Shown here: positions 1 through 64,000 of the stretch, in pieces | Numbering within the stretch: position 1 is the first letter of the stretch | Layout: every line of letters begins with the position of its first letter | Assembly (NCBI RefSeq): GCF_018499875.1 | Contig: NZ_JAHBAY010000018.1 | Coordinates: 112,222 to 176,221, forward strand | Direction of reading: 5' to 3' | DNA from: Kineosporia corallincola | GTDB taxonomy: Bacteria; Actinomycetota; Actinomycetes; Actinomycetales; Kineosporiaceae | DNA: 64,000 bases | Notes under the pieces: generated by a model | Told to the model about the DNA's origin: nothing | The model's input: only the letters and a program-made list of their open reading frames with translations | Databases searched by the model: none | Position numbers and translations under genes: made by a program

Positions 1-1
1 C

Positions 2-1972
2 TCCGGCGAACCGGCGGCCGCGGAGGAGGAGAGTCCGGGGCCGGCGATACCAGAGCCGGTGATTCCGGGGCCGCGGGCCGAGAGTCCCTCCCCCTCGGGC
101 CGACCCGCCGACGCGGGCGTCCCGGTGGCCTCTCCCACCGAAGAGCTCCAGGCGTCCCCCGGCAACGCGCCGGAGGCGCGAGACCACCCGTCCACCACCA
201 CGATCGAGACCACCCGCACCGAGGAACTGGCCAACACCGCCCAGACCGCCCGGGCGTCGCTGACCGAGATCGACAACGTGATCGACGGGGTCGGCCAGAC
301 CCGGATCGAGCTGGGGGCGGTGCGTGACGCCGCCCGCCGCGTCTGGCAGCTGCGCGCGGAGGCCGGGCCGGGCGGTCCCGGTCCCGGCGGCAACCGGCTG
401 ACCGAGAAGCAGTCCGACGAACTGGCCGCGCTGGCCAGGATTCTCGGCAGCAGCGCGGACCGGATGGAGCGCGAGCTGCGTGAGGTGTACACCACCGCCG
501 AACGGTTGCGGCTGATCCCGGTGACCACCATCGTCCCGGATCTGGAGCGGGGCGTGCGGGACGTCACCGCGGCCCAGGGCAAGCTGGCCCGGCTGGAGGT
601 GCGCGGCGCCGAGATCGCCCTGGACGCCAATGTTCTGGCGGGGGCGCAGACCGCGCTGCGGCAGATCGTCCGCAACGCGGTGGCGCACGGGGTGGAGACG
701 CCCGCCGAACGACTGTCCCGGGGCAAGAGCGAGACCGGGCTGGTGCGGGTGGAGGTGACGCACGGCGCGGCCGGGGTGCGGTTCCGCTGCACCGACGACG
801 GCCGGGGCATCGACATCGGCGCGGTGCGGACCAAGATGATGCAGTCCGGGCGCACGCCGGACAACTCGCTCGGCGACGCCGACATCCTGAAACTCCTTCT
901 GGGCAGCGGGATCAGCACGGCGTCCACGGTCAGTGAGATCTCCGGCCACGGGATCGGCCTGGACGTGGTGCAAGACGTGGTGCGGCGGATCGGCGGACGG
1001 ATCGAGATCCACACCGAGCCCGGCCGGGGCACCACGATCGACCTCACCGCACCGGCGTCGATGACCGCCCAGGAGGTGGTGCTGGTCCGCCCGCAGACGG
1101 AGCAGCAGGAGTTCGACGACCCGGACCCGGCGGGCTCCGACGACGCCGGGCCGCTGGTCGCGCTGCCGCTGCACGCGATCCGGCAGGCCAGAAGGGTCAC
1201 CCGACAGGACTTCTCGGGAGCGATGGCGGTGATGCACGACGGGCGCCGCATCCCCTACGCACCACTGCCCGACGTGCTCGGGCTGCCCTCCACCGAGCGG
1301 GACGGCCCGGCGGGATCGGGCGGACGCACCGTGCTGGTGCTGGACGGGGCGAACGGGCCGGTCGCGGTGGGGGTCGGCCGGTTGGTCGGTACCGCCGAGG
1401 TGGCGGTGCGCACGGTGCCCGCCCTGGCTCCGGTTCCGCCTCTGGTGTGCGGGGTCTGGATCGACATCGACGGGCGGCCCCGGCCGGTGCTGGACCCGGT
1501 GCACCTGGCGGCGGAGGCCACCGCCCGGCGGATGCCCCGGTCCCCGGTGGCCGATCTCGTCCCGGTACCGGTTGCCCGCAACGGCATCTCGCGCCGGGCC
1601 ACGATCCTGATCGTCGACGACTCGCTGACCACCCGGATGCTGGAGCGCAGCATCCTGGAGTCGGCCGGGTACCGGGTGGAGCAGGCCGGGTCGGCGGAGG
1701 AGGGCCTGGCGATGGCCGCCCGCAAGCGGTACGCGGTGGCCGTGGTCGACGTGGAGATGCCCGGGATGGACGGCTTCGGCTTCATCGAGCAGACCCGCAC
1801 CCGGGCCGAACTGAGGCACATGCCGTGCATTCTCGTCACCTCGAAGGCTTCGCCGCAGGACCGCGAGCGGGGCCGGGCGGCCGGGGCGCGGGCGCACATC
1901 GACAAGGGCGAGTTCCACCAGAGCACACTGCTGGACCGGGTGGCCGAGCTGGTCGCCGAGGGGGAACGATGA
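2..1972 (+). CDS. CheA-type hybrid histidine kinase with CheW-like and receiver domains (5' partial)
   Basis: The frame is open back to base 2, so the gene begins upstream; 656 residues are visible. After a Pro/Glu-rich linker comes a helical dimerisation region. The CheA-type HATPase follows, with an N-box ending in RNAVAHGVE, a G1 box (TDDGRGID) and a G2 box (SGHGIGLDVV). Next is a CheW-like domain, then a C-terminal receiver with its phospho-acceptor Asp at 1748-1750 (VVDVEMPGMDG). The kinase should pass phosphate from a His-phosphotransfer domain, expected upstream, to its own receiver and to the CheB encoded next. The CheA-receiver fusion is typical of alternative chemosensory systems (Wsp/Frz type) rather than simple flagellar ones. 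The stop codon overlaps the next start in ATGA, so translation is probably coupled. The missing 5' part prevents checking the phosphorylated His. Confidence 0.93.
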   Translation, partial: SGEPAAAEEESPGPAIPEPVIPGPRAESPSPSGRPADAGVPVASPTEELQASPGNAPEARDHPSTTTIETTRTEELANTAQTARASLTEIDNVIDGVGQTRIELGAVRDAARRVWQLRAEAGPGGPGPGGNRLTEKQSDELAALARILGSSADRMERELREVYTTAERLRLIPVTTIVPDLERGVRDVTAAQGKLARLEVRGAEIALDANVLAGAQTALRQIVRNAVAHGVETPAERLSRGKSETGLVRVEVTHGAAGVRFRCTDDGRGIDIGAVRTKMMQSGRTPDNSLGDADILKLLLGSGISTASTVSEISGHGIGLDVVQDVVRRIGGRIEIHTEPGRGTTIDLTAPASMTAQEVVLVRPQTEQQEFDDPDPAGSDDAGPLVALPLHAIRQARRVTRQDFSGAMAVMHDGRRIPYAPLPDVLGLPSTERDGPAGSGGRTVLVLDGANGPVAVGVGRLVGTAEVAVRTVPALAPVPPLVCGVWIDIDGRPRPVLDPVHLAAEATARRMPRSPVADLVPVPVARNGISRRATILIVDDSLTTRMLERSILESAGYRVEQAGSAEEGLAMAARKRYAVAVVDVEMPGMDGFGFIEQTRTRAELRHMPCILVTSKASPQDRERGRAAGARAHIDKGEFHQSTLLDRVAELVAEGER

Positions 1973-3066
1973 CGGCCGGGCGGACGGTGCGGGTGCTGGT
2001 GGTCGAGGACTCGCGCACCGTGCGGGCCCGGATCGTGGCCGCGCTGCGCTCGGACCCGGCGATCGAGGTGGTGGGCGAGGCCGGTGACGGGCAGGCCGCC
2101 GTCGACGAGTGCACCCGGCTGCGACCCGACGTGGTGACGATGGACATGATGCTGCCCGGGATGTCCGGCCTGGCCGCCACCGAGCACCTGATGCAGTACT
2201 GCCCCACACCGATTCTGGTGATCTCCAGCGCCGACAACCGGGCCGGATTCATCGACACGATGGCCGCGCTGGAGGCCGGTGCGGTGGACGTGCTGGAGAA
2301 GCCGCTGGGCCGCGACCCGGGCGGCGGGAACGACGCCTGGGACCGCGAGTTCCTGCGCACCGTCAAGCTGGTCGCCAAGATCAAGGTGATCCGGCGGATC
2401 GGCCACCACCCGGTGCCCGCCGACCGGCAGCCCGCCCTGCGCGCGCCCGCGCCCGACCCGGCGCGCCCCTACTCGGTCGTGGCGATCGGTGCCTCGACCG
2501 GCGGCCCGACCGCGGTGGCCACGGTGCTGCGCACTCTGCCGGCGACCTTCGCCCTGCCGCTGCTGCTGGTGCTGCACGTGCACGAGTCGTTCGGCACCGC
2601 CTTCGCGTCGTGGCTCCAGGAGGCCACCGAGCGCCGGGTGCGGCTGGCGACGAGCGGCGAGCCGCTGAGCCACGTGCGGCCGGGTGAGGTGGTGATGGCC
2701 CCGCCCGGGCGGCACCTGCGGGTGCGCAGCAACGCCCTGCTGCTCAGCGACGAGCCCGAAAGACATTCCTGCCGGCCCAGTGTCGATGTGCTGTTCGACT
2801 CGCTCGCGGCCTCGCACGGCCCCCGGGTGGCGGCCGTGCTGCTGACCGGGATGGGCAAGGACGGCGCCACCGGGCTGCTGGAGATCGACAAGGCCGGTGG
2901 CCTGACCATCGCCCAGGACGAGGCCACCTCGGCCGTGTTCGGGATGCCCGGCGAGGCGGTGCGTCTGGGCGCCGCGCAGCACGTCCTCGGTATCGACGAG
3001 ATCGGCCCCGCACTGGGCCGTCTCACCGTTCCCTTCGATCTGGCAGCGCGGGTGAGGCCACGATGA
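1969..3066 (+). CDS. cheB: Chemotaxis response regulator protein-glutamate methylesterase CheB
   Basis: This 365-residue protein has the normal CheB length and order. An N-terminal receiver (about 7-125) has acidic residues E13/D14, phospho-acceptor D59 and K111. A short linker leads to the methylesterase domain (about 168-355), with the catalytic triad recognisable as S176 in GASTGG, H203 in LHVHE and D298 in GMGKDGA. It removes methyl esters from chemoreceptor glutamates, or deamidates glutamines, in the cytoplasm when phosphorylated by CheA. The ATG at 1969 is chosen over longer in-frame starts because it overlaps the previous stop as ATGA, has a GAGGGGG Shine-Dalgarno 4 nt upstream, and starts directly before the receiver. 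Its stop overlaps the next start in the same way. No CheR methyltransferase or receptor is in view. Confidence 0.96.
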   Translation: MTAGRTVRVLVVEDSRTVRARIVAALRSDPAIEVVGEAGDGQAAVDECTRLRPDVVTMDMMLPGMSGLAATEHLMQYCPTPILVISSADNRAGFIDTMAALEAGAVDVLEKPLGRDPGGGNDAWDREFLRTVKLVAKIKVIRRIGHHPVPADRQPALRAPAPDPARPYSVVAIGASTGGPTAVATVLRTLPATFALPLLLVLHVHESFGTAFASWLQEATERRVRLATSGEPLSHVRPGEVVMAPPGRHLRVRSNALLLSDEPERHSCRPSVDVLFDSLAASHGPRVAAVLLTGMGKDGATGLLEIDKAGGLTIAQDEATSAVFGMPGEAVRLGAAQHVLGIDEIGPALGRLTVPFDLAARVRPR

Positions 3067-5051
3067 GCACCGACCATCCGGAGAGCATCGGCACGGTGCT
3101 CATCCTGGACGACAGCCTGACCGTGCGGATGGACCTGGTGCGGGCGTTCGAGGAGGCGGGCTGGCGGACCATGCCCTGCGCCACGGTGGCCACCGCCTGG
3201 GAGCGACTGGCCGCGGAGCCGGTGGACTGCGTGGTGCTGGACGTGGTGCTGCCCGACGGCAACGGCGTGGACGTGCTGCGGCAGCTACGCACCGACCCGG
3301 GCACGGCGGCCCTGCCGGTGCTGATGCTCAGCACCGAGGCCGAGGTGCAGGACCGGATCCGGGGTCTGCGCACCGGGGCCGACGAGTACCTCGGAAAGCC
3401 CTACGACTCGGGCTATCTGGTGGCCCGGGCGCAGGAGCTGATCGCCTCCGGCACGGCCGTGCCGGAGGCCGGGGCCGAGCACGTGGTGCGGGTGCTGGTG
3501 ATCGACGACAGCCCGGACGTGCGGGACCGGTTCGCCGACCTGTTGCGGGCGAGCGGGTACGAGGTGGTGCAGGCCGATTCGGGGCTGGCCGGGCTGCGTC
3601 TGGCGGCGGCCCGGCGACCGGACGCGGTGCTGGTGGACGCCGAGCTGCCGGACATCGACGGGGCCACGGTGATCCGCCGGATCCGCCTGGACTCGGCGTT
3701 GCGTGGGCTGCCCTGCCTGCTGCTCGCCGCCTCGGAGGACGCCGGGGCCGAGCTGACCGCCCTGGACGCCGGGGCGGACGCCTTCGTGGGGGCGGGCACG
3801 GACGCCGACGTGGTGCTGGCCAAGCTCAGTGCCGCGCTGCGGCAGACCGTGGTGGCGGGGCCGGTGGTCGACACCGCCAGCCTCCAGCGACTGAAGAAGG
3901 TGGTGGCGGTCGGTTCCACGGTGGTCGCCTCGCACGCCGAGCACCTGCGCGGCGAGGGGTTCGACGTGGTGCAGGCGCACACCGGCGACGAGGCGCTGGA
4001 ACTGCTGGCCTTCCAGGGCTGCGACTGCATCCTGATCGAGCTGTCCGCCGACGACGGCCCGGTGCAGCTCGAGGTCTGCCAGAAGGTCAAGGCGGCTCCG
4101 GGTGTTCGCGACGTCCCCCTGATCGTGATCGGTGACGACGACCAGCGGCAGACGATGGTGGACGCGCTGGCGGCCGGGGCCGACGACTACGTGAACGCCT
4201 CGGCCGACGTCCGGGTGCTGCTCGCCCGCATCCGCGCGCAGCTCCAGCGCAAGCAGATCGCCGACGAGTACCGGCAGATCCGGGAGAGTCTGCTGCGCCG
4301 CGAGATCGAGGCCGCGCAGGCCCGGGCGGACGCCGAGATCGCCCAGACCAAGGCCGCGATGGTGGAGGAACTGGAGCGCAAGAACCAGGAGCTGGAGGCG
4401 TTCAGCTACTCGGTCTCGCACGACCTGCGCAGTCCGCTGCGGGCGATCGACGGGTTCACCACGATGCTGATCGAGGTGGTGGACGAGCACCTGGACGAGA
4501 GCAGCCGGCACTACGCCGACCGGATCCGGGCGTCGGTGAAGCGGATGAACGAGATGATCGACGACCTGATCCAGCTCTCCCGCGTGGGCCGGGCCGAGAT
4601 CGCCCGCCGGCCGGTGGATCTGGCCACGATGGCGAACGAGATCCTGACCGACCTGGCGGCCGGCTCCCCCGGCCGTCAGGTGGAGCGGTCGATCGGCGAC
4701 GGGCTCACCGCGAGCGCCGACGCCCGGCTGCTGCGCAACGTGCTGGAGAACCTGCTGGGCAACGCCTGGAAGTTCAGCGGCCAGGCGGAGAGCCCGCGGA
4801 TCGAGGTGGGGCGGGCCGGGAACGGCGACTTCTTCGTGCGGGACAACGGTTCCGGGTTCGACATGAGCCAGGCCGGGCGGCTGTTCTCGCCGTTCCAGCG
4901 GTTGCACAAGCAGACCGATTTCCCCGGCACCGGCATCGGGCTGGCCACCGTGCACCGGATCATCGAGCGGCACGGCGGGCGGATCTGGGCCGAGTCGGCA
5001 CCGGGGCAGGGGGCCACGTTCTGGTTCACCCTGCCGGAGGGGACGGGCTAG
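3063..5051 (+). CDS. Hybrid sensor histidine kinase with three N-terminal receiver domains
   Basis: The 662-residue protein has no membrane segment, so it should be cytoplasmic and driven by phosphotransfer. Receiver 1 (about 10-130) has phospho-acceptor D60 and K112. Receiver 2 (about 142-262) has D192. Receiver 3 (about 278-395) looks degenerate, with E326 in the usual Asp position. A charged coiled coil (about 400-445) leads to the HisKA domain with phospho-His H453 (SHDLRSPLR). The HATPase has an N-box near 558-572, G1 DNGSGFD near 594 and G2 GTGIGLATV near 622. The start overlaps the cheB stop (ATGA) with GAGG 5 nt upstream. As last gene of the cluster it probably receives phosphate from the CheA-like kinase and relays to an output regulator not in this window. 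Confidence 0.93.
   Translation: MSTDHPESIGTVLILDDSLTVRMDLVRAFEEAGWRTMPCATVATAWERLAAEPVDCVVLDVVLPDGNGVDVLRQLRTDPGTAALPVLMLSTEAEVQDRIRGLRTGADEYLGKPYDSGYLVARAQELIASGTAVPEAGAEHVVRVLVIDDSPDVRDRFADLLRASGYEVVQADSGLAGLRLAAARRPDAVLVDAELPDIDGATVIRRIRLDSALRGLPCLLLAASEDAGAELTALDAGADAFVGAGTDADVVLAKLSAALRQTVVAGPVVDTASLQRLKKVVAVGSTVVASHAEHLRGEGFDVVQAHTGDEALELLAFQGCDCILIELSADDGPVQLEVCQKVKAAPGVRDVPLIVIGDDDQRQTMVDALAAGADDYVNASADVRVLLARIRAQLQRKQIADEYRQIRESLLRREIEAAQARADAEIAQTKAAMVEELERKNQELEAFSYSVSHDLRSPLRAIDGFTTMLIEVVDEHLDESSRHYADRIRASVKRMNEMIDDLIQLSRVGRAEIARRPVDLATMANEILTDLAAGSPGRQVERSIGDGLTASADARLLRNVLENLLGNAWKFSGQAESPRIEVGRAGNGDFFVRDNGSGFDMSQAGRLFSPFQRLHKQTDFPGTGIGLATVHRIIERHGGRIWAESAPGQGATFWFTLPEGTG
5048..5051. 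other. Shared CTAG: overlapping stop codons of convergent genes
   Basis: The palindrome CTAG gives TAG to the triple-receiver kinase (5049-5051, + strand) and TAG to the F5/8 C protein (5048-5050, - strand). The two operons therefore meet with no intergenic DNA and no room for a separate terminator, so their transcripts probably overlap at the 3' ends. Confidence 0.95.
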
Positions 5052-6085
5052 CCGGAGTGCACCTCCAGCTCACCCAGCTGGGCGTTCGGCCAGCCGCTGT
5101 TGGCGCTGAAAACCAGCTTCAGATAACGGGTGCTGGCCGAGACCGAAACCGTGACGCTGTTGTTCGAGCCGTTGTTCGCGTCGAACGTGTAGCCGGTGGC
5201 TCCCTTGATCGAGGAGTACGAGCTGCCGTTGCGGCTGCCCTGCACGGCGATCGTCTGGGTGCGGCTGTTCCAGTCCGAGACCGGCGGCAGCGAGAGCACC
5301 AGCCGGCCGACCTTCTGCACCGAGCCGAGGTCCACCGTGAGGGTCTGCGGGAAGCCCTCTTCCGCCTCCCAGTAGGTGCCGGCGCTGCCGTCGGTGACGT
5401 TGCTGGCGGCGTAGTCCTGGGTGTGACTGCTCTCCTGCACCCAGCGCCCGGACACCAGGTTCACCGACGCGTCGGCGGTGACCACCGAGCTGGTGGCCTT
5501 CGTGGTGCTGCTGCTCGCCTTCGTGGTGGTGCTGCTGCTCGTCGTCCTGCGGGTGGCCGGGGCGTCCGCGGACGGGGCACTGGTCGCCTTGGGCTCGCCG
5601 GTCTTCTCGGGCGCAGCCTTCTTCGTCGCCTTCTTGCTGGGCGTGGCGCTCGGGGTGGCGGTGGCCGTGACGCCGGCCGTGGTGGTCTCCGAGACCGTCG
5701 GGATGGTCACGTTCAGCTGCTGTTCCGAGGACAGGTTGTCGGGGTCGTCGCCGGAGATCGACTGCACCGCCAGCATTCCGCCGACGATCACGGCCACCAC
5801 CGCGGCGACCGACCCGCCGATCACCGCGCCGCCGCGCAGACCGGGCACCGGTACCCCCAGCCAGGTACGCCGGGTCGCGCGGCCCGCCCACGAGGACACG
5901 AAGTCCTCGTGCGCGTTCCGGGGGCCCTGGGCGTCCTTGAGGTTCGGGGTGTTCCGGGTACTCCGGTCGGTACTCCGGTCGATACCCCGGGCACCCCGGT
6001 CGTTCCGGACGACCTCCTGGGCCTCACGGCGACGCCGGGCCGCCCGGCCCTCCGTCGTGCCCGGCGCCGGTTCGCTGGTCTTCAC
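5048..6085 (-). CDS. Membrane-anchored protein with C-terminal F5/8 type C (discoidin-like) domain
   Basis: In the longer 355-residue numbering, a basic cytoplasmic N-terminus is followed by one transmembrane helix (about 95-118). A Thr/Ser/Lys/Ala-rich stalk (about 130-215) leads to an F5/8 type C beta-sandwich (217-355; SHTQDYAASNVTDG, then TYWEAEE and YLKLVFSAN). Such domains bind carbohydrates or other surface ligands, so this is likely an outward-facing binding protein tethered to the membrane. I choose the GTG at 6083-6085. It gives a start like those of its two ricin-domain paralogues (MKTSEP versus MSSSEP and MKSSSD), and GGGAG lies 9 nt upstream. The frame also allows GTG at 6113-6115, 10 residues longer, but without a good ribosome site. 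It shares an anchor motif (a Glu-Phe...SW stretch, then GVP..GLRG) with the next two genes. Confidence 0.85.
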   Translation of the reverse strand: MKTSEPAPGTTEGRAARRRREAQEVVRNDRGARGIDRSTDRSTRNTPNLKDAQGPRNAHEDFVSSWAGRATRRTWLGVPVPGLRGGAVIGGSVAAVVAVIVGGMLAVQSISGDDPDNLSSEQQLNVTIPTVSETTTAGVTATATPSATPSKKATKKAAPEKTGEPKATSAPSADAPATRRTTSSSTTTKASSSTTKATSSVVTADASVNLVSGRWVQESSHTQDYAASNVTDGSAGTYWEAEEGFPQTLTVDLGSVQKVGRLVLSLPPVSDWNSRTQTIAVQGSRNGSSYSSIKGATGYTFDANNGSNNSVTVSVSASTRYLKLVFSANSGWPNAQLGELEVHSG

Positions 6086-6094
6086 GCTCTGCGT

Positions 6095-6099
6095 CTCCC
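6095..6099 (-). promoter_or_regulatory. Ribosome binding site deciding the F5/8 C protein start
   Basis: On the minus strand this reads GGGAG, 9 nt before the GTG at 6083-6085. The alternative start at 6113 has no purine-rich site, so this supports the shorter protein. Confidence 0.6.
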
Positions 6100-6189
6100 A
6101 CGACTTCCACGACACGGCAGCAATGGCGGGTCAGATACGCCATGAGCGTGGCAGATCCGTTTCGGCCTGATTCGCGCCGGGAACAGGAT

Positions 6190-6216
6190 TTCCCTTTCGG
6201 CCACGCAGAACTGCCC
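6190..6216 (-). promoter_or_regulatory. Shared 27-bp upstream element, copy 1 (F5/8 C gene)
   Basis: On the minus strand this matches GGGCA-N9-GGSCKAAAGGGAA. The same element occurs upstream of both ricin-domain genes. Here it lies 104 nt before the chosen start. It may be a promoter or regulator site, or part of a structured leader; I do not recognise it as a known sigma-factor promoter or riboswitch. Confidence 0.5.
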
Positions 6217-6243
6217 CGTCGGACCTACCGGTCCGGCGGGGCA
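6212..6243. terminator. Strong G/C hairpin downstream of ricin-domain gene
   Basis: Two 14-nt arms (6212-6225 and 6230-6243) pair with one G-T mismatch around a TACC loop. The hairpin lies 17 nt past the stop of the gene at 6261-7223. There is no T tract, as is common for actinobacterial terminators. Its base overlaps the GGGCA part of the next gene's upstream element, so read-through control is also possible. Confidence 0.6.
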
Positions 6244-6260
6244 GCGTCGGTGAAACCGGC

Positions 6261-7223
6261 TCAGCCGGTGAAGGTCCAGATGTGGTCGTCGTCCGGGGAG
6301 CAGGTGTACAGGGTCAGCTCCTGGTCGGGCTGGTCGTGGGCGTTGTTGATGTTCGAGACGTCCAGGCACAGGCCGCTCTTCACGTTGACCAGGTAGAAGC
6401 CGCCGCCCTGGGCCTGCTTCCGGAACATCTGGTTGTCCGTGTCACCCGGCAGGCAGGCGTGCGTGATCACATTGGTGCCGGCCGCGACGCTGCCCGAGCC
6501 ACCGACGTCCAGGCAGTACTGGGACTTGACCTCGCGCAGCAGGAAAGTGCCGTCGGCCTGGGTGATCGTCTCGTAGCGCTGGTTGTCGTCCGCGCTCGAG
6601 TCGCAGTAGTACTGAGTGACGTTCACGTCGCCGGCCACCGCGCCGTAACCGGGCAGGTCCACGCAGAACCCGGTGACCAGGTTCTTGATCGCGCCGACCG
6701 ACGCCGTGGTGGCTCCCGGCTTCTTCTCCGCCTTCTCGGCGGCCGCCGTGGCCTTCTTCTTCTGCGCCGCCGTCTGTTTCTCGCTCTGCTTGACGGTCTG
6801 CTTCGGCGTGCTGGTGGCCTCCTCCGTCACCGTCCGGGTGTGGACGGGGACAGCGGCCTCCTTGGTCTTCGTCTTCTTCGGGTCCTTGGTGGCCGTGGCC
6901 GTGGGCTCCGCCGTCGCGGTCGCCGTCGGCGAGGGCGAGGTGGTGCTGCCGAGACCGGCCGAGGTGAGCGCGGCGGTGTCGGACGTGCCGTCACCCGACC
7001 TGGTGAACGCCTGAACCGCCATCACGCCGCCGATCACGATCCCGACCACCAGGGCGGCCGAGGCACCGATCACGACCACGCCGCTCAGGCCCCTGGTCGG
7101 CACCCCGATCACGGGGCGGCGGCCGAGCATGGAGCTCTTCCAGGAGGAGAGGAACTCGGTGTGCTCGTCCGGCTCGCTCTCGCTCTCCGGGCGACGGCCG
7201 GAACCCGGCTCGCTGGAACTCAC
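6261..7223 (-). CDS. Membrane-anchored ricin-type beta-trefoil lectin domain protein
   Basis: This 320-residue protein has an acidic cytoplasmic N-terminus (1-45) and a single signal-anchor helix (about 48-70). A Thr/Lys/Ala-rich stalk (about 75-175) leads to a ricin-type beta-trefoil (about 178-320). The trefoil has six cysteines, repeated CLDV/CVDL motifs and NQ-F/NQ-Y variants of the QxW signature. It should sit in the cytoplasmic membrane and present a sugar-binding head outside. The next gene (7383-8279) is a close paralogue, with the same TEFL-SW anchor motif and the same trefoil. Translation starts at GTG 7221-7223 with GGGAG 6 nt upstream. The ligand is unknown; cell-wall or host/plant glycans are possible. 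Confidence 0.88.
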   Translation of the reverse strand: MSSSEPGSGRRPESESEPDEHTEFLSSWKSSMLGRRPVIGVPTRGLSGVVVIGASAALVVGIVIGGVMAVQAFTRSGDGTSDTAALTSAGLGSTTSPSPTATATAEPTATATKDPKKTKTKEAAVPVHTRTVTEEATSTPKQTVKQSEKQTAAQKKKATAAAEKAEKKPGATTASVGAIKNLVTGFCVDLPGYGAVAGDVNVTQYYCDSSADDNQRYETITQADGTFLLREVKSQYCLDVGGSGSVAAGTNVITHACLPGDTDNQMFRKQAQGGGFYLVNVKSGLCLDVSNINNAHDQPDQELTLYTCSPDDDHIWTFTG

Positions 7224-7229
7224 GGTCTA

Positions 7230-7234
7230 CTCCC
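7230..7234 (-). promoter_or_regulatory. Ribosome binding site (GGGAG)
   Basis: The minus strand reads GGGAG 6 nt before the GTG start at 7221-7223 and supports that non-ATG start. Confidence 0.65.
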
Positions 7235-7321
7235 ACTCACGACGGCGGCTGACCTCAGGGTCGTGGAACGCTCCACGGTGACAGGCCCGGTCCGCACCCA
7301 CCGAACCGGGGCCACGGCCCT

Positions 7322-7348
7322 TTCCCTTTAGCCCCCGCAACCGTGCCC
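7322..7348 (-). promoter_or_regulatory. Shared 27-bp upstream element, copy 2 (ricin-domain gene)
   Basis: This is the second copy of GGGCA-N9-GGSCKAAAGGGAA, 98 nt before the start of the gene ending at 6261. With copy 3 it also shares ACTTCC directly upstream. The surrounding 159-bp gap between the two ricin-domain genes shows nothing else clear. Confidence 0.5.
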
Positions 7349-7382
7349 GGAAGTACCGGGAACCCAGGTCCGCCGAGCAACG

Positions 7383-8279
7383 TCAGGACCCGAAGCTCCA
7401 GACCTGGTTGTCGGCCGAGGAGCAGGCCACCAGGGCCAGGCTGGTGTCGACCGGGCTGCTGTCCTTGTCGGTGCCCTGCGGGTCCAGGCACAGGCCGCTC
7501 TTCACGTTCACCAGGTAGAAACCGCTGCCCTGAGCCTGCTTCCGGAACATCTGGTTGTCCGCGGCCCCCCGCACGCAGGTGCTGACGGCCACCGTGCTGT
7601 TCGCCGCGACGCTGTCGGTGCCGTCCACGTCGAGGCACAGGTTGGACTTCAGGTTACGCAGCAGGAAGGTGCCGTTCGACTGGGTGACGGTCTGGAACTC
7701 CTGGTTGTCGGTGTCACCGGGATAGCAGTTCGTCTGGAGGGCCTGGCTGCCCGCGCCGACCGCCTCCAGTCCGGTGAGGTCCACGCAGTAGCCGGTGACC
7801 AGGTTCCTGATGACGCCGACCGTCGCCGTGACCGGGGCGGCGACGGTCTTCTTCGGCGTCGCCTTGGTAGTGGTCTTCTTCGGCGTGGCGGTCGCCGTCG
7901 GCGTCGCCTCGCGGGTGACCGTGCGGGTACGGGTCTCCGCCGTGGCCGCCTTCTCGGTCTTCGTCTTCTTCGGCTTCTCGGTGGGCGACGCGGTCGGCGT
8001 GCCGGTGACGGTGGGCTCCGGGGTCGTCGTCTTCAGGCCGGCGGACGTCAGCGCGGCCGTGTCCGAGTTGTCCGGCCCGGTCGCGGTGGCCGCCTGGATC
8101 GCCATCGTGCCGCCGACCACCACGCCCACCACGACGGCGACCGAGGCGACGATCACCACCACGCCGCGCAGGCCCCGGGTCGGCACACCGATCGCGGGAC
8201 GGCGGCCCAGCATCGAGCCCTTCCACGAGTCCAGGAACTCGGTGTGCTGATCGGGTTCCGGGTCACTCGACGACTTCAC
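7383..8279 (-). CDS. Membrane-anchored ricin-type beta-trefoil lectin domain protein (paralogue)
   Basis: This 298-residue protein is built like its downstream neighbour. It has an acidic N-terminus, one transmembrane helix (about 38-61), a Thr/Lys/Pro stalk (about 65-150) and a ricin-type beta-trefoil (about 155-298) with paired cysteines and CLDV/CVDL repeats. The segment around NQMFRKQAQG-GFYLVNVKSGLCLD is nearly identical to the neighbour, so the two arose by duplication. It probably displays a carbohydrate-binding head outside the membrane. Translation starts at GTG 8277-8279, with AGGAG 7 nt upstream. It follows the AAA+ gene after 250 bp that contain the shared upstream element, so it is probably transcribed separately from the giant-protein operon. 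Confidence 0.88.
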   Translation of the reverse strand: MKSSSDPEPDQHTEFLDSWKGSMLGRRPAIGVPTRGLRGVVVIVASVAVVVGVVVGGTMAIQAATATGPDNSDTAALTSAGLKTTTPEPTVTGTPTASPTEKPKKTKTEKAATAETRTRTVTREATPTATATPKKTTTKATPKKTVAAPVTATVGVIRNLVTGYCVDLTGLEAVGAGSQALQTNCYPGDTDNQEFQTVTQSNGTFLLRNLKSNLCLDVDGTDSVAANSTVAVSTCVRGAADNQMFRKQAQGSGFYLVNVKSGLCLDPQGTDKDSSPVDTSLALVACSSADNQVWSFGS

Positions 8280-8286
8280 GGTTCTT

Positions 8287-8291
8287 CTCCT
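8287..8291 (-). promoter_or_regulatory. Ribosome binding site (AGGAG)
   Basis: The minus strand reads AGGAG 7 nt before the GTG start at 8277-8279. It is the best ribosome site among the three lectin-like genes. Confidence 0.7.
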
Positions 8292-8395
8292 GCCAGGGGT
8301 ACGTCTGCACAGTCAGGCAGTTGTCAGGGATGCGGCGATGCAACGCACCACCGTGGCAGCCCCGGCCGCGGCACGGCACACCCGCCGCCGCGACC

Positions 8396-8422
8396 TTCCC
8401 TTTCGCCCGTCCGGAGTTGCCC
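8396..8422 (-). promoter_or_regulatory. Shared 27-bp upstream element, copy 3 (second ricin-domain gene)
   Basis: This is the third copy of GGGCA-N9-GGSCKAAAGGGAA, 116 nt before the start of the gene ending at 7383. The constant 27-bp length and the 98-116 nt spacing in all three genes argue for function rather than chance. Confidence 0.5.
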
Positions 8423-8435
8423 GGAAGTCTTCCGG
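8421..8435. promoter_or_regulatory. 15-bp near-perfect palindrome next to the shared element
   Basis: CCGGAAG and CTTCCGG flank a single T. It could be a dimeric regulator site for the lectin-like gene, or the core of a hairpin ending the AAA+ gene transcript about 100 nt past its stop. Confidence 0.35.
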
Positions 8436-8471
8436 CACAAGATCATCCGGGCGAGTCCGCGCCGGTCGGCC

Positions 8472-8535
8472 CTCGCACCGGTCAGACCTCGCACCGGTCA
8501 GACCTCGCTCCGGTCAGACCTCGCTCCGGTCAGAC
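8472..8535. repeat. Four tandem 16-bp repeats at the 3' end of the AAA+ gene
   Basis: Four consecutive 16-bp units (CTCGCACCGGTCAGAC twice, then the same with A to T at the sixth base twice) run from just past the gene into its last codons (stop at 8530-8532). The unit length is not a multiple of three, consistent with its mostly non-coding position. Confidence 0.85.
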
Positions 8536-11289
8536 CGAGTGCGGCGGGATGTCGGCCGGCTCGATCCGCTGGAGCACCTCGTTGGTGGTCGTGTCGTCCA
8601 GATCCATGTCGGCGAGCCGGGCGGCCTGCCGCTCGGTCATCGTCTGGAACAGCTGCCGGGCCACCCGGCCGTTGCCGAAGCCGGTGTTGCGGGGCAGCGA
8701 GTCGAAGTACTCGACCAGCGACGCTCGGGTCTTCGGGGTGAGCTCGTACTCGTGGTGGTCCGCCTGCATCCCGACGATCCGGGTGAGCTCCTCCGAGCTG
8801 TAGTCGACGAACTCCAGCGTGCGCGAGAACCGGGACTTCAGGCCGGGGTTCGAGCTGAGGAACCGGGACATCTCGTTGGAGTACCCGGCCACGATCACCA
8901 CGATCTCGTCGCGGTAGTCCTCCATCAGCTTCATCAGCGTGACGATGGCCTCCTGGCCGAAGTCGTTCGACTGCCCGGGCGGGGCCAGCGAGTACGCCTC
9001 GTCGAGGAACAGCACGCCGCCCAGCGCCTTACGGAACACCGCCTCGGTCTTCGGCGCGGTGTGACCGACGTACGACCCGACCAGCGCACCCCGGTCGGCC
9101 TCGACCAGGTGCCCCTTCTCCAGCACCCCGAGCCGGGCGAGCAGGCCACCGTACAGCCGGGCCACCGTCGTCTTACCGGTACCCGGGTTACCGGCGAACA
9201 CCAGGTGCCGGCTCAGCGGCGGCGCGGCCAGCCCGGCCTCCTGCCGGCGGCGCACCATCTGCATCAGCTTGACCAGCGCCGTCACGTCGGCCTTGACCTG
9301 CTCCAGGCCGACCAGCTCGGTCAGTTTGCCGCGCAGTTCGTCGAGCGAGCCCTCCGGCTCGGCACCGGCCGAGACGTCGACGCCGAGCTCCGCCTCGGTC
9401 GGGCCGTTGACCGTGGCCTTCTTCTTGTCTGAGGCACCGCTGCGCTCGCTGACCCCGGACTCCGGGATCGTCGAGGTCTCGACGTTGCTGATGACGTTCT
9501 TGCTGAACTCCGGTCTGGCGTCCTCGTCCTGGCTGAGGTCCGCCTCGGTGTCGTGGATGCGCCAGCCGGTCACGGTCGGTGTGGCCTTCTTGCCCACGTG
9601 CAGCGCGGGGAAGCCGGTGGCCGAGACGTCGCAGTCCTCATAGGTTCCCGCCGCGCCGTCGCCGACGAAGACGCCGTTCTTCGTGGTGTCGCGAACGGTC
9701 AGCCGGGTCACCGTGGGCTTCGCGCCGGTCCAGACGACCAGCCCGGAACCACCCGCGCCGTCCACCTGACAGCCCTCGAAAGTGCCCCGCGCGTCTTTCT
9801 CCAGCACGATCCCGGCGGTACCGGCCCGGCGCACCCTGGCGTCGCGCACGGTGGCGTTCGCCCCCGGGCCGACCTGCACGGCGGAGCGCTCGCTGTCGTT
9901 GACGACGATCTTCTCGACCTTGGCCTCCTGCCTGGAAACCATCGAGACCCCGACGCCGCAGCGCTCGAGCTCCAGCCCGGACAGGTCGAGTTCGGCCTCG
10001 CCCTCGGTCTGCACACCGGACAGCCCGGCGCCCCGCACCGTGCCACCGCGCACCCGCCCGGTCGCCCGGCCCTTGAGATGCAGCCCGTGTTCCGGGGTCT
10101 CGAGCACGCCGAGGCCGGTGGCGTCGAGCTGGGCGGAGTCACCGACGCAGACCGCGCTGAACGTGGCGGACTCGACCGTGACGTCTTTCAGCTGGGCTCC
10201 GGAGGTGCCGGACAGGAAGATCCCGTTCGCCCCGCTGCGCCGGATCGTGCCGTCGCTGAACTGGACCTGGGCCTTGTCGCGGGCAACCACGCCGGTGCTG
10301 GTGACCCGGTCGAGGACACAGTTCTCCAGGATCAGCGAGCTGGTGCCGGCCGCGACCAGGCCGGAGCGCTTGGTGATCTCGATCCGGCAGTCGTTCAGCC
10401 GGGCCTCACCGGCCCCGATCAGCAGGCCGTCGCCGCCCGCGCGCTCGATCACGCAGTCGGTGAGCTGCACGCCGGTCGGTTCGCTGTCGGCCTTCGAGGC
10501 CGCGGAACCGGTGCTGCTGCCCAGGATTCGCAGGCCCTCGGCGCCCGAGCGCTCGATGCGGCAGCCGTGGAGCACGACCGAGGCGGCGTCTTCGACCAGC
10601 ACGCCGCTGCGGCCGGTGCGGGAGATCTCGCAGTCCTCGGCCCGGGCCAGGCCCTTGCCCCGCACCCGCAGGCCGGACCCCTTGGTCGAGCGGATCTGGG
10701 TGCCGGACATCGCCAGCTGTGCGGAGTCGCTGACCACCACGCCGGTGCCGTCGATCGCGGTGATCACGCAGGAGTCGAGCACGGCGCGGCTGGAGGCGGT
10801 CAGGTGCACGCCGACCATCGGGGCGCTGCTGATCCGGCAGCTGGTCAGCCGGACCGCGGCCTCGCCCTCGGCGTCGACGCGGCCGGCCAGCAGGTCGCAC
10901 TCGCTCAGCTCGGCGTAGCCGGCCCGCACCCGCACCAGCGGGTTGCCGTCGGCGGCGCCGGTGAGCACCAGGCCGTGCAGCCGGGCCGGGGCGGTGACGG
11001 TCAGGCCCGCCGGGCCGGTGATCCGGACCGTGCCTGAGCCGGCCTCGGCGACCACCGCCACGGCGCGGTCGATCACCAGGCTCTCGGCGTAGACGCCGGG
11101 CGAGATCGCGACGGTCTGGCCCTCCGCCGCGGCGGCCAGGGCCTCGCCGACGGTGGCGAAGAACTTCGGGTCGCCGGGGACGACCCGCAGGATGCCGTCG
11201 GCCGAGGCCTGCGGGGTCTCCGGTTTCGCCGGCCTGCCGAGCTTCGGGGACTTCGGCTGCTGCCGGGGTTCGCGGGATCCGATCCTCAC
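8530..11289 (-). CDS. Right-handed beta-helix repeat protein fused to CbxX/CfxQ (EccA-like) AAA+ ATPase
   Basis: In this 919-residue protein a basic N-terminus leads to a pectate-lyase-like opening (FATVGEALAAAAEGQTVAISPGVY). A long run of parallel beta-helix rungs (about 70-580) repeats phrases such as SGL.V..G..A.....C.I. A linker (about 590-650) joins this to a CbxX/CfxQ-type AAA+ domain (about 655-919). That domain has a Walker A around K706 (GNPGTGKTT) and a Walker B with D763/E764 (GVLFLDEAYSL). AAA+ proteins of this family include EccA of type VII secretion and remodel protein complexes using ATP. Here the beta-helix replaces the usual N-terminal TPR region and may bind substrate. Translation starts at GTG 11287-11289, overlapping the YbaB-like stop as GTGA, with no good ribosome site, so expression depends on coupling. 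Its neighbours suggest it serves the giant protein. Confidence 0.92.
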   Translation of the reverse strand: MRIGSREPRQQPKSPKLGRPAKPETPQASADGILRVVPGDPKFFATVGEALAAAAEGQTVAISPGVYAESLVIDRAVAVVAEAGSGTVRITGPAGLTVTAPARLHGLVLTGAADGNPLVRVRAGYAELSECDLLAGRVDAEGEAAVRLTSCRISSAPMVGVHLTASSRAVLDSCVITAIDGTGVVVSDSAQLAMSGTQIRSTKGSGLRVRGKGLARAEDCEISRTGRSGVLVEDAASVVLHGCRIERSGAEGLRILGSSTGSAASKADSEPTGVQLTDCVIERAGGDGLLIGAGEARLNDCRIEITKRSGLVAAGTSSLILENCVLDRVTSTGVVARDKAQVQFSDGTIRRSGANGIFLSGTSGAQLKDVTVESATFSAVCVGDSAQLDATGLGVLETPEHGLHLKGRATGRVRGGTVRGAGLSGVQTEGEAELDLSGLELERCGVGVSMVSRQEAKVEKIVVNDSERSAVQVGPGANATVRDARVRRAGTAGIVLEKDARGTFEGCQVDGAGGSGLVVWTGAKPTVTRLTVRDTTKNGVFVGDGAAGTYEDCDVSATGFPALHVGKKATPTVTGWRIHDTEADLSQDEDARPEFSKNVISNVETSTIPESGVSERSGASDKKKATVNGPTEAELGVDVSAGAEPEGSLDELRGKLTELVGLEQVKADVTALVKLMQMVRRRQEAGLAAPPLSRHLVFAGNPGTGKTTVARLYGGLLARLGVLEKGHLVEADRGALVGSYVGHTAPKTEAVFRKALGGVLFLDEAYSLAPPGQSNDFGQEAIVTLMKLMEDYRDEIVVIVAGYSNEMSRFLSSNPGLKSRFSRTLEFVDYSSEELTRIVGMQADHHEYELTPKTRASLVEYFDSLPRNTGFGNGRVARQLFQTMTERQAARLADMDLDDTTTNEVLQRIEPADIPPHSV

Positions 11290-11687
11290 CGGTTGCCCGG
11301 CCGGAAGATCGCGTCGAGACCGGCGAGCGCGTCCCCCAGCGGGTCGCCGGGGACCAGGGTGTCTGCCAGACCGGGGCCCTGGGCCAGCGGGCCGGCCAGT
11401 TCCGCCGCCCGCGCGGCGGCGGTACGGCGGGCACGGTCGAGCAGTTCCAGCAGGACCGCGGCCAGTTCGGAGGCCGCCAGGTCGCGGTGCGAGTCGTCCT
11501 TGAAGCGCAGGCCGGTGATCGTGCCGCTGAGCGTGCTGGACACGGTGATCAGGCCGTCGTCGCTGGTGACGTCGACCGTCGTGGTCTCCAGGGTGCGGGT
11601 CAGCTCCGCCAGCTGGTCGCGCTGCCGGGCGAACTCCGCGACCGCTGCCGCCATCTCCTCGGCCATGGGGTCGCCCGGTGAGTTCAT
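11286..11687 (-). CDS. YbaB/EbfC-like small protein
   Basis: This 133-residue protein has a long N-terminal helix (about 8-32), a beta-rich centre (TTTVDVTSDDGLITVSSTLS) and a following helix. That pattern matches YbaB/EbfC, small dimeric proteins that in other bacteria bind DNA. In actinomycetes such proteins also occur beside secretion and giant-protein genes, where their role is less clear. The C-terminus (about 95-133) is extended and Gly/Pro/Leu-rich. Translation starts at ATG 11685-11687 with GGAGAG upstream; an in-frame ATG seven codons later has no ribosome site. It lies 98 nt after the giant gene and overlaps the AAA+ gene by 4 bp, so all three are probably co-transcribed. It could be a regulator, a chaperone or an adaptor. 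Confidence 0.8.
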   Translation of the reverse strand: MNSPGDPMAEEMAAAVAEFARQRDQLAELTRTLETTTVDVTSDDGLITVSSTLSGTITGLRFKDDSHRDLAASELAAVLLELLDRARRTAAARAAELAGPLAQGPGLADTLVPGDPLGDALAGLDAIFRPGNR

Positions 11688-11696
11688 CGTTCGTCG

Positions 11697-11702
11697 CTCT
11701 CC
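11697..11702 (-). promoter_or_regulatory. Ribosome binding site (GGAGAG) of the YbaB-like gene
   Basis: The minus strand reads GGAGAG, 9 nt before the ATG at 11685-11687. The 98-bp gap behind the giant gene (11688-11785) shows no convincing terminator, which supports co-transcription. Confidence 0.55.
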
Positions 11703-11785
11703 GTGTCAGGTCTCGTGGGGTCAGACAGCATCTTTCCCCTTTTCGACGATCGGTCCAACGCTGGAACGGATCCGAGTGCGTTCGG

Positions 11786-14700
11786 TCACTTCTTCCCGTC
11801 CTCCGGGGGCAGAGCGAGCAGCGCCAGGGCGTCGGTCACCGGATTGTCAACGGTGGACGACGCGGGCGCCGCCGCCGTGCCGTCCGCACGGGTGCCGGCG
11901 TCGGCGTCACTGTCGGCGTCGTTGTGGTTGTCGCTGTCGTTGTCGGCGTCGTCGTCGTTGTCGGCGTCGTTGTCGGCGTCGTCGTCGTTGTCGGCGTCGT
12001 CGTCGTTGTCGGCGTCGTCGTCGTTGTCGGCGTCGTCGTTGTCGGCGTCGTCGACCGGGCCCGGGTGCACCGGGGGGACCACCGCCGGAGCCGATTCTTC
12101 CTTCCCGGCGACGGGACCGGAGGCCGGGGTCGGTTCGGAGCCGGCCGACGGAAGCGGGCCGGCCGACGGAAGCGGGCTGGTCGGCGCGGCGGTACCGGCG
12201 AGCAGAGCCCCGAGCACGTCCGCGCCGGTCGCGCCGCTGCGCTGCTGGGGACCGGTCTCCTCGTGCACCACCGGCGGCTTCACCGGGGCCGCGGCCTTCG
12301 CCGGCTTCGGCCGGGCCACCGGCCGGCCCAGCTCGAAGTAGTGCTCGATCAGCTGGGTGGCGAGCTCGCCGACCGGGAGTGCGCGCTCCGGGGTCATCGG
12401 CTCGGTCTCCGGCGTCTCGTCGTCGTCGGTGCCGAGGCCGAGGCGTTCCTCCAGCAGCAGCACCGCCAGAATCCGGGACAGGTCAGAGCGGATCTGGTTA
12501 CGGGTCTCCGGGTCGAGCAGCGCGCCGCCGGGGGCGTCGTCGAGGCGCGACAGCACCATCTTGCCTGCCGCGATCGACATCCGGACCCGGGCCGCGATGG
12601 TGTACTCCTCGGCCTGTTCCAGTGCCTGCGCGGTCACGGCCTCCCACCAGCGGTCCCGGGCCGGAGCGCGCCCGGGGCCGATCAGCCCGGCGAACTGCCG
12701 GGTCAGGCTGGTCACCTCGAGGCGTCCGACGGCCGTGGCGTCACCCACCGGCCCGGCGTCATCCTGGACGGCAGCTCGGTTCCGGTCGGCGGCGTTCACG
12801 GGTTCGGTCACGGGTGTGGGCTCCTCCTGGGCGTCGGGTTCGACGGCCTCACCGTAGGGGGTATGCCCACCGAAGGCGTTCCCGGCCAGGGTCTCCGGCT
12901 CGATCACCGTTGAACTGGGCTCCTCCTCGATCGTCTCCAGAACGGTTCGCTTCACGACCACCGTTGCGGCAGGCTCCTCGACCTCCGCCAGAACGGGCCC
13001 ATCCTCGACGTCCGTCGGCTCAGGCTCCTCCTCGTTCACCGGCACGGCGGGGCCGTCGAAGAAGCCGGCGAACTCCGGCCGCGCTCCCAGCACCATGACC
13101 GCCGCGGCGGGCAGCCGGCCGATGAAGCCGGCCGGCACGTCCACCGCCAGGTGCGCGCCCCGGGCACCGTGCAGCGCCACGGTCACGTCGAAGGCGAAGT
13201 ACACGTACTCCTGGGTCTTTTCGAAGTTCCGCTCCAGCACGTTCCGGGAGTCGCTGGCGAACGCCGCCGAGGTCTCGGTGTCGGTGCCGAGGCCCAGTTC
13301 GCCCTCATCGGCGCGGTGCTGCTCGTGGTGGTGCTCACCGGCGAGCGCGTCGACGCGGAAGTGCAGGCCCCTCGAGGACTCCCGCTCGTGCTCCACGTCC
13401 GTGGCCGTCTGCACGTAGTTGCGGCCCTTGATCTCGGCCTCGGTCAGCCGCACCGCGCGGTTGACCCGCAGGCCGATCGTCACGTCGCCCTTGGCCAGCG
13501 GAACCGTGTGCGTGTGCGCCAGCATCTTCATCGCCCGCGCCCGCAGGCTGGTGCTGCCGGTCGCCTCGGCCAGCACCGCCCCACGACCGGTGGCCAGCTC
13601 GTAGCCGCGCGGCCCGGCGGCCGGATCCAGCGACAGGTGCTCGGGTTTCACGGTGACCAGCGGCGCGTAGGCGGCGATCACCAGGTCGGCGGGCAGCGCC
13701 ACCGGCTGGACCACCTCCGCCACCCCGGCGCTGACCGGGTCGGCGGCGATGTCCTGTGCCCGGGCGTCCTGGCCCGGGCGCGGGGTGCGGCCCGGGATCA
13801 CCAGGCTCTGCCCCGGCGCGGGCGTCTCCTGCCGGGTCACGTGCTCGGGCACGATCAGCGTGGCCGAGCCGTTGGTGTGGGCCGGGTCGGTCGTCCACAG
13901 CGACCGCCCGGCGTACCAGTACCGGGCAGCGGCCAGCCGCAGCGCGTCGTCACCGGCCAGGGCGCTCATCATCCCGGCGACCCCCAGGAACGAGCCGCGG
14001 GCCAGCGACAGCAGGTGCCGGATGCCGGCAGGCAGCTCCAGCGTGCCGACGGCCTCCATCCGGAACCGCAGGGGGTGCCGGAACTCGTAGGAGCGGTCAC
14101 GCATCGTGGCCCGGGAGATCGCCTTGGCGTCGACCTTCTCGGCGCTCTGCTCACCGCGGCCCCAGCTGCCCCCGGCCTCGACCGTGCCGCCGCCGAGCCA
14201 GCTCGGCGCGAACCCGGCCGCGTAGGCGATACCGCCGAAACCTGCGGTGCTGCGCTCGGTCTCCTTCTCGGTGGTGCCGTCGAGGGCCTGGGTCCGGACC
14301 ATCAGCTTGACGTCCGGCCGGCGGCGCACCTCGTCGGCCGGCAGCGGCTCCGCGCTGACCCGCACCCCGACGTACTCGACGCTGCCGAGGGCCCGGGGCA
14401 CCGGGATCCAGGCCACCACGCCGGTTCCGAGCAGCAGCAGGTGCTGGCGGTTCAGGTTCTCCTCGGAGAACCGGGCGCGCAGGATCTGCATCTGAGGGCT
14501 GGCCGTGCGCTCCTCGTGCTTGCCGAGCACCCCCTTGCCCTTGAGCAGACCGACCACGCCGGGCAGGACGCCGGCGGCCTCCATCGCCTCGGAGTAGGAG
14601 GACCCCAGCGCCAGGTTCGCGTCGAGGTACGTGCGATCGGTGACCAGTGCGGCGCCGAGGTCCGGCGGGTCGCTGCGCAGCGGGCCGCCCCTCATGTCCT

Positions 14701-17700
14701 CGGCCTCCTCAGCCGCGGCCGGCCGGGGCAGCTCCAGCCGCTCCGCGAGCCGGTCCGGCACCACCAGGTCCAGGGCCCGCTCGACGTGCAGATACCGGGT
14801 CTGCCCGCCGCGCACCCGGTGCCCGCCGTCCTGCGACCGGGTGATGCTGACGCCGAACACCAGGCCGGCGTTGTAGGAGTGCATCAGGCCGGAGTAGGTC
14901 GCCCGCACCACGTCGGCGCCGCCGGCCCGGTCCTCGTTGTCGTTCGCCCACTTCTTCATCGCGTGACCCTCGACCTGGAGCTTGACCGCGTCGGTGCCGC
15001 GGCGCGACTCCTCCTCGATCAGCTCGCCCGAGTCCCCGCCCACGCTGGGCGTGTGCTTGGTCCGGATCCGCGGGCCGACCGCGACGCCGCCGGCGACGTG
15101 CCAGCCGTCCGACCGGCCGCGACCGACCCGGGTGATCGCGGCGGCGTAGTGCTCCAGCTCGACGTCGTCGGAGCTGCGCTCGTGCTCCAGGTGCACCGGC
15201 CGGGCGAAGATCCGCAGGGTCCAGGACCTCCCGTCGGCCTCCGGCAGGGCGATACTCACGCCGTCCTCGGAGACATAGGCGCCGAGCTGGGCCTCGATCG
15301 AGGTGGAGCGGGCGGCGTCGAGGATCTCCTCGGGCAGGTCCCACAGCTCGCGCGGCTGCGGCTGTCCGGTCGCGTACGCCCACTCGCGGCCGATGAACAT
15401 GGCCAGTTCCGGCATCGCGACGAGCTTTCCGAACACCCCGGGGGCGGCCGGGGCCAGGCTGGTCACCAGCCCGGCGGGCGGCGCCACCAGGAGCTCGGCG
15501 GTGCGGCCGACGTCCATCAGCCGGCCCAGCGGCACCCGCGCGTGCGGCTGGTGCGGCTCCGGCACGGCGACCCGGCCGGTCACGTCGTCGCCGGTGACGA
15601 AGCCCCGGAACAGCGACTCGTCCACCCGCGCGGCCTTGTCCGGCGTGTACACCCGCACGGCGACCCGGAAGCCCATCGCCTTGACGATTTCCGCGACGAC
15701 GCCCTCGGTCTCGGTGCGCCGGTACCCCTTCGCCCCGGTGCTGATGCCGGTCTTGCGCACGCGGTCACGCCCGCCCGCGATCAAGATCCGGCCCAGTTCC
15801 AGCCCGGCCTTCTTCGGGCCGAGCCGGGCCCGGCCGTCGATGCCGACCTCGGTGCTGTCGGAGTCGTCGCGCTCGGCCGTGGCCACGGAGTCCGAGGTGA
15901 CCCGGGAGTTGACGATCAGCTCGTACTCGTCCACGCCAAGGGTGGGACCGAACTCGCCCGTGACCATCACCTCGATCCGCTGTCGGCCGAACCCGGTGCG
16001 GTAGACCACGCCGGTCAGCGTCTGCACCAGGTCGGCCTGGAGCGCGGGCACCCCGAAGTTCAGGTCCAGCTCACGGTCGATCTGGGCCCACTGGGCCGAG
16101 CCGAGCAGCCGGTCGCCGAGCCGGTTGATCAGGGCGTCGCGCACGCTGTTCAGCACGGCCTCGGCGCCGGTCAGCCGGGTGCCGTGGCCCAGGCCGGGTC
16201 CGCGGCCGGAGGCCAGCGCGGCAGGCTCGCGTCCGTCAGGGGTGCGCAGCACGCGGTCGGTCGGGAACGGCCCGGCCACCGAGTCGTCCGGGCCCACGAC
16301 GACCTGGAACCGGGGACGACGCAGGGCGAACTCGTACTCGTCCGCGGTCAGCGAGCCCTCGGCCGGCCGGATCGGGGTGTGGTCGGCGTCGCGCAGTTGT
16401 GCACGGCCGTGCCCGGCCAGCTCCAGAGCCAGCCGCCAGACCGCCGAGTTCTTCTGCGTGATACCGGTTTCCAGCCGCCGCACCACGACCGGTTCGTGCA
16501 GGGTGGCGGCCAGCACGCGCAGCTCGTCGAGCGTGCGCACACCGCGCCGCCCCACCGCCGGCTGCCATCCGGCCGCGGCCTCCTGGCCGGAGCGGACCCG
16601 GTCGAGGGCCCGGATCAGGCCGTCGTGCTCGGCCGGCCGGAGCGGGACCACCGGCCGCGAACCCGCCGGGACCTGGTACGCGGGCACCACCGAGACCTGC
16701 TCGCCGAGCAGAGCCCGCTCGAAACCGGCCATCTGCGGCACCGGGACGGCGACCTCGGCCATCGCCTCGACGAGGAGCGGCGGCATCTTCGACCCCACGC
16801 CCTGCGGCCCGGTGAACTCCACGGTGATCCGGGTCAGGGCCCGGTAGCGGGCCATCTGGACCTTGCGCGACAGCGTCGCCTTCGGCATCACCTGGAGCTC
16901 GGTGCCGAGGTGGTGCGAGCGGGTCAGGTTGATCGTGAAACCGCCGTGCAGGTAACCCTTCCCACTCAGGTTACCGGCTTCGATGCCGCCCGCCTGGGCA
17001 CCGTACGACTGCTTGAAGCCGCTACGGAACGACTCGCCCCGCTGCGCCGACCGGCTGACCCCGCTGTCGTCGCGCACGGTGCCCACGGCGAAGCCCTCCA
17101 GCTCCAGCCGGAGCAGTTCCAGGGTGACCCGGGGGTGCACCGAGAAGCCGCGGCCACCGGTACGTCTCGCCGAGATCAGGTCGCCGGCCAGACCGCTGCT
17201 CAGTAACCACGGCGAGCGGTTGGTCAGGGCCATCTCGCCCAGCGTGGCCGCCAGGGTCGCGTCCATGACCGGCGCCGTCTGCCCCGCCGGGAGACCCGCC
17301 TTCAGCAGGCTCTGGGCGATGCCGGTGGCCAGCGGCTCGGTCTGCACCGCGGTGATCACCGCGTGGAACTGCCCGATCCGGGCCGCCCGCGCGGCCTGGA
17401 CCCGGTGTTCCGGCGGGGCCGGCGGACCCTCGGGCCGCACACCCGCGGCCAGGGGATCACGCAGGGACGACGACGGCAGGGTCGCCGTGATCAGCCGGTC
17501 CAGCCGGTTCGTCGAGGACACCACCGGCTGCCCGTCGACGAAGACCCGGAAGTGCACGTCGGCCGCGAACTCCGGCTCGGCGGAGTCCAGGAGCTTGCGC
17601 CCGGCCACGGTCATCGTCCTGCGGGTGTGGCGGGTGCCCGAGGAGGTGGACGGCGAGAAGCGCGGGGCCCCCACCATCACGGTCCGCACCGGTTCCGAGG

Positions 17701-20700
17701 CGGCCAGGCCGAACAGGATGTTCACCAGGACGTCGACGTGCCGGGTGGTGTCGGCCTGGTTCATCCGGCCGGCCGAGGAGCCGCCGAAGCTCACGTGATA
17801 GGTGCGCCCGCTCCCCGGGACCTCCGGGATCTCGGCCCAGCCGGACGGGATCGGGCGCAGCCAGACCAGGTGGCCGCCGACCTCGAACGAGACGCCCTTC
17901 TGGAGGATCTCGGTCCAGCGGTCGATGTCGGTGTCCGGGGCGGCCAGCAGGGTGGCCGGGTCCGAGGCCTTCAGCGCGGCGGCCAGGTGCTTCACCGCGG
18001 TGTCGCGCACCACGGCGAGCCTGGCGGCGGCCTTGGCCGCCCCCAGGCCCTGCACCACGGCCCCGAAGTCCACGCCCTCCAGCGCCCGGGTCGCCATCGC
18101 GGTGGCGACGGTGTCGGTGGTGGGCAGGTCGGCCGAGTAGACCGCGAGATTGCCGAGCACGCCGTAGTCGGTGTACCAGGGCGCGCGCCGGGGCGCCTCC
18201 ACCGCGGCCGGCTCACCCCCGAGCACGGTCCGGATGCCGTAGGTGCGGTCCAGCTCCAGGGCCAGCGCGGTCGGCGCGCCGTCGAGCAGCAGGTGCAGGT
18301 TCGCCCGTCGCTCCGGTGCCAGCTGGTCGACGAGAAGCCGCACCGCGTCCAGGGTTCCGGCGTCCTGACCGGACCCCGCGACGGCGACCACCAGCTGGTT
18401 CGGCAGCGGCCGGGGCAGCTTCACCGGGTCCTGCCCGGCCGGGGTCAGGCTCAGCACCTCACCGTCGCCGCGCACCACCCAGTCGCCACCGGCGATGCCC
18501 TCGAACCGGGCGATCCGTACGCCGGTGCCGGGCCGGCGCGCCGCCAGGAACGTGTCCAGGGCCTGCCGGCCTGGCCGGGACCCGTCGTCGATCAGCGTGG
18601 CCCACGACTCGGGCAACGGCCCGCTCAGGCGCTGCTCGAACGAGGCGAGGTCTCCCGCCCCGGGCCCGGACTCCAGGATCTGTGCCTGCTGCCGCGCGGA
18701 CGGCTCGAACACCCGGTCCGCCGCCTGCTTCGCGCTCTTCCAGCGCTCCAGGGCCGCCGTGGTCACCTTCAGCTGGTCCGCGTGACGCGCGTCCAGCCCG
18801 GCCGCCTCGGCCCGGAGCCGGCCGATCTCCTCCTCACGTGGATCAGCGTCGAGGTCGGTGCGGGTGAGCTGCTTTTCGTCGTCCCCCTTTTCGCCCTTCT
18901 CGGTCTCGGCCGCGCCGATCACCCCGACCACGCCGGCGTGCTCCGCGATCAGCAGGTCGATCCGGTGCTGGACGGCGAGCCGGGCCTGGACCAGGTCGTG
19001 CAGCTCGGTCAGCCGGGCCCGCAGCTCGGCGTGCTCGGCCGAGGGCTGCGCCGCCCCCTCCGGCAGGACGATCGGGGCGTGCCCCTCGGGCAGCCGGATC
19101 TCCGGCAGCAGCGAGACCGGGACCCGGATGCGGGCACCGGACGGGACCTCCACGTGGAAGGTCTCGCGCTCCGTCCTCACGATGTAGCGCAGGTCGTAGA
19201 CCAGCACCGCGTGCTCGTCGCGGTAGCCGATCTTCTCACCGCCGTAAGCACTTCCGCCGAGCTGATCGCCGACGTACTTGGTCGACTGCACCCCCGGCAG
19301 CGGCAGCGACGGCGTGGCCGTGGCCTCGACCGCGCTGATCACCGGGACCCCGGCCGAGCCGGCGCCGAGCGTGCGGGTGCGGATGTCGCGCTCGTCCGAC
19401 TCCGTGGCGGGTGGCGGCTCCAGCACCTCCGAGGCCGAGCCGCTGACGAAAGTATCCGCCTCACCGACGGTTCCGAGCACCCGCGGGTTGCGCATCACGG
19501 CCTGCACGGTGACCCCGCGCAGCACCTCGGTCGGCTTCTCCACCACGCTGCGCAGCAGGCTGTGGACGCTCGCCACCGAGGTCATGTCGGCGACCCGCAG
19601 GTCGGCGGCGAACCGGTCGGCCACCTGACCTCCGACGGTCGAGTACACCGCCTGGCGCAGGGCCCGGCGCAGCGCCTCGCGGCCCTCCACCGGCTCCGGC
19701 GCGGCCAGCAGGTGCGGCCACGGGGCGGCCCCGGCGGCAGCCGGGTCCGGCGGCACCCCGACGCCGGGCGGCGGGGTCTTGGTCAGCTTGCGCGGGCCGG
19801 AAGCGGGCACCTTGCGCACGCTCACCGGACCGGCCTGGACGCTCGCCGCGGTCATTCCCTGGGCATCGAAATGCCTCCGCAAGGTCACGTTCTCGGCAAC
19901 GACGCCGAACTGGCGGCGCTCCCCGTCGTCCACCATGTCGAGCACCAGCTCGAAGTCGCCGCGCATCGAGGCGACGGCCCGCACACCCGTGGTGGTGTGC
20001 TTCACCGACCGGGAGAACCCGGCCGCGCCCATCGTCGAGCGCTCCCGCACCGACGAGGAGCTGAAGGTGCCGGAGACCGCACCGGCGTGCAGTCCGGCGC
20101 CCTGACCGGCCTGGGTGCCGGCGAACTGGCTGTTGCCGCCCTCCGACCCGGGCGAGATGGTGATCTGCGGGCCGACATTCACCTCGGTGTTCCAGCGGCC
20201 GAGGTGGCTGGAACCGTCCATCGCGGCGTTGTCGACCTCGGTGGTGATCGAGCCCGGCGCCAGGTCCAGGCCCTCGATCAGCACGTCGGTGCGCGGCACG
20301 AACCGCAGCGTGACCCGGCCGATCCGCACGTCGGAGCGGCTGTTCTCGGGAAGCACGTCGGTGGGCACGCCGTCGAGCAGCGTGGTGCCGTGCCGGTCCG
20401 GGTCGCGCAGCAGTGCCTCGACCCGTTCCCGGTTGTGCGCCCGGTCCGGGCCGGACTCCGGGAACAGCCGGGCGCGCAGACCGGACGGCAGGGTGAGCAG
20501 GAAGGCCCGGAACATCTGCCCGGCCCGGTCCGCCTCGAAGCCCTCGACCTGCGTGGTCACCGCCTGGCCGAGCGCGAAACCGCGGTCGGCGTCCCGGTTC
20601 CCGGCCAGGAACAGGGCATCGCCCAGCGGCAGCGGCCCGCCCCGCACCACCGACGGCGCGATCAGCCCGGCCAGCGACGGATCGGTGATCGGCACCGCGG

Positions 20701-23700
20701 TCAGCAGCCCGGCGAGCTGCTGCTCGGCCGCCTGGGCGCGCGGTTCCCGGCCTCGCGGGCGCACCGCGAACGGCACCGGCAGCCGCTGCACGTCGGCCTC
20801 GAACGCGAGGGTGTGCCGGATCAGCGCCGACACGGTGTGCCCGGCCTCCAGCTCCAGCGTCGAGGTGACGTAGCCGAACACCGAGTGGTAGGCGGTGCGG
20901 CGCCAGCGGTAGGAGGTGCGGCCCTGCGCGGTGCTCTGGAGCGTGGACTGGATGTCTTCCGGGCGGATCTGGCCGAACAGCCCGGTGAAGGCGAACGGGC
21001 CGTGGTCGAACCGGCGCTCCCCCAGGGCCATCGTGCCGTCCTTGACCTTGAGCAGACGGCCCAGATCGGCCACCAACTCGACGATCTCACTGCCCAGGCT
21101 GGTGACCCTGGTCTTCACCGACAGCCCGGCGATGCTCATCGCCAGGCCACCGGCCGCGGTGATGCCGGGCAGGGTGTGCCGGCCGAACGTGGCGTTGATC
21201 TGGTCGGCCCAGGCCTCCAGCACGTGTGGCTTGCCGGCCCGGCTCATCATCCGCCGGACCAGGCGCAGCAGCACCTCGGTGTCGCGCAGGTAGAGCAGGG
21301 TCTGCGAGCCCGGCACCGGGCCGGTGTGACCGGTCGGCAGGCTCGGCGCGGTGCTGCCGAGCGCACGGGTGAGCAGCTCGTGCACCCGGGCCTGGGCCGG
21401 GGCCTTGACCGCGAACCCGGTGTTGGCCAGGATCTCTCGCCGGTCCGGGTGACCGCCCAGCCGCTCCCTGACGTCGGCCAGCAGGGGCAGCGCCCGGCGC
21501 CGCACCAGCCGCACCGACACCTCGTAGGTGACCACGGCGGAGGCGGCGTCGGCCGCGTGCAGCGAGACCGGGGCCTGCACGACGGTGTGCGTGGTGGTGG
21601 TGCTCTGGGTGCGGTGCCACGACAGCGTCCAGCCGATTCCGGCGCTCGGGCCGAGGGCCCGCCCGGCCGCATGGCCCATCAGGGTGAAGCCGTTGAAGTG
21701 GGAGATGCCGCGCTGCACGGTGTCGGTGACGGAGCCGGAGACCCGCGCACCCTCCAGCTCGGTCAGCCAGTCCCGCAGCCGGCTCAGCCGCGGCCGGACC
21801 TCGACCACGGCCTCCCGGGTGCGGTGCCGCCACTGCGAGGGGCCACGCACGGTGAAGGTGGTGCCGTGGCGCAGCGCGGCGGCACCGAGCTGGCTGCGGA
21901 TCAGGTTGTGGTTGGCCGGGTCCCGCAGGATCGCGGTGCCGCCGATCGTGCCGAGGGCCCGGGTCACGTCGTCGACCAGATGGGCTGAGAGCGCGGGCAG
22001 CACCGCGGCACCGGCCAGCGGGGACCAGCTGTCCGGGCCGAGCAGCTCGAACGCGTCGCCCGGGGCCGGCAGCGCCCTGGGCACGCCGGGCACGGTCAGG
22101 CGGGTGACGGGCAGATCGCCGAGCGGCAGGCCCAGCCGGCGGGCCTCGCCGAGCGGGATGCTGACCAGGCCGACGGCGGAGGGGAGCTCCTCGCGCCGGT
22201 CTCCGGTGAGGCTGTCGGCCCAGCGCTTCCGGGCCGGGTCCCAGACCTTGTCGCGGACCGCGAACCGGGCCAGGTAGATGACCGTGTCGCCGTGGGTGGT
22301 GTGGGTCTCCTCCACGCCGTGCTGGAGGTCGAAGGTGGTGGAACGGCCGTGTTCCCAGGTGCCGGACAGCATGATCTCGCCGGAGGCGAAGTTCAGCACC
22401 GGCACCCCGGCGACCGCGGTGAAGGTGCCGGCCAGGGTGAGGCCACGGGCCCGGGCATCGGTGTAACGGGCCGACGACGTGAGGTCGGTCCGCAGCCTCA
22501 GGTCGGTGTCTTCGAGCAGGCCGATCGGGCGCAGCGCCTCGATCGTGGCCGAGGTCAGGTACCGGGTGCTGAGGCCGGAACGCAGGCCGAGCCAGCGCTT
22601 CGGGCCGGTCACCGCGGCCGAGGCCACGCCCACGCCGGAGCGCGCCGCGTTGCCCAGTGAGCCGGCCGTGGTCAGGGCGTCGATGCTCGGTCCGGCCTGG
22701 TCCTGCTCGCCGAGCCGGCCGACGGCCGCGCGCCGGGCCCGGGCCAGGCCCGCGATGCCGACGACGCCCTCGATCCGGGCCTGGGCCGGGGCCGGGGCCC
22801 AGCCCAGGCCCGGATGGGCGGTCAGCGGGGAGGCCAGGGCCATCCGCTGGTCCGCGGTGAGGGTGACCGCCTCGCCGTGGATCGGCCGGACCGGCTCGGA
22901 GGTGATCACCACCGGGTGCTCGCGGGTGACCTGGGCGACCTGCTCCCCCGGGGTGCCGTCGGCCGCCTTGCGGTGCACGGTCAGGGTCACCACCAGGAAC
23001 TGCTGCTCGGTCGGCGCGACCGCGCCGTCGTGCTGGGTCTCGGTGGCGCTGGTGGAGATCATCGTCAGGCCGTTGTCGGCGCCGGTCCGGCGCCAGGGCT
23101 GGGCCTGCACACTCGGCACCAGGGTCAGGCCGAAGGCCGGGACCGGCACGGTGACCTGGGCCGGCACCCGCTCGGTGGTGGAACCGCCCTGGTAGCGCAG
23201 CAGCATGCTGTTCTCGGTGGCGGTGTGCACCCGGCTGTGCGGCCCGGCCTTCGGTTCCCCGGCCGGTGAACGCCGCACCGACGCACGCACATTCATCACG
23301 TGCTTCTCGCCGGCGTCCTGCCAGGTCCCCTCGTCCACGGTGATGTCGCGCAGCGAGTAGATCAGCGTGGTCTGAAGGCCCTTGGGCAGGGCCGGCTCGT
23401 CCAGCCCGGCCTCCTCGTGCACCGCCTTCAGGTGGTCCACGGCCAGCTCCGGTTCGAGCAGCTTCTCCAGCACCCGGGACTCCTGGTGCTGGTCGAGGAA
23501 GGTCTGAAGGTCGGCCGGCTCGATCAGCAACGGCTCCGCCGGGCCGGGAACCGGTGCGTGGAACGCCTCCCGGCTGCGGGCCAGGGCCAGGTCGAGCCGC
23601 AGGTACGCGGCGTAGTCGAAGGTGATGTCGTCCGGTTCCAGCAGGCCCGGGCGGCCGATCGTGACATTCACCGGCGGGTGCCCGGAATCGGCCTGCTGGC

Positions 23701-26700
23701 CGGAGAACTCGAAGCACAGCCGGATCGCCTCGGTGTCCGGCAGACCCGGCGCGGTGAGCACGGTCTCGGTCTCGGAGAACGTGCGGCCGCTGTCCCGGAC
23801 CCGGGCCGGGTCGGCGGCGACGACCAGCGGATGATCGGTGGGAAGCCCGCCCACCCAGCCGTCGCGGGCGTCGTCCACCATCGGCAGCAACCGCGCCGAC
23901 CGGCCGAGGCGGTCCAGCTCGTCGCGCACCGCGCGCACCAGCCCGGCGTGCGAGGCCGTCAGGTCGTAGACGTCCAGCCAGTGCGCCGCTCCGGCGGTGA
24001 TCAGCCCGCGGTCCCCCGCGAGCACCAGCTCGTAGAGGGTGCGCAGGTTGCGCAGGGTCGGGGGCACGTCGAGCTCGTCGCCCATCAGCGAGGGACCGGC
24101 GTCCAGCATGCCCGGCTGGAAGTAGGCCGGCCGCTCGGCGGTTCCCTCGCCCGCGTGCATCCGCCGCCAGGCGTAGCGCAGCGGGTCCGCGTCGTAGCGG
24201 TGCGCCGGGTAGTGGTCGAGCAGCCCGAGCCGGTGCGACGCCTCGTGCGAGAGAGCCATCGGGACGGTCTCGACGAAGACCCGGTCGGAGTTCTCGTGCC
24301 CGTTCCCCGCGGCGACCCACATCACCAGGCCACCGACGGGAACGACCGGCCCGGTGGTGATCTCGGCGTTCACCCGGATGAAGACGGTGCGGCCACCGGC
24401 CGCGAAACCGGCGTTGTCGTTCCAGGTGGCCCGCAGGCCCCCGGCCATCCGGCCGGCCACCTCCACGAGTTGCTCGGCGCTGACCCCGTTCTCGGCGACC
24501 AGATGCAGGCGGGGCCGTAGCTCGACGAGCCGCACCTCGCCGTCCTCGAGGTCGATGATCCTGGCCTGGTAACGGAAGTCGAGCACCTTCGCGGCCAGCG
24601 TGCGCTCCGTCGCCGCCGTGCGCAGCACCTCGGCCAGGGCGTTCGGGCCGAGGGCGAGCAGCTGCTCGTTCAGGTAGCCGAGCAGGAGCTCGTCCCGACC
24701 GCTGCGGCGGAACGCCGGCTCGGCGGCCACGGCCTGGCGGGAGGCGATGACGTTCGCCAGGGCGCGCAGGGTCGGGCGCACGGTGCGGTCGACCGGCCGG
24801 ACGCCGTCCAGGTACGGCTGGATCGCCGCCGGGTCCGGGCCGACGGTGCGCCGGGCGGCCAGCTCGCCGAGCAGGGTGGCGATCGGGTCCGGGTCTCCGG
24901 CCGCGGCCATCCGGCCGAGCACGGTCCGCCCCCAGTCCCGCAGGGTCTGCGGGGCCTGGGCCGACAGCTGCCCGGGCGGCAGCAGCCCGTCCCGGTAGCC
25001 GGCCTGCTCGATCATCCGGATCAGGGTGGACTTGGCGGCGCCGTGCAGAGCACCGGTGCCGGCCAGCACCCCGGCGATCTCTCCCGCCGGGAGCAGCTCG
25101 ACCACGTGCCGGTCGACGTACCCGGCCGACTGACCGCTGACCGGCACGATCGTGCCCCTCCCCGGATCGGCGAGTGCCGCGTCGTACGAGTCCTTCCAGG
25201 CCGCCCCGGCCTGGGCCACGGCCTCCCGGGCCGACAGGTCGGTGCCGGGCGTCGGCTGCGGGGCCTTCAGCGGGCGCCGGTCGTCGTGCAGCACGATCCG
25301 GGTCTGCCCGGGCATCAGGTGACGCCACCTGGTCAGCTTGGCGGCGGCGGTCTCCGCGTCGTGCACCTGGGCCGCCGAGACGGTGGCCCGGGTGGCGTGC
25401 GCGGGCAGCGCCTGGGCCACGGCACCGACCGAGCGGATGTCGGAGAGCACCCGCCCGGCGCCGGTGCGCAGCACGTGCACGGTGGCGTGGACGCCCTCGA
25501 TCGGCTGCCCGTCCAGGGTGTGGATCTCCCCGTCGTCCCGCACCCGGCTGATCACCGTGTCCGGCAGGTCCGGCGACTCGAGCTCGGCCTCCCAGCCCGG
25601 CGACGGGAACAGCATCTGCCCCAGCCGGCCGACCAGCGCCTGGCCGACCCGCTCGGCTCCGGCCGGCGGACTGATCACGGGCAGGGCGGTGCCCGGCAGC
25701 GGATGAGCCCGCAGCCAGCCGCGGTACACGTCGGTGTCGGTGATCGGCCGCACCTGGGCGCGGAAACCGTTGACGTCGCTGAGATCCACCTGGTCCGGGG
25801 CGAAGATCAGGTCGGTCCCGAACTCCTCGACCAGGGCGGCGGCGAACTCGGCCGGGACGTTGCCCAGCACCAGCCGCATCCGCCCGCGCTCGGCCGGCGG
25901 GCGGCTCGCGATCACGGTGCGCACCAGGTCCTGGGTGGCGGCCTGGGCGCCGTCCGCCAGCACCTGGCCGGGACGGCCGGAACCGAGCTTGCGGCGCCGG
26001 TTCTCACCGGGCTGGTGGCCGTCGGCCCCGGCCCCGAGCACCAGCAGGACGAACCGCGACGGCTCGGCCACCGGCGCGGGCACGGCCGACACGTCGGTAC
26101 CGGCCGGGGCGAGCGCCAGCCAGCCGTCGCCGCGGCGCCCGTCCCAGATGCCGCCGGGCAGTTCGATCTTACGGACGACGTGGCTGCCCAGCATCCGGCC
26201 GGGCGCCACCACCTCGGCGATTTCCGGCTCCAGCGGCCGGAATCCGGCGCCGAGATGGTCGACCAGCCAGGCCCGGCCACCGTCGGCCGACTCCAGGCGG
26301 CGGGTCCGGGTCCAGCCGGCGTCCGGGCCGGTCGTCTCGCTGGGGTCCAGCGGCAGGCTCCTCCAGGTGTCCGGGTCGATCGGCCCGGGCGAGTGCACGA
26401 TGTCCAGATCGTGTTCGGCGACCAGGTCGCGCACCACGGCGTCGGGCAGGTACTCGGCGAAGATCCGCCACGTCCGCACCCCCTTCGCGGCGCCTTCGGC
26501 CAGGACGCCGGAGACGGCCCGGCTGATGCTGGTGTACGAGGCGTCGGAGAGCGCTCCCTCGCTCACCACCAGCGCGGTGCGGCCGGGTTCGGCCGGAATC
26601 CGGCCCAGGTCGTACGGCTGCTCGTCGTGCCAGGTCAGGGTGACGCCGCGGTCGTGCCTGCGGGTGATCCAATCCCGGCCGGGGTTTTCGTCGTCCGTGC

Positions 26701-29700
26701 TTGAGGTTTCGGATGCCGGGGCGCTGAAACCGATCGGCGCCCCGGGCACCGGCAGGTGCAGGCTCACGAACATCGCCGGGTTGCTCACGTCGACCGCACC
26801 CGGGTGCCCGAAGGTGACCCGCACCGGCTCGTACCCGGCCGCGGCCATCTCCGCGGAGAACTCGACCCGCACCGGCACCGCCTCCCAGCGCGGTGCCCCG
26901 GGAGCGGCGAGCAGGGTGTCGAACCGGGTCCACTGGAGCCCGCTGTCCCGGACCGCGACCGGGTCGGTGGCGACGACCAGCGGGTGATCGGTGGGAAGCC
27001 CACCCACCCAGGTGATCTGGGCGTCGTCCACCATCGGCAGCAACCGCGCCGCCCAGCCCGCCAGCTCCAGCCGGCCGCGGACGGCGCGCACGATCGCGTC
27101 GTGCGCGGCCGGCAGGTCGTAGGTCTCCAGCCAGCTGAGCCGGCCCGGGGTCACCCGTTCACGGTCGCCCTCCAGCACCAGCCCGTAGATGGTGCGCAGG
27201 TCGCGCAGGGTCGGCAGGCTGAGGCCGTCCGGGCCCATCAGGGTCTGCGGCCCGTCGATCGCGCCGGGCTGGAAATAGGCCGGTTCGTCGACGGTTCCGG
27301 TGCCCGGACGCATGCGCCGCCAGCCGTAGCGCAGCGGGTCGCGCTCCTGCGCATGGGCCGGGTAGTGGTCGAGCAGCCCGATCCGGTGCGAGGCCTCGTG
27401 GCTGAGCACCTCGGCCGAGGAATCGACGAAGACCCGGTGGGAGTGGGGCCGGCCCTCGCCCAGGGCCACGGCCATCGTCTGGACCTGCTCCGGAACCTGC
27501 GCGCCGACGGTGACGTCGGGGAGCACCCGCACGTAGACGGTGCGCCCGCCCGCGGTGAAACCGGCGTTGTCGTTCCAGCTGTCGTGCAGGCCCTGGGTCA
27601 TCCGCCGCGACACCTCGTCGAGCTGGGCGGTGGTCACGCCGTCCTCCGGCACCAGGTGGATGCGGGCGCGCACCTGGACCAGCCGGACGTCCCCGTCCTC
27701 CAGGTCGACCACCCGGGCCTCGAAGCGGAAGCCGAGCGGGTGCCAGGTCATCGAGCGGTCCAGCTGGAGCGGGCGCAGCAGGTCGGCCAGCACATCGGTC
27801 GGCGAGCTCGGCCCGAGCAGGTTCAGGCCGTTCCTCACGTAGCCGATCAGGTCGGCGTCGAGCCGGCTGCGCCGGAATGCCGGTTCCGGCGAATCCTCGC
27901 GGGAAGCAAGGACGTTCGCCACCGCGGCGAGGGTGTGCCGGGCGTTGTCGTCGAGCGCCCGGGTGCCGTCCAGGTACTCGCCGAGCACGACCGGGTCCGG
28001 CCCGGCGGTGGGGCGGGCCGCCAGGTCGGCCAGCAGGCTGGTCAGCGGGGTGCTGTCACCGGCCCGGAGCATCCGCACCATCTCGTGGCGCAGCCACTGC
28101 CGCAGCACGTCGGAGTGCACCGACTGCATGGCCTGGCCGGCCACCAGACCGTTCCGGTTCATCGCCCGCTCGATCACCCGGACCATGGTGATCCGCTCCA
28201 CCAGACTGAGGTCGCCGGTGGCGTTCAGTGCCGTGGTCACCTCGGCCGCCGGCAGCAGCTCGACGGCGTACTGGTCGATGACCGCGGTCATCGTGCCGCT
28301 GACCGGCACCACGAAGCCGGCCGTCGGATCGTCCAGCGCCTGCGTGTACTCCGGCCGCCAGCTGTCGCCGACCGGGAGCATCGCCTCGCGACGCGAGGAG
28401 TCGCTGCCGGGAAGGGTTTCCGGTGCCTTCAGCGGGCGCCGGTCGTCGTGCAGCAGCACCTGGTCCTGGCCGGGCAGCAGGTCGGGCCACCGGTTCAGCC
28501 GGGCCTCGGCGATCGCCTGGTCGTGCACCTGGACGGCCGAGACGGTGGCACGGGTCAGGTGTGCGGGCAGCCGCTGGGCCAGGGCGCCCACCGCGTGCAC
28601 GTCCGACAGCACCAGGCCGGAACCGGTGCGCAGGACGTGCGTCGTGGCGGCGAAGCTCTCGACCGGCTCACCGGCCGAAGTGCGCACCGCGCCGTTCTCG
28701 CGCACCCGGTGGGTCTGGGTCGAGGGCCGGTCCGGCGACTCGACCGCGGCCTCCCAGTCCGGCGAGGGGTACAGCATCTGGCCGATCCGCTCGACCTCGA
28801 CACCCTCCGGCGTGGTGTACGCCCGTAGCCAGCCGCGGTACACGTCGGTGTCGGTGACCGGCCGCACCTCGGCCCGGAAACCGTTGCCCGGCAGCGCAAC
28901 CACCGCGTCGGCGGCGAACACCAGGTCGGTGCCGAAGTCTTGGACCAGGGCGGTCGCGAAGGCCGGAGGGACGTGGCCCAGCAGCAGTCGCACCCGGCTC
29001 ACCTCGGCCGGGGTGAGCCGTTCGAGCACCGCGCGCACCAGTTCCTGCACCCCGGCGTCGGCACCGTGGCCGTCGACCATGAGCACCAGGCGTGTGGGGT
29101 CGGCCGCCGGCACCGGCACGGCCGAGACGTCGCCGCCCTGGCGGGTCGCGGTCAGCCAGCCGTGGTCACGACGCAGTTCCCACACCCCGCCGGGTAGCGG
29201 GAACGTGTGGACGGCGTAGCTGTCGAGCATCGCCTCCGGTGCCGTCATCTCCTCGGAATCCACCGGCACGGGACGGAATTCGGTGCCCAGACGGTCGACC
29301 AGCCAGGCCCGGCCCCCGTCCCGGGCGGCGGTGCGGCGGGTCCGGGTCCAGCCGGCCGGGGCGCTGCCGTCGGCCTCGATCGGCCCGGAGGTGTGCACAA
29401 CGTCGAGGTCGAACTCGGACACCAGGTCACGCACCGTCTCGTCGCGCAGGTTCGGCGCATGGATCCGCCAGACCCGGACGCCGTCCTCGGCACCGTCGGC
29501 GATCCGGATGCCGATCTCGTCGCGCACCTCGGCGTCGGCCGCGTCGGCCAGGGCGCCGTTGCTGATCACCAGGGCGGTGCGGGCGGGCTCGGCCGGGATC
29601 CGCGACGTGTCGTACGGGGTCGTGCCCCGGCGGGTCACCGCCATCACGTGCTCCGGAGAGTCCTCGGCGAGAACCCAGTCGGCGTCGTCCATCTCGGAGT

Positions 29701-32700
29701 CGGAGTCGGAGTCACTGTCGGACCCGATGCCGGAGTCGCTGTCGGACTCGTTCTGATCGGCGTGGAAACCCCCGCCGCGCAGGGTCATCCCGTCCAGGCC
29801 CGCGGCCAGGGCGGTGGTCTCCAGGTCGGCCCGGGCGCGGTCCAGCGACCAGTTCAGCGTGCTGTCGTCGACCCATTCCAGGCCGAGCGTCGCACCACTG
29901 GGCAGGATCAGCAGGAACTCGTCGCCGGCCGGCTCGATCAGGGCGAATCCGTACGAACCCCGCAGGTCGCGCAGCCGCTGGTCGCCGAGGTACTGCCCGA
30001 CGACCAGGGTGCGGTAGCCGTGTTCCGGGCGGGAGTCCAGGTCGCGGGTCAGGTCGTCGATCAGGCCGGAGGAGTACGACGGGCTCCGGCGGGACCGGTC
30101 CGGGGTGAGATCGAGGACCGACCAGCCGCTGTCGGCGGCCAGGGCGTTCAGCCAGCCGCGGCCGGTCAGGTCCGAGGCCGGCAGCGTGCGCAGACCGCTC
30201 TCGTTCCAGGTGGTCCGGGTCGCGGCGCCCAGCGCGGCGGCGGCCAGGCCGCCGTTGTCGTCGCTGAGCTGCCGGGCCGCCTGGGCCACGTCGAAGGCCC
30301 GCTGCCCGATCTCGCGCACCTGGCGCACCACCCGGTCGGTGCCGTCCAGGGTGTCCTGGTGGGTGTTCATCGGGCCTTGCGGGGTGCCGACCTGGTGCGG
30401 CGAGTACCGCCCCTCGAAGGCGAGGAGGTCCGGGCCGCCGGTCCAGGCCGGTTCCACCGGCACCACGGTCGTGCCGCCGTACACGTCGTGCTGGTCGATC
30501 GCCTCCAGCTCGTTCTGCGCGAAGGCGGTGCTCAGCAGGGTCCTCGGGCTGTAGAGCCGGTCGTTGCCCTGGAGCTGCTCGTCGAGCCACCCGTCGTTCG
30601 CGCTCTGCCGCGCCACGGCGAAGTCGCCGATCCGCCCGGCCAGGTGGTCGGCCTGCTCCAGCAGCCAGGTCTGCGCCACCCCGGGCAGGGCCTGCACGTG
30701 CTTCAGCAGCGAGTGCCGGCTCATCGCGACCACGGAGTTCTTCAGCTGGATCGGGCTGCCGGAGTTGTTCATCCGCCAGGCCTGGCTGATGCCGACGGCC
30801 TGGGCGTACGCCACGGTCAGCACCCCCTCCAGGTGCAGCGACTCGGCGAAGCCACGCAGGAACGAGATCTCCGCGCCGGGCAGCGACCGCCCGGCGACGC
30901 CGGTGAGGAAGCCCGGCATCTCGGTCTCGGCGAACTCGCCCGCCTCGGCCAGGATCCGCTTCGGCATCCCGGCGGACAGCAGCGAGCCGATCGCGTCGGA
31001 CAGGCCGTGCAGCAGGGTGGTGATGCCCGCCCCGGGCACCCCCTCGGTGACCTGGATGAAGAACCCGGCCGGGTGCACCTGTTCGGCACGCCACAGCGGG
31101 TGCTGGGCGAATTCCTCGGCCACGACCGCGTCTTCGGCCAGCAGGGCGGCCTCGACCCGCAGGGCGGCCCGGTACCGCGCGGTCGACTCCGCGCGCTGGG
31201 TGCGCACCCAGTCGCGCAGCATGTCCTCCCGGCCGTACCTGACCGGGTGCAGGGCCGACTCGACGAACGAGTCGCGCAGCCCGGCGTACTCCAGCCAGGA
31301 CAGCACACCCTTGGCGTTCTCGTGCAGGTGGCCGACGTCCGTGGCGACGCCGATCTCCTGGGTCACCCCGGCCCCGGGCCCGTAGACGGCCTCGACGATG
31401 AACGCGGAGTACCCGCTCCCGCGCCGCACACCGCCGAACCGCTCGGCCATCCGGGCGGACATGTAGTGCCGGCCGTCCTCGCCCACCACGAACTGCGCCG
31501 TGTCGGTCTTCAGCAGCACGCCGAGCGTGGGGATCCCGGCGAAGGTGGCGTTGCCGTCCTCCGGGTAGTGGGCCGGGTCGTGACGCTCGCCGACGACGAT
31601 GTACGACTCGATCGCGCCGCCGGTGAGCCCACCGACGATGCTCTCGTCCCGGCGGGCGTTGGCGTACTCGACGAGATCGACCGTCAGCCGGCTCATCTCA
31701 CCGGTCAGGGCCTGGTCGAGCTCGGGTGCCGAGCCCATCCGCTCCAGGGCCACGGCGGCCACCAGCGGCACGAACGCCTCCCGCAGCACGTTCCCGCGCC
31801 CGGTGAACATCCCGTCCAGACCACCGAACTCGTGGGCGGCCCGCTGCACCAGCCGGGTGGCCACGTCGACCACCGGGCCGGTTCGCAGAGTCAGGCCACC
31901 GGTCCGCCCGGCGTCCCGCAGGTCAACCGCCGTGGTGGCGAGATCCCAGAGCCGGAAGAGGGTTTCGTCGTCACCCGGATTCCCGAGCTCCAGCCGGGCA
32001 GCCAGGGCCAGCAGGTCTTCCCGCGACGCCCGGCCGGTCTCCTCCTGGTCCTGGGCGAGCCGGTCCAGCACCTCCTGCACCTCGCGCAGCCGGTCGACCG
32101 GGTCACCGGCCCGGTAGCGGCTGTACGGGAACAGGACCCGGGGATCCTGCTGACCGGCCGCCTGCTGCCAGGTGTCGCGGCTCAGGCCGATCAGGCTCTC
32201 GGCCTGGTCGCCCAGCACCGCGACGCGCACCATCAGGCCGCCCACGAAGCGCTCTTCGAGAGTGCCGACGCCGACCCCGGAATCCCGGTTGGGCCGGGTG
32301 AACTCGACGTCGACCCCGGTGCCGCCGGACTGCCCGAGGTAGACCGGCGGGTTCGCGACCAGCGCGGTGAGCAGGAAGTCGCGCAGGACGAACGACGGAC
32401 GGCCGGGGAAGGCCATCCGGATGTCGGGCAGCTGCCCACTCTGCCCCCCGACGAAGGCATCCAGGGTCGGGTTGTGCTCCCGCACATGCTGTTCCCAGAG
32501 GTCGATCACCCGTTCGTGGTGACGTTCCAGGAAACGCGTGGACGACGGCGCGAGGTCGTCGAGCATCCGCCGCCAGACCGCCAGCGAGGTCCGCGACGCC
32601 GCCAGGGTGAGGTTGCGGGGCAGGCGCTGCCCGTCGGCCGTGGCCAGGGCGATCGCGGACGACTGGGTGTAGGTCAGCGCCAGGTAGCCACGCAGGGCCT

Positions 32701-35700
32701 CGACCCTCAGGTCGGCGTCGGCCCGGCGGTCCAGCTCGGCCGGGGTCAGCACCGGAGCGTCCCAGCCGCGTAGCACGGCCGAGGTGACCCGGACGGCGAA
32801 GTCCAGGCCCTGCTGGTTCAGCCGGGCCGCCTTGCCCGAGGAACCGACCCCCCGGCGCACCAGGTTCATCCGGGAACGCAACGAGATCAGCAGTTTCCAC
32901 AGACCGGTCAGCGGCACGTCCACCGAGTGGTGCACCGCGACGGCCAGCGGGTCGGTCAGCCCGACGCCCTGGTCGGTGCGCGGCCGGTAGCGCACCGAGG
33001 CCGCCTCCGCACTCGGGAACCGGAAACCGGTCTCCGGCGGCAGCAGTTCGCGCAGCGCCGTCGGCCCGGTGGCCGCCGCCATCCGGCCCACCACGTCCTG
33101 CGTCACCGCGAGCGCGCGCTCCAGCGAGCGCTGCCCGGGCAGCGGGTCCAGGGGGATGCGGCGGGCGACGATCTCGACGATCGGCCGCCGGCTCGGGCCG
33201 AACTGCCAGTAGTCCACCACCAGCTGCACCGCGTCGTTCTCGGCCAGCAGGTACTTGTGCGGGGCGATCACCCCGCGCGGGAACACCAGGTCGCCGCCGT
33301 GGGTCTCGGCCTCGAACCCGTAGTACACGCCCCGCCGGATGTCCGGGGTGGCCATGGATTCCCAGAGCAGGGAGAGGGTTTCGTCGTCACCGGCGCCGGC
33401 GATCCCGAGCTTCCCGGCCAGCGCCAGCAGTGCGGTCCGGTCGGCCGGGGTGGGGAACGGGGCGGGCTGCGCCAGCCGGTCCAGCACGTCCAGGTCGCGC
33501 GCCGCCTGCTCGGGCACCTTCCCGGAGGCGTCGCTCAGTTCGTCGTCGACGTCGAAGAGGTACCAGATGCGCTGGCGCATCAGGTCCTGCTCGTCGACGT
33601 CGCCCACCTTCGGCCCGAGTTCGACGGTGAAGTCGTGGCCCTGCTCGAGCGCGAAGGCCCGGAGGTGATCGACCACGCCCTGGGCCTCGGCCAGGGTGAC
33701 GGCGCGCTGCCAGCCGGCGTTCATCGCCCCCCAGGCGACGACCACCCGGGAGACGTCGCTCCAGCCCAGCTCGCCGTGGAACTGTGCCTCGAAGTACGAG
33801 CCGATCTGCGCGACGCCGTCGACCTCCAGCTCGTGCCGGATCGCCGGGTCGTAGCGGAAGTTCGTGGCCTCACCGAGCAGGTAGCGCACGGTGCGCTCCT
33901 CGCCCTCGGCGATCAGGCCGAACAGGTGCCGGTGGTCGGTGTATCCGCTCAGCGAGCCACTGCTGCCCCGGGGGGTCAGCGTGGTGCGGGTGCGCACCGA
34001 CTCCTTCAGGTGCAGCACGGTCGAGCCGTAACCGAAGGTGCCCGCGCTCTGCCGCGGCGAGATCAGCGCACCGAAGGCAGGGTGCTGCTCCGGGTGCACC
34101 GCGGTGAAGTCACGGCCCACGGAGCGCAGGTCGGGGCCGTAACCCATGCCCAGCTCCTTGGTGCCACGGATCTTCGTGCTCGGGTTGCCCACGACCGCGC
34201 CGGTCTCCCAGAAGGTCAGGAAACGCTCTGTCTGCGTGAGCTTCTCGATCAGCGTGCGGCCGTCGGAGTTCTTCGTGCGGCGCCCGGCGGGCAGGTTGCG
34301 GATCAGCGGGCGCTCGGTGAGCAGCTGGTGGGCCCGGTCGAGGATCTCCTCCGTCCGGTCGGCCGGGTAACCGGTGCCGAAGGCCTGGTTCAGATGCCGG
34401 ATCCGGGCCTTCGCGGCCTCGCGCATCTCGTCCTGCCGGGCCGCCCCCCGCAGTTCCGCGGACAGCAGCGCCCAGCCCTGGGCCGGGGACAGACCCGCCC
34501 AGCCGGGCCGGGTCGCGATCAGATCGCGCACCGCGGCCGCCTCGCCGGGGCTGGGGTTCGCCCACTCCAGCGGCACGTCGGCGCGGCGCTGCGGGGCGTC
34601 CATGATCAGCGACCGGCCGGAGCCGTCGACCAGGGCCGGGGCCACCGGAACGGCACCGGCCACCTGCCAGTGACCGTCCTCGCCCAGGCTCACCGGGGCG
34701 GCGAAACCACCCTCGGGGTCGGCGATCGCGGCGTCCAGGTCGATCGGCAGCGGCGCCGCCAGGCCGGTGACCGACCCGTCCGAGCTGTCGGAGAAGTCGT
34801 CGCCGTCGTCGTACTCGGCATCGGTGCGCTGCGTCAGCAGGATCGCGCGGGTGGCCAGCGGCTGTTCCAGGTGCGGGGCCCGCACCGAGATCCTGGCCGT
34901 GGCCGCGAACTGGTGCTCACCGGTGAGCGGCTCGATCACCACCCGGGCCAGCAGCCCACCGCCGCCGTTCACCGGCGACAGCGGGAGCAGCTGGTCGAAA
35001 GCACCGGAGCGCAACGAGTAACGGATCGCCGCCGGGGTGGTCAGCTGCACCAGCAGGTGGTCCTCGGGCAGACCGGCCACCGTCTGCGGGCCGCCGGCCG
35101 GCGCCGGCATCAGGTGCCCACCGCCGATCCCGGTGACCAGCTCGCGCAGGGTGGCGAGGATGTTCTCCTGCGACCGGGTGAGGTCGTAGGACGTCGTCCA
35201 GTGCTGCTCGCCGGGCAGGGCCCGGGCGCGGTCGCCCTCCAGCGCCTGCATCGCCAGGCGGCGCACGTCGCGCGGGGTCGGCACGAACGACCGCGAGTTC
35301 ATCAGGGTCGGGCCGAGGTCGAGCGTGGAGGTGCCGTGCAGCCGCGCCTGGCTGCCGTCCGCCGGGTGCACCATCACGCCGGGCCGGCGCAGCACGGCCT
35401 GGAGGCTGCCGATGCCCTTGAGCTCGAGGTAACGGTCGAGTTCGCCGATCGTGTGCGAACCCTCGTGGGCGAGCAGCCGGTCCAGGTCCGCGTCGACGTG
35501 GTCGACGAAGATCTGCCGGGCGTGCTGGGCCCCCTGGCCCGGGCTGAGCCGGATCGCCCAGTCCACGTCCGCGCCGATCTGCGGCCCGGACGTGACCACC
35601 GGGGCCACCCGGACGTAGACCGTGCGCCCGGCCACCTCGGCGGCCGGGGCCTGGTCCCAGGCCAGGCGCATCGCGTCGGCCATCCGGCCGGCCACCTCGG

Positions 35701-38700
35701 CGGCCTTCTCCGCGCTGACCCCGGCCTCCGGAACCAGGTGCAGGTGCGGCCGGACCTGGATCAGGATGACCTTCTCGCCGTCCAGCTCGACGATCTTGGC
35801 GGTGTACTGGTACGTCTCCCGCACGGCGGCGAAAGGCCGCTCGTTGAAGGCGATCCGGGCCAGCACGCCGGGCAGCACGTCGGGCCGGACGGTGGGCACC
35901 GGGCGGCCCAGCGCGGCCGTCCGCTGCCGGTGCTGCTGGAAGCCGAGGTCGGCCTCCAGCTGCATCTGCCCGAGCAGTTCGGCCACCCGGGCCCGCTGCT
36001 GCCCGACCGGCGTCTGCCGCATCGCCGCCTCGTGACCGGGGGCGTAGGCGTCCGGCTCGAGCAGCCGCAGCATCGCCCGCAGGGTCGGCACCAGCTCGAC
36101 CGGGATCGTCCCGGTCGAGGCCAGGACCGCCCGGATCGGCTCCGGGTTCGGGGCGAGCGGGTGATGCCCGGCCGAGCCGGTCAGGACGGTGCCCAGCGGG
36201 TCGGGGTCACCGGCCTCGGAGCGCAGGTTCAGCTCCAGTCGCAGCCACTCCAGGTAGGCCTTGACCCGCACCCGGCCGCGGCCCCAGGTCAGGGCGCCAC
36301 GGTCGTAGGCCGACCAGCGCACGGCCCGGAACACGGTGGTGAGGGCCGCGTCCTTCATCTGCCCGGCCGCGTCGTCCGGATCGGCCGCCAGCAGCGCCTC
36401 CAGCTGGGCGCGGGAGATCTGCGCCCCGGCGTCCGGGTCGCGCACCTCGACCAGCGGGCCGCTGACCCGGCGCAGGGTGCCCGGTTCCGTATCGGTGAAA
36501 TAGGCGTCCCAGGCCGGGTTCCAGGGCCGCTGCACCCCGAACTCGGTGGTCTCGCTGCCGTGCCGGGAGACGATGTCGTTGTCGCCGACCAGGTCCGGCC
36601 GGATCAGGCCGGGCCGCCGGTCGTCGTGCAGCAGCACGTGCCGGTGCCCGGGCAGGATCTGCCGCCAGTCCCGCAGCCCGGCCAGGGCCAGCAGGGCGTC
36701 GCCGAGCGGGAAGGCCGACAGCGTCGGCCGGTCACTCACCACCGGCAGGTAGTGCGCGCGCGGCGGCGCGATCGGGCGGTCGCCCAGCACCAGACCGGCC
36801 GGGACGCGGACCTTGTGCAGCCGGCCGGTGCGGCTGACCTCGCCCGGGACGTCGATCAGGTACTCGTCGGTCTGGCCGGGCCGGTCCAGGGACTCCGCCC
36901 AGGCCGGAACCTCGTGCGGCCCGGCAAGCCCGACCTCGCCACCGGCGACCGGCTGCCAGCCGGAGTCCAGGTCGTCGACCAGCCAGGCCGGCGAGCCGTC
37001 GGCCATCGGGACCGGGCGCACCCGGATCCACGGGATCGGGCTCTCCCCGACGACCGCACCGGTGGCCGGGTCGGGGCGGCCCGGGGTGAAGACGACGTCC
37101 AGGCCGGTCTCAGCCGCCAGCCCCCGCACCCAGACCTCGGGCAGCCCCGGCGTGTAGAGCCGGACCGCGGTGACGCCGTCACCGGCCAGCCGGTGCAGGC
37201 GCTCGGCCAGCACGGCCCGGGTGCCGGCCTCGCCGCCGGGGGCGATCAGCACCAGCGCGACGCGGCCCGGTTCCGGCCGGACCAGCCCGGGAACCCGGTC
37301 CGCGCCCTGCGGGCCGAGCACGATCTGACCCGGCTGCCGCCACTCGGTCAGCATCCGGCCGGCCAGGGTGACGGTCTGCGGGGCACTCCCGGGAACGGAC
37401 GGCGGGGCGCTCGGGGCCAGGTGGTACGCCGGCGGCCGCAGCCGGGCTATCTCCTCCTCCACCACCGCCCGCAGGTTCCACAGCGTGTTCTGGGCGTGCG
37501 CCCCCTGGTACAGCTCGTCCAGCCGGTCCCAGGTCAGGCCGACAGCCATGACCTCGTCCAGCACCGCCGGGCCGACCAGCGCGGGCAGCGCCTGCTGGAC
37601 GGGCGCCAGGGCGAGCGGGGCCTCGTCCTGCGTGTACGGCGGCGGGGTGGCCTCCTCGTAGGACTGGACCCGCTCCCGGTCGCCGCGCTCCAGGTGGGCG
37701 ATCGGGTTGTCGGTGCGCCGCCACTCGCGCGCCGGTTCCCCGTCGCTCAACTCGTCAAGGGTGTACGGGTCGACCTCTGCGGTACGGATCCGCACCGCGA
37801 ACCGCGAGACGCCGTCGTCGTCGACGATCTGTCCGATGGCGACCCCACCGGAGACGAATCGGCCCCGCAGCGGCAACGTCGGCAGCTGGATCCGGAAGGT
37901 GCCGCCGAGCAACGCGATCCGGTGCAGCGAATCCTCGTTCGTCCCCTCCAGGAGCTGCTCCTGGAACTGGCGGGACTCGTCGGCGGTGATCAGTGTGCGA
38001 CCGGCCGGGCTGACCGTCTCGACCCCGGAGACGACGCCGCCGCTGAAGAATCTCCGCCAGCGACCGCCGTCCACCGGCAGAAGGTTCTCGAAACCGTTGT
38101 GCAGCAGGCCGTCCCGTAGCCCCTGCCGAACCAGGTCGATCAGCCGTTCCCGCGGCGCCCAGGCCGGGTCGACCTCGATCGGCTGGCGCCGCGGCCGCCA
38201 CTCCAGGTCCTCCCCGGCGGGCGGCGGGAAGGTCTCGACGGTCACCGGGTCCACCCGGTTCACGAAGGTCACGGCGCGGCCGTCGGGGGCCTCGTCGATC
38301 TCCAGCTCCACCCGCTGCCAGGTGCCGGAGGTGGCCAGCGGGTAGCGGGCGTCCTGATGCCGGGATGTGACCTCGCCGGAGGTGAAGACGACGTTCATGT
38401 CCCAGGTCAGCGCCAGGGTCCGGGCCAGCTCCGGGCTCACCCGGCCGGCCAGCAGCCACAGTTCCGGCTGCTCGCCGAACCGGCTCCGGGCCCGGCCGAG
38501 CACGTCGCCCAGCCGGGCCTCGAGGTCGGCGTCGGCAGCGGCGATCCGCCCGTCCGCGCCGACCCATTCCAGGAACGCCGTCTCCGGCGCCCCCGGCGAC
38601 GAGGTGATGGTGTCCAGGACCGCGGCCTGCGGCGCCAGGCGCAGGCCGAACCGGTGCCCGGAAAGCCAGGTCTCGGCGGCCTGACCGGTCCAGTCCTGCG

Positions 38701-41700
38701 GGCGCGGGGCCCGGGCCTGCACGGCCACGTCGGTCTGCGCCTGACGTGCCCACGAAGCCGGGTCGTCGATCAGGGTCTGCTCGAAGACGTCCTGGCGGAA
38801 CTCGTTGGCCTCGCGACGCACGGTCAGCTGGTAACGGTTGCCCGGGCCGGTCGTGGCCAGGCGCCGCAGCGTCAGCTCCAGCGTCAGGGAGGCGCGGCCG
38901 CCCTCGCGCAGCCGCGTGGTCAGCACCGCGGACCCGCCCGGCCGGGTGGCCAGCTGGATCAGCGCGGGCAGGTCGGTCCAGGCGTAGAGCTCGCGCTGGA
39001 ACCGTCGACGCTCGGCCTCGCTCACGCCGTCGAAGCGGCCGGTGACCGAGGTCGTCCCGGTCCGGGTGAACTCGTCCCAGGCGTCCTCGGCCTCGCCACT
39101 CCAGTAGTCCGGCAGCAGCGGGCGCAGGCCGGCGGCCTCCACCCCGGTCCGGGCCATGGTGAGCAGGCGCAGCTGGTCGTCCGCCCCAGCCGGGATCGGG
39201 CCCGTGCGGGAGCTCCACCAGCGCGGGTCGGAGTTCACACCGAAGCTCGAGATGGCGTCCAGCGCGCCCTCTTCCACCGGGTAGGTGGTGGCCAGCGTCT
39301 CGCCCTGCCGGGTGATCAGCACCGCCCCGGGCACCACCTGGGCGACGACCCGGCTGAACCGGGTGCCCTCCGGGGTCTCCAGACGGTGGCGCAGACCGTC
39401 GCGCCGCACCGCGACCTCGCCGGTGGAGTAGAGCAGGTCGAGGCCGAACTCCTCGGCCAGTGACGCCGCGATCCGGTGGGTGACGCCTGGGAAGCCCAGC
39501 ACCGTCCGGGTCGCTGCCGCACCCGAGCGCTCCGGCAGCACCGCCCGCAGATGCGCCGCCAGGTAGGCGCGGTAGCCGCGGAGGGAGGGGTTCGGCAGCT
39601 GGGCCCGGCCGGCCCCCCAGACCAGCACGTTCCGGTCCACCGCCCCGCCGTCGGCAGGGCCGAAGACGTGGTGCGCCGGGAGGGTGGGCGGGTCGACGAG
39701 GTAGGGCATGACCAGCCACAGGCCCTCGGCCAGGTGGTGGGCCACCCCGCCGCCGCGCACGTTGGTGACGGTGCCGGCCCACGGCGACAGCGCCGAGTGC
39801 GGGTCGACGCCCCGGGCCGCCGCAGGCACGTCGGCCTGACGCCCGGAGACGATCGAGCGCACCAGGGCGCGCACGTCGCGCGGGGTCGGCATGAACCGCT
39901 CGCCGGGCTCCACCCGGCCCTGGGCCCCGGCCATCAGCGTCGGGCCGACGTCCAGGCCGTCGGCCGGACGGTAGCCGGCCTCGCCCGGGCTCACCCGCAG
40001 GGCACCCTCACGCAGCAGGTAGCGGGTGCCGGCCGGGGTGGCGTACCGGTCCTGACCGCCCAGCGAGTGGAAGAACTCGTGGGCGAAGACGTACGGGTCG
40101 AAGTCACCGGCGAAGATCAGGTGACTGTTCGCCTGACCGGTCCCCGGGCTGACGCTCTGCACCCAGGCGCCGGGGGCGGGCGTCTGCGGGCCGACGGTGA
40201 TCTCCGGGACCACCCGGACCAGCACGCGCTGCCCGTCGACCACGGTGACCGGCACCGCGTCCCAGACCTCACGGACCGCGGCCTCGCCGAGCCCGGCGAT
40301 CCGGGTCAGCTCCCGCTCGTCGACCCCGTCCAGGCCGAGAAGGTGCACGGGACGCCGGATCTGGAACATCCGGTGACCGCCGGCCTCGACCTCGTGCACG
40401 GTGAAGGCGTACGGGTGGTGCTCGCTCTCCCGCAGGGCCACGTCGACCGTGACCCGGCGCAGCACGTCGTCCAGGTCGACGCCGCTCAGGCTCTCGCGCA
40501 GCTGGGCGTCGGGGAGCTGGTGCAGCCGGGCCACCGGGATCGGCGCGCCCTCCCGCCGGGCGACCACGTCGAGAACCCGCACCAGGGTGGCGCGCTGGTC
40601 CGGGTCGAGGGCCCCGGCACCGGACACGACCGCCCGGAACGCGGCCTGGTGCAGGGTGAACGTGGCGGTCGAGACCTGGCCCACCACCTCGCCCAGCGAG
40701 CGCTCACCGAGCTCGGCGAGCACCACCGAGCGCAAGCCGGTGGCGGTGCGGGCGACCAGATCGGCGGGCGGCAGCACGCCGCGGTTCAGCATCAGCCAGG
40801 AGCCCACCCGGGCCAGGCCCCAGTGCAGCGCCTTCCCGATCGGGCCGGTGCCGGTCAGCGCGGTGTGCAGGTCGGAGACCGGGGGCAGGGTGCCGCCCCA
40901 GTAGTCGGCCGGGTGCACCGCCTCACCGGACACCGGGTAGACCCGGCCCTGCCGGTCGTCGTCGAGCAGGGCCAGCAGGTCGGCCGGGAGCGTGCCCGGA
41001 AGCAGCCCGGCCCGGGAGCCGAAGTCGTTGCCCGGCAACGAGGTCCGGCCCGTGCCCCGGCGGTCGTCGTGCAGCAGGACCGAGGGGTGGGCCCCGGTCA
41101 GCTCACGCCAGCGGTCCAGCATCGCACCGGCCGTGTCCGCCGAGTCAATGTGGGACGACGAGACGACCGGCCGCAGCGCGTCCACCGGCAGAGCGTGCGT
41201 CCAGGCGCCGATCAGCCGCCGGTCGGCCAGCGCGACACCCGCCGCGATGCCCTCCACCTGGACGGTCTCGACCTGCTCGACGGTGCGTCCGGCCAGGGCC
41301 TGGCCGTCGCGCACCGGCACCCGGCCGCCACCGGGCAGCACCCGGCTCAGCTCGGCCGGGCGGTCCGCCCGGTTCACGGCGGACTCCCAGCGCGGGGCCG
41401 GGAAGACCGCCGAGTTCAGCGCCGCCGGGGCGGCCTGCCCCGGCGCCTGGCGCAGCCAGCCGCGCAGGAACCCGCCGTCGACCGGGGCCACCACGAAATG
41501 CGTTCCGTTGAAAGATTTCTCGATCCGGATCGGCTCGGCGGCGAACACCACGTCGGTGCCGCGGCCGGCCAGCTCGGCGGCCAGCTCGGCCGGGACGCCG
41601 CCGACCAGCAGCCGGACGGCGTCGTGGCCCCGGCTCGCGGCGCGGATCGCGTCCTGCACCACCGGGTCGGCGCCGTCGCCGCCGATCGCGATCACGAACC

Positions 41701-44700
41701 GGCCGTCCTCGGCCACCGGGCGGGCCGGCACCGGGTCGCCGGAGCGGTGCAGGGTGAGCGTGTCCGGGGTGCTCAGGCGCACCCAGTGCAGGCTGCCGGC
41801 GGCGCCGGCGGGCACGCTCTCCCCGCCCGGGGCGACCCACAGACCGGAGCGCTCGCCGGGCTCGGAAAGGTTTTCGCCGTCCATTGTTTCGGGCGCCGGC
41901 GGAACCCGGAAACCGGACCCGAGGTCGTCCACCAGCCAGCCCCGCGCCCCGCCGGGCACGGTGGCCGGGCGCACCCGCACCCAGCTGCCGAGCCCACGGC
42001 CCAGCTGCGGAACCAGGTCACCGGTGCGCAGGTCGGGCAGACCGGTCGCGATGATCAGGTCCAGCCCGAGCGAGTCCACCAGGTCCCGGGCAAAGCTCTC
42101 GGCCAGGTTCGGGGTCCAGATCCGCACGGACAGGCCAGCGGAGGCGTTCTCGCGCAGGTAGTTCTCGATCTCACCGCGAATCTGCGCCGGCGTCGCCGGG
42201 CCGGCCACCAGCAGGGACAGGCGGTTCGGCTCGACCGGGAGCGCGACCGGGCGCGGGCTGCCCGCCGGGGTGATGACGACGGCGCCACCGACCTGCCCGG
42301 TGACCCAGCCGACCGACTGCGGGACCGCCTGCGAGATCGACTGCGAGATCGGCTGCGGGGACGAGGGGTTCAGGTGCTGCCCGAAGTCGTCCGGAGCGCC
42401 GTAGGCCGGCGGGACGTCCTCGGCGGGCGGCCGGTCGGCCCAGTCGTCCGCGGCCGCCGGGGCGACGTAGTCCGGCGGGTTCTCGAAGTCCGGCAGGTCG
42501 TAACCGATCTCCCGGAAGATGCTGTTGAGCTCGCTGCCCCGGCCCTGCCGGAACAGGTCCTGGATCAGCCCGAACACGTCCAGGTCGGCGGCCTCGAAGG
42601 ACGCCAGCGGACGGTCCGCGGCGGCCACGGCCTGCGCGGCCCGCATCCGGTACCAGTCGCCGTCGTAGTCCGCCCAGGTGGTGGCCCGGGTGGCGCCCGG
42701 CAGCGTGATCACCCGGCTGCCCACCCGCCGGATCCGGGTGGTGTCGAACAGCAGGTTGACCTGGAAGTACCGGGTCCCGTGGACGACGATCGGGCTCACC
42801 CACACGGTCAGGGTGTCCCGGCGGTTGCCCAGCAGCCGGTGGGGCAGCGTGGACTCCAGCACGACGCCGGAGGTCTGCGCCTCCTGGACCAGGTTCCACA
42901 GCTCGGTCATCGAGTCGTGCAGGAAGCGCCATTCCAGGACCTGGGCACCGGTCTCGTCGACCAGCGCGGGCACCGTCTTCGGCACCCCTCCGTTCCGGAA
43001 CGCCTGGTAGTCGTAGGTACTGAACAGGTCGTACCCGAACGCGTCCATGCCCTGCTTGATCACGTCGAGCAGCTGCTGCGTCGTGCTGCCGCTGGGCACG
43101 CTCGTCGTACCGGCGGGCCAGATCGGCTGGCCCTCCCGAACCTGGACCGGGCCGTGGGCGACGACGACCGGGTGGCCGTCCAGGCCGGGCGCGGTGAACA
43201 GCCGCCGGTGGGTCAGCGGGTCACCGGACGAGCGGTAGGTCTCGTACACCAGGTCCAGCGGAGCGGTCTGGCGGGCCAGGTCGGCGGCCTCGTGCGGCCG
43301 CAGCTGGTAGCTCATCGTCAGCGCGTGACGCTGGGGGTCGAACTGCCGCTGGTGCCGCATCCACTCGATGAACTCCGGGGCAGAGATCTCGTGCGAGCCG
43401 TCCAGCGCCGAGCTCAGGGTCCAGCGGTCGCTGTCGTTGAACGGCCGGGACAGGGTGGCCCGGGACAGGTGGGCATTCTCCAGCCCGAGGAAGTCCAGGT
43501 CGCTGTGGTCGCTGTCGCTGCCGTTGTCGTTGCCGCCCCAGGACGTTCGGCCGGCCGGTGCCGAGGTCTCCCCCGGCGCCAGGGACTGCGCGAAGTAGGC
43601 CGCGAAATCGCTCTCGGCCACCGACATCCCGCTGATGTCGATCGGCTGGGCCGGCTCGATCGCCCGGATCGAGACCGCCGCCTCGAAGGCGTCCAGCGAC
43701 ACTCCGGTGGCGTAGGCGTGGGCGCGCAACCGCGGGTCCAGGCCACCGAGGATCTCCAGCAGCGTGCGCACCTGGGCCGGGGTGAAGTCGTCCAACCCGG
43801 GCACGTGGACGGTGATCTGGAAGGCGAAGTAGTCGCCCAGACGCGGGTCCTTCGCATGCGTCCCGGTCTCCAGGTGGCCCGGCCCGGTCACCAGCAGACC
43901 GGAGGAGATCACCTCGACCCGCAGGTCGGCGCGCTCGAAGACGTTGGCCGGCCCGGGGACCGGGGTGAGCAGGCCGTCGGCGATCCAGCCGGGCCGCACG
44001 TCGAGCAGCTCGGCGCTGCCGCCCGGCAGGAACCGGATCGCCCGCGCCATCGAGTCGGGCTCCGAGCCGGTCGAGAGCTCCTGCACGACAGGACGTTCCA
44101 GGATGTCGGCCAGCCGGTCCAGGTACAGCGGCAGGTAGACCTGGACCGAGCCCCAGTCCATCCGGTAGTCGTCGCCCTCGAGGCGGAGCGTGCCACCGAC
44201 CGGGACCGGGATCGTGCGCGCGCCGGTGGCCGCGCTCCAGCGCATCACCTGTTCCTGGGCCAGGTCGGCCTCCTGGCCCAGGCGGACCTCCTGGGTCCGC
44301 ACCGCCTGCCGCTCCGGGGAGAAGGCCGGGAGGTACGGCCGGTCCTGCGCCTCGGCCGGCGTCAGACCGTCGGACGGCTCGTCGGCCTGGGCCAGGTACT
44401 GCTTCAGCTGCCCGCGCAGGCCGGTCAGGAACTCGTGCTGCTCGCGCCAGGCGTCCAGCACCGCCTGCTGGGCTGCGGTCAGGTCGGCCTCGGTCAGCCG
44501 GGCCTGCGCGACCAGCTCCCGGACCTCGTCCAGCCGGGTCAGCGCCGGGGCCACGACGGCCCGGTGATGGTCGAAGGCCTCACGCAGATACAGGTTCGGC
44601 GCGGTGTCGCCGCCCCGGGCCAGCCGCACCAGGTCGATCAGGTCACGGGGCGTGGCCCGGTCGATGTTGGCGTTCATCATGGCCCGCAGGTTGTCCAGGC

Positions 44701-47700
44701 CGGTGGCCGGGCGCTGCCGGGTGAAGGCCCCGAACCGGGCCGCCTCGGCGGCGGTCCGCAGCCGGATCGTCTGGCGCATGACCTGGCTGAACTTCGGATA
44801 CCGGTCCATCCGGGCGAGCCGGTGCCCGCGCTCGTGGTGCAGGACGGCGGGGGCGGTGCTGATCCGCACCTGGTTCACGTTCACCGGCAGGTCCGAACGG
44901 TCCGAGACCTGCACCGTGTGCTCGGCCGGCGCGTCGACGACGCGCTCCGGGTTCACCCGGACATAGGCGATCTCGCCGTCGACCTCCACCGGCGCGGTGC
45001 TGTTCCAGGCCCGCTCCAGGTCCGCGGCGTCCGCCCGCCAGAGCGCGTCCAGCTCGGCCGGGCTGATCCCGTCGGCCGGGATCAGCCGCTCGGTGACGGT
45101 GTACTCGTAGACCACCACGCCCGGTCGGCCCGGCACCTCGAACCGGCGGACCACCAGGTCTTTCGGGGCCGAGGCCCAGGCGGTGGCCTGGGGCTGGTAG
45201 TGCGCCAGCTCGGCGCGGAACACCAGCTGACGGGCGTCCCGCTCGGGGTCGTTCTTCGCGATCGCGACCAGCGCCTGGACCTGCTCCAGCGCGGTGCCGT
45301 CCACCACCTCGGCCCGCGGCATCATCGTGAGCAGGAGACGCCGCATCTCCTCCAGCATCGTCCGGTACTGCTCGGGCGTCTGCCAGTACGGCCGGTGCCC
45401 GCCGCGCTCCAGCACGTCCCACCAGGAGCGGCCGGGGCTGTAGAAGACGTCGCTCTGCCCGCGGTACATGGCGCTGACCCGCACCGGCTCGACCGCGGCG
45501 CGCATCGCCGGGGTGATCGGCGGCAGCGAGTGGTCGGCGAAGGCCGGCATCCGCATCGCGCCGTCCGGGACGAACGCCCCGGCGGACGAGTACGACGGGT
45601 TCGGAACGGTTCCCAGGTCGAGGCGCGGCACCCCGGCCAGGCCCTGGATCAGGCCGTCGGCCACGTACTGCCGCACCCGCCGGTTCAGGATCGGGTCGGG
45701 GATCTCGTAGGTGACCGACACGGCGTCCGTCGACGGGGTCTGCCGCAGGGCCCGCGGCGAGATCCCGTGGCGGGTGGAGAAGACCAGGCCGGCGGCGGTG
45801 CGGGTGGCCAGGACCCGCTGCTCCAGCTGGTTGGCGTCGGTGACCCAGAAGCTCTCCGGCACCGAGACCAGCCCCTCCCACTCCGGGGACGGGTACAGCG
45901 CGCGGCCGGTCAGGCTGACCGTGGCGTCGTCGCCGGAACGGTGGGCCAGCAGCCAGCCACGGGTCACGTCGGTGCCCTCGACCGGGCCGACCCGCACGCC
46001 GCCCTCGAACGGCACGACCGCTTCGGCGCTGAACCAGAACCGGATGCCGTGCTCCAGCGCGAACTGCTCGGCCAGGTACTCCGGCAGGTACGACACCAGC
46101 AGCCGCGCGCCGTCCAGGCGGTCGGCGTGAGCGGCGACGAATGCCTCCAGCTGACGCCGCACCTCCAGGCCGGAGGCGTTCGGCACGATCAGCGTGCCGT
46201 CCTCGTTCACCCGGGCGATCGTCAGGGTGCCGTCGACCTCGGCGCGGGACACGAAGCCCGGCCCCTGGCCCAGGTCCCAGCCCGCGGTGGGAAGTTCCGG
46301 CTCGGACAGGCGGGGAGCGATCTCCGCCGCGGGCAGCGGCTTCAGGTGCTCCAGGTCGACGCCCTCGCCCTGGTGCAGCCACGGCGAGTCGGCGAGCGGG
46401 CGCATCTGCGGCTGCTGGGCCAGGCGCGGCCGGGCCTCGTCCGGGGTGAACCGCAGCCAGGCCGGGCCGCGGCCCCGGCCCAGGTCGACGTGCGCCAGGA
46501 CCGGCTGGTCGATGGTGGTGGCCAGGTGCTGGGCCAGCGGGCGGGTCTCCCGGGGCAGGCCCTCTGGGGCGGTCAGCACGACCTGATCGGCCCAGTCGCG
46601 CACCAGGTTCCAGCCCTCGGCCAGGGGCAGCGGCGGCCATCCCCCGGTCGAGGTGGGTGCGGCCGGGGCAGGGATCAGGCTCGCCGGGTCCAGCGCGGGA
46701 GCCGTCGCCGGACGGCTGTTCGCCAGTGCCACGGTGTCGTCCAGCGCGGTCTGGGCCGTCCGGAGAGCGTTCTCGGCCCCGGTCACGTCGACCGTGGGGA
46801 TCGTCAGCTGCGGGAACTCGTCCTGGAGCCGGGTCTGGGCGGCGGCGCGGGCCACGGCCCGGCGGTGGGCGGTGAAGGCGGTGTCGCGCAGCGCGGTCAG
46901 GGCGGGGACCAGCTCCTGGGCGGCGACGCCCTGGGCCCAGGCGATCAGGGCGGAATTCTCCCGCGGGACCGGGCCGGCCGGGTTCACGGCGGCCACCGCG
47001 GGCGGCCGCTCCTGCCCGGCGGGGACCGTCAGCGTGTCGAACAGCCAGTTCGCCAGCGGGATCTCAGGCCTGGAACCGTCCGCGATCCAGATGTCGGGGT
47101 GCCGCTCGGCCGACGCCCTGGCGAGCATCCGGCGGCTGCGCTCGTCGCCCAGGGCACGCAGTTCCGGCACGGGTGAAAGCCGGAGCACCACGGAGGTGCC
47201 GGTGCGGTGCTGGATCAGCTCCAGCGCCCATTCGTATCCCTGCTGTTGGGTGGCCAGATCGACGATCAGGTCGTCGAACCCGGCCGGGCGCACGCCGGTG
47301 GACGCCTCGCGGTCGCCGATCTCGCGGCGCAGCGCGGTGATGATGCCGTCGACGGCGAGTGTGTAGTTGTCGTAGGCCGGGCGCACGTCGGTCACGGCGT
47401 ACGCGGCGATCTGCTCCCAGTCGGTGTCGCCGGCGTTGGCCCGGTCGACCTCGTCCAGGGTCTCGTCCAGCGGGGCCAGCGCCTGCGCGGCGAGCGTCCG
47501 GAAGTCGTCCAGCTCGTGCACGCCGTCCAGTTCCGGCAGCTGCTGGACGGCGGTCCCGCCGATCCGCCGCAGCGGCTCGAGCTCCGGCAGGACGTCGACC
47601 GCGCCGTTCGGGGCGGCATCCAGCTCGGGGTTCGGGTCGAGCACGGGGTTCGGGTCGAGCACGGGGTTCGCGTCGAGCAGGTCCGCCGGGCTGGTCCAGG

Positions 47701-50700
47701 CGCCCCTGGACCCGTCGGTGTGCCGCTCGTCGAGGCGCTGCCCGAACGAGGGCAGGACCGGCTCCGCACCGGGCTCGAAGATGCTTTCGTCCGGGCTCAG
47801 GAAGGCGTTCCAGTCGGTGACCCCGCCGTAGGCGCCGAACTCGCCGACGGTGCTGGGAGCGCCGGTGCTGCCACGGTCGCCGTAGCTGCTGCCGGCGTCG
47901 TCGTCCCCGGCCAGATCGGTTGCCGGACGGTCGGTCACGGCCAGGTCGTAGACCTCGACCAGGCGGGTCATGGCGCTGAGCACGTCCTCGGTCAGCGACC
48001 GGCCGATCGTGCCGAAGGCCGGGGCGGTCGAGGGACCGGCCTGCCCCTCGCGCACCGGCGTCGCCGAACCGTGGAACAGCATCGCCGCGGCGATCGGGAC
48101 CACCGCGTCACGCAGGGCGTCGGTGCCCGGGGCGGTGGAGGTCTCCAGCCGGGTGCCCGCGGCCTCGCCGACCAGGCCGGAGGCGATCCGCGAGAGCTCG
48201 ATCTCCTCGGTGACGCGCAACTCGGACAGGATGCTCCCGGCCGCCGCGGAACTGCGGGCCAGCCAGCCGTCGGCCAGCGCGCCGAACTCCGCCGCCCCGG
48301 CGGCCCGCAGGTCACCGAGCTCGCCGAGGGTGGCCATCACCAGCTCGGTGGAGAAGCCGTCCAGCCGGGGCCGGTCGGCCGGCTCCGGGGTGGCGACACG
48401 CTCCGGCTGCTTGCCGAGAACCCTCTCGGACGGCCCGTTTCCGGCCAGGTGGTCGAGGGAGAAGTCCGGGTGGCTCTCGTCCCAGTCCTCGATCTGGACC
48501 CGGGGCGTCTGCGGGATGGGCGCAGAGGTCAGGACCTGCTCGATCGTGGGCAGCGGTTCGTCGCGCGCCGGGTCGAGGAGATCATCGGGATCAACGGACG
48601 ACGCGAGACCCGCCCCCCGCGTCCCGTCGTTCCGGGCACCGTCATTCCGGGCACCGTCATTCCGGGCACCGTCGTTCCAGGCCCCGTCGTTCCGGGCACC
48701 GTCATTCCAGGCCCCGTCATTCCAGGCCCCGGCGGTCCAGGCCCCGGCGGTCCAGTCACCGCCGGCCAGGGCACCGTCCAGCGACAGGCCGCCGGTGCTC
48801 CGCAGCGGCGAGGAGCCGAAGCCGAAGAACCGGGGCTCGGCCTCCTCCGGCTCCAGCAGCGAGCCGGGGTTCGGCTGCCCGGTGACCAGCGCGCCGAAGT
48901 CGTCGAACCGGAAACCGTTGCGCGGCAGGCGCGGGAACTGCGGCTCCGGCTCGAAGATGTCGGCCTTCACCGGGTCGGACAGCGCACCGGCCGGCTGGGA
49001 ACCACCGGACACCATCTGGTCGAACAGCGCGGCGTCGGTGAGCGCTGTGTCGAGCAGCTCGGCCTCGGCCAGGTCAGACCCGGCCAACTCGGTTCCGGCC
49101 AACTCGGTTCCGGCCAACTCGGTTCCGGCCAACTCGGTTCCGGCCAACTCGGTTCCGGCCAACTCGGTTCCGGCCAACTCGGTTCCGGCCAACTCGGTTC
49201 CGGCCAACTCGGTTCCGGTCAGATCAGACCCGGCCAGCTCGGCCCCGGTCAGCTCGGCCCCGGTCAGCTCGGCCGCCGGCCGATCCGTCCCGGCCAGATC
49301 AGTCCCGGCCAGATCAGTCCCGGCCAGCTCCGTCCCGGCCAGATCAGTCCCGGTCAGTCCCGTCCCGACACCCGTCGTCTCACCCGAAACAACCGCACCG
49401 GAAGCATTTCCGGATGCCGCAGCCGGATCAGCCAGCAGTTCCTGAACCGAAGCCGGAAGGTGACCGGCGTCGACCGGGACGGCCGCGTCGTCCACCGTCG
49501 GAGTCGGCTCGACCACCGGGGGCGCGATCTGTGGCGGCGTCTCGGTGCTGCGCAGCAGGATGTCGGAGAGCACCCAGCGGGTCGTCGCGCCGTCCGGAGA
49601 GACCACCCGGAAGAGCGCGACCGCCCGCACCCGGTGACCGAGAAGGCCGGTCCCGGCCGCATTTTCCATCACCGTACCGAACCGCAGCAGTTCCCGCCGC
49701 TGGGTGGCCTGGGTGCTGACGTCACCGGCGCCGGAGGTGTCGCCCCAGATCGGCGCGATCGGGCCGGATCGGTTGATCGGCTCGCCGTCGTAGCTCTGGC
49801 CCAGCGTGATGCTGCGCGAGGTGGAGGAGCTCGTCGTGTTGGTCACCGAGTCGTTGGAGACCTCGATGTGGTCGATCGCGATGTCGCGGCTGGCCCGCTC
49901 GATCCGCGGGGAGTACAGCACCATCTCGATCCGCGCGGACGCGCCCGGCCGGGACAGGAACGCCGAGGTACCGGCCCGGGTGGCCAGTTTCAGCTCACCG
50001 GTCTCGATGAACTGGTTCAGCCGGATGAACATGCCCTCGCTGGAGGACGAGGTCTGCGGGGTGAGCCCACGCGTCCAGTTCGGGTCGGCCTCGGTCAGGG
50101 CCTGGCGCAGCTGGTCGATGCCGGGCAGGTCGTAGATCTGCACGGGGCGCTGCGGCAGCCAGGTCGGGTCGGCCAGGAACCGCGGCCAGGTCTCCATCTC
50201 GATCGCGACATCACCCGTGCGCGGCGCCGTCTCGCCGATCCCGGCCAGTGGGTCGACCCGGAACAGCTGCGGGGACTCCAGCAGGTTGGCGCTGGTCTCG
50301 CCTGCCGCCTGGGCGTTCTCGCGGTTGTGGAACCGGATCGTCACGTCGGCGGGGACCACCGCGTGGGCGCTGTCCTCGATCTCCTCGACGACCGGCGCCG
50401 GACGGCCCGCCTCGGTGTCGACCTCGAGGCCGAGCGCGTTCAGGCCGTTCAGGGCCGCCTGCTCGGCGGCCCGGTCGAAGGCCTGGAACACCCGCTGGAT
50501 CAGGGCCGTGGCCAGGTGGATGTACGGCACCACCAGCACGCCGAGCCCCTGCGCCACCAGCGACGCGGCTCCCTGCACGACCACCGAGAAGGCGGCGTGC
50601 CAGAGGCGTTCCACCTCGACCGTGACCTCGTAGTGGTACGGCACGGTGAACTCGCTGGTGGTGTTCATGCTCCGCTGCCAGGTGCGCAGCTCCCGGGTCG

Positions 50701-53700
50701 AGACCTGGGTGTGCGACACGTCGGTGCGGAACTCGCCGGCCGCGATCGGGGTGATCGTCTGGTCGGCGGTGACCCCGGTCGGGCGGAAGTTCAGCTGGTT
50801 GGTCCGGGTCGAGGTGTCGGTGACCCGGGTCCGGCCCGCCTGCTGACCGGGCAGAGCGGTGCCCCGCGCGCTGATGTGCGAGATCACCGTGTCCAGGCCG
50901 CCGGTCGCCACCGCGCGGCCCCGCACCTCGGCCAGGCCCGCCAGGTCGGCCGGGTGGGCGTTCAGCGTGATCGTGACGATCTGCGGCCCGAACCAGGACC
51001 GGAAGATCCCGCGCAGCCGGGCCTGGCCCTCAGGGCCCAGGTTGACCAGCGTGCGCAGGCCCAGGGTGCTGGCGTACTCGTTGATCCGGGTCCGCAGGCC
51101 GGGCAGGTAGGTGCTCGATCCGGGCGTCATGATGCCCGGGGCGTTCGCCTCGACCATCCGCACGATCCGGGCGTCCAGACCAGAACGGCCGGTGCTCACG
51201 TCGACGCCGGTGACCGTGCCGTAGCCGATCTGGCCGCCGGTGTCGCCGTACCAGGCCGGCAGCCGCAGCTCACGCGGGCCGGGCGCCGGGATCTCGCGGG
51301 CGCCCTCGACACCCGCGTCCCGCTGCCGGATCAGCTCGGCCAGCTGCGGGTGGTTGTGCAGGTCGTTGTCGACGAGATGGAACTGCACGCCCTCGGCGAC
51401 CTCGACAGCCTTACGGAACTGCGAGCGTCCCAGGTTCGTGAGCGTGTTCACGCCCACGTTCCGGGTGCCGACGTTCACCGTGACGACGTAGACGGCCCGG
51501 GCCGAGAAACGGTGGCTGTGGACCGTGTCCTCGGTGGTCACCCGCATCGTGCTGGTGTTGTCACCGGTCGACTCGGCGTGCGAGCCGCCGCGGCCGAACA
51601 GGTACTGGCCGCCCGGGCGGAAGTGGTGCCCGGACCGGTTGGCCGTCACACCGCTGCGACCGGACTGGCTGGTCGTCGTCCCCAGGTTGTTCCCGGTGGT
51701 CGACTGGAGCCAGCGCTCGGCGTCCAGCGGCGGGGCCGCGGACAGCGCGCTCACGTCGGTCAGATACCCGCGGACCTCGATCGAGACGTCCGTCCCGGCC
51801 AGGTAGCCGGAGGTGACGACGCCCTCGACCAGGTAGCCGTCACGGAAGATCCGCAGCGGGTTGCCGTGCAGGTGCTCGGCCGAGAACACGCTCTGGAGCA
51901 TCGTGTTCGCGCTCGACTCGGGCGAGGTCAGCCCCTCGCCGAACATCGCCTGGCCGGCCACCCGGGCCGCCGTGGTCTCCGAGAGCCAGTGCGCGGCACC
52001 GACGACCAGGTCGCCCAGGAATCCGAGCACCGAGCGCGGGGGAACCACCATCGCGGCGCCGTGCGGGACCGGGATCGTCAGCGGGGCAGCAGGTTCCGGG
52101 TTTCGCTCCGGGGCCAGCACCGCGGGCTCCGGGCGCGCGATCAGGTTTCCGGCCGTCGGCCAGGCACCCGGAACCAGGCTTCCCGGATCGACGGTGGAGG
52201 TGTCGGTCTCCTCCTCGAGCGCGTCCCTGAGGCCGAGGGCCTCGCGGACCAGGCGCTGGAGCGCGCCGCTGCCCTCGACCCACTCGACCAGGGCCGTCTC
52301 CGGCATGGTCAGGACGCCCTGGGCGGCAACCGCTTCCGGGGTCCGGGCGGCCAGGCGCAGCTCGTCCTGGGCGGTGACGTCACGGGACGCCGGCAGCTGC
52401 GGGCGCGGGGCCCGCGTGGGCTCGGTCAGGGTGCGGAAGGTCGGCACGGCCAGGGTGACCAGGCCGTCCACCGGCGCGAGCACCGGGGCCTCACCGTAGG
52501 AGTAGGAGACGTCCAGCGTGTGCGTCGCCGGAATCTCGAACAGCTCGGTGCCCTGCGACGTCGGGCTGAGCATGTAGTACTCGTGCCCGGTGCCGAGGCT
52601 GGCGCCGACGCTGTGCGAGGTCGATCCGGCGTGGGTGTACTGCCCGCCGACGCTCGCACCGCCGACGTACGACCCGTCGGAGACGTCGCCGCCGGCCTGG
52701 GCCGAGCCGCTGACGTTCGCGTTCCACGACAGCGGGGTGATCGAGGAGGTCTCCTCGCCCGGCATCGTCGAGCCGATGAAGTTCAGCGTCTGGGTGCGCG
52801 GCAGGTTCTTGACCTGGCGCACACCCGCCTCGTCGCCCTCGGCCAGATAGCGCCGGACGGTCTTCAGGTTGGCCGAGACCTTGTGCGTACCGGCCTTGCC
52901 CGGCATCTCGAAGGTGGTCAGCGAGCCGCCGTCGATGGCGTCGTCCAGCCCGCCGCGCAGACCTGCCCGCGAGCGCATCTGGTCAAGCTTCTGCTGGTTC
53001 TTCAGGCGGGCGGCGCTGATCGCGTCCGGGCCGAGGATCGCCCGGGCGAAGCGGTTGTCGGTCAGGGCCTCGAAGGCCGCGCCGGCCGTGCCCGGCTCGC
53101 CCACCGGGGGCAGGAAGCCCTCGGCGCGCAGGAACTGCTCCAGGCCGTCGAACAGCGGTGTGGTGCCGGTGACGTCGGTGGCGGAGGTGGACAGGCCCAG
53201 GACCCGCAGGTGCAGGAGCTCGGCCGGCAGGTGCCGGACCTCGGTGACCGGGCCGTCGATGACGCTCGCCTGCGGCACCTGGAGCACGGCCGGGTAGGTG
53301 GTCTCCGGGATCTCCAGGCGGGAGCCGGCGACCGGGCGCACCGGGCCGCCGTCGGGGCGGACCAGCTCGAACCGGAACCGGACCCGCGCACCGGCCCGGG
53401 GCATGACGCCGGCGGCGCGCAGCGAACGGACCAGGCGGGCGCTGCCGCCGGATCCGAGGGTGTGGGCGTGCTGGTAGGTACCGTTGGCGCCGAAGCCGAA
53501 CCGGCCGGCGCTGGGCGCGATCTCGGGGGCGAACCCGAAGCTCAGGTCGGCGCCCGCGCCGGAGGCGTTGGCGGTGGTCACCGACGTCTGGCCACGCATC
53601 GAGCGGACCACGTAGGCCTCGAGCACACCGTTCTGGAGCGGCGGCCCGGCCGGGGTCAGGTCGCCCACCAGACCGGCGCTCACCCGCAGGTACCCGACCG

Positions 53701-56700
53701 CGTTACCGGCCCGGTCGTAGAGCATCGGCGAGGGGGTGAAGGCGCCGAAGAGCATGAGCGGGAAGTTCGCGCGCAGATCGCCCTCGGACAGGAACTGGCG
53801 CAGGTCGTCCCAGGAGTCGGTGCTCAGGCCGGTGAACCGGCCGGCGAACGCCTCGGCCACGTCGATCAGGATCTGCCCGGCGTCGGGGAAGCTCTCCGCC
53901 CCGAACAGCGGCGCGTCCGAGAGCTGGAGCGGGGTGGGCAGAACCAGGTCGTTCGCGGTCGGCGCCTCGTGCAGGTGCTTGGGGAACCAGACCTCCAGAC
54001 GCGGTGTGGGCACGATCGTGTCGGTGATCGTGCGCCAGCCGTCACTGCCCCGCAGGGCGCCGGATGTGACGTCGGACAGGCCGCCCCGCAGCAGGTGGTA
54101 CTGCCAGCGCATGGTGAAGTCGTAGCGCCACGAGCGTTCCCGGCTGCGCAGGATGGTGAACGCCTGGATGCTCGTGCCGGTCGTCATCACCCGGCTGGTC
54201 TGGTTCAGCGTCCAGCCCACGCGGCCGGTCAGGCTGACCGAGCGCAGCGGGACGCCGTCCTCGAAGTTCCACAGATGGGTGTACGAGTAGCCCAGGGTGC
54301 GAAGGTCGATGCTGGTGGCGGTGGTGCCGAGTTCGGGCATGCCGAACGCCCAGCTCTGCACGGTGACGGGCGGGCCGTCGGGCATCTCCTCCAGCCCGGC
54401 CTCGATCAGCCGGGCGTCGGAGGTGTCGAGGCGCAACGCCACCCGGTAGTCGCCGCCGGACCGGAACGGCACGACGTACCCGTCCTGCGAGAACAACGCC
54501 TCCCAGGCGGTACTCAGCAGGCGCGGGGTGAACAACTGGTTCATCCGGCCCGAGAATGCCGGGCTGTAACCGAATTCGGCCGAGACCGCGTTGGTCAGCG
54601 TGCCGCGCAGGTGCTCGACCAGGTCGGCGGGCACCGGCCGGATGTGCGGCATTCCGTGGGCACCGCTGCGGTCGGACCCGAAATCGCGGATCAGCGGCTG
54701 GATCCCGTCCACCGGGTCGAGACTCAGGCGGGGTTCCAGCACCAGGCCGGACTGTGCCTCGACGACCGGGGTGCCCGGGGTGGAGGCGGTGCTGGACTCC
54801 GCACGCAGGGACGGCGCCGAGTGACCGGCACCGACTCCGCCCTCGGTGACCGCACCGTCCGAGGCCGCGATCGACTCGACGATCGAGCCGACCGATCGGA
54901 CGCTGCTGGCGGAGCTGTCCGCCCGGTGCCGCCGGGGCGCCGGGTCGAGGTGGGGATCGAGGTGGGCAGAGCTCTCCTGCGGCATCTCGGCGAAGTCCGT
55001 GACCTGGGTGGTCGCCGCCACCTCGTCGACGTCCTCCACCCGGATCGCCGGGAAGGCCTCGGCGTCACGGGAGCTGCCGCCGGGGATCCGGCCGCGCTCG
55101 ATGCGCAGGGCTCTGATCGTGCGGCGGGCCAGGTCCTCGATCGCCCGGACGGCCGCGTCGTCCCAGCCCGCGCCGCCGTCGTCCTCCAGGTCGTGCCCGG
55201 TCCGGGCTTCGATCAGCAGGGCCGTGACGATCGGGACGATCTCGCGGACGGTCCGGCGGGCGTTGTCCTCCCGGGAGTTCCCGAGCCCGGAGGTACCGTA
55301 CCCACTGGCCCGGCCGACGACGACCGTGGCCATCTCGCCGAGCTCGAAGTTCTCCCGCCGGCTCAGCTGGCCCAGCACCCGCTGGGCCAGACCGGCCCCG
55401 GTGGCGGACCAGTCCTTCCGGACCCGGTTCAGCTCGGCGTCCTGCTCGAAGGTGACGCCGGGCTTGAGGTTCCCGGCCATCGCGGCGTACCGCGCGGCCG
55501 TCTCCCGGGCCAGCTGCTCCAGATGGTCCACACCGGCGGAGACCTGGGCCTGGGTCAGCCCGACGGCCTGTGCGGCGTCGGCCGAGAGCGGGCCGAAGTC
55601 GTGGACCTCCTGGGCCGGGGCGGCCTGCGGGCGCAGGCTGCTCAGCGGAAGGGCCGGGCGCAGGCGCAGTTCCGGCCGCGGCAGCCCGCCGAGCCGGTCC
55701 AGGACGACGTCCAGGGTCTCGAGCATGGACCGCTGGACGGTCCACACCCGCTCGGCACCGGCCGAGACGATCTCCCAGGTGTTGCGGGCGTCGATCGTGC
55801 TGTGCAGGGGGGCCTCGGCGGAGACGCCCTCGGGACGGGCCACCCAGGTGCCGCCGTGCGGCGCGGCCAGCGGGCCGGTCACCCCGACGATCATCGAGTC
55901 GCCCGGAAGGCCCTCCACCCCGGCCATTTCCACCAGGGTGTCGGTGCCGGCCGGGAGCGAGTCGGAGACCAGCAGGATCACCCTGATCCGCGGGTCGTGG
56001 GCAACCAGCGGGGTCAGGTACCGGGTGGCGAACTCGGCCGGCGTCAGCCTCTGCCCGTAGGCCAGCACCGGCGTGGTTCCGGTGCGGACCGTCGGCGAGG
56101 ACGACAGGACCACCTCGGGCCGGTCGAAGCCGACGTGGACGACGGCGACCTGCGGGTCGGCGACGGCCGGGAACGACTGGACGTCGACCAGCTGCCGGTC
56201 GACGACGGCGCGGTCGGTGGGCACCCGCGAGGGCAGGTACCAGCCGGACGGCACCCTGATCGGCACCGGGATCCCGCCCCAGGCGCCCAGTCCCGCGTCC
56301 TGGAGCAGGCGCTGCGGCGACCAGGACGCCTCGATCAGGTTGCGCACCCGGAAGGTCAGCGGCAGCTCGGTGCCGCCGTAGCCGATCTTGTCCCGCTCGT
56401 TGCGGGTCTTCATCGTGATGGTGACGACCGCGTCCAGGTAGACCGGGCCGTACCAGGTGGTGTCGAGCGACCAGGCGTCCCAGTGCGTCGCCGCGCGCCG
56501 CGAGCTGGAGGCCTGGATGCCGGTGCGGCCGGTGTACATCGGCGAGGAGATGACCAGTGGCTGCACCACCGGGCCGGCCGGGGTCTCGCCGACCCGGGGC
56601 TGGCTGGTGTTGACGGAGTACCAGGAGTTCGGCCCGGCGCCCCGGACCGAGCCGGCCTGGGCCGAGCGCCCGCCGGGCGCCGACGTCATCGTCATCACGT

Positions 56701-59700
56701 CGGCCCGGCCGGTGACCTGGGCCTGGGTGAAGTCGGTCGTGGCCTTCGGGTCGACGAGCCGGAAGCTGACCGACAGCGAGCCGGTGACGTCGGTGAAGAC
56801 GCTGCCGGTGGCGCGCAGCGGGACGCCCAGACGTGCGGCCTCGCCGACCGCACCGGTGCCGCGGGTGAGCAGGTGGTGCTCCAGCACCGACGGGTCGGCC
56901 AGCGCGCGCAGCTCGTCCTGCCCGACCTGGCCCCAGGCGGCCAGCAGCGCGGGGGTGCCGGCGTGCTCGGCCAGGGCCGCGGCCCAGGCGTCGTACAGGT
57001 GACGCACCTTGTCCGGGTCGATCCGGAGGTTCACCTCGTGGTCGACGAAGGCCTTGCGGTCCAGCCGGACCTCGGTCACGCCGTCCGGGATCCGCCCGGG
57101 GGCGAGGCGGGTGATGATCGGCTGCCCGGTGGCCGCCGGGAGCGAGCGGGTCAGGTCGGCGGTGGAGACCACGACCGTCTCGCCCAGCGGCACGCTGCGG
57201 CTCTCGACCCTGGCCGAGGTACCGCTCGGGTGCGCCGCGGTGACGCCCTGCGTCTGCCGGGCCAGCGCCGCCGGGGCGCCGAGCGCGAGCGTGTTCAGCA
57301 GCGGCGAGGGCCGCCAGACGCTGATCAGCGTGATCTCGATCCGGGCCTCGCCGAGCAACACGCTGAGCGGTCCGGAGGCCTCGAAACCGTCGTAGCGCCA
57401 GTCGGAGACGCTCATCGAGCCGCCGGAGCCGGAGCTCCAGCCGCGCAGCAGCTCGGCGATGAACTGGCTCTGCGGGTAGCTGGGCCGGGCGATGCCGTCG
57501 ACGATCGCGGCCAGCCCCGGGGCGATCGAGACCGACTGCGCCGTGCTCCAGGTCGAGCCGGCCCGCATCTCGCTGCGGTTGATGTAGTAGAGGCTGCCGT
57601 CCTGGGCCTCGGTGACGACCATGCCGCGCGCGGCCGGGTCCCGGTCGAAGCGGATCAGCAGCTGAGTCGTCCTCTGGCCGAGGAACTTCCCGTCCACCCG
57701 GGTCAGCAGCAGGCCACCGGCGCGCAGCACCGGCGTCTGGCTGTTGAGCACCTGCGGAGCGAGCATGACGTCCAGGCCGCCACGCAGCGAGGAACCGGGC
57801 ACACCCAGCTGCCACAGGCCGCTCAGGGCACCGGGCTCGTGCCGCGCCAGCAGGTCGGTCGCGGCGCTCAGCACCGGGTTCGTCCTGGTCAGTGCGGGAG
57901 CGCCGGCCGGGGACTGGAGGTGCTCGGTGACCGAGTTCAGCGGCACCAGCGGGAATTCCGGCACCGGCGTGGGGTCGGTGGCACTCAGCGGCGCGACCGG
58001 CACGACCCGCTCGGACTCGCCCGCCGGGAGCGCGAACCGCCGCACGCCCGTCGGTGCGGGAGCGGCCGGGCGCAGCAGCCGTGGCTCGTTCTCGCGCAGC
58101 GCCGGCAGGGCCGGGTGCGCGGCGTCCTTGATGTTCAGGGCCTCCAGGTCGGACAGGGTGAAGGCGGTGCGCTCGGGGGCGTAGTAGCGGATGCCGTCGG
58201 GCACGTCCACGTCGGTCGCGGCCGCCCGGAGCCCGAGATGCTTGTCCAGGCGCCGGCTCTCGGTGAGGTTGCGGTTGGAGACCACGACCACGCGCCAGCG
58301 GACCGCGCCGATCTTCCCGGTGTGCGGCAGCTTCAGCGTCAGCTGGTAACCGGGCAGGCCGGTCAGGGTGGCGAAGTCGCCGTCGCTCTGCGAGATCCCG
58401 TAGCTCGGGCCGACCCGGACCCAGGTACCGCCGCCGGACGGGTTGCCGAACGCGTCCACGTCCTTGACCTCGGAGGCGCCCAGACGGATGTTGGCCTCCA
58501 GGCCGAATCCGGCCGTGGTCGAGGACCACGAGGTCGCCGAGGCCGCGTACTCGACCAGGAGACTGGTGTCGAAGACCGCGGGGGCGGTGCCGTCGTCCTG
58601 CACCGAGTGGACCACCGGGATCAGGGCGAAGTGTGCCTCCCGGTCGCCGAAGGTCAGCTTCTGCGACATCTGGCCGGTCTGGCCGGTGGTCTCGCGCAGG
58701 AACACGCCGCGCAGGTGGTCGCGGGTGACGGCGGACAGCGCCCAGGTGCGGGCCTCGTCCGGGTCGATGCCGACCCGGGCCAGCTGCGCGACCAGGGCCG
58801 CGCGCACGGCGGCCACGCCGTCCACGTCCGTCACCCGGTCGAACGGCCGGATCCCGACCGTGCCGTACGGGTCGTCCACCGGTGAGAACACCCAGCCGTG
58901 GTCGAACTTCCACCAGCCGGTCCGGGCACGGGCCGGGACCTGCGTCGCCGTGCCCGGTTCCGTGCCGGCCGCCAGGACGTTCAGCTCGTGGGTGAGCCGG
59001 TCCACGGCCAGGGCCGGGACCTCCTCGGCCTGGGCGGGGGTGCCGCCCGGGGCCACCGGCGTCGGCGCCTGGCTCCGCGGTGCGGAGGCGGTCAGCGAGG
59101 TGAACGGCTCCGGCACCATCCAGGCGGCCCGGGTGGCGAACTCCTGGCGGACGTCGGCCGCCAGTCCGGGGGCCAGGCGGTGGGCCAGCTTACGGGCACC
59201 GGACTCGATCGCCTGGACGATCCGCGAGGACAGGTCCCTCGACAGCCGCCGGGTCACCGAGACGTTCAGCGTGACCTGGGCGTCGTAGCGGTAGATCCAG
59301 GCCGGGCCGGAGTACGACAGCGGCTTGTTGACCTGGCTGATGTGGTCGACGTCGACGCCGTCGGAGTGGGTGCGCGAGGCCGCGGACCCGGCCGCCACCC
59401 GGCCGGTCAGCTTCCGGTCGCTGCCCGGGATCGGCAGGCTCAGGTACCAGCGCGTGCCCACCGAGACCCCGGTGCTGCTGGAGTCGGTGCTGGAGTGCGT
59501 GCTGTCGAAGTAGCCGCTCGGGTTGATCGTGATCGCGCCGTCGTTCACCCAGATCGACTCGGCGGGCTCGGAACTCGTGCGCCGGGCCGACATCTCGAAG
59601 GTGATGTGCTCGACGTCGCCGGAGTTCAGCTCCCGCACGAAGGTCTCGCTGTGCCCGCCCTCGGTGAAGATCAGGTCCTGGCGGTGGCGCACCTCCGGCT

Positions 59701-62700
59701 CGCCGAACCGGGTCAGCAGCCACTCCTGGAGCTCCAGCTGCTGGCTGCGGGTCCACCGGTCCACGCGCACCTGGGCCTGCCCGGCCTGCGGCGCCGGGCT
59801 CCTGCGGCCCCGCTCCACCTGGGCGAGCAGCCCGAAGAACTGCTCCACCAGGTCCTGCGTGCCGGTGAGCCCGAGGTGCCCGGCGAAGCCGACCGAGCCG
59901 ACCGGCCTCGCGAAGGCCGCCGGGGCGAACCGGGGTACCTCCGGGACCGGCGGGGCCAGCCGCACCTGCGGCCGGTCCGTCTCGGACAGCCCGTGCAGGG
60001 CCCGCTCGAACAGCCCGGCGAGCTCCTCGGCCACCCAGACCGTCACGGTCAGGTCGGAGACCAGGTCCTTCGCGGCCGCCGCGCGCTTGCGCGAGTCCGC
60101 GAGCAGTTCCTCGCTCTCCACCGTCATCCGGACCTGGAGCTGGTACGGCACGCTCGGGCCGTTCAGCCCGACCTGGTCGGTCGTGCCCTGGTTGACGCTG
60201 TTCTGAAGGGCGGTGCCGCGCGAGGTGCCCAGCGGGAAACCGGCTGCGGCGTAGGGCACCCAGTCCCCCAACGGGGCCGGGCTGACCCACAGACCCAGGG
60301 CCAGGCCGAACGAGCCGCTGTTGCCGTGACCGGCGAACTGGCCGGTCCAGGCGCCGCGGTTCTGGCGCACCGGGACCTGCACCGCCGGGCCCATCCGGCG
60401 GGCGGCGAGCACCTCGGCGTTCAGGTGGCTGACCAGCCGCCGGCCCTTGGCCATCAGCAGCGGCGGCAGCGGGACGGTGGCGCCGAACAGGCGCGGCATC
60501 TCCAGCCGGACCGAGGTCTCCCCCAGCCGATGGTCGACGGCCGTGGCCAGGTCGGAACCGGCCACGGCCTTCAGCTCGGTCAGCAGCGCGCGGTTCAGCC
60601 AGCCCAGGCCGCCGATGCTGCCCAGGCCCGGCAGCACGGTGCCGAGCGCCTCGGTGAGCGGGGACTCCTCGGTGCCGAGGATCCACGGACCGGGCTCGGG
60701 CCGGTAGGTGGCGATCGCTTCGGGGAACGAGACCCGCAGCGTGTTCGTCACGTCGGCGCGGTGTTTCGTGGCCGTCGTGCCGGTCACCCGGATCTCGGTG
60801 CGCAGCCGGGCCGGCAGGTCGAAGTAGACCTGCTTGCCGGCCGTGACGATGCCACCACCCGCGCCGGAGTCCAGCGTGTGGCCCTGCGCCCGGGTGGACG
60901 TGGACGAGCCGCTGACCCCGACGCTCGGGAACAGCACGACGTTGCCCTGGGCGATGGACGTCCACACCGACAGGTCGACCGTGCCGCTCTTGGTGATGGA
61001 CTGCGAGATCGCGTTCGCCCGCATCGCCACACCGTCCATCGGCCCGGCGATGCCCTCACCGGTCCGGCGCAGCGGCTGGCGCGACGGGCGCACCCGGTGC
61101 GCCCCGGCCCGGTCCACACCGGTCAGGGTCAGGGTCATGGTGTGACCGTCAGCGGCCACGTCCAGGCCGCCCTCCAGCATCATCCGCACCGCGCCGGTGG
61201 CGCCGAGGTCGGCGATCCGGGTGGCCAGGGCGTTCTGGAGCGCGGAGAGGGTGGCCGGGGCGGGAGCCCGGTCCACGTCGGTGGCCCGGGCGACGAACTC
61301 GGCCTCGTCGAACCCGTGCCCGGCGTAGCTCTCGGCGAAACCGTGCGGCCCGAAGGCGTACTGCTGCGCACCGGCGACCAGGTTCTCGCCGGCGACCGGC
61401 AGGTCCACCGGCTCGGCGAAACCGGCCGGCAGACGGGCGGGCAGGGCGGTGCGGTCGGCCTGGTCGTCGACCAGCCGGCGGACCAGGTCGAGGGTGGCCG
61501 CGTTCAGGCCGGCCGCCTCCTGCGTCGTGGCCAGCCGGGCCAGGTCGCGCACCAGCGTGATCATCGCCAGGGCGTTCACCAGGTCGGTCAGCGGCAGGAA
61601 CCGCTCGGCCGCCTCGTCCACGGCGCTCACCCAGGCGGAATTATCGTGCCCGGGAACCATTCTCGGGTCGATCTGCTCCCCGACCAGGTCGCGGACCCGC
61701 TCGACGAGTCGCTCGTGCCGCAGGTCCACCTCTTCGTCCCGCAGGGCGGAGTCGAAGCGCTCGGCGATGACCGGCGCCGAGGCCAGGTCCTGGGCCAGGG
61801 TGCGCAGGTTGTGGCGGGCGGTGTCGTCCAGCCCCTCCGCGACCGGGTCGGCGTCCTCGTCCAGACGGGTCAGGGCCGCGTCCAGGCTCTCGACGGCCCG
61901 TGCCCGGAACGGCGTGATCTCCTCGCTGATCGAGTCGTCGCGGAGCAGGTGCGCCACCCGGTCGATCGCGGCCAGCATCGAGATCGCGTCCGGGTCGCTG
62001 AGCATGGTGTCCAGCAGCAGGCGCTGCACCACCCCGCCCGCCAGCGGCGTGCGCTCGGCGATGAGGTTCTCCGGCAGCATCGGCAGCCGGTCCTCCAGCC
62101 GCAGCAGCCCCTCCACCAGACCACGGGAACGGGACAGGTCGAGGACGTCGGCGGTCAGCTGCGGGTCACCGCCGCGCAGGGGCTGCTTTCCCCTGCTGAC
62201 GTCCGAGACACCCGACCGGCCGGACACACTCACCTGGTCGGCGGGCAGCGCCTCGAAGTCTTCCAGGCGTGAGGATTCCGCGCTCAGCGAGGGCGGGAGC
62301 GGCGCCTCGACGTTCGGGGACAGCCGCGGCGAACCACCGGCCGAGGAACCCTCGGGACGCAGTGACGGCGGACGCAGCGATCCGGCCTCGGAGGCCGCCC
62401 GGCTGCGCCGGCCCGGGCTGACGCTGCCGAGCTCGGCGCGTTCCGGGATGTCCAGCGAAAGGGTCACCTGCGGGGCGTTGCTGGGACCGGCGCCCGGGGA
62501 ACCGATCAGACCGGCCGAGCCGGGAGCGCCGGCCATGCCGCCGGCGCCACCGGGACCCGCACCGCCGCGCAGGCGCAGCCGGCCGCCGGTGTAGAGGTTC
62601 AGCACCTCCCAGGCCATGTCGCCGACGGTGTGCACGATGGCGGTCACCCGCGCCATCAGCTCGCCGACCAGGTCGACATCGATGTGCTGCACGGCCCCGG

Positions 62701-64000
62701 GATCGACGGCGCTGCGCGGGAACTCGAGGTTCACCAGGTTCGCGACCGCGTGCCGGTCGAAGCGCGGCGCGGTGACCGCGGGGCCGGCCGCGGTCGGCAC
62801 CACCCCGGTCAGCAGGTCGGACAGCGACGGCAGGGGGGATTCCAGGCCGGGTCGGCCCAGGTCCGGGTTCGGCGCCGGCACGACCGTCTGCTCACGGATC
62901 TGGTCGTACAGCGCGAACAGGTTCTCCAGGTTCAGCCGGGCCGCCCCCGGGGCCTGGGTCTGGCTGTCCAGCCAGCCCAGCAGATCTTCGAGACCGCTCC
63001 ATCCGGCCTGTGGGGCCCGCGCCTTCAGGGCCGGGAGCCAGGCCTGCCAGCGCGCCACCACTGACTCCAGAACCGACTGTGTGGCAAGTGTTTTCGCCAG
63101 CGCCTCACGCACCGCCGACGGCACCGACATCGACACCATGGCCATACCGGCGTAGTACGAACTGCTGGACGAGGCGAAGCTCGGCGAGTAGTGCGTCGGC
63201 ACCCACGCCTGCGAGCGATCGCTCCACATCTGCCAGCCACCCGTGGGCGACGGACGCCACCAGATCCCGTTGTCGTACACGTCCGAATTGGTGTCCGCCG
63301 CAGGCGCCGGGCTCTGGTACGACCGGGCCGGGTACTGCGACGTGTCCACCGGATAGCTGCTCGCGTACGAGTCCTCGAAGTACGAAACCCGGTTCCCGCG
63401 CGAGAGATCCGGTTCCATACTCAAAGCACTCATCTGCGCGTCGAGCGAGGAGTAGGCCGACGACGAGCTGTAGGCCGGGTACAGCGGCGCCGTCGAGGAG
63501 GACGCCGCCGCCACCGGCATGGTCGCCTGGGAGGCATCGGTGTTGCGCTGCGCCGAGATCACGAATCCGGCGATCTCGTTCCAGTCGTTCTCGAAGCCCG
63601 CCAGGTCGACGTAGTCATCGCCGTAGCTGCGGATCTCACCGACCGCGGCACCGGCCGCCCAGCGCCCGCCGTTGGTGTCCATCGTGGTGAAGTACGAACG
63701 AACACCCATCGCCTGGTACTGGTTGATGTGCACCGCCGTGCTCAGCAGCGCGTTGTCCAGGTAGTCACCGATCGAGACGGTCGAGCTCGGCCCGCTCAGG
63801 CCGCGGGTCAGGATGTTCGCGTCGACACCCGGGTTCTGCTCGCGCATCATCCGGACGAACTCGGTCCGCACGGCCTGCCGGTTGTCGCGCAGGAAGTCCT
63901 GGGCCTCACTGGGCAGGTTCGCCAGCATCGCCTTCAGCGACGTGCGCAGGGCCACCGTCGTGCGGTTCTTCGTCAGCCCTTCCGCCGACACCGCCGAACC
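11786..64000 (-). CDS. Giant multi-domain protein of at least 17,404 residues with five metzincin-like domains (5' partial)
   Basis: One frame runs without a stop from TGA 11786-11788 to the window edge. The first start codon inside is GTG 63989-63991 (residue 1 below), but three codons before it are also open, so the true start may be outside. Expected mass is about 1.8-1.9 MDa. In order it has: a Ser/Tyr-rich N-terminus; a helical domain (about 610-855); a beta-rich arm (about 855-4830); simple repeats (about 4870-5460); five large modules with HExxH motifs at 6386, 7971, 9509, 12198 and 13249; a second beta-rich arm (about 13480-16980); and a helical domain with an Asp/Asn-rich tail. By eye the only Cys is residue 13426. 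I see no signal peptide and no PKS, NRPS, RTX or RHS motifs. Function is unknown; exported toxin, multi-protease or adhesin-like surface protein are the leading ideas. It heads an operon with the YbaB-like and AAA+ genes. Confidence 0.95.
11896..12054 (-). repeat. Asp/Asn repeat encoding an acidic C-terminal tail
   Basis: The trinucleotide-rich tract (GTC/GTT/GGC on the + strand) contains 18-bp units. It encodes DADNDDD-type repeats near the C-terminus of the giant protein, about 35 residues from the stop. It is strongly acidic and probably unstructured. Metal binding, especially calcium, is possible but not shown. Confidence 0.9.
12305..12715 (-). other. Helical spacer domain iii of the giant protein
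   Basis: Residues about 17093-17230 are mostly helical ([11 protein letters not shown], then [10 protein letters not shown], then [14 protein letters not shown]). By eye they resemble two earlier segments at 47930-48355 and 55065-55610 in the order W, small-residue helix, IA-containing helix, then LL-E. Each copy marks a boundary between a large domain block and a low-complexity linker. Confidence 0.4.
13060..23550 (-). other. C-terminal beta-rich arm of the giant protein (about ten modules)
   Basis: Residues about 13481-16978 contain about ten or eleven related modules of roughly 250-350 residues. Each has hydrophobic beta strands, a Ser/Thr/Gly-rich middle with SG-, RT- or TTTTHT-like runs, and a closing strand such as [16 protein letters not shown] or FAFDVTVAL. 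They are separated by Pro-rich linkers. The pattern matches the N-terminal arm. I do not recognise the fold; surface or adhesin-like beta-sandwiches are possible. A coiled coil (18720-19060) and a degenerate Rossmann-like unit (about 17900-18540) interrupt it. Confidence 0.5.
18720..19060 (-). other. Coiled-coil segment in the C-terminal arm
   Basis: Residues about 14978-15091 are rich in Glu, Lys, Arg, Leu and Ala with heptad-like spacing ([15 protein letters not shown], then [14 protein letters not shown]) around a charged [10 protein letters not shown] loop. It may pair with itself or form an extended hairpin within the otherwise beta-rich arm. Confidence 0.5.
23570..26600 (-). other. Giant protein module 5: two Rossmann-like units, HDDRR motif, metzincin-like domain
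   Basis: Residues about 12464-13474. Two Rossmann-like units open it ([11 protein letters not shown], then [11 protein letters not shown]; and [10 protein letters not shown], then [10 protein letters not shown]). VLHDDRRP follows, with HDDRR at 25274-25288. The metzincin-like domain (about 23950-24580) has HExxH at 24233-24247 ([13 protein letters not shown]), residues 13249-13253, with Asp as candidate third ligand. GPSLM is the candidate Met-turn and PTLRNLR follows. It is a close tandem copy of module 4 but carries two extra insertions. The protein's only Cys lies just after it (codon 23714-23716). Confidence 0.75.
26745..29600 (-). other. Giant protein module 4: two Rossmann-like units, HDDRR motif, metzincin-like domain
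   Basis: Residues about 11465-12416. It has the same order as module 5 and aligns with it along its whole length, by eye well over half identical, so a tandem duplication is clear. HDDRR is at 28436-28450. HExxH is at 27386-27400 ([13 protein letters not shown]), residues 12198-12202. GPQTLM is the candidate Met-turn and PTLRDLR follows. HExxHxxGxxD is the zinc-site form used by metzincin-like enzymes such as snapalysin; the substrate here is unknown. Confidence 0.75.
29690..29753 (-). repeat. Ser-Asp dipeptide repeat linker
   Basis: A run of TCGGAG/TCGGAC-type codon pairs encodes an [12 protein letters not shown] linker just before module 4. It is acidic and flexible, and resembles linkers in surface proteins of other bacteria. 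Confidence 0.85.
29760..33590 (-). other. Mixed alpha/beta region between modules 3 and 4, with amidoligase-like start
   Basis: Residues about 10135-11411. The segment near 33130-33330 ([10 protein letters not shown], then [21 protein letters not shown]) resembles the opening of amidoligase (glutamine-synthetase-fold) domains, with paired acidic residues and a later EIV strand. Two copies of an LLALA..L.....GDDETL..LW segment (near 33350-33440 and 31940-32030) point to internal duplication. The rest is helical and unrecognised. The amidoligase idea is tentative. Confidence 0.3.
33600..34575 (-). other. DUF3626-like domain in the giant protein
   Basis: Residues about 9806-10131. The order resembles DUF3626: an [10 protein letters not shown] segment, then [29 protein letters not shown], a conserved TDHRH, and [15 protein letters not shown] near 33780. 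DUF3626 has no settled function to my knowledge. It sits between modules 3 and 4 and occurs once. The match is by memory of the family pattern, so moderate at best. Confidence 0.4.
34840..37380 (-). other. Giant protein module 3: Rossmann-like unit, HDDRR motif, metzincin-like domain
   Basis: Residues about 8872-9718. It has a Rossmann-like unit ([11 protein letters not shown], then GLDVVFTPG), HDDRR at 36614-36628, and a metzincin-like domain (about 35200-35830) with HExxH at 35453-35467 ([13 protein letters not shown]), residues 9509-9513. GPTLMN is the candidate Met-turn and PTPRDVRRL follows. The strand before the active site ([20 protein letters not shown], then HLHLVPE.GVS) repeats in modules 4 and 5. 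Confidence 0.75.
37440..39780 (-). other. Region between modules 2 and 3 with two degenerate Rossmann-like units
   Basis: Residues about 8071-8851 include two lone Rossmann-like units (ending [11 protein letters not shown] and [10 protein letters not shown]) without HDDRR or HExxH motifs. They look like remnants or variants of the front half of the core modules. The flanking helical and strand segments are unrecognised. Confidence 0.45.
39780..42290 (-). other. Giant protein module 2: two Rossmann-like units, HDDRR motif, metzincin-like domain
   Basis: Residues about 7235-8071. Rossmann-like units end at GLDLIIATG and [15 protein letters not shown] is at 41057-41071. The metzincin-like domain (about 39830-40430) has HExxH at 40067-40081 ([13 protein letters not shown]), residues 7971-7975. 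GPTLMAG is the candidate Met-turn and PTPRDVRAL follows. All expected zinc-site residues are kept. Confidence 0.75.
44600..46300 (-). other. Giant protein module 1: divergent metzincin-like module
   Basis: Residues about 5898-6464. This is the most divergent module. It has one Rossmann-like unit ([21 protein letters not shown]) and no HDDRR motif. Its metzincin-like domain has HExxH at 44822-44836 ([13 protein letters not shown]), residues 6386-6390, with Ala where the others have Gly. AMMNAN is the candidate Met-turn, followed by TPRDLIDL. The zinc ligands are kept, so activity is possible. Confidence 0.65.
47620..47680 (-). repeat. Short 18-bp repeat encoding LDPNPV units
   Basis: Two to three nearly identical 18-bp units encode [14 protein letters not shown] in the linker before module 1. 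It is part of a cluster of simple repeats between 47.6 and 49.4 kb. Confidence 0.75.
47930..48355 (-). other. Helical spacer domain ii of the giant protein
   Basis: Residues about 5213-5354 ([15 protein letters not shown], then [17 protein letters not shown], then [10 protein letters not shown]) resemble spacer i at 55065-55610 in helix order and in the E-L--IA--VG-A-G motif. It separates the repeat block from the approach to module 1. Confidence 0.4.
48624..48755 (-). repeat. Nine near-identical 15-bp repeats encoding GA(W/R)ND units
   Basis: About nine tandem 15-bp units encode [10 protein letters not shown] or GAWTA pentapeptides. The W/R switch is one base (CCA versus CCG on the + strand). 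It sits 300 bp from the perfect GTELA repeat array in the same linker. The in-frame unit length keeps the giant frame open whatever the copy number. Confidence 0.85.
49081..49215 (-). repeat. Nine perfect 15-bp tandem repeats encoding GTELA
   Basis: The unit CGGCCAACTCGGTTC repeats nine times without a mismatch and encodes (GTELA)n on the minus strand. Degenerate units extend it on both sides (about 49055-49380, TDLAG, AELTG, SDLTG). The pattern resembles pentapeptide repeats with Leu at the centre, though Glu at the preceding site is less usual. Perfect identity suggests recent expansion. Confidence 0.95.
50480..50620 (-). other. Hydrophobic helical segment, possible membrane insertion region
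   Basis: Residues about 4458-4504 contain [18 protein letters not shown] and then [15 protein letters not shown]. This is the most hydrophobic stretch I found in the giant protein and could be a helical hairpin. It may only be a buried helix pair. Confidence 0.35.
55065..55610 (-). other. Helical spacer domain i of the giant protein
   Basis: Residues about 2795-2976 ([21 protein letters not shown], then [18 protein letters not shown], then [12 protein letters not shown], then IRALRIERG) form the best-defined copy of the helical spacer. It is followed by a Ser-rich linker before the beta arm resumes. Confidence 0.4.
61430..62160 (-). other. N-terminal helical domain of the giant protein
   Basis: Residues about 611-855 are helical and charged ([19 protein letters not shown], then [15 protein letters not shown], then [13 protein letters not shown]). 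The domain lies between a Pro/Gly/Ser linker and the first beta module. I do not recognise it. Confidence 0.4.
63130..63530 (-). other. Ser/Tyr-rich low-complexity N-terminal segment
   Basis: Residues about 155-288 are rich in Ser, Tyr, Ala and Pro ([21 protein letters not shown]) with a Trp-rich patch ([18 protein letters not shown]). It is probably disordered. It might hold an export or anchoring signal, but no known signal is visible. Confidence 0.5.

What the first reader, a model, noticed from the sequence alone, without database searches (positions are those of the whole stretch)
11786..64000. One open reading frame of at least 17,404 codons, still open at the window edge
The - strand frame runs 52.2 kb without a stop and fills most of the window. 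Homologous modules recur in the same frame across it, so it is a real gene rather than a GC artefact. It would rank among the largest bacterial proteins, although larger ones are known in Chlorobium and Omnitrophota. It has no PKS or NRPS signature motifs, which are the usual reason for such gene size in actinomycetes.
Basis: partly seen in the sequence, partly recalled or inferred. Interest (0 to 1): 0.95.

Follow-up and report, generated by a model that had tools for sequence, protein, structure and literature searches.

The report
Giant self-cutting type VII secretion protein
An actinomycete bacterium of the genus Kineosporia encodes a protein of at least 17,404 amino acids (likely about 23,500 once its start, on another contig, is added), built as a mosaic of blocks with five predicted zinc-protease domains and likely exported by the neighbouring type VII secretion system, which would make it one of the largest secreted bacterial proteins.

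Summary
In detail: the - strand frame is stop-free for 17,404 codons, from the stop at 11786-11788 to the window edge, which is also the contig edge. Codon structure and homology of 86% of its residues to giant ORFs elsewhere show a real gene. Its 5' part is very probably the 6,115 codons that run off the end of contig C11: a complete 8,190-aa gene of a sister species matches C11 at its N-terminus and the window in its middle and at its C-terminus, in that order, and another species has the two sets of flanking genes side by side. So the gene has at least about 23,500 codons; K. babensis has a complete 23,988-codon relative. The protein has one cysteine (about 116 expected), five predicted metzincin domains, exchangeable blocks of about 2,000 aa and type VII secretion genes around it. 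I infer a T7SS-exported, self-processing effector. Gigantic actinobacterial multi-peptidase proteins were reported in 2012 (longest 13,652 aa): this is a larger variant of a known kind. Export, cleavage and target are untested.

The parts
11786..64000 (-). Giant ORF, 17,404 codons, 5' end cut by the contig end; one Cys; about 1.86 MDa for this part alone
55691..62185 (-). Block A (aa 606-2770), homologous to blocks in giants of G001, G002, G003 and G005
49523..54751 (-). Block B (aa 3084-4826), 32-44% identical to a block of the same genome's 11,288-aa giant on contig C5; also matched in G174
44600..45151 (-). Predicted metzincin domain 1 (aa 6284-6467), HERGHRLARMD
39833..40405 (-). Predicted metzincin domain 2 (aa 7866-8056), HEFFHSLGGQD
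35225..35806 (-). Predicted metzincin domain 3 (aa 9399-9592), HEGSHTIGELD
26711..29623 (-). Module M4 (aa about 11460-12430): two alpha/beta units, LHDDR segment, metzincin
27158..27724 (-). Predicted metzincin domain 4 (aa 12093-12281), HEASHRIGLLD; AlphaFold model m9dc44ea789b7 covers aa 12080-12325
23561..26623 (-). Module M5 (aa about 12460-13480), about 50-52% identical to M4
24005..24571 (-). Predicted metzincin domain 5 (aa 13144-13332), HEASHRLGLLD
18872..23599 (-). Block C (aa 13468-15043), 54-71% identical to aa 9308-10997 of the 23,988-aa K. babensis giant
13046..18514 (-). Block D (aa 15163-16985), 46-66% identical to aa 13752-15564 of the 17,449-aa giant of G002
12158..12721 (-). 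C-terminal tail domain (aa 17094-17281), 36% identical to the C-terminal region of the complete 8,190-aa gene of G001 (E 1.8e-8)
11896..12053 (-). Acidic D/N-rich tandem tail
11286..11687 (-). YbaB/EbfC-like protein, 133 aa, next gene downstream
   Evidence: PF02575 E 5.5e-10, above cut-off
8530..11289 (-). Right-handed beta-helix + AAA ATPase resembling EccA; this family occurs in 9 of 11 giant loci examined
   Evidence: PF13229 3.3e-50, PF00004 1.1e-15; TIGR03922 EccA 1.7e-69, below its cut-off, with SpoVK and CbbX models scoring higher

Best explanation
The window holds the last 17,404 codons of one giant Kineosporia gene whose first 6,115 or so codons likely lie on contig C11, and its product is predicted to be exported by the type VII (ESX) secretion machinery encoded beside it and then would be cut by its own five predicted metzincin protease domains into blocks that act outside the cell. 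Shown directly: the open frame, the mosaic of homologous blocks, the five HExxHxx[GA]xxD motifs, the near absence of cysteine, the EccA-like and YbaB-like genes just downstream in the window, and an EccC-type ATPase and ESX-sized genes beside the 5' half on C11. Inferred: (1) the C11 and C18 halves are one gene, about 0.93; (2) T7SS export, about 0.75, with unfolded transit as the reason for the missing cysteines; (3) the internal metzincins are releasing peptidases rather than the payload, about 0.4; (4) the released blocks act on neighbouring microbes, about 0.4. The confidence below is for a T7SS-exported multidomain effector with steps 3 and 4 as the leading, less certain details. The one complete sister-species copy of this locus keeps both ends and differs in the middle, so the gene appears to evolve by gain and loss of whole blocks between fixed ends.
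Confidence: 0.5

Rival explanations
1. A giant exported surface or matrix protein (adhesin or coat) whose blocks are structural; the metzincins are remodelling enzymes or relics, and nothing is killed.
For: No known toxin domain in the window part; much of the length is large blocks without known domains; published giants of other bacteria are read as surface proteins or coats (PMC10066038, passages; PMC12863079, search listing and start of abstract). Some metzincin copies have no HExxH. NCBIfam lists MSCRAMM adhesin models at E 0.04-0.41, far below cut-off and on low-complexity acidic stretches.
Against: Pfam shows no cell-wall anchor or adhesion family in the window part (signal peptides were not tested); T7SS-type loci; 35 of 41 metzincin domains keep HExxH.
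Confidence: 0.22
2. The metzincins are themselves the payload: they digest proteins of prey or competitors and do not cut the carrier.
For: Catalytic motif kept in all five window copies; the nearest solved sequence relatives are Streptomyces snapalysin-type proteases; a 2012 survey lists several zincin domains as toxins (PMC3482391, passages).
Against: The same survey places toxin peptidases at C-termini and processing ones inside or N-terminal; here all five are internal.
Confidence: 0.2
3. The C11 and C18 halves belong to two different giant genes, so the total length is unknown.
For: No overlap of the contig ends; unsequenced gap, masked short contigs, one contig end not seen.
Against: The complete G001 gene spans both halves in order; adjacent flanks in G005; matching GC3.
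Confidence: 0.05
4. Assembly artefact, pseudogene or untranslated high-GC open frame.
For: High GC makes long spurious frames common: the antisense strand has ORFs up to 3,892 aa.
Against: Codon-position GC, 86% of residues with homologues, independently assembled complete relatives of 8,190 to 23,988 codons in other Kineosporia including a one-contig genome.
Confidence: 0.02

Closest known systems
Gigantic actinobacterial multi-peptidase toxin-like proteins, e.g. SACTE_5178 of Streptomyces sp. SirexAA-E, 13,652 aa (Zhang et al. 2012, PMC3482391; passages)
   Same: Actinobacterial, over 10,000 aa, several metallopeptidase domains inside one chain
   Different: None of the domains named there (anthrax-lethal-factor-like peptidase, caspase, ART, MCF1-SHE) was found in the window part by Pfam or NCBIfam; this one is longer and has T7SS-type genes around it
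Type VII (ESX/WXG100) secreted effectors
   Same: EccC-type ATPase and ESX-sized genes beside the probable 5' half, an EccA-like ATPase downstream; WXG100_2 heads on relatives
   Different: Far larger than the LXG and WXG effectors I know of; the head of this one is a sub-threshold T7SS_signal match on another contig
Snapalysin (family M7 by recall) and other metzincins
   Same: HExxHxxGxxD motif, metzincin-like predicted fold
   Different: Embedded five times in a giant chain; preceded by alpha/beta units and an LHDDR segment; sequence match limited to about 20 residues round the motif
Omnitrophota giant ORFs (39,678 aa; PMC10066038, passages) and Apilactobacillus Giant1-5 (PMC12863079, listing and start of abstract)
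   Same: Very long single chains; the Omnitrophota ones have few annotated domains
   Different: No homology was tested; other phyla; no T7SS locus mentioned in what I saw

Membership tests
Metzincin metalloprotease domain | HExxHxxG/AxxH/D zinc motif | tested here: met
   5 of 5 window domains (four with G, one with A); Glu and Asp invariant in 36 of 36 aligned, both His in 90% or more
Metzincin metalloprotease domain | Metzincin fold | tested here: met
Metzincin metalloprotease domain | Met-turn | tested here: inconclusive
   A Met 54 residues after the first motif His is invariant in 11 modules; not shown to be the turn
Metzincin metalloprotease domain | Proteolytic activity | not testable with these tools
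   needs an assay
T7SS (ESX) substrate | Encoded beside ESX core genes | tested here: met
   EccA-like protein in the window; EccC and ESAT-6-like gene beside the 5' half on C11, under NCBIfam cut-offs; the link to C11 is inferred
T7SS (ESX) substrate | N-terminal T7SS targeting domain | tested here: inconclusive
   C11 half: PF21725 23.5 bits, cut-off 27; relatives have PF25547 above cut-off
T7SS (ESX) substrate | EccC-dependent export | not testable with these tools
   needs gene removal and secretome
Classical polymorphic toxin | Recognisable C-terminal toxin domain | tested here: not met
   No Pfam or NCBIfam toxin family in aa 13201-17404; unknown or remote toxin domains could be missed
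Classical polymorphic toxin | Conserved N-terminus with variable C-terminus | tested here: not met
   In the one pair tested, the G001 relative shares both ends and the middle differs
Classical polymorphic toxin | Adjacent immunity gene | tested here: inconclusive
   Next genes are YbaB-like and beta-helix-AAA, then two ricin-type lectins; small or unknown immunity genes could be missed
Zhang 2012 gigantic actinobacterial proteins | Over 10,000 aa in an actinobacterium | tested here: met
Zhang 2012 gigantic actinobacterial proteins | Contains the toxin domains named there (lethal-factor-like peptidase, caspase, ART, MCF1-SHE) | tested here: not met
   None in the window part at E <= 0.1 in Pfam or <= 1 in NCBIfam; remote forms could be missed, and the middle of the C11 half was not scanned
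PKS/NRPS | KS, AT, C, A or carrier domains | tested here: not met
   none listed for the window part

The most novel reading that the evidence does not exclude
A single chain of about 23,500 residues (about 2.5 MDa) is threaded out by a type VII secretion system as a nearly cysteine-free polyprotein, and five built-in metzincins then dice it outside into effector blocks; whole blocks are traded between giant genes of the genus while both ends stay fixed, a weapon or tool that evolves by block exchange in the middle.
Probability: 0.3. Interest if true: 0.92.

Novelty: new variant of a known kind. Interest (0 to 1): 0.78.

Why it matters
If the inference holds, the size known to me for type VII substrates (some hundred to a few thousand residues, by recall) would rise to more than 20,000. 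The genus makes the question testable: it has complete natural variants of 8,190, 13,394, 17,449 and 23,988 residues at ESX loci, single protease domains small enough to express, and an EccC gene beside the probable 5' half that can be removed. The own genome spends at least 67,464 codons (202 kb, 2.5% of 8.2 Mb) on such ORFs and fragments, a cost that asks for a function.

Tried and rejected
PKS/NRPS or other known multidomain enzymes: no such domain in the window part. The pentapeptide Pfam hit (6.6e-11) lies on a low-complexity (AGTEL)n tandem array, so I do not read it as a Qnr-like domain. AbiEii (17.4 bits, cut-off 22.5) and DUF6374 (14 bits, cut-off 25) are below cut-off. MSCRAMM adhesin models at E 0.04-0.41 fall on acidic low-complexity stretches.

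Protein database: three searches found nothing at E <= 0.001 (437, 7,988 and 7,982 candidates scored). Its length and word filters make this weak evidence of rarity. Block A found no solved structure by sequence. The genome-contig scan gave one locus, in K. babensis, identical to a stretch of G004 contig C12.

Breadth: profile A1 hit 3 of 394 genomes of the class, own included, with two candidates scored per genome. Profile A3 hit 64 of 394 at E <= 1e-3 (eight candidates scored per genome); 13 of them, own included, reach 1e-10, and most of the other 51 are short weak matches round the HExxH in ORFs of about 240-1,490 aa.

Common ancestry of the large blocks: profile comparison relates blocks E and F (91%), leaves A-E (40%) and A-F (25%) open and finds no link between B, C or D and any other block (best under 3%). 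I therefore do not claim one block family.

K. babensis gene order was first read as direct support for the C11-C18 join (note); on checking, the C11-side gene block is inverted there and its giant belongs to another ESX gene set. The join rests on G001, G005, G002 and G003 instead.

Block C occurs in 2 of 13 genomes of the family, own and K. babensis; in K. babensis also weakly in a 2,967-codon ORF.

Full report
What is there. The - strand frame of window 11786-64000 is stop-free for 17,404 codons. The window's last base is the last base of contig C18, so the gene is cut by the assembly. Codon-position GC is 0.743/0.520/0.944. The other five frames of the same stretch hold 17 to 454 stops. 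At 73% GC long antisense frames are common (3,892 aa on the + strand), so I lean on homology: 15,027 of 17,404 residues match another giant ORF or fragment at E <= 1e-5, 14,894 of them in other genomes (23 relatives searched; the longest uncovered stretches are aa 4827-5495, 16986-17404 and 148-412).

Which organism. The relatives search placed the module in 5 of 58 genomes, own included, all of one genus. G004 is Kineosporia babensis JCM 31032: the stretch of its named record is identical to G004 contig C12 at the same coordinates. So the window is a Kineosporia.

The missing start. Of 106 contig ends, 36 belong to contigs that read N and one (C27 right) was not fetched. Of the 69 read, 8 have an outgoing coding-like frame of at least 200 codons, and only that of C11R has the GC3 of the window gene (0.94-0.96). 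That frame is 6,165 codons, 6,115 from the residue that aligns with the start of the G001 gene. The G001 gene at C34:153028-177597 is complete and 8,190 aa long. Its aa 1-2165 match C11 aa 51-2516, its aa 5286-7425 match window aa 606-2767 (44-63% identity), and its aa 7887-8070 match window aa 17094-17281 (36%). Around it lie the C11-type EccC (71.5%) and ESX-sized genes (52% and 69%) on one side and the window-type beta-helix-AAA gene (74.8%) on the other. In G005 contig C25 a C11-side neighbour gene (90.7%) stands directly beside the window-type YbaB (62.5%) and beta-helix-AAA (76.8%) genes, the arrangement expected of a site without the giant. Markers of the two sides lie 99 kb apart on the one-contig genome G003, 118 kb in G002 and 142 kb in G004. 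In K. babensis the C11-side block is inverted, so its order does not add to this. The gap itself is unsequenced and no exact end overlap of at least 20 bases exists. I put the join at 0.93 and the gene at 23,519 codons plus the gap.

Relatives. Giants closed at both ends: K. babensis 23,998 codons (23,988 from the first start), G002 17,449, G003 13,394 in a one-contig genome, G001 8,190, own C5 11,288, and, in the same class but outside the order, a 19,630-codon frame in G174. Giants cut by contig ends: G005 17,664, G230 16,885, own C2 14,275. Own ORFs and fragments sum to 67,464 codons, 2.5% of the genome.

Mosaic. Block A (aa 606-2770) recurs in G001, G002, G003 and G005 giants; block B (3084-4826) in the own C5 giant and in G174; aa 9785-10213 and block C (13468-15043) in K. 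babensis; block D (15163-16985) in G002. The order differs between giants. The G001 gene keeps both ends and block A but shows no counterpart for window aa 2770-17090. I infer block gain and loss between fixed ends. Profile comparison clearly relates only blocks E and F to each other.

Secretion. Downstream in the window: a YbaB-like gene and a beta-helix protein with an AAA domain related to EccA (E 1.7e-69, below the family cut-off, with the related SpoVK and CbbX models scoring somewhat higher). The beta-helix-AAA family occurs in 9 of 11 giant loci. Beside the 5' half on C11: an EssC/EccC ATPase (7.6e-164, below cut-off) and an ESAT-6-like gene (3e-05, below cut-off). The N-terminus of the C11 half matches T7SS_signal at 23.5 bits (cut-off 27). 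Other giants start with WXG100_2 above its 27-bit cut-off: K. babensis 41.2, own C5 64.4, G174 30.2 bits. The G256 giant has EccC-, EccD- and beta-helix-type neighbours. The window chain has 1 Cys where 63 ordinary genes of the own loci predict about 116; of the 12 other ORFs over 5,000 aa in that count, 11 have 6 or fewer and the last has 11 against 73 expected (some of these lie in stretches before the likely start). A relative outside the genus, G256, has 12 in 12,978. Chains with few cysteines fit unfolded export (inference).

How it most likely works. Committed reading: T7SS export, then self-cutting by internal metzincins, then action of released blocks on other cells. The location rule that internal peptidases process and C-terminal ones poison comes from Zhang et al. 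2012 (PMC3482391, passages). Against it: the 8,190-aa G001 and 13,394-aa G003 giants have no HExxHxxGxxD match, so the protease step is optional at best.

Known kind. Zhang et al. reported gigantic actinobacterial proteins over 10,000 aa with several peptidase and toxin domains, the longest 13,652 aa. A larger protein exists in Omnitrophota (39,678 aa). A survey of huge proteins (PMC11573180, passages) reads most bacterial ones as NRPS or PKS. ESX-4 clusters are published for the Kineosporiales (PMC4791881, passages). The rows listed by the searches showed me no paper on Kineosporia giants; those lists were capped, and subscription papers and preprints are not in that library. So: a new, larger variant of a known kind. 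The size of known T7SS substrates is my own knowledge.

Noticed in passing
window 49055-49357 and 48623-48778: Tandem arrays of 15-bp units coding (AGTEL)n and (GAWND/GARND)n inside the giant frame; likely fast-changing linkers.
   Followed up: partly
window 6261-7223 and 7383-8279, - strand: Two ricin-type lectin proteins just beyond the EccA-like gene; relatives of this family occur in 4 of 11 giant loci.
   Followed up: partly
own contigs C26/C28, C31/C32, C31/C34; G005 C9/C25: Contigs share identical or near-identical starts or ends inside giant ORFs: assemblies seem to break inside repeated giant sequence, so the length of such genes may often be underestimated.
   Followed up: partly
L072:6050-14485: A 2,812-codon ORF of G005 combines a TcdA/TcdB-type glycosyltransferase Pfam match (1.9e-6) with a metzincin domain.
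   Followed up: no
L228-L231 (G174 C17:1913-60802): A 19,630-codon frame in an actinomycete outside the order with a WXG100_2 head, matching the window protein over 3,657 residues.
   Followed up: partly
L052, L053 (K. babensis) and L104 (own C2): Metzincin domains without HExxH, some with an extra residue in the motif: possible inactive copies kept inside giants.
   Followed up: no
L112 near its 3' end (C11 about aa 6108): A lone cysteine in a stretch just before the contig break; it resembles, from memory only, papain-fold toxin starts; no NCBIfam hit.
   Followed up: partly
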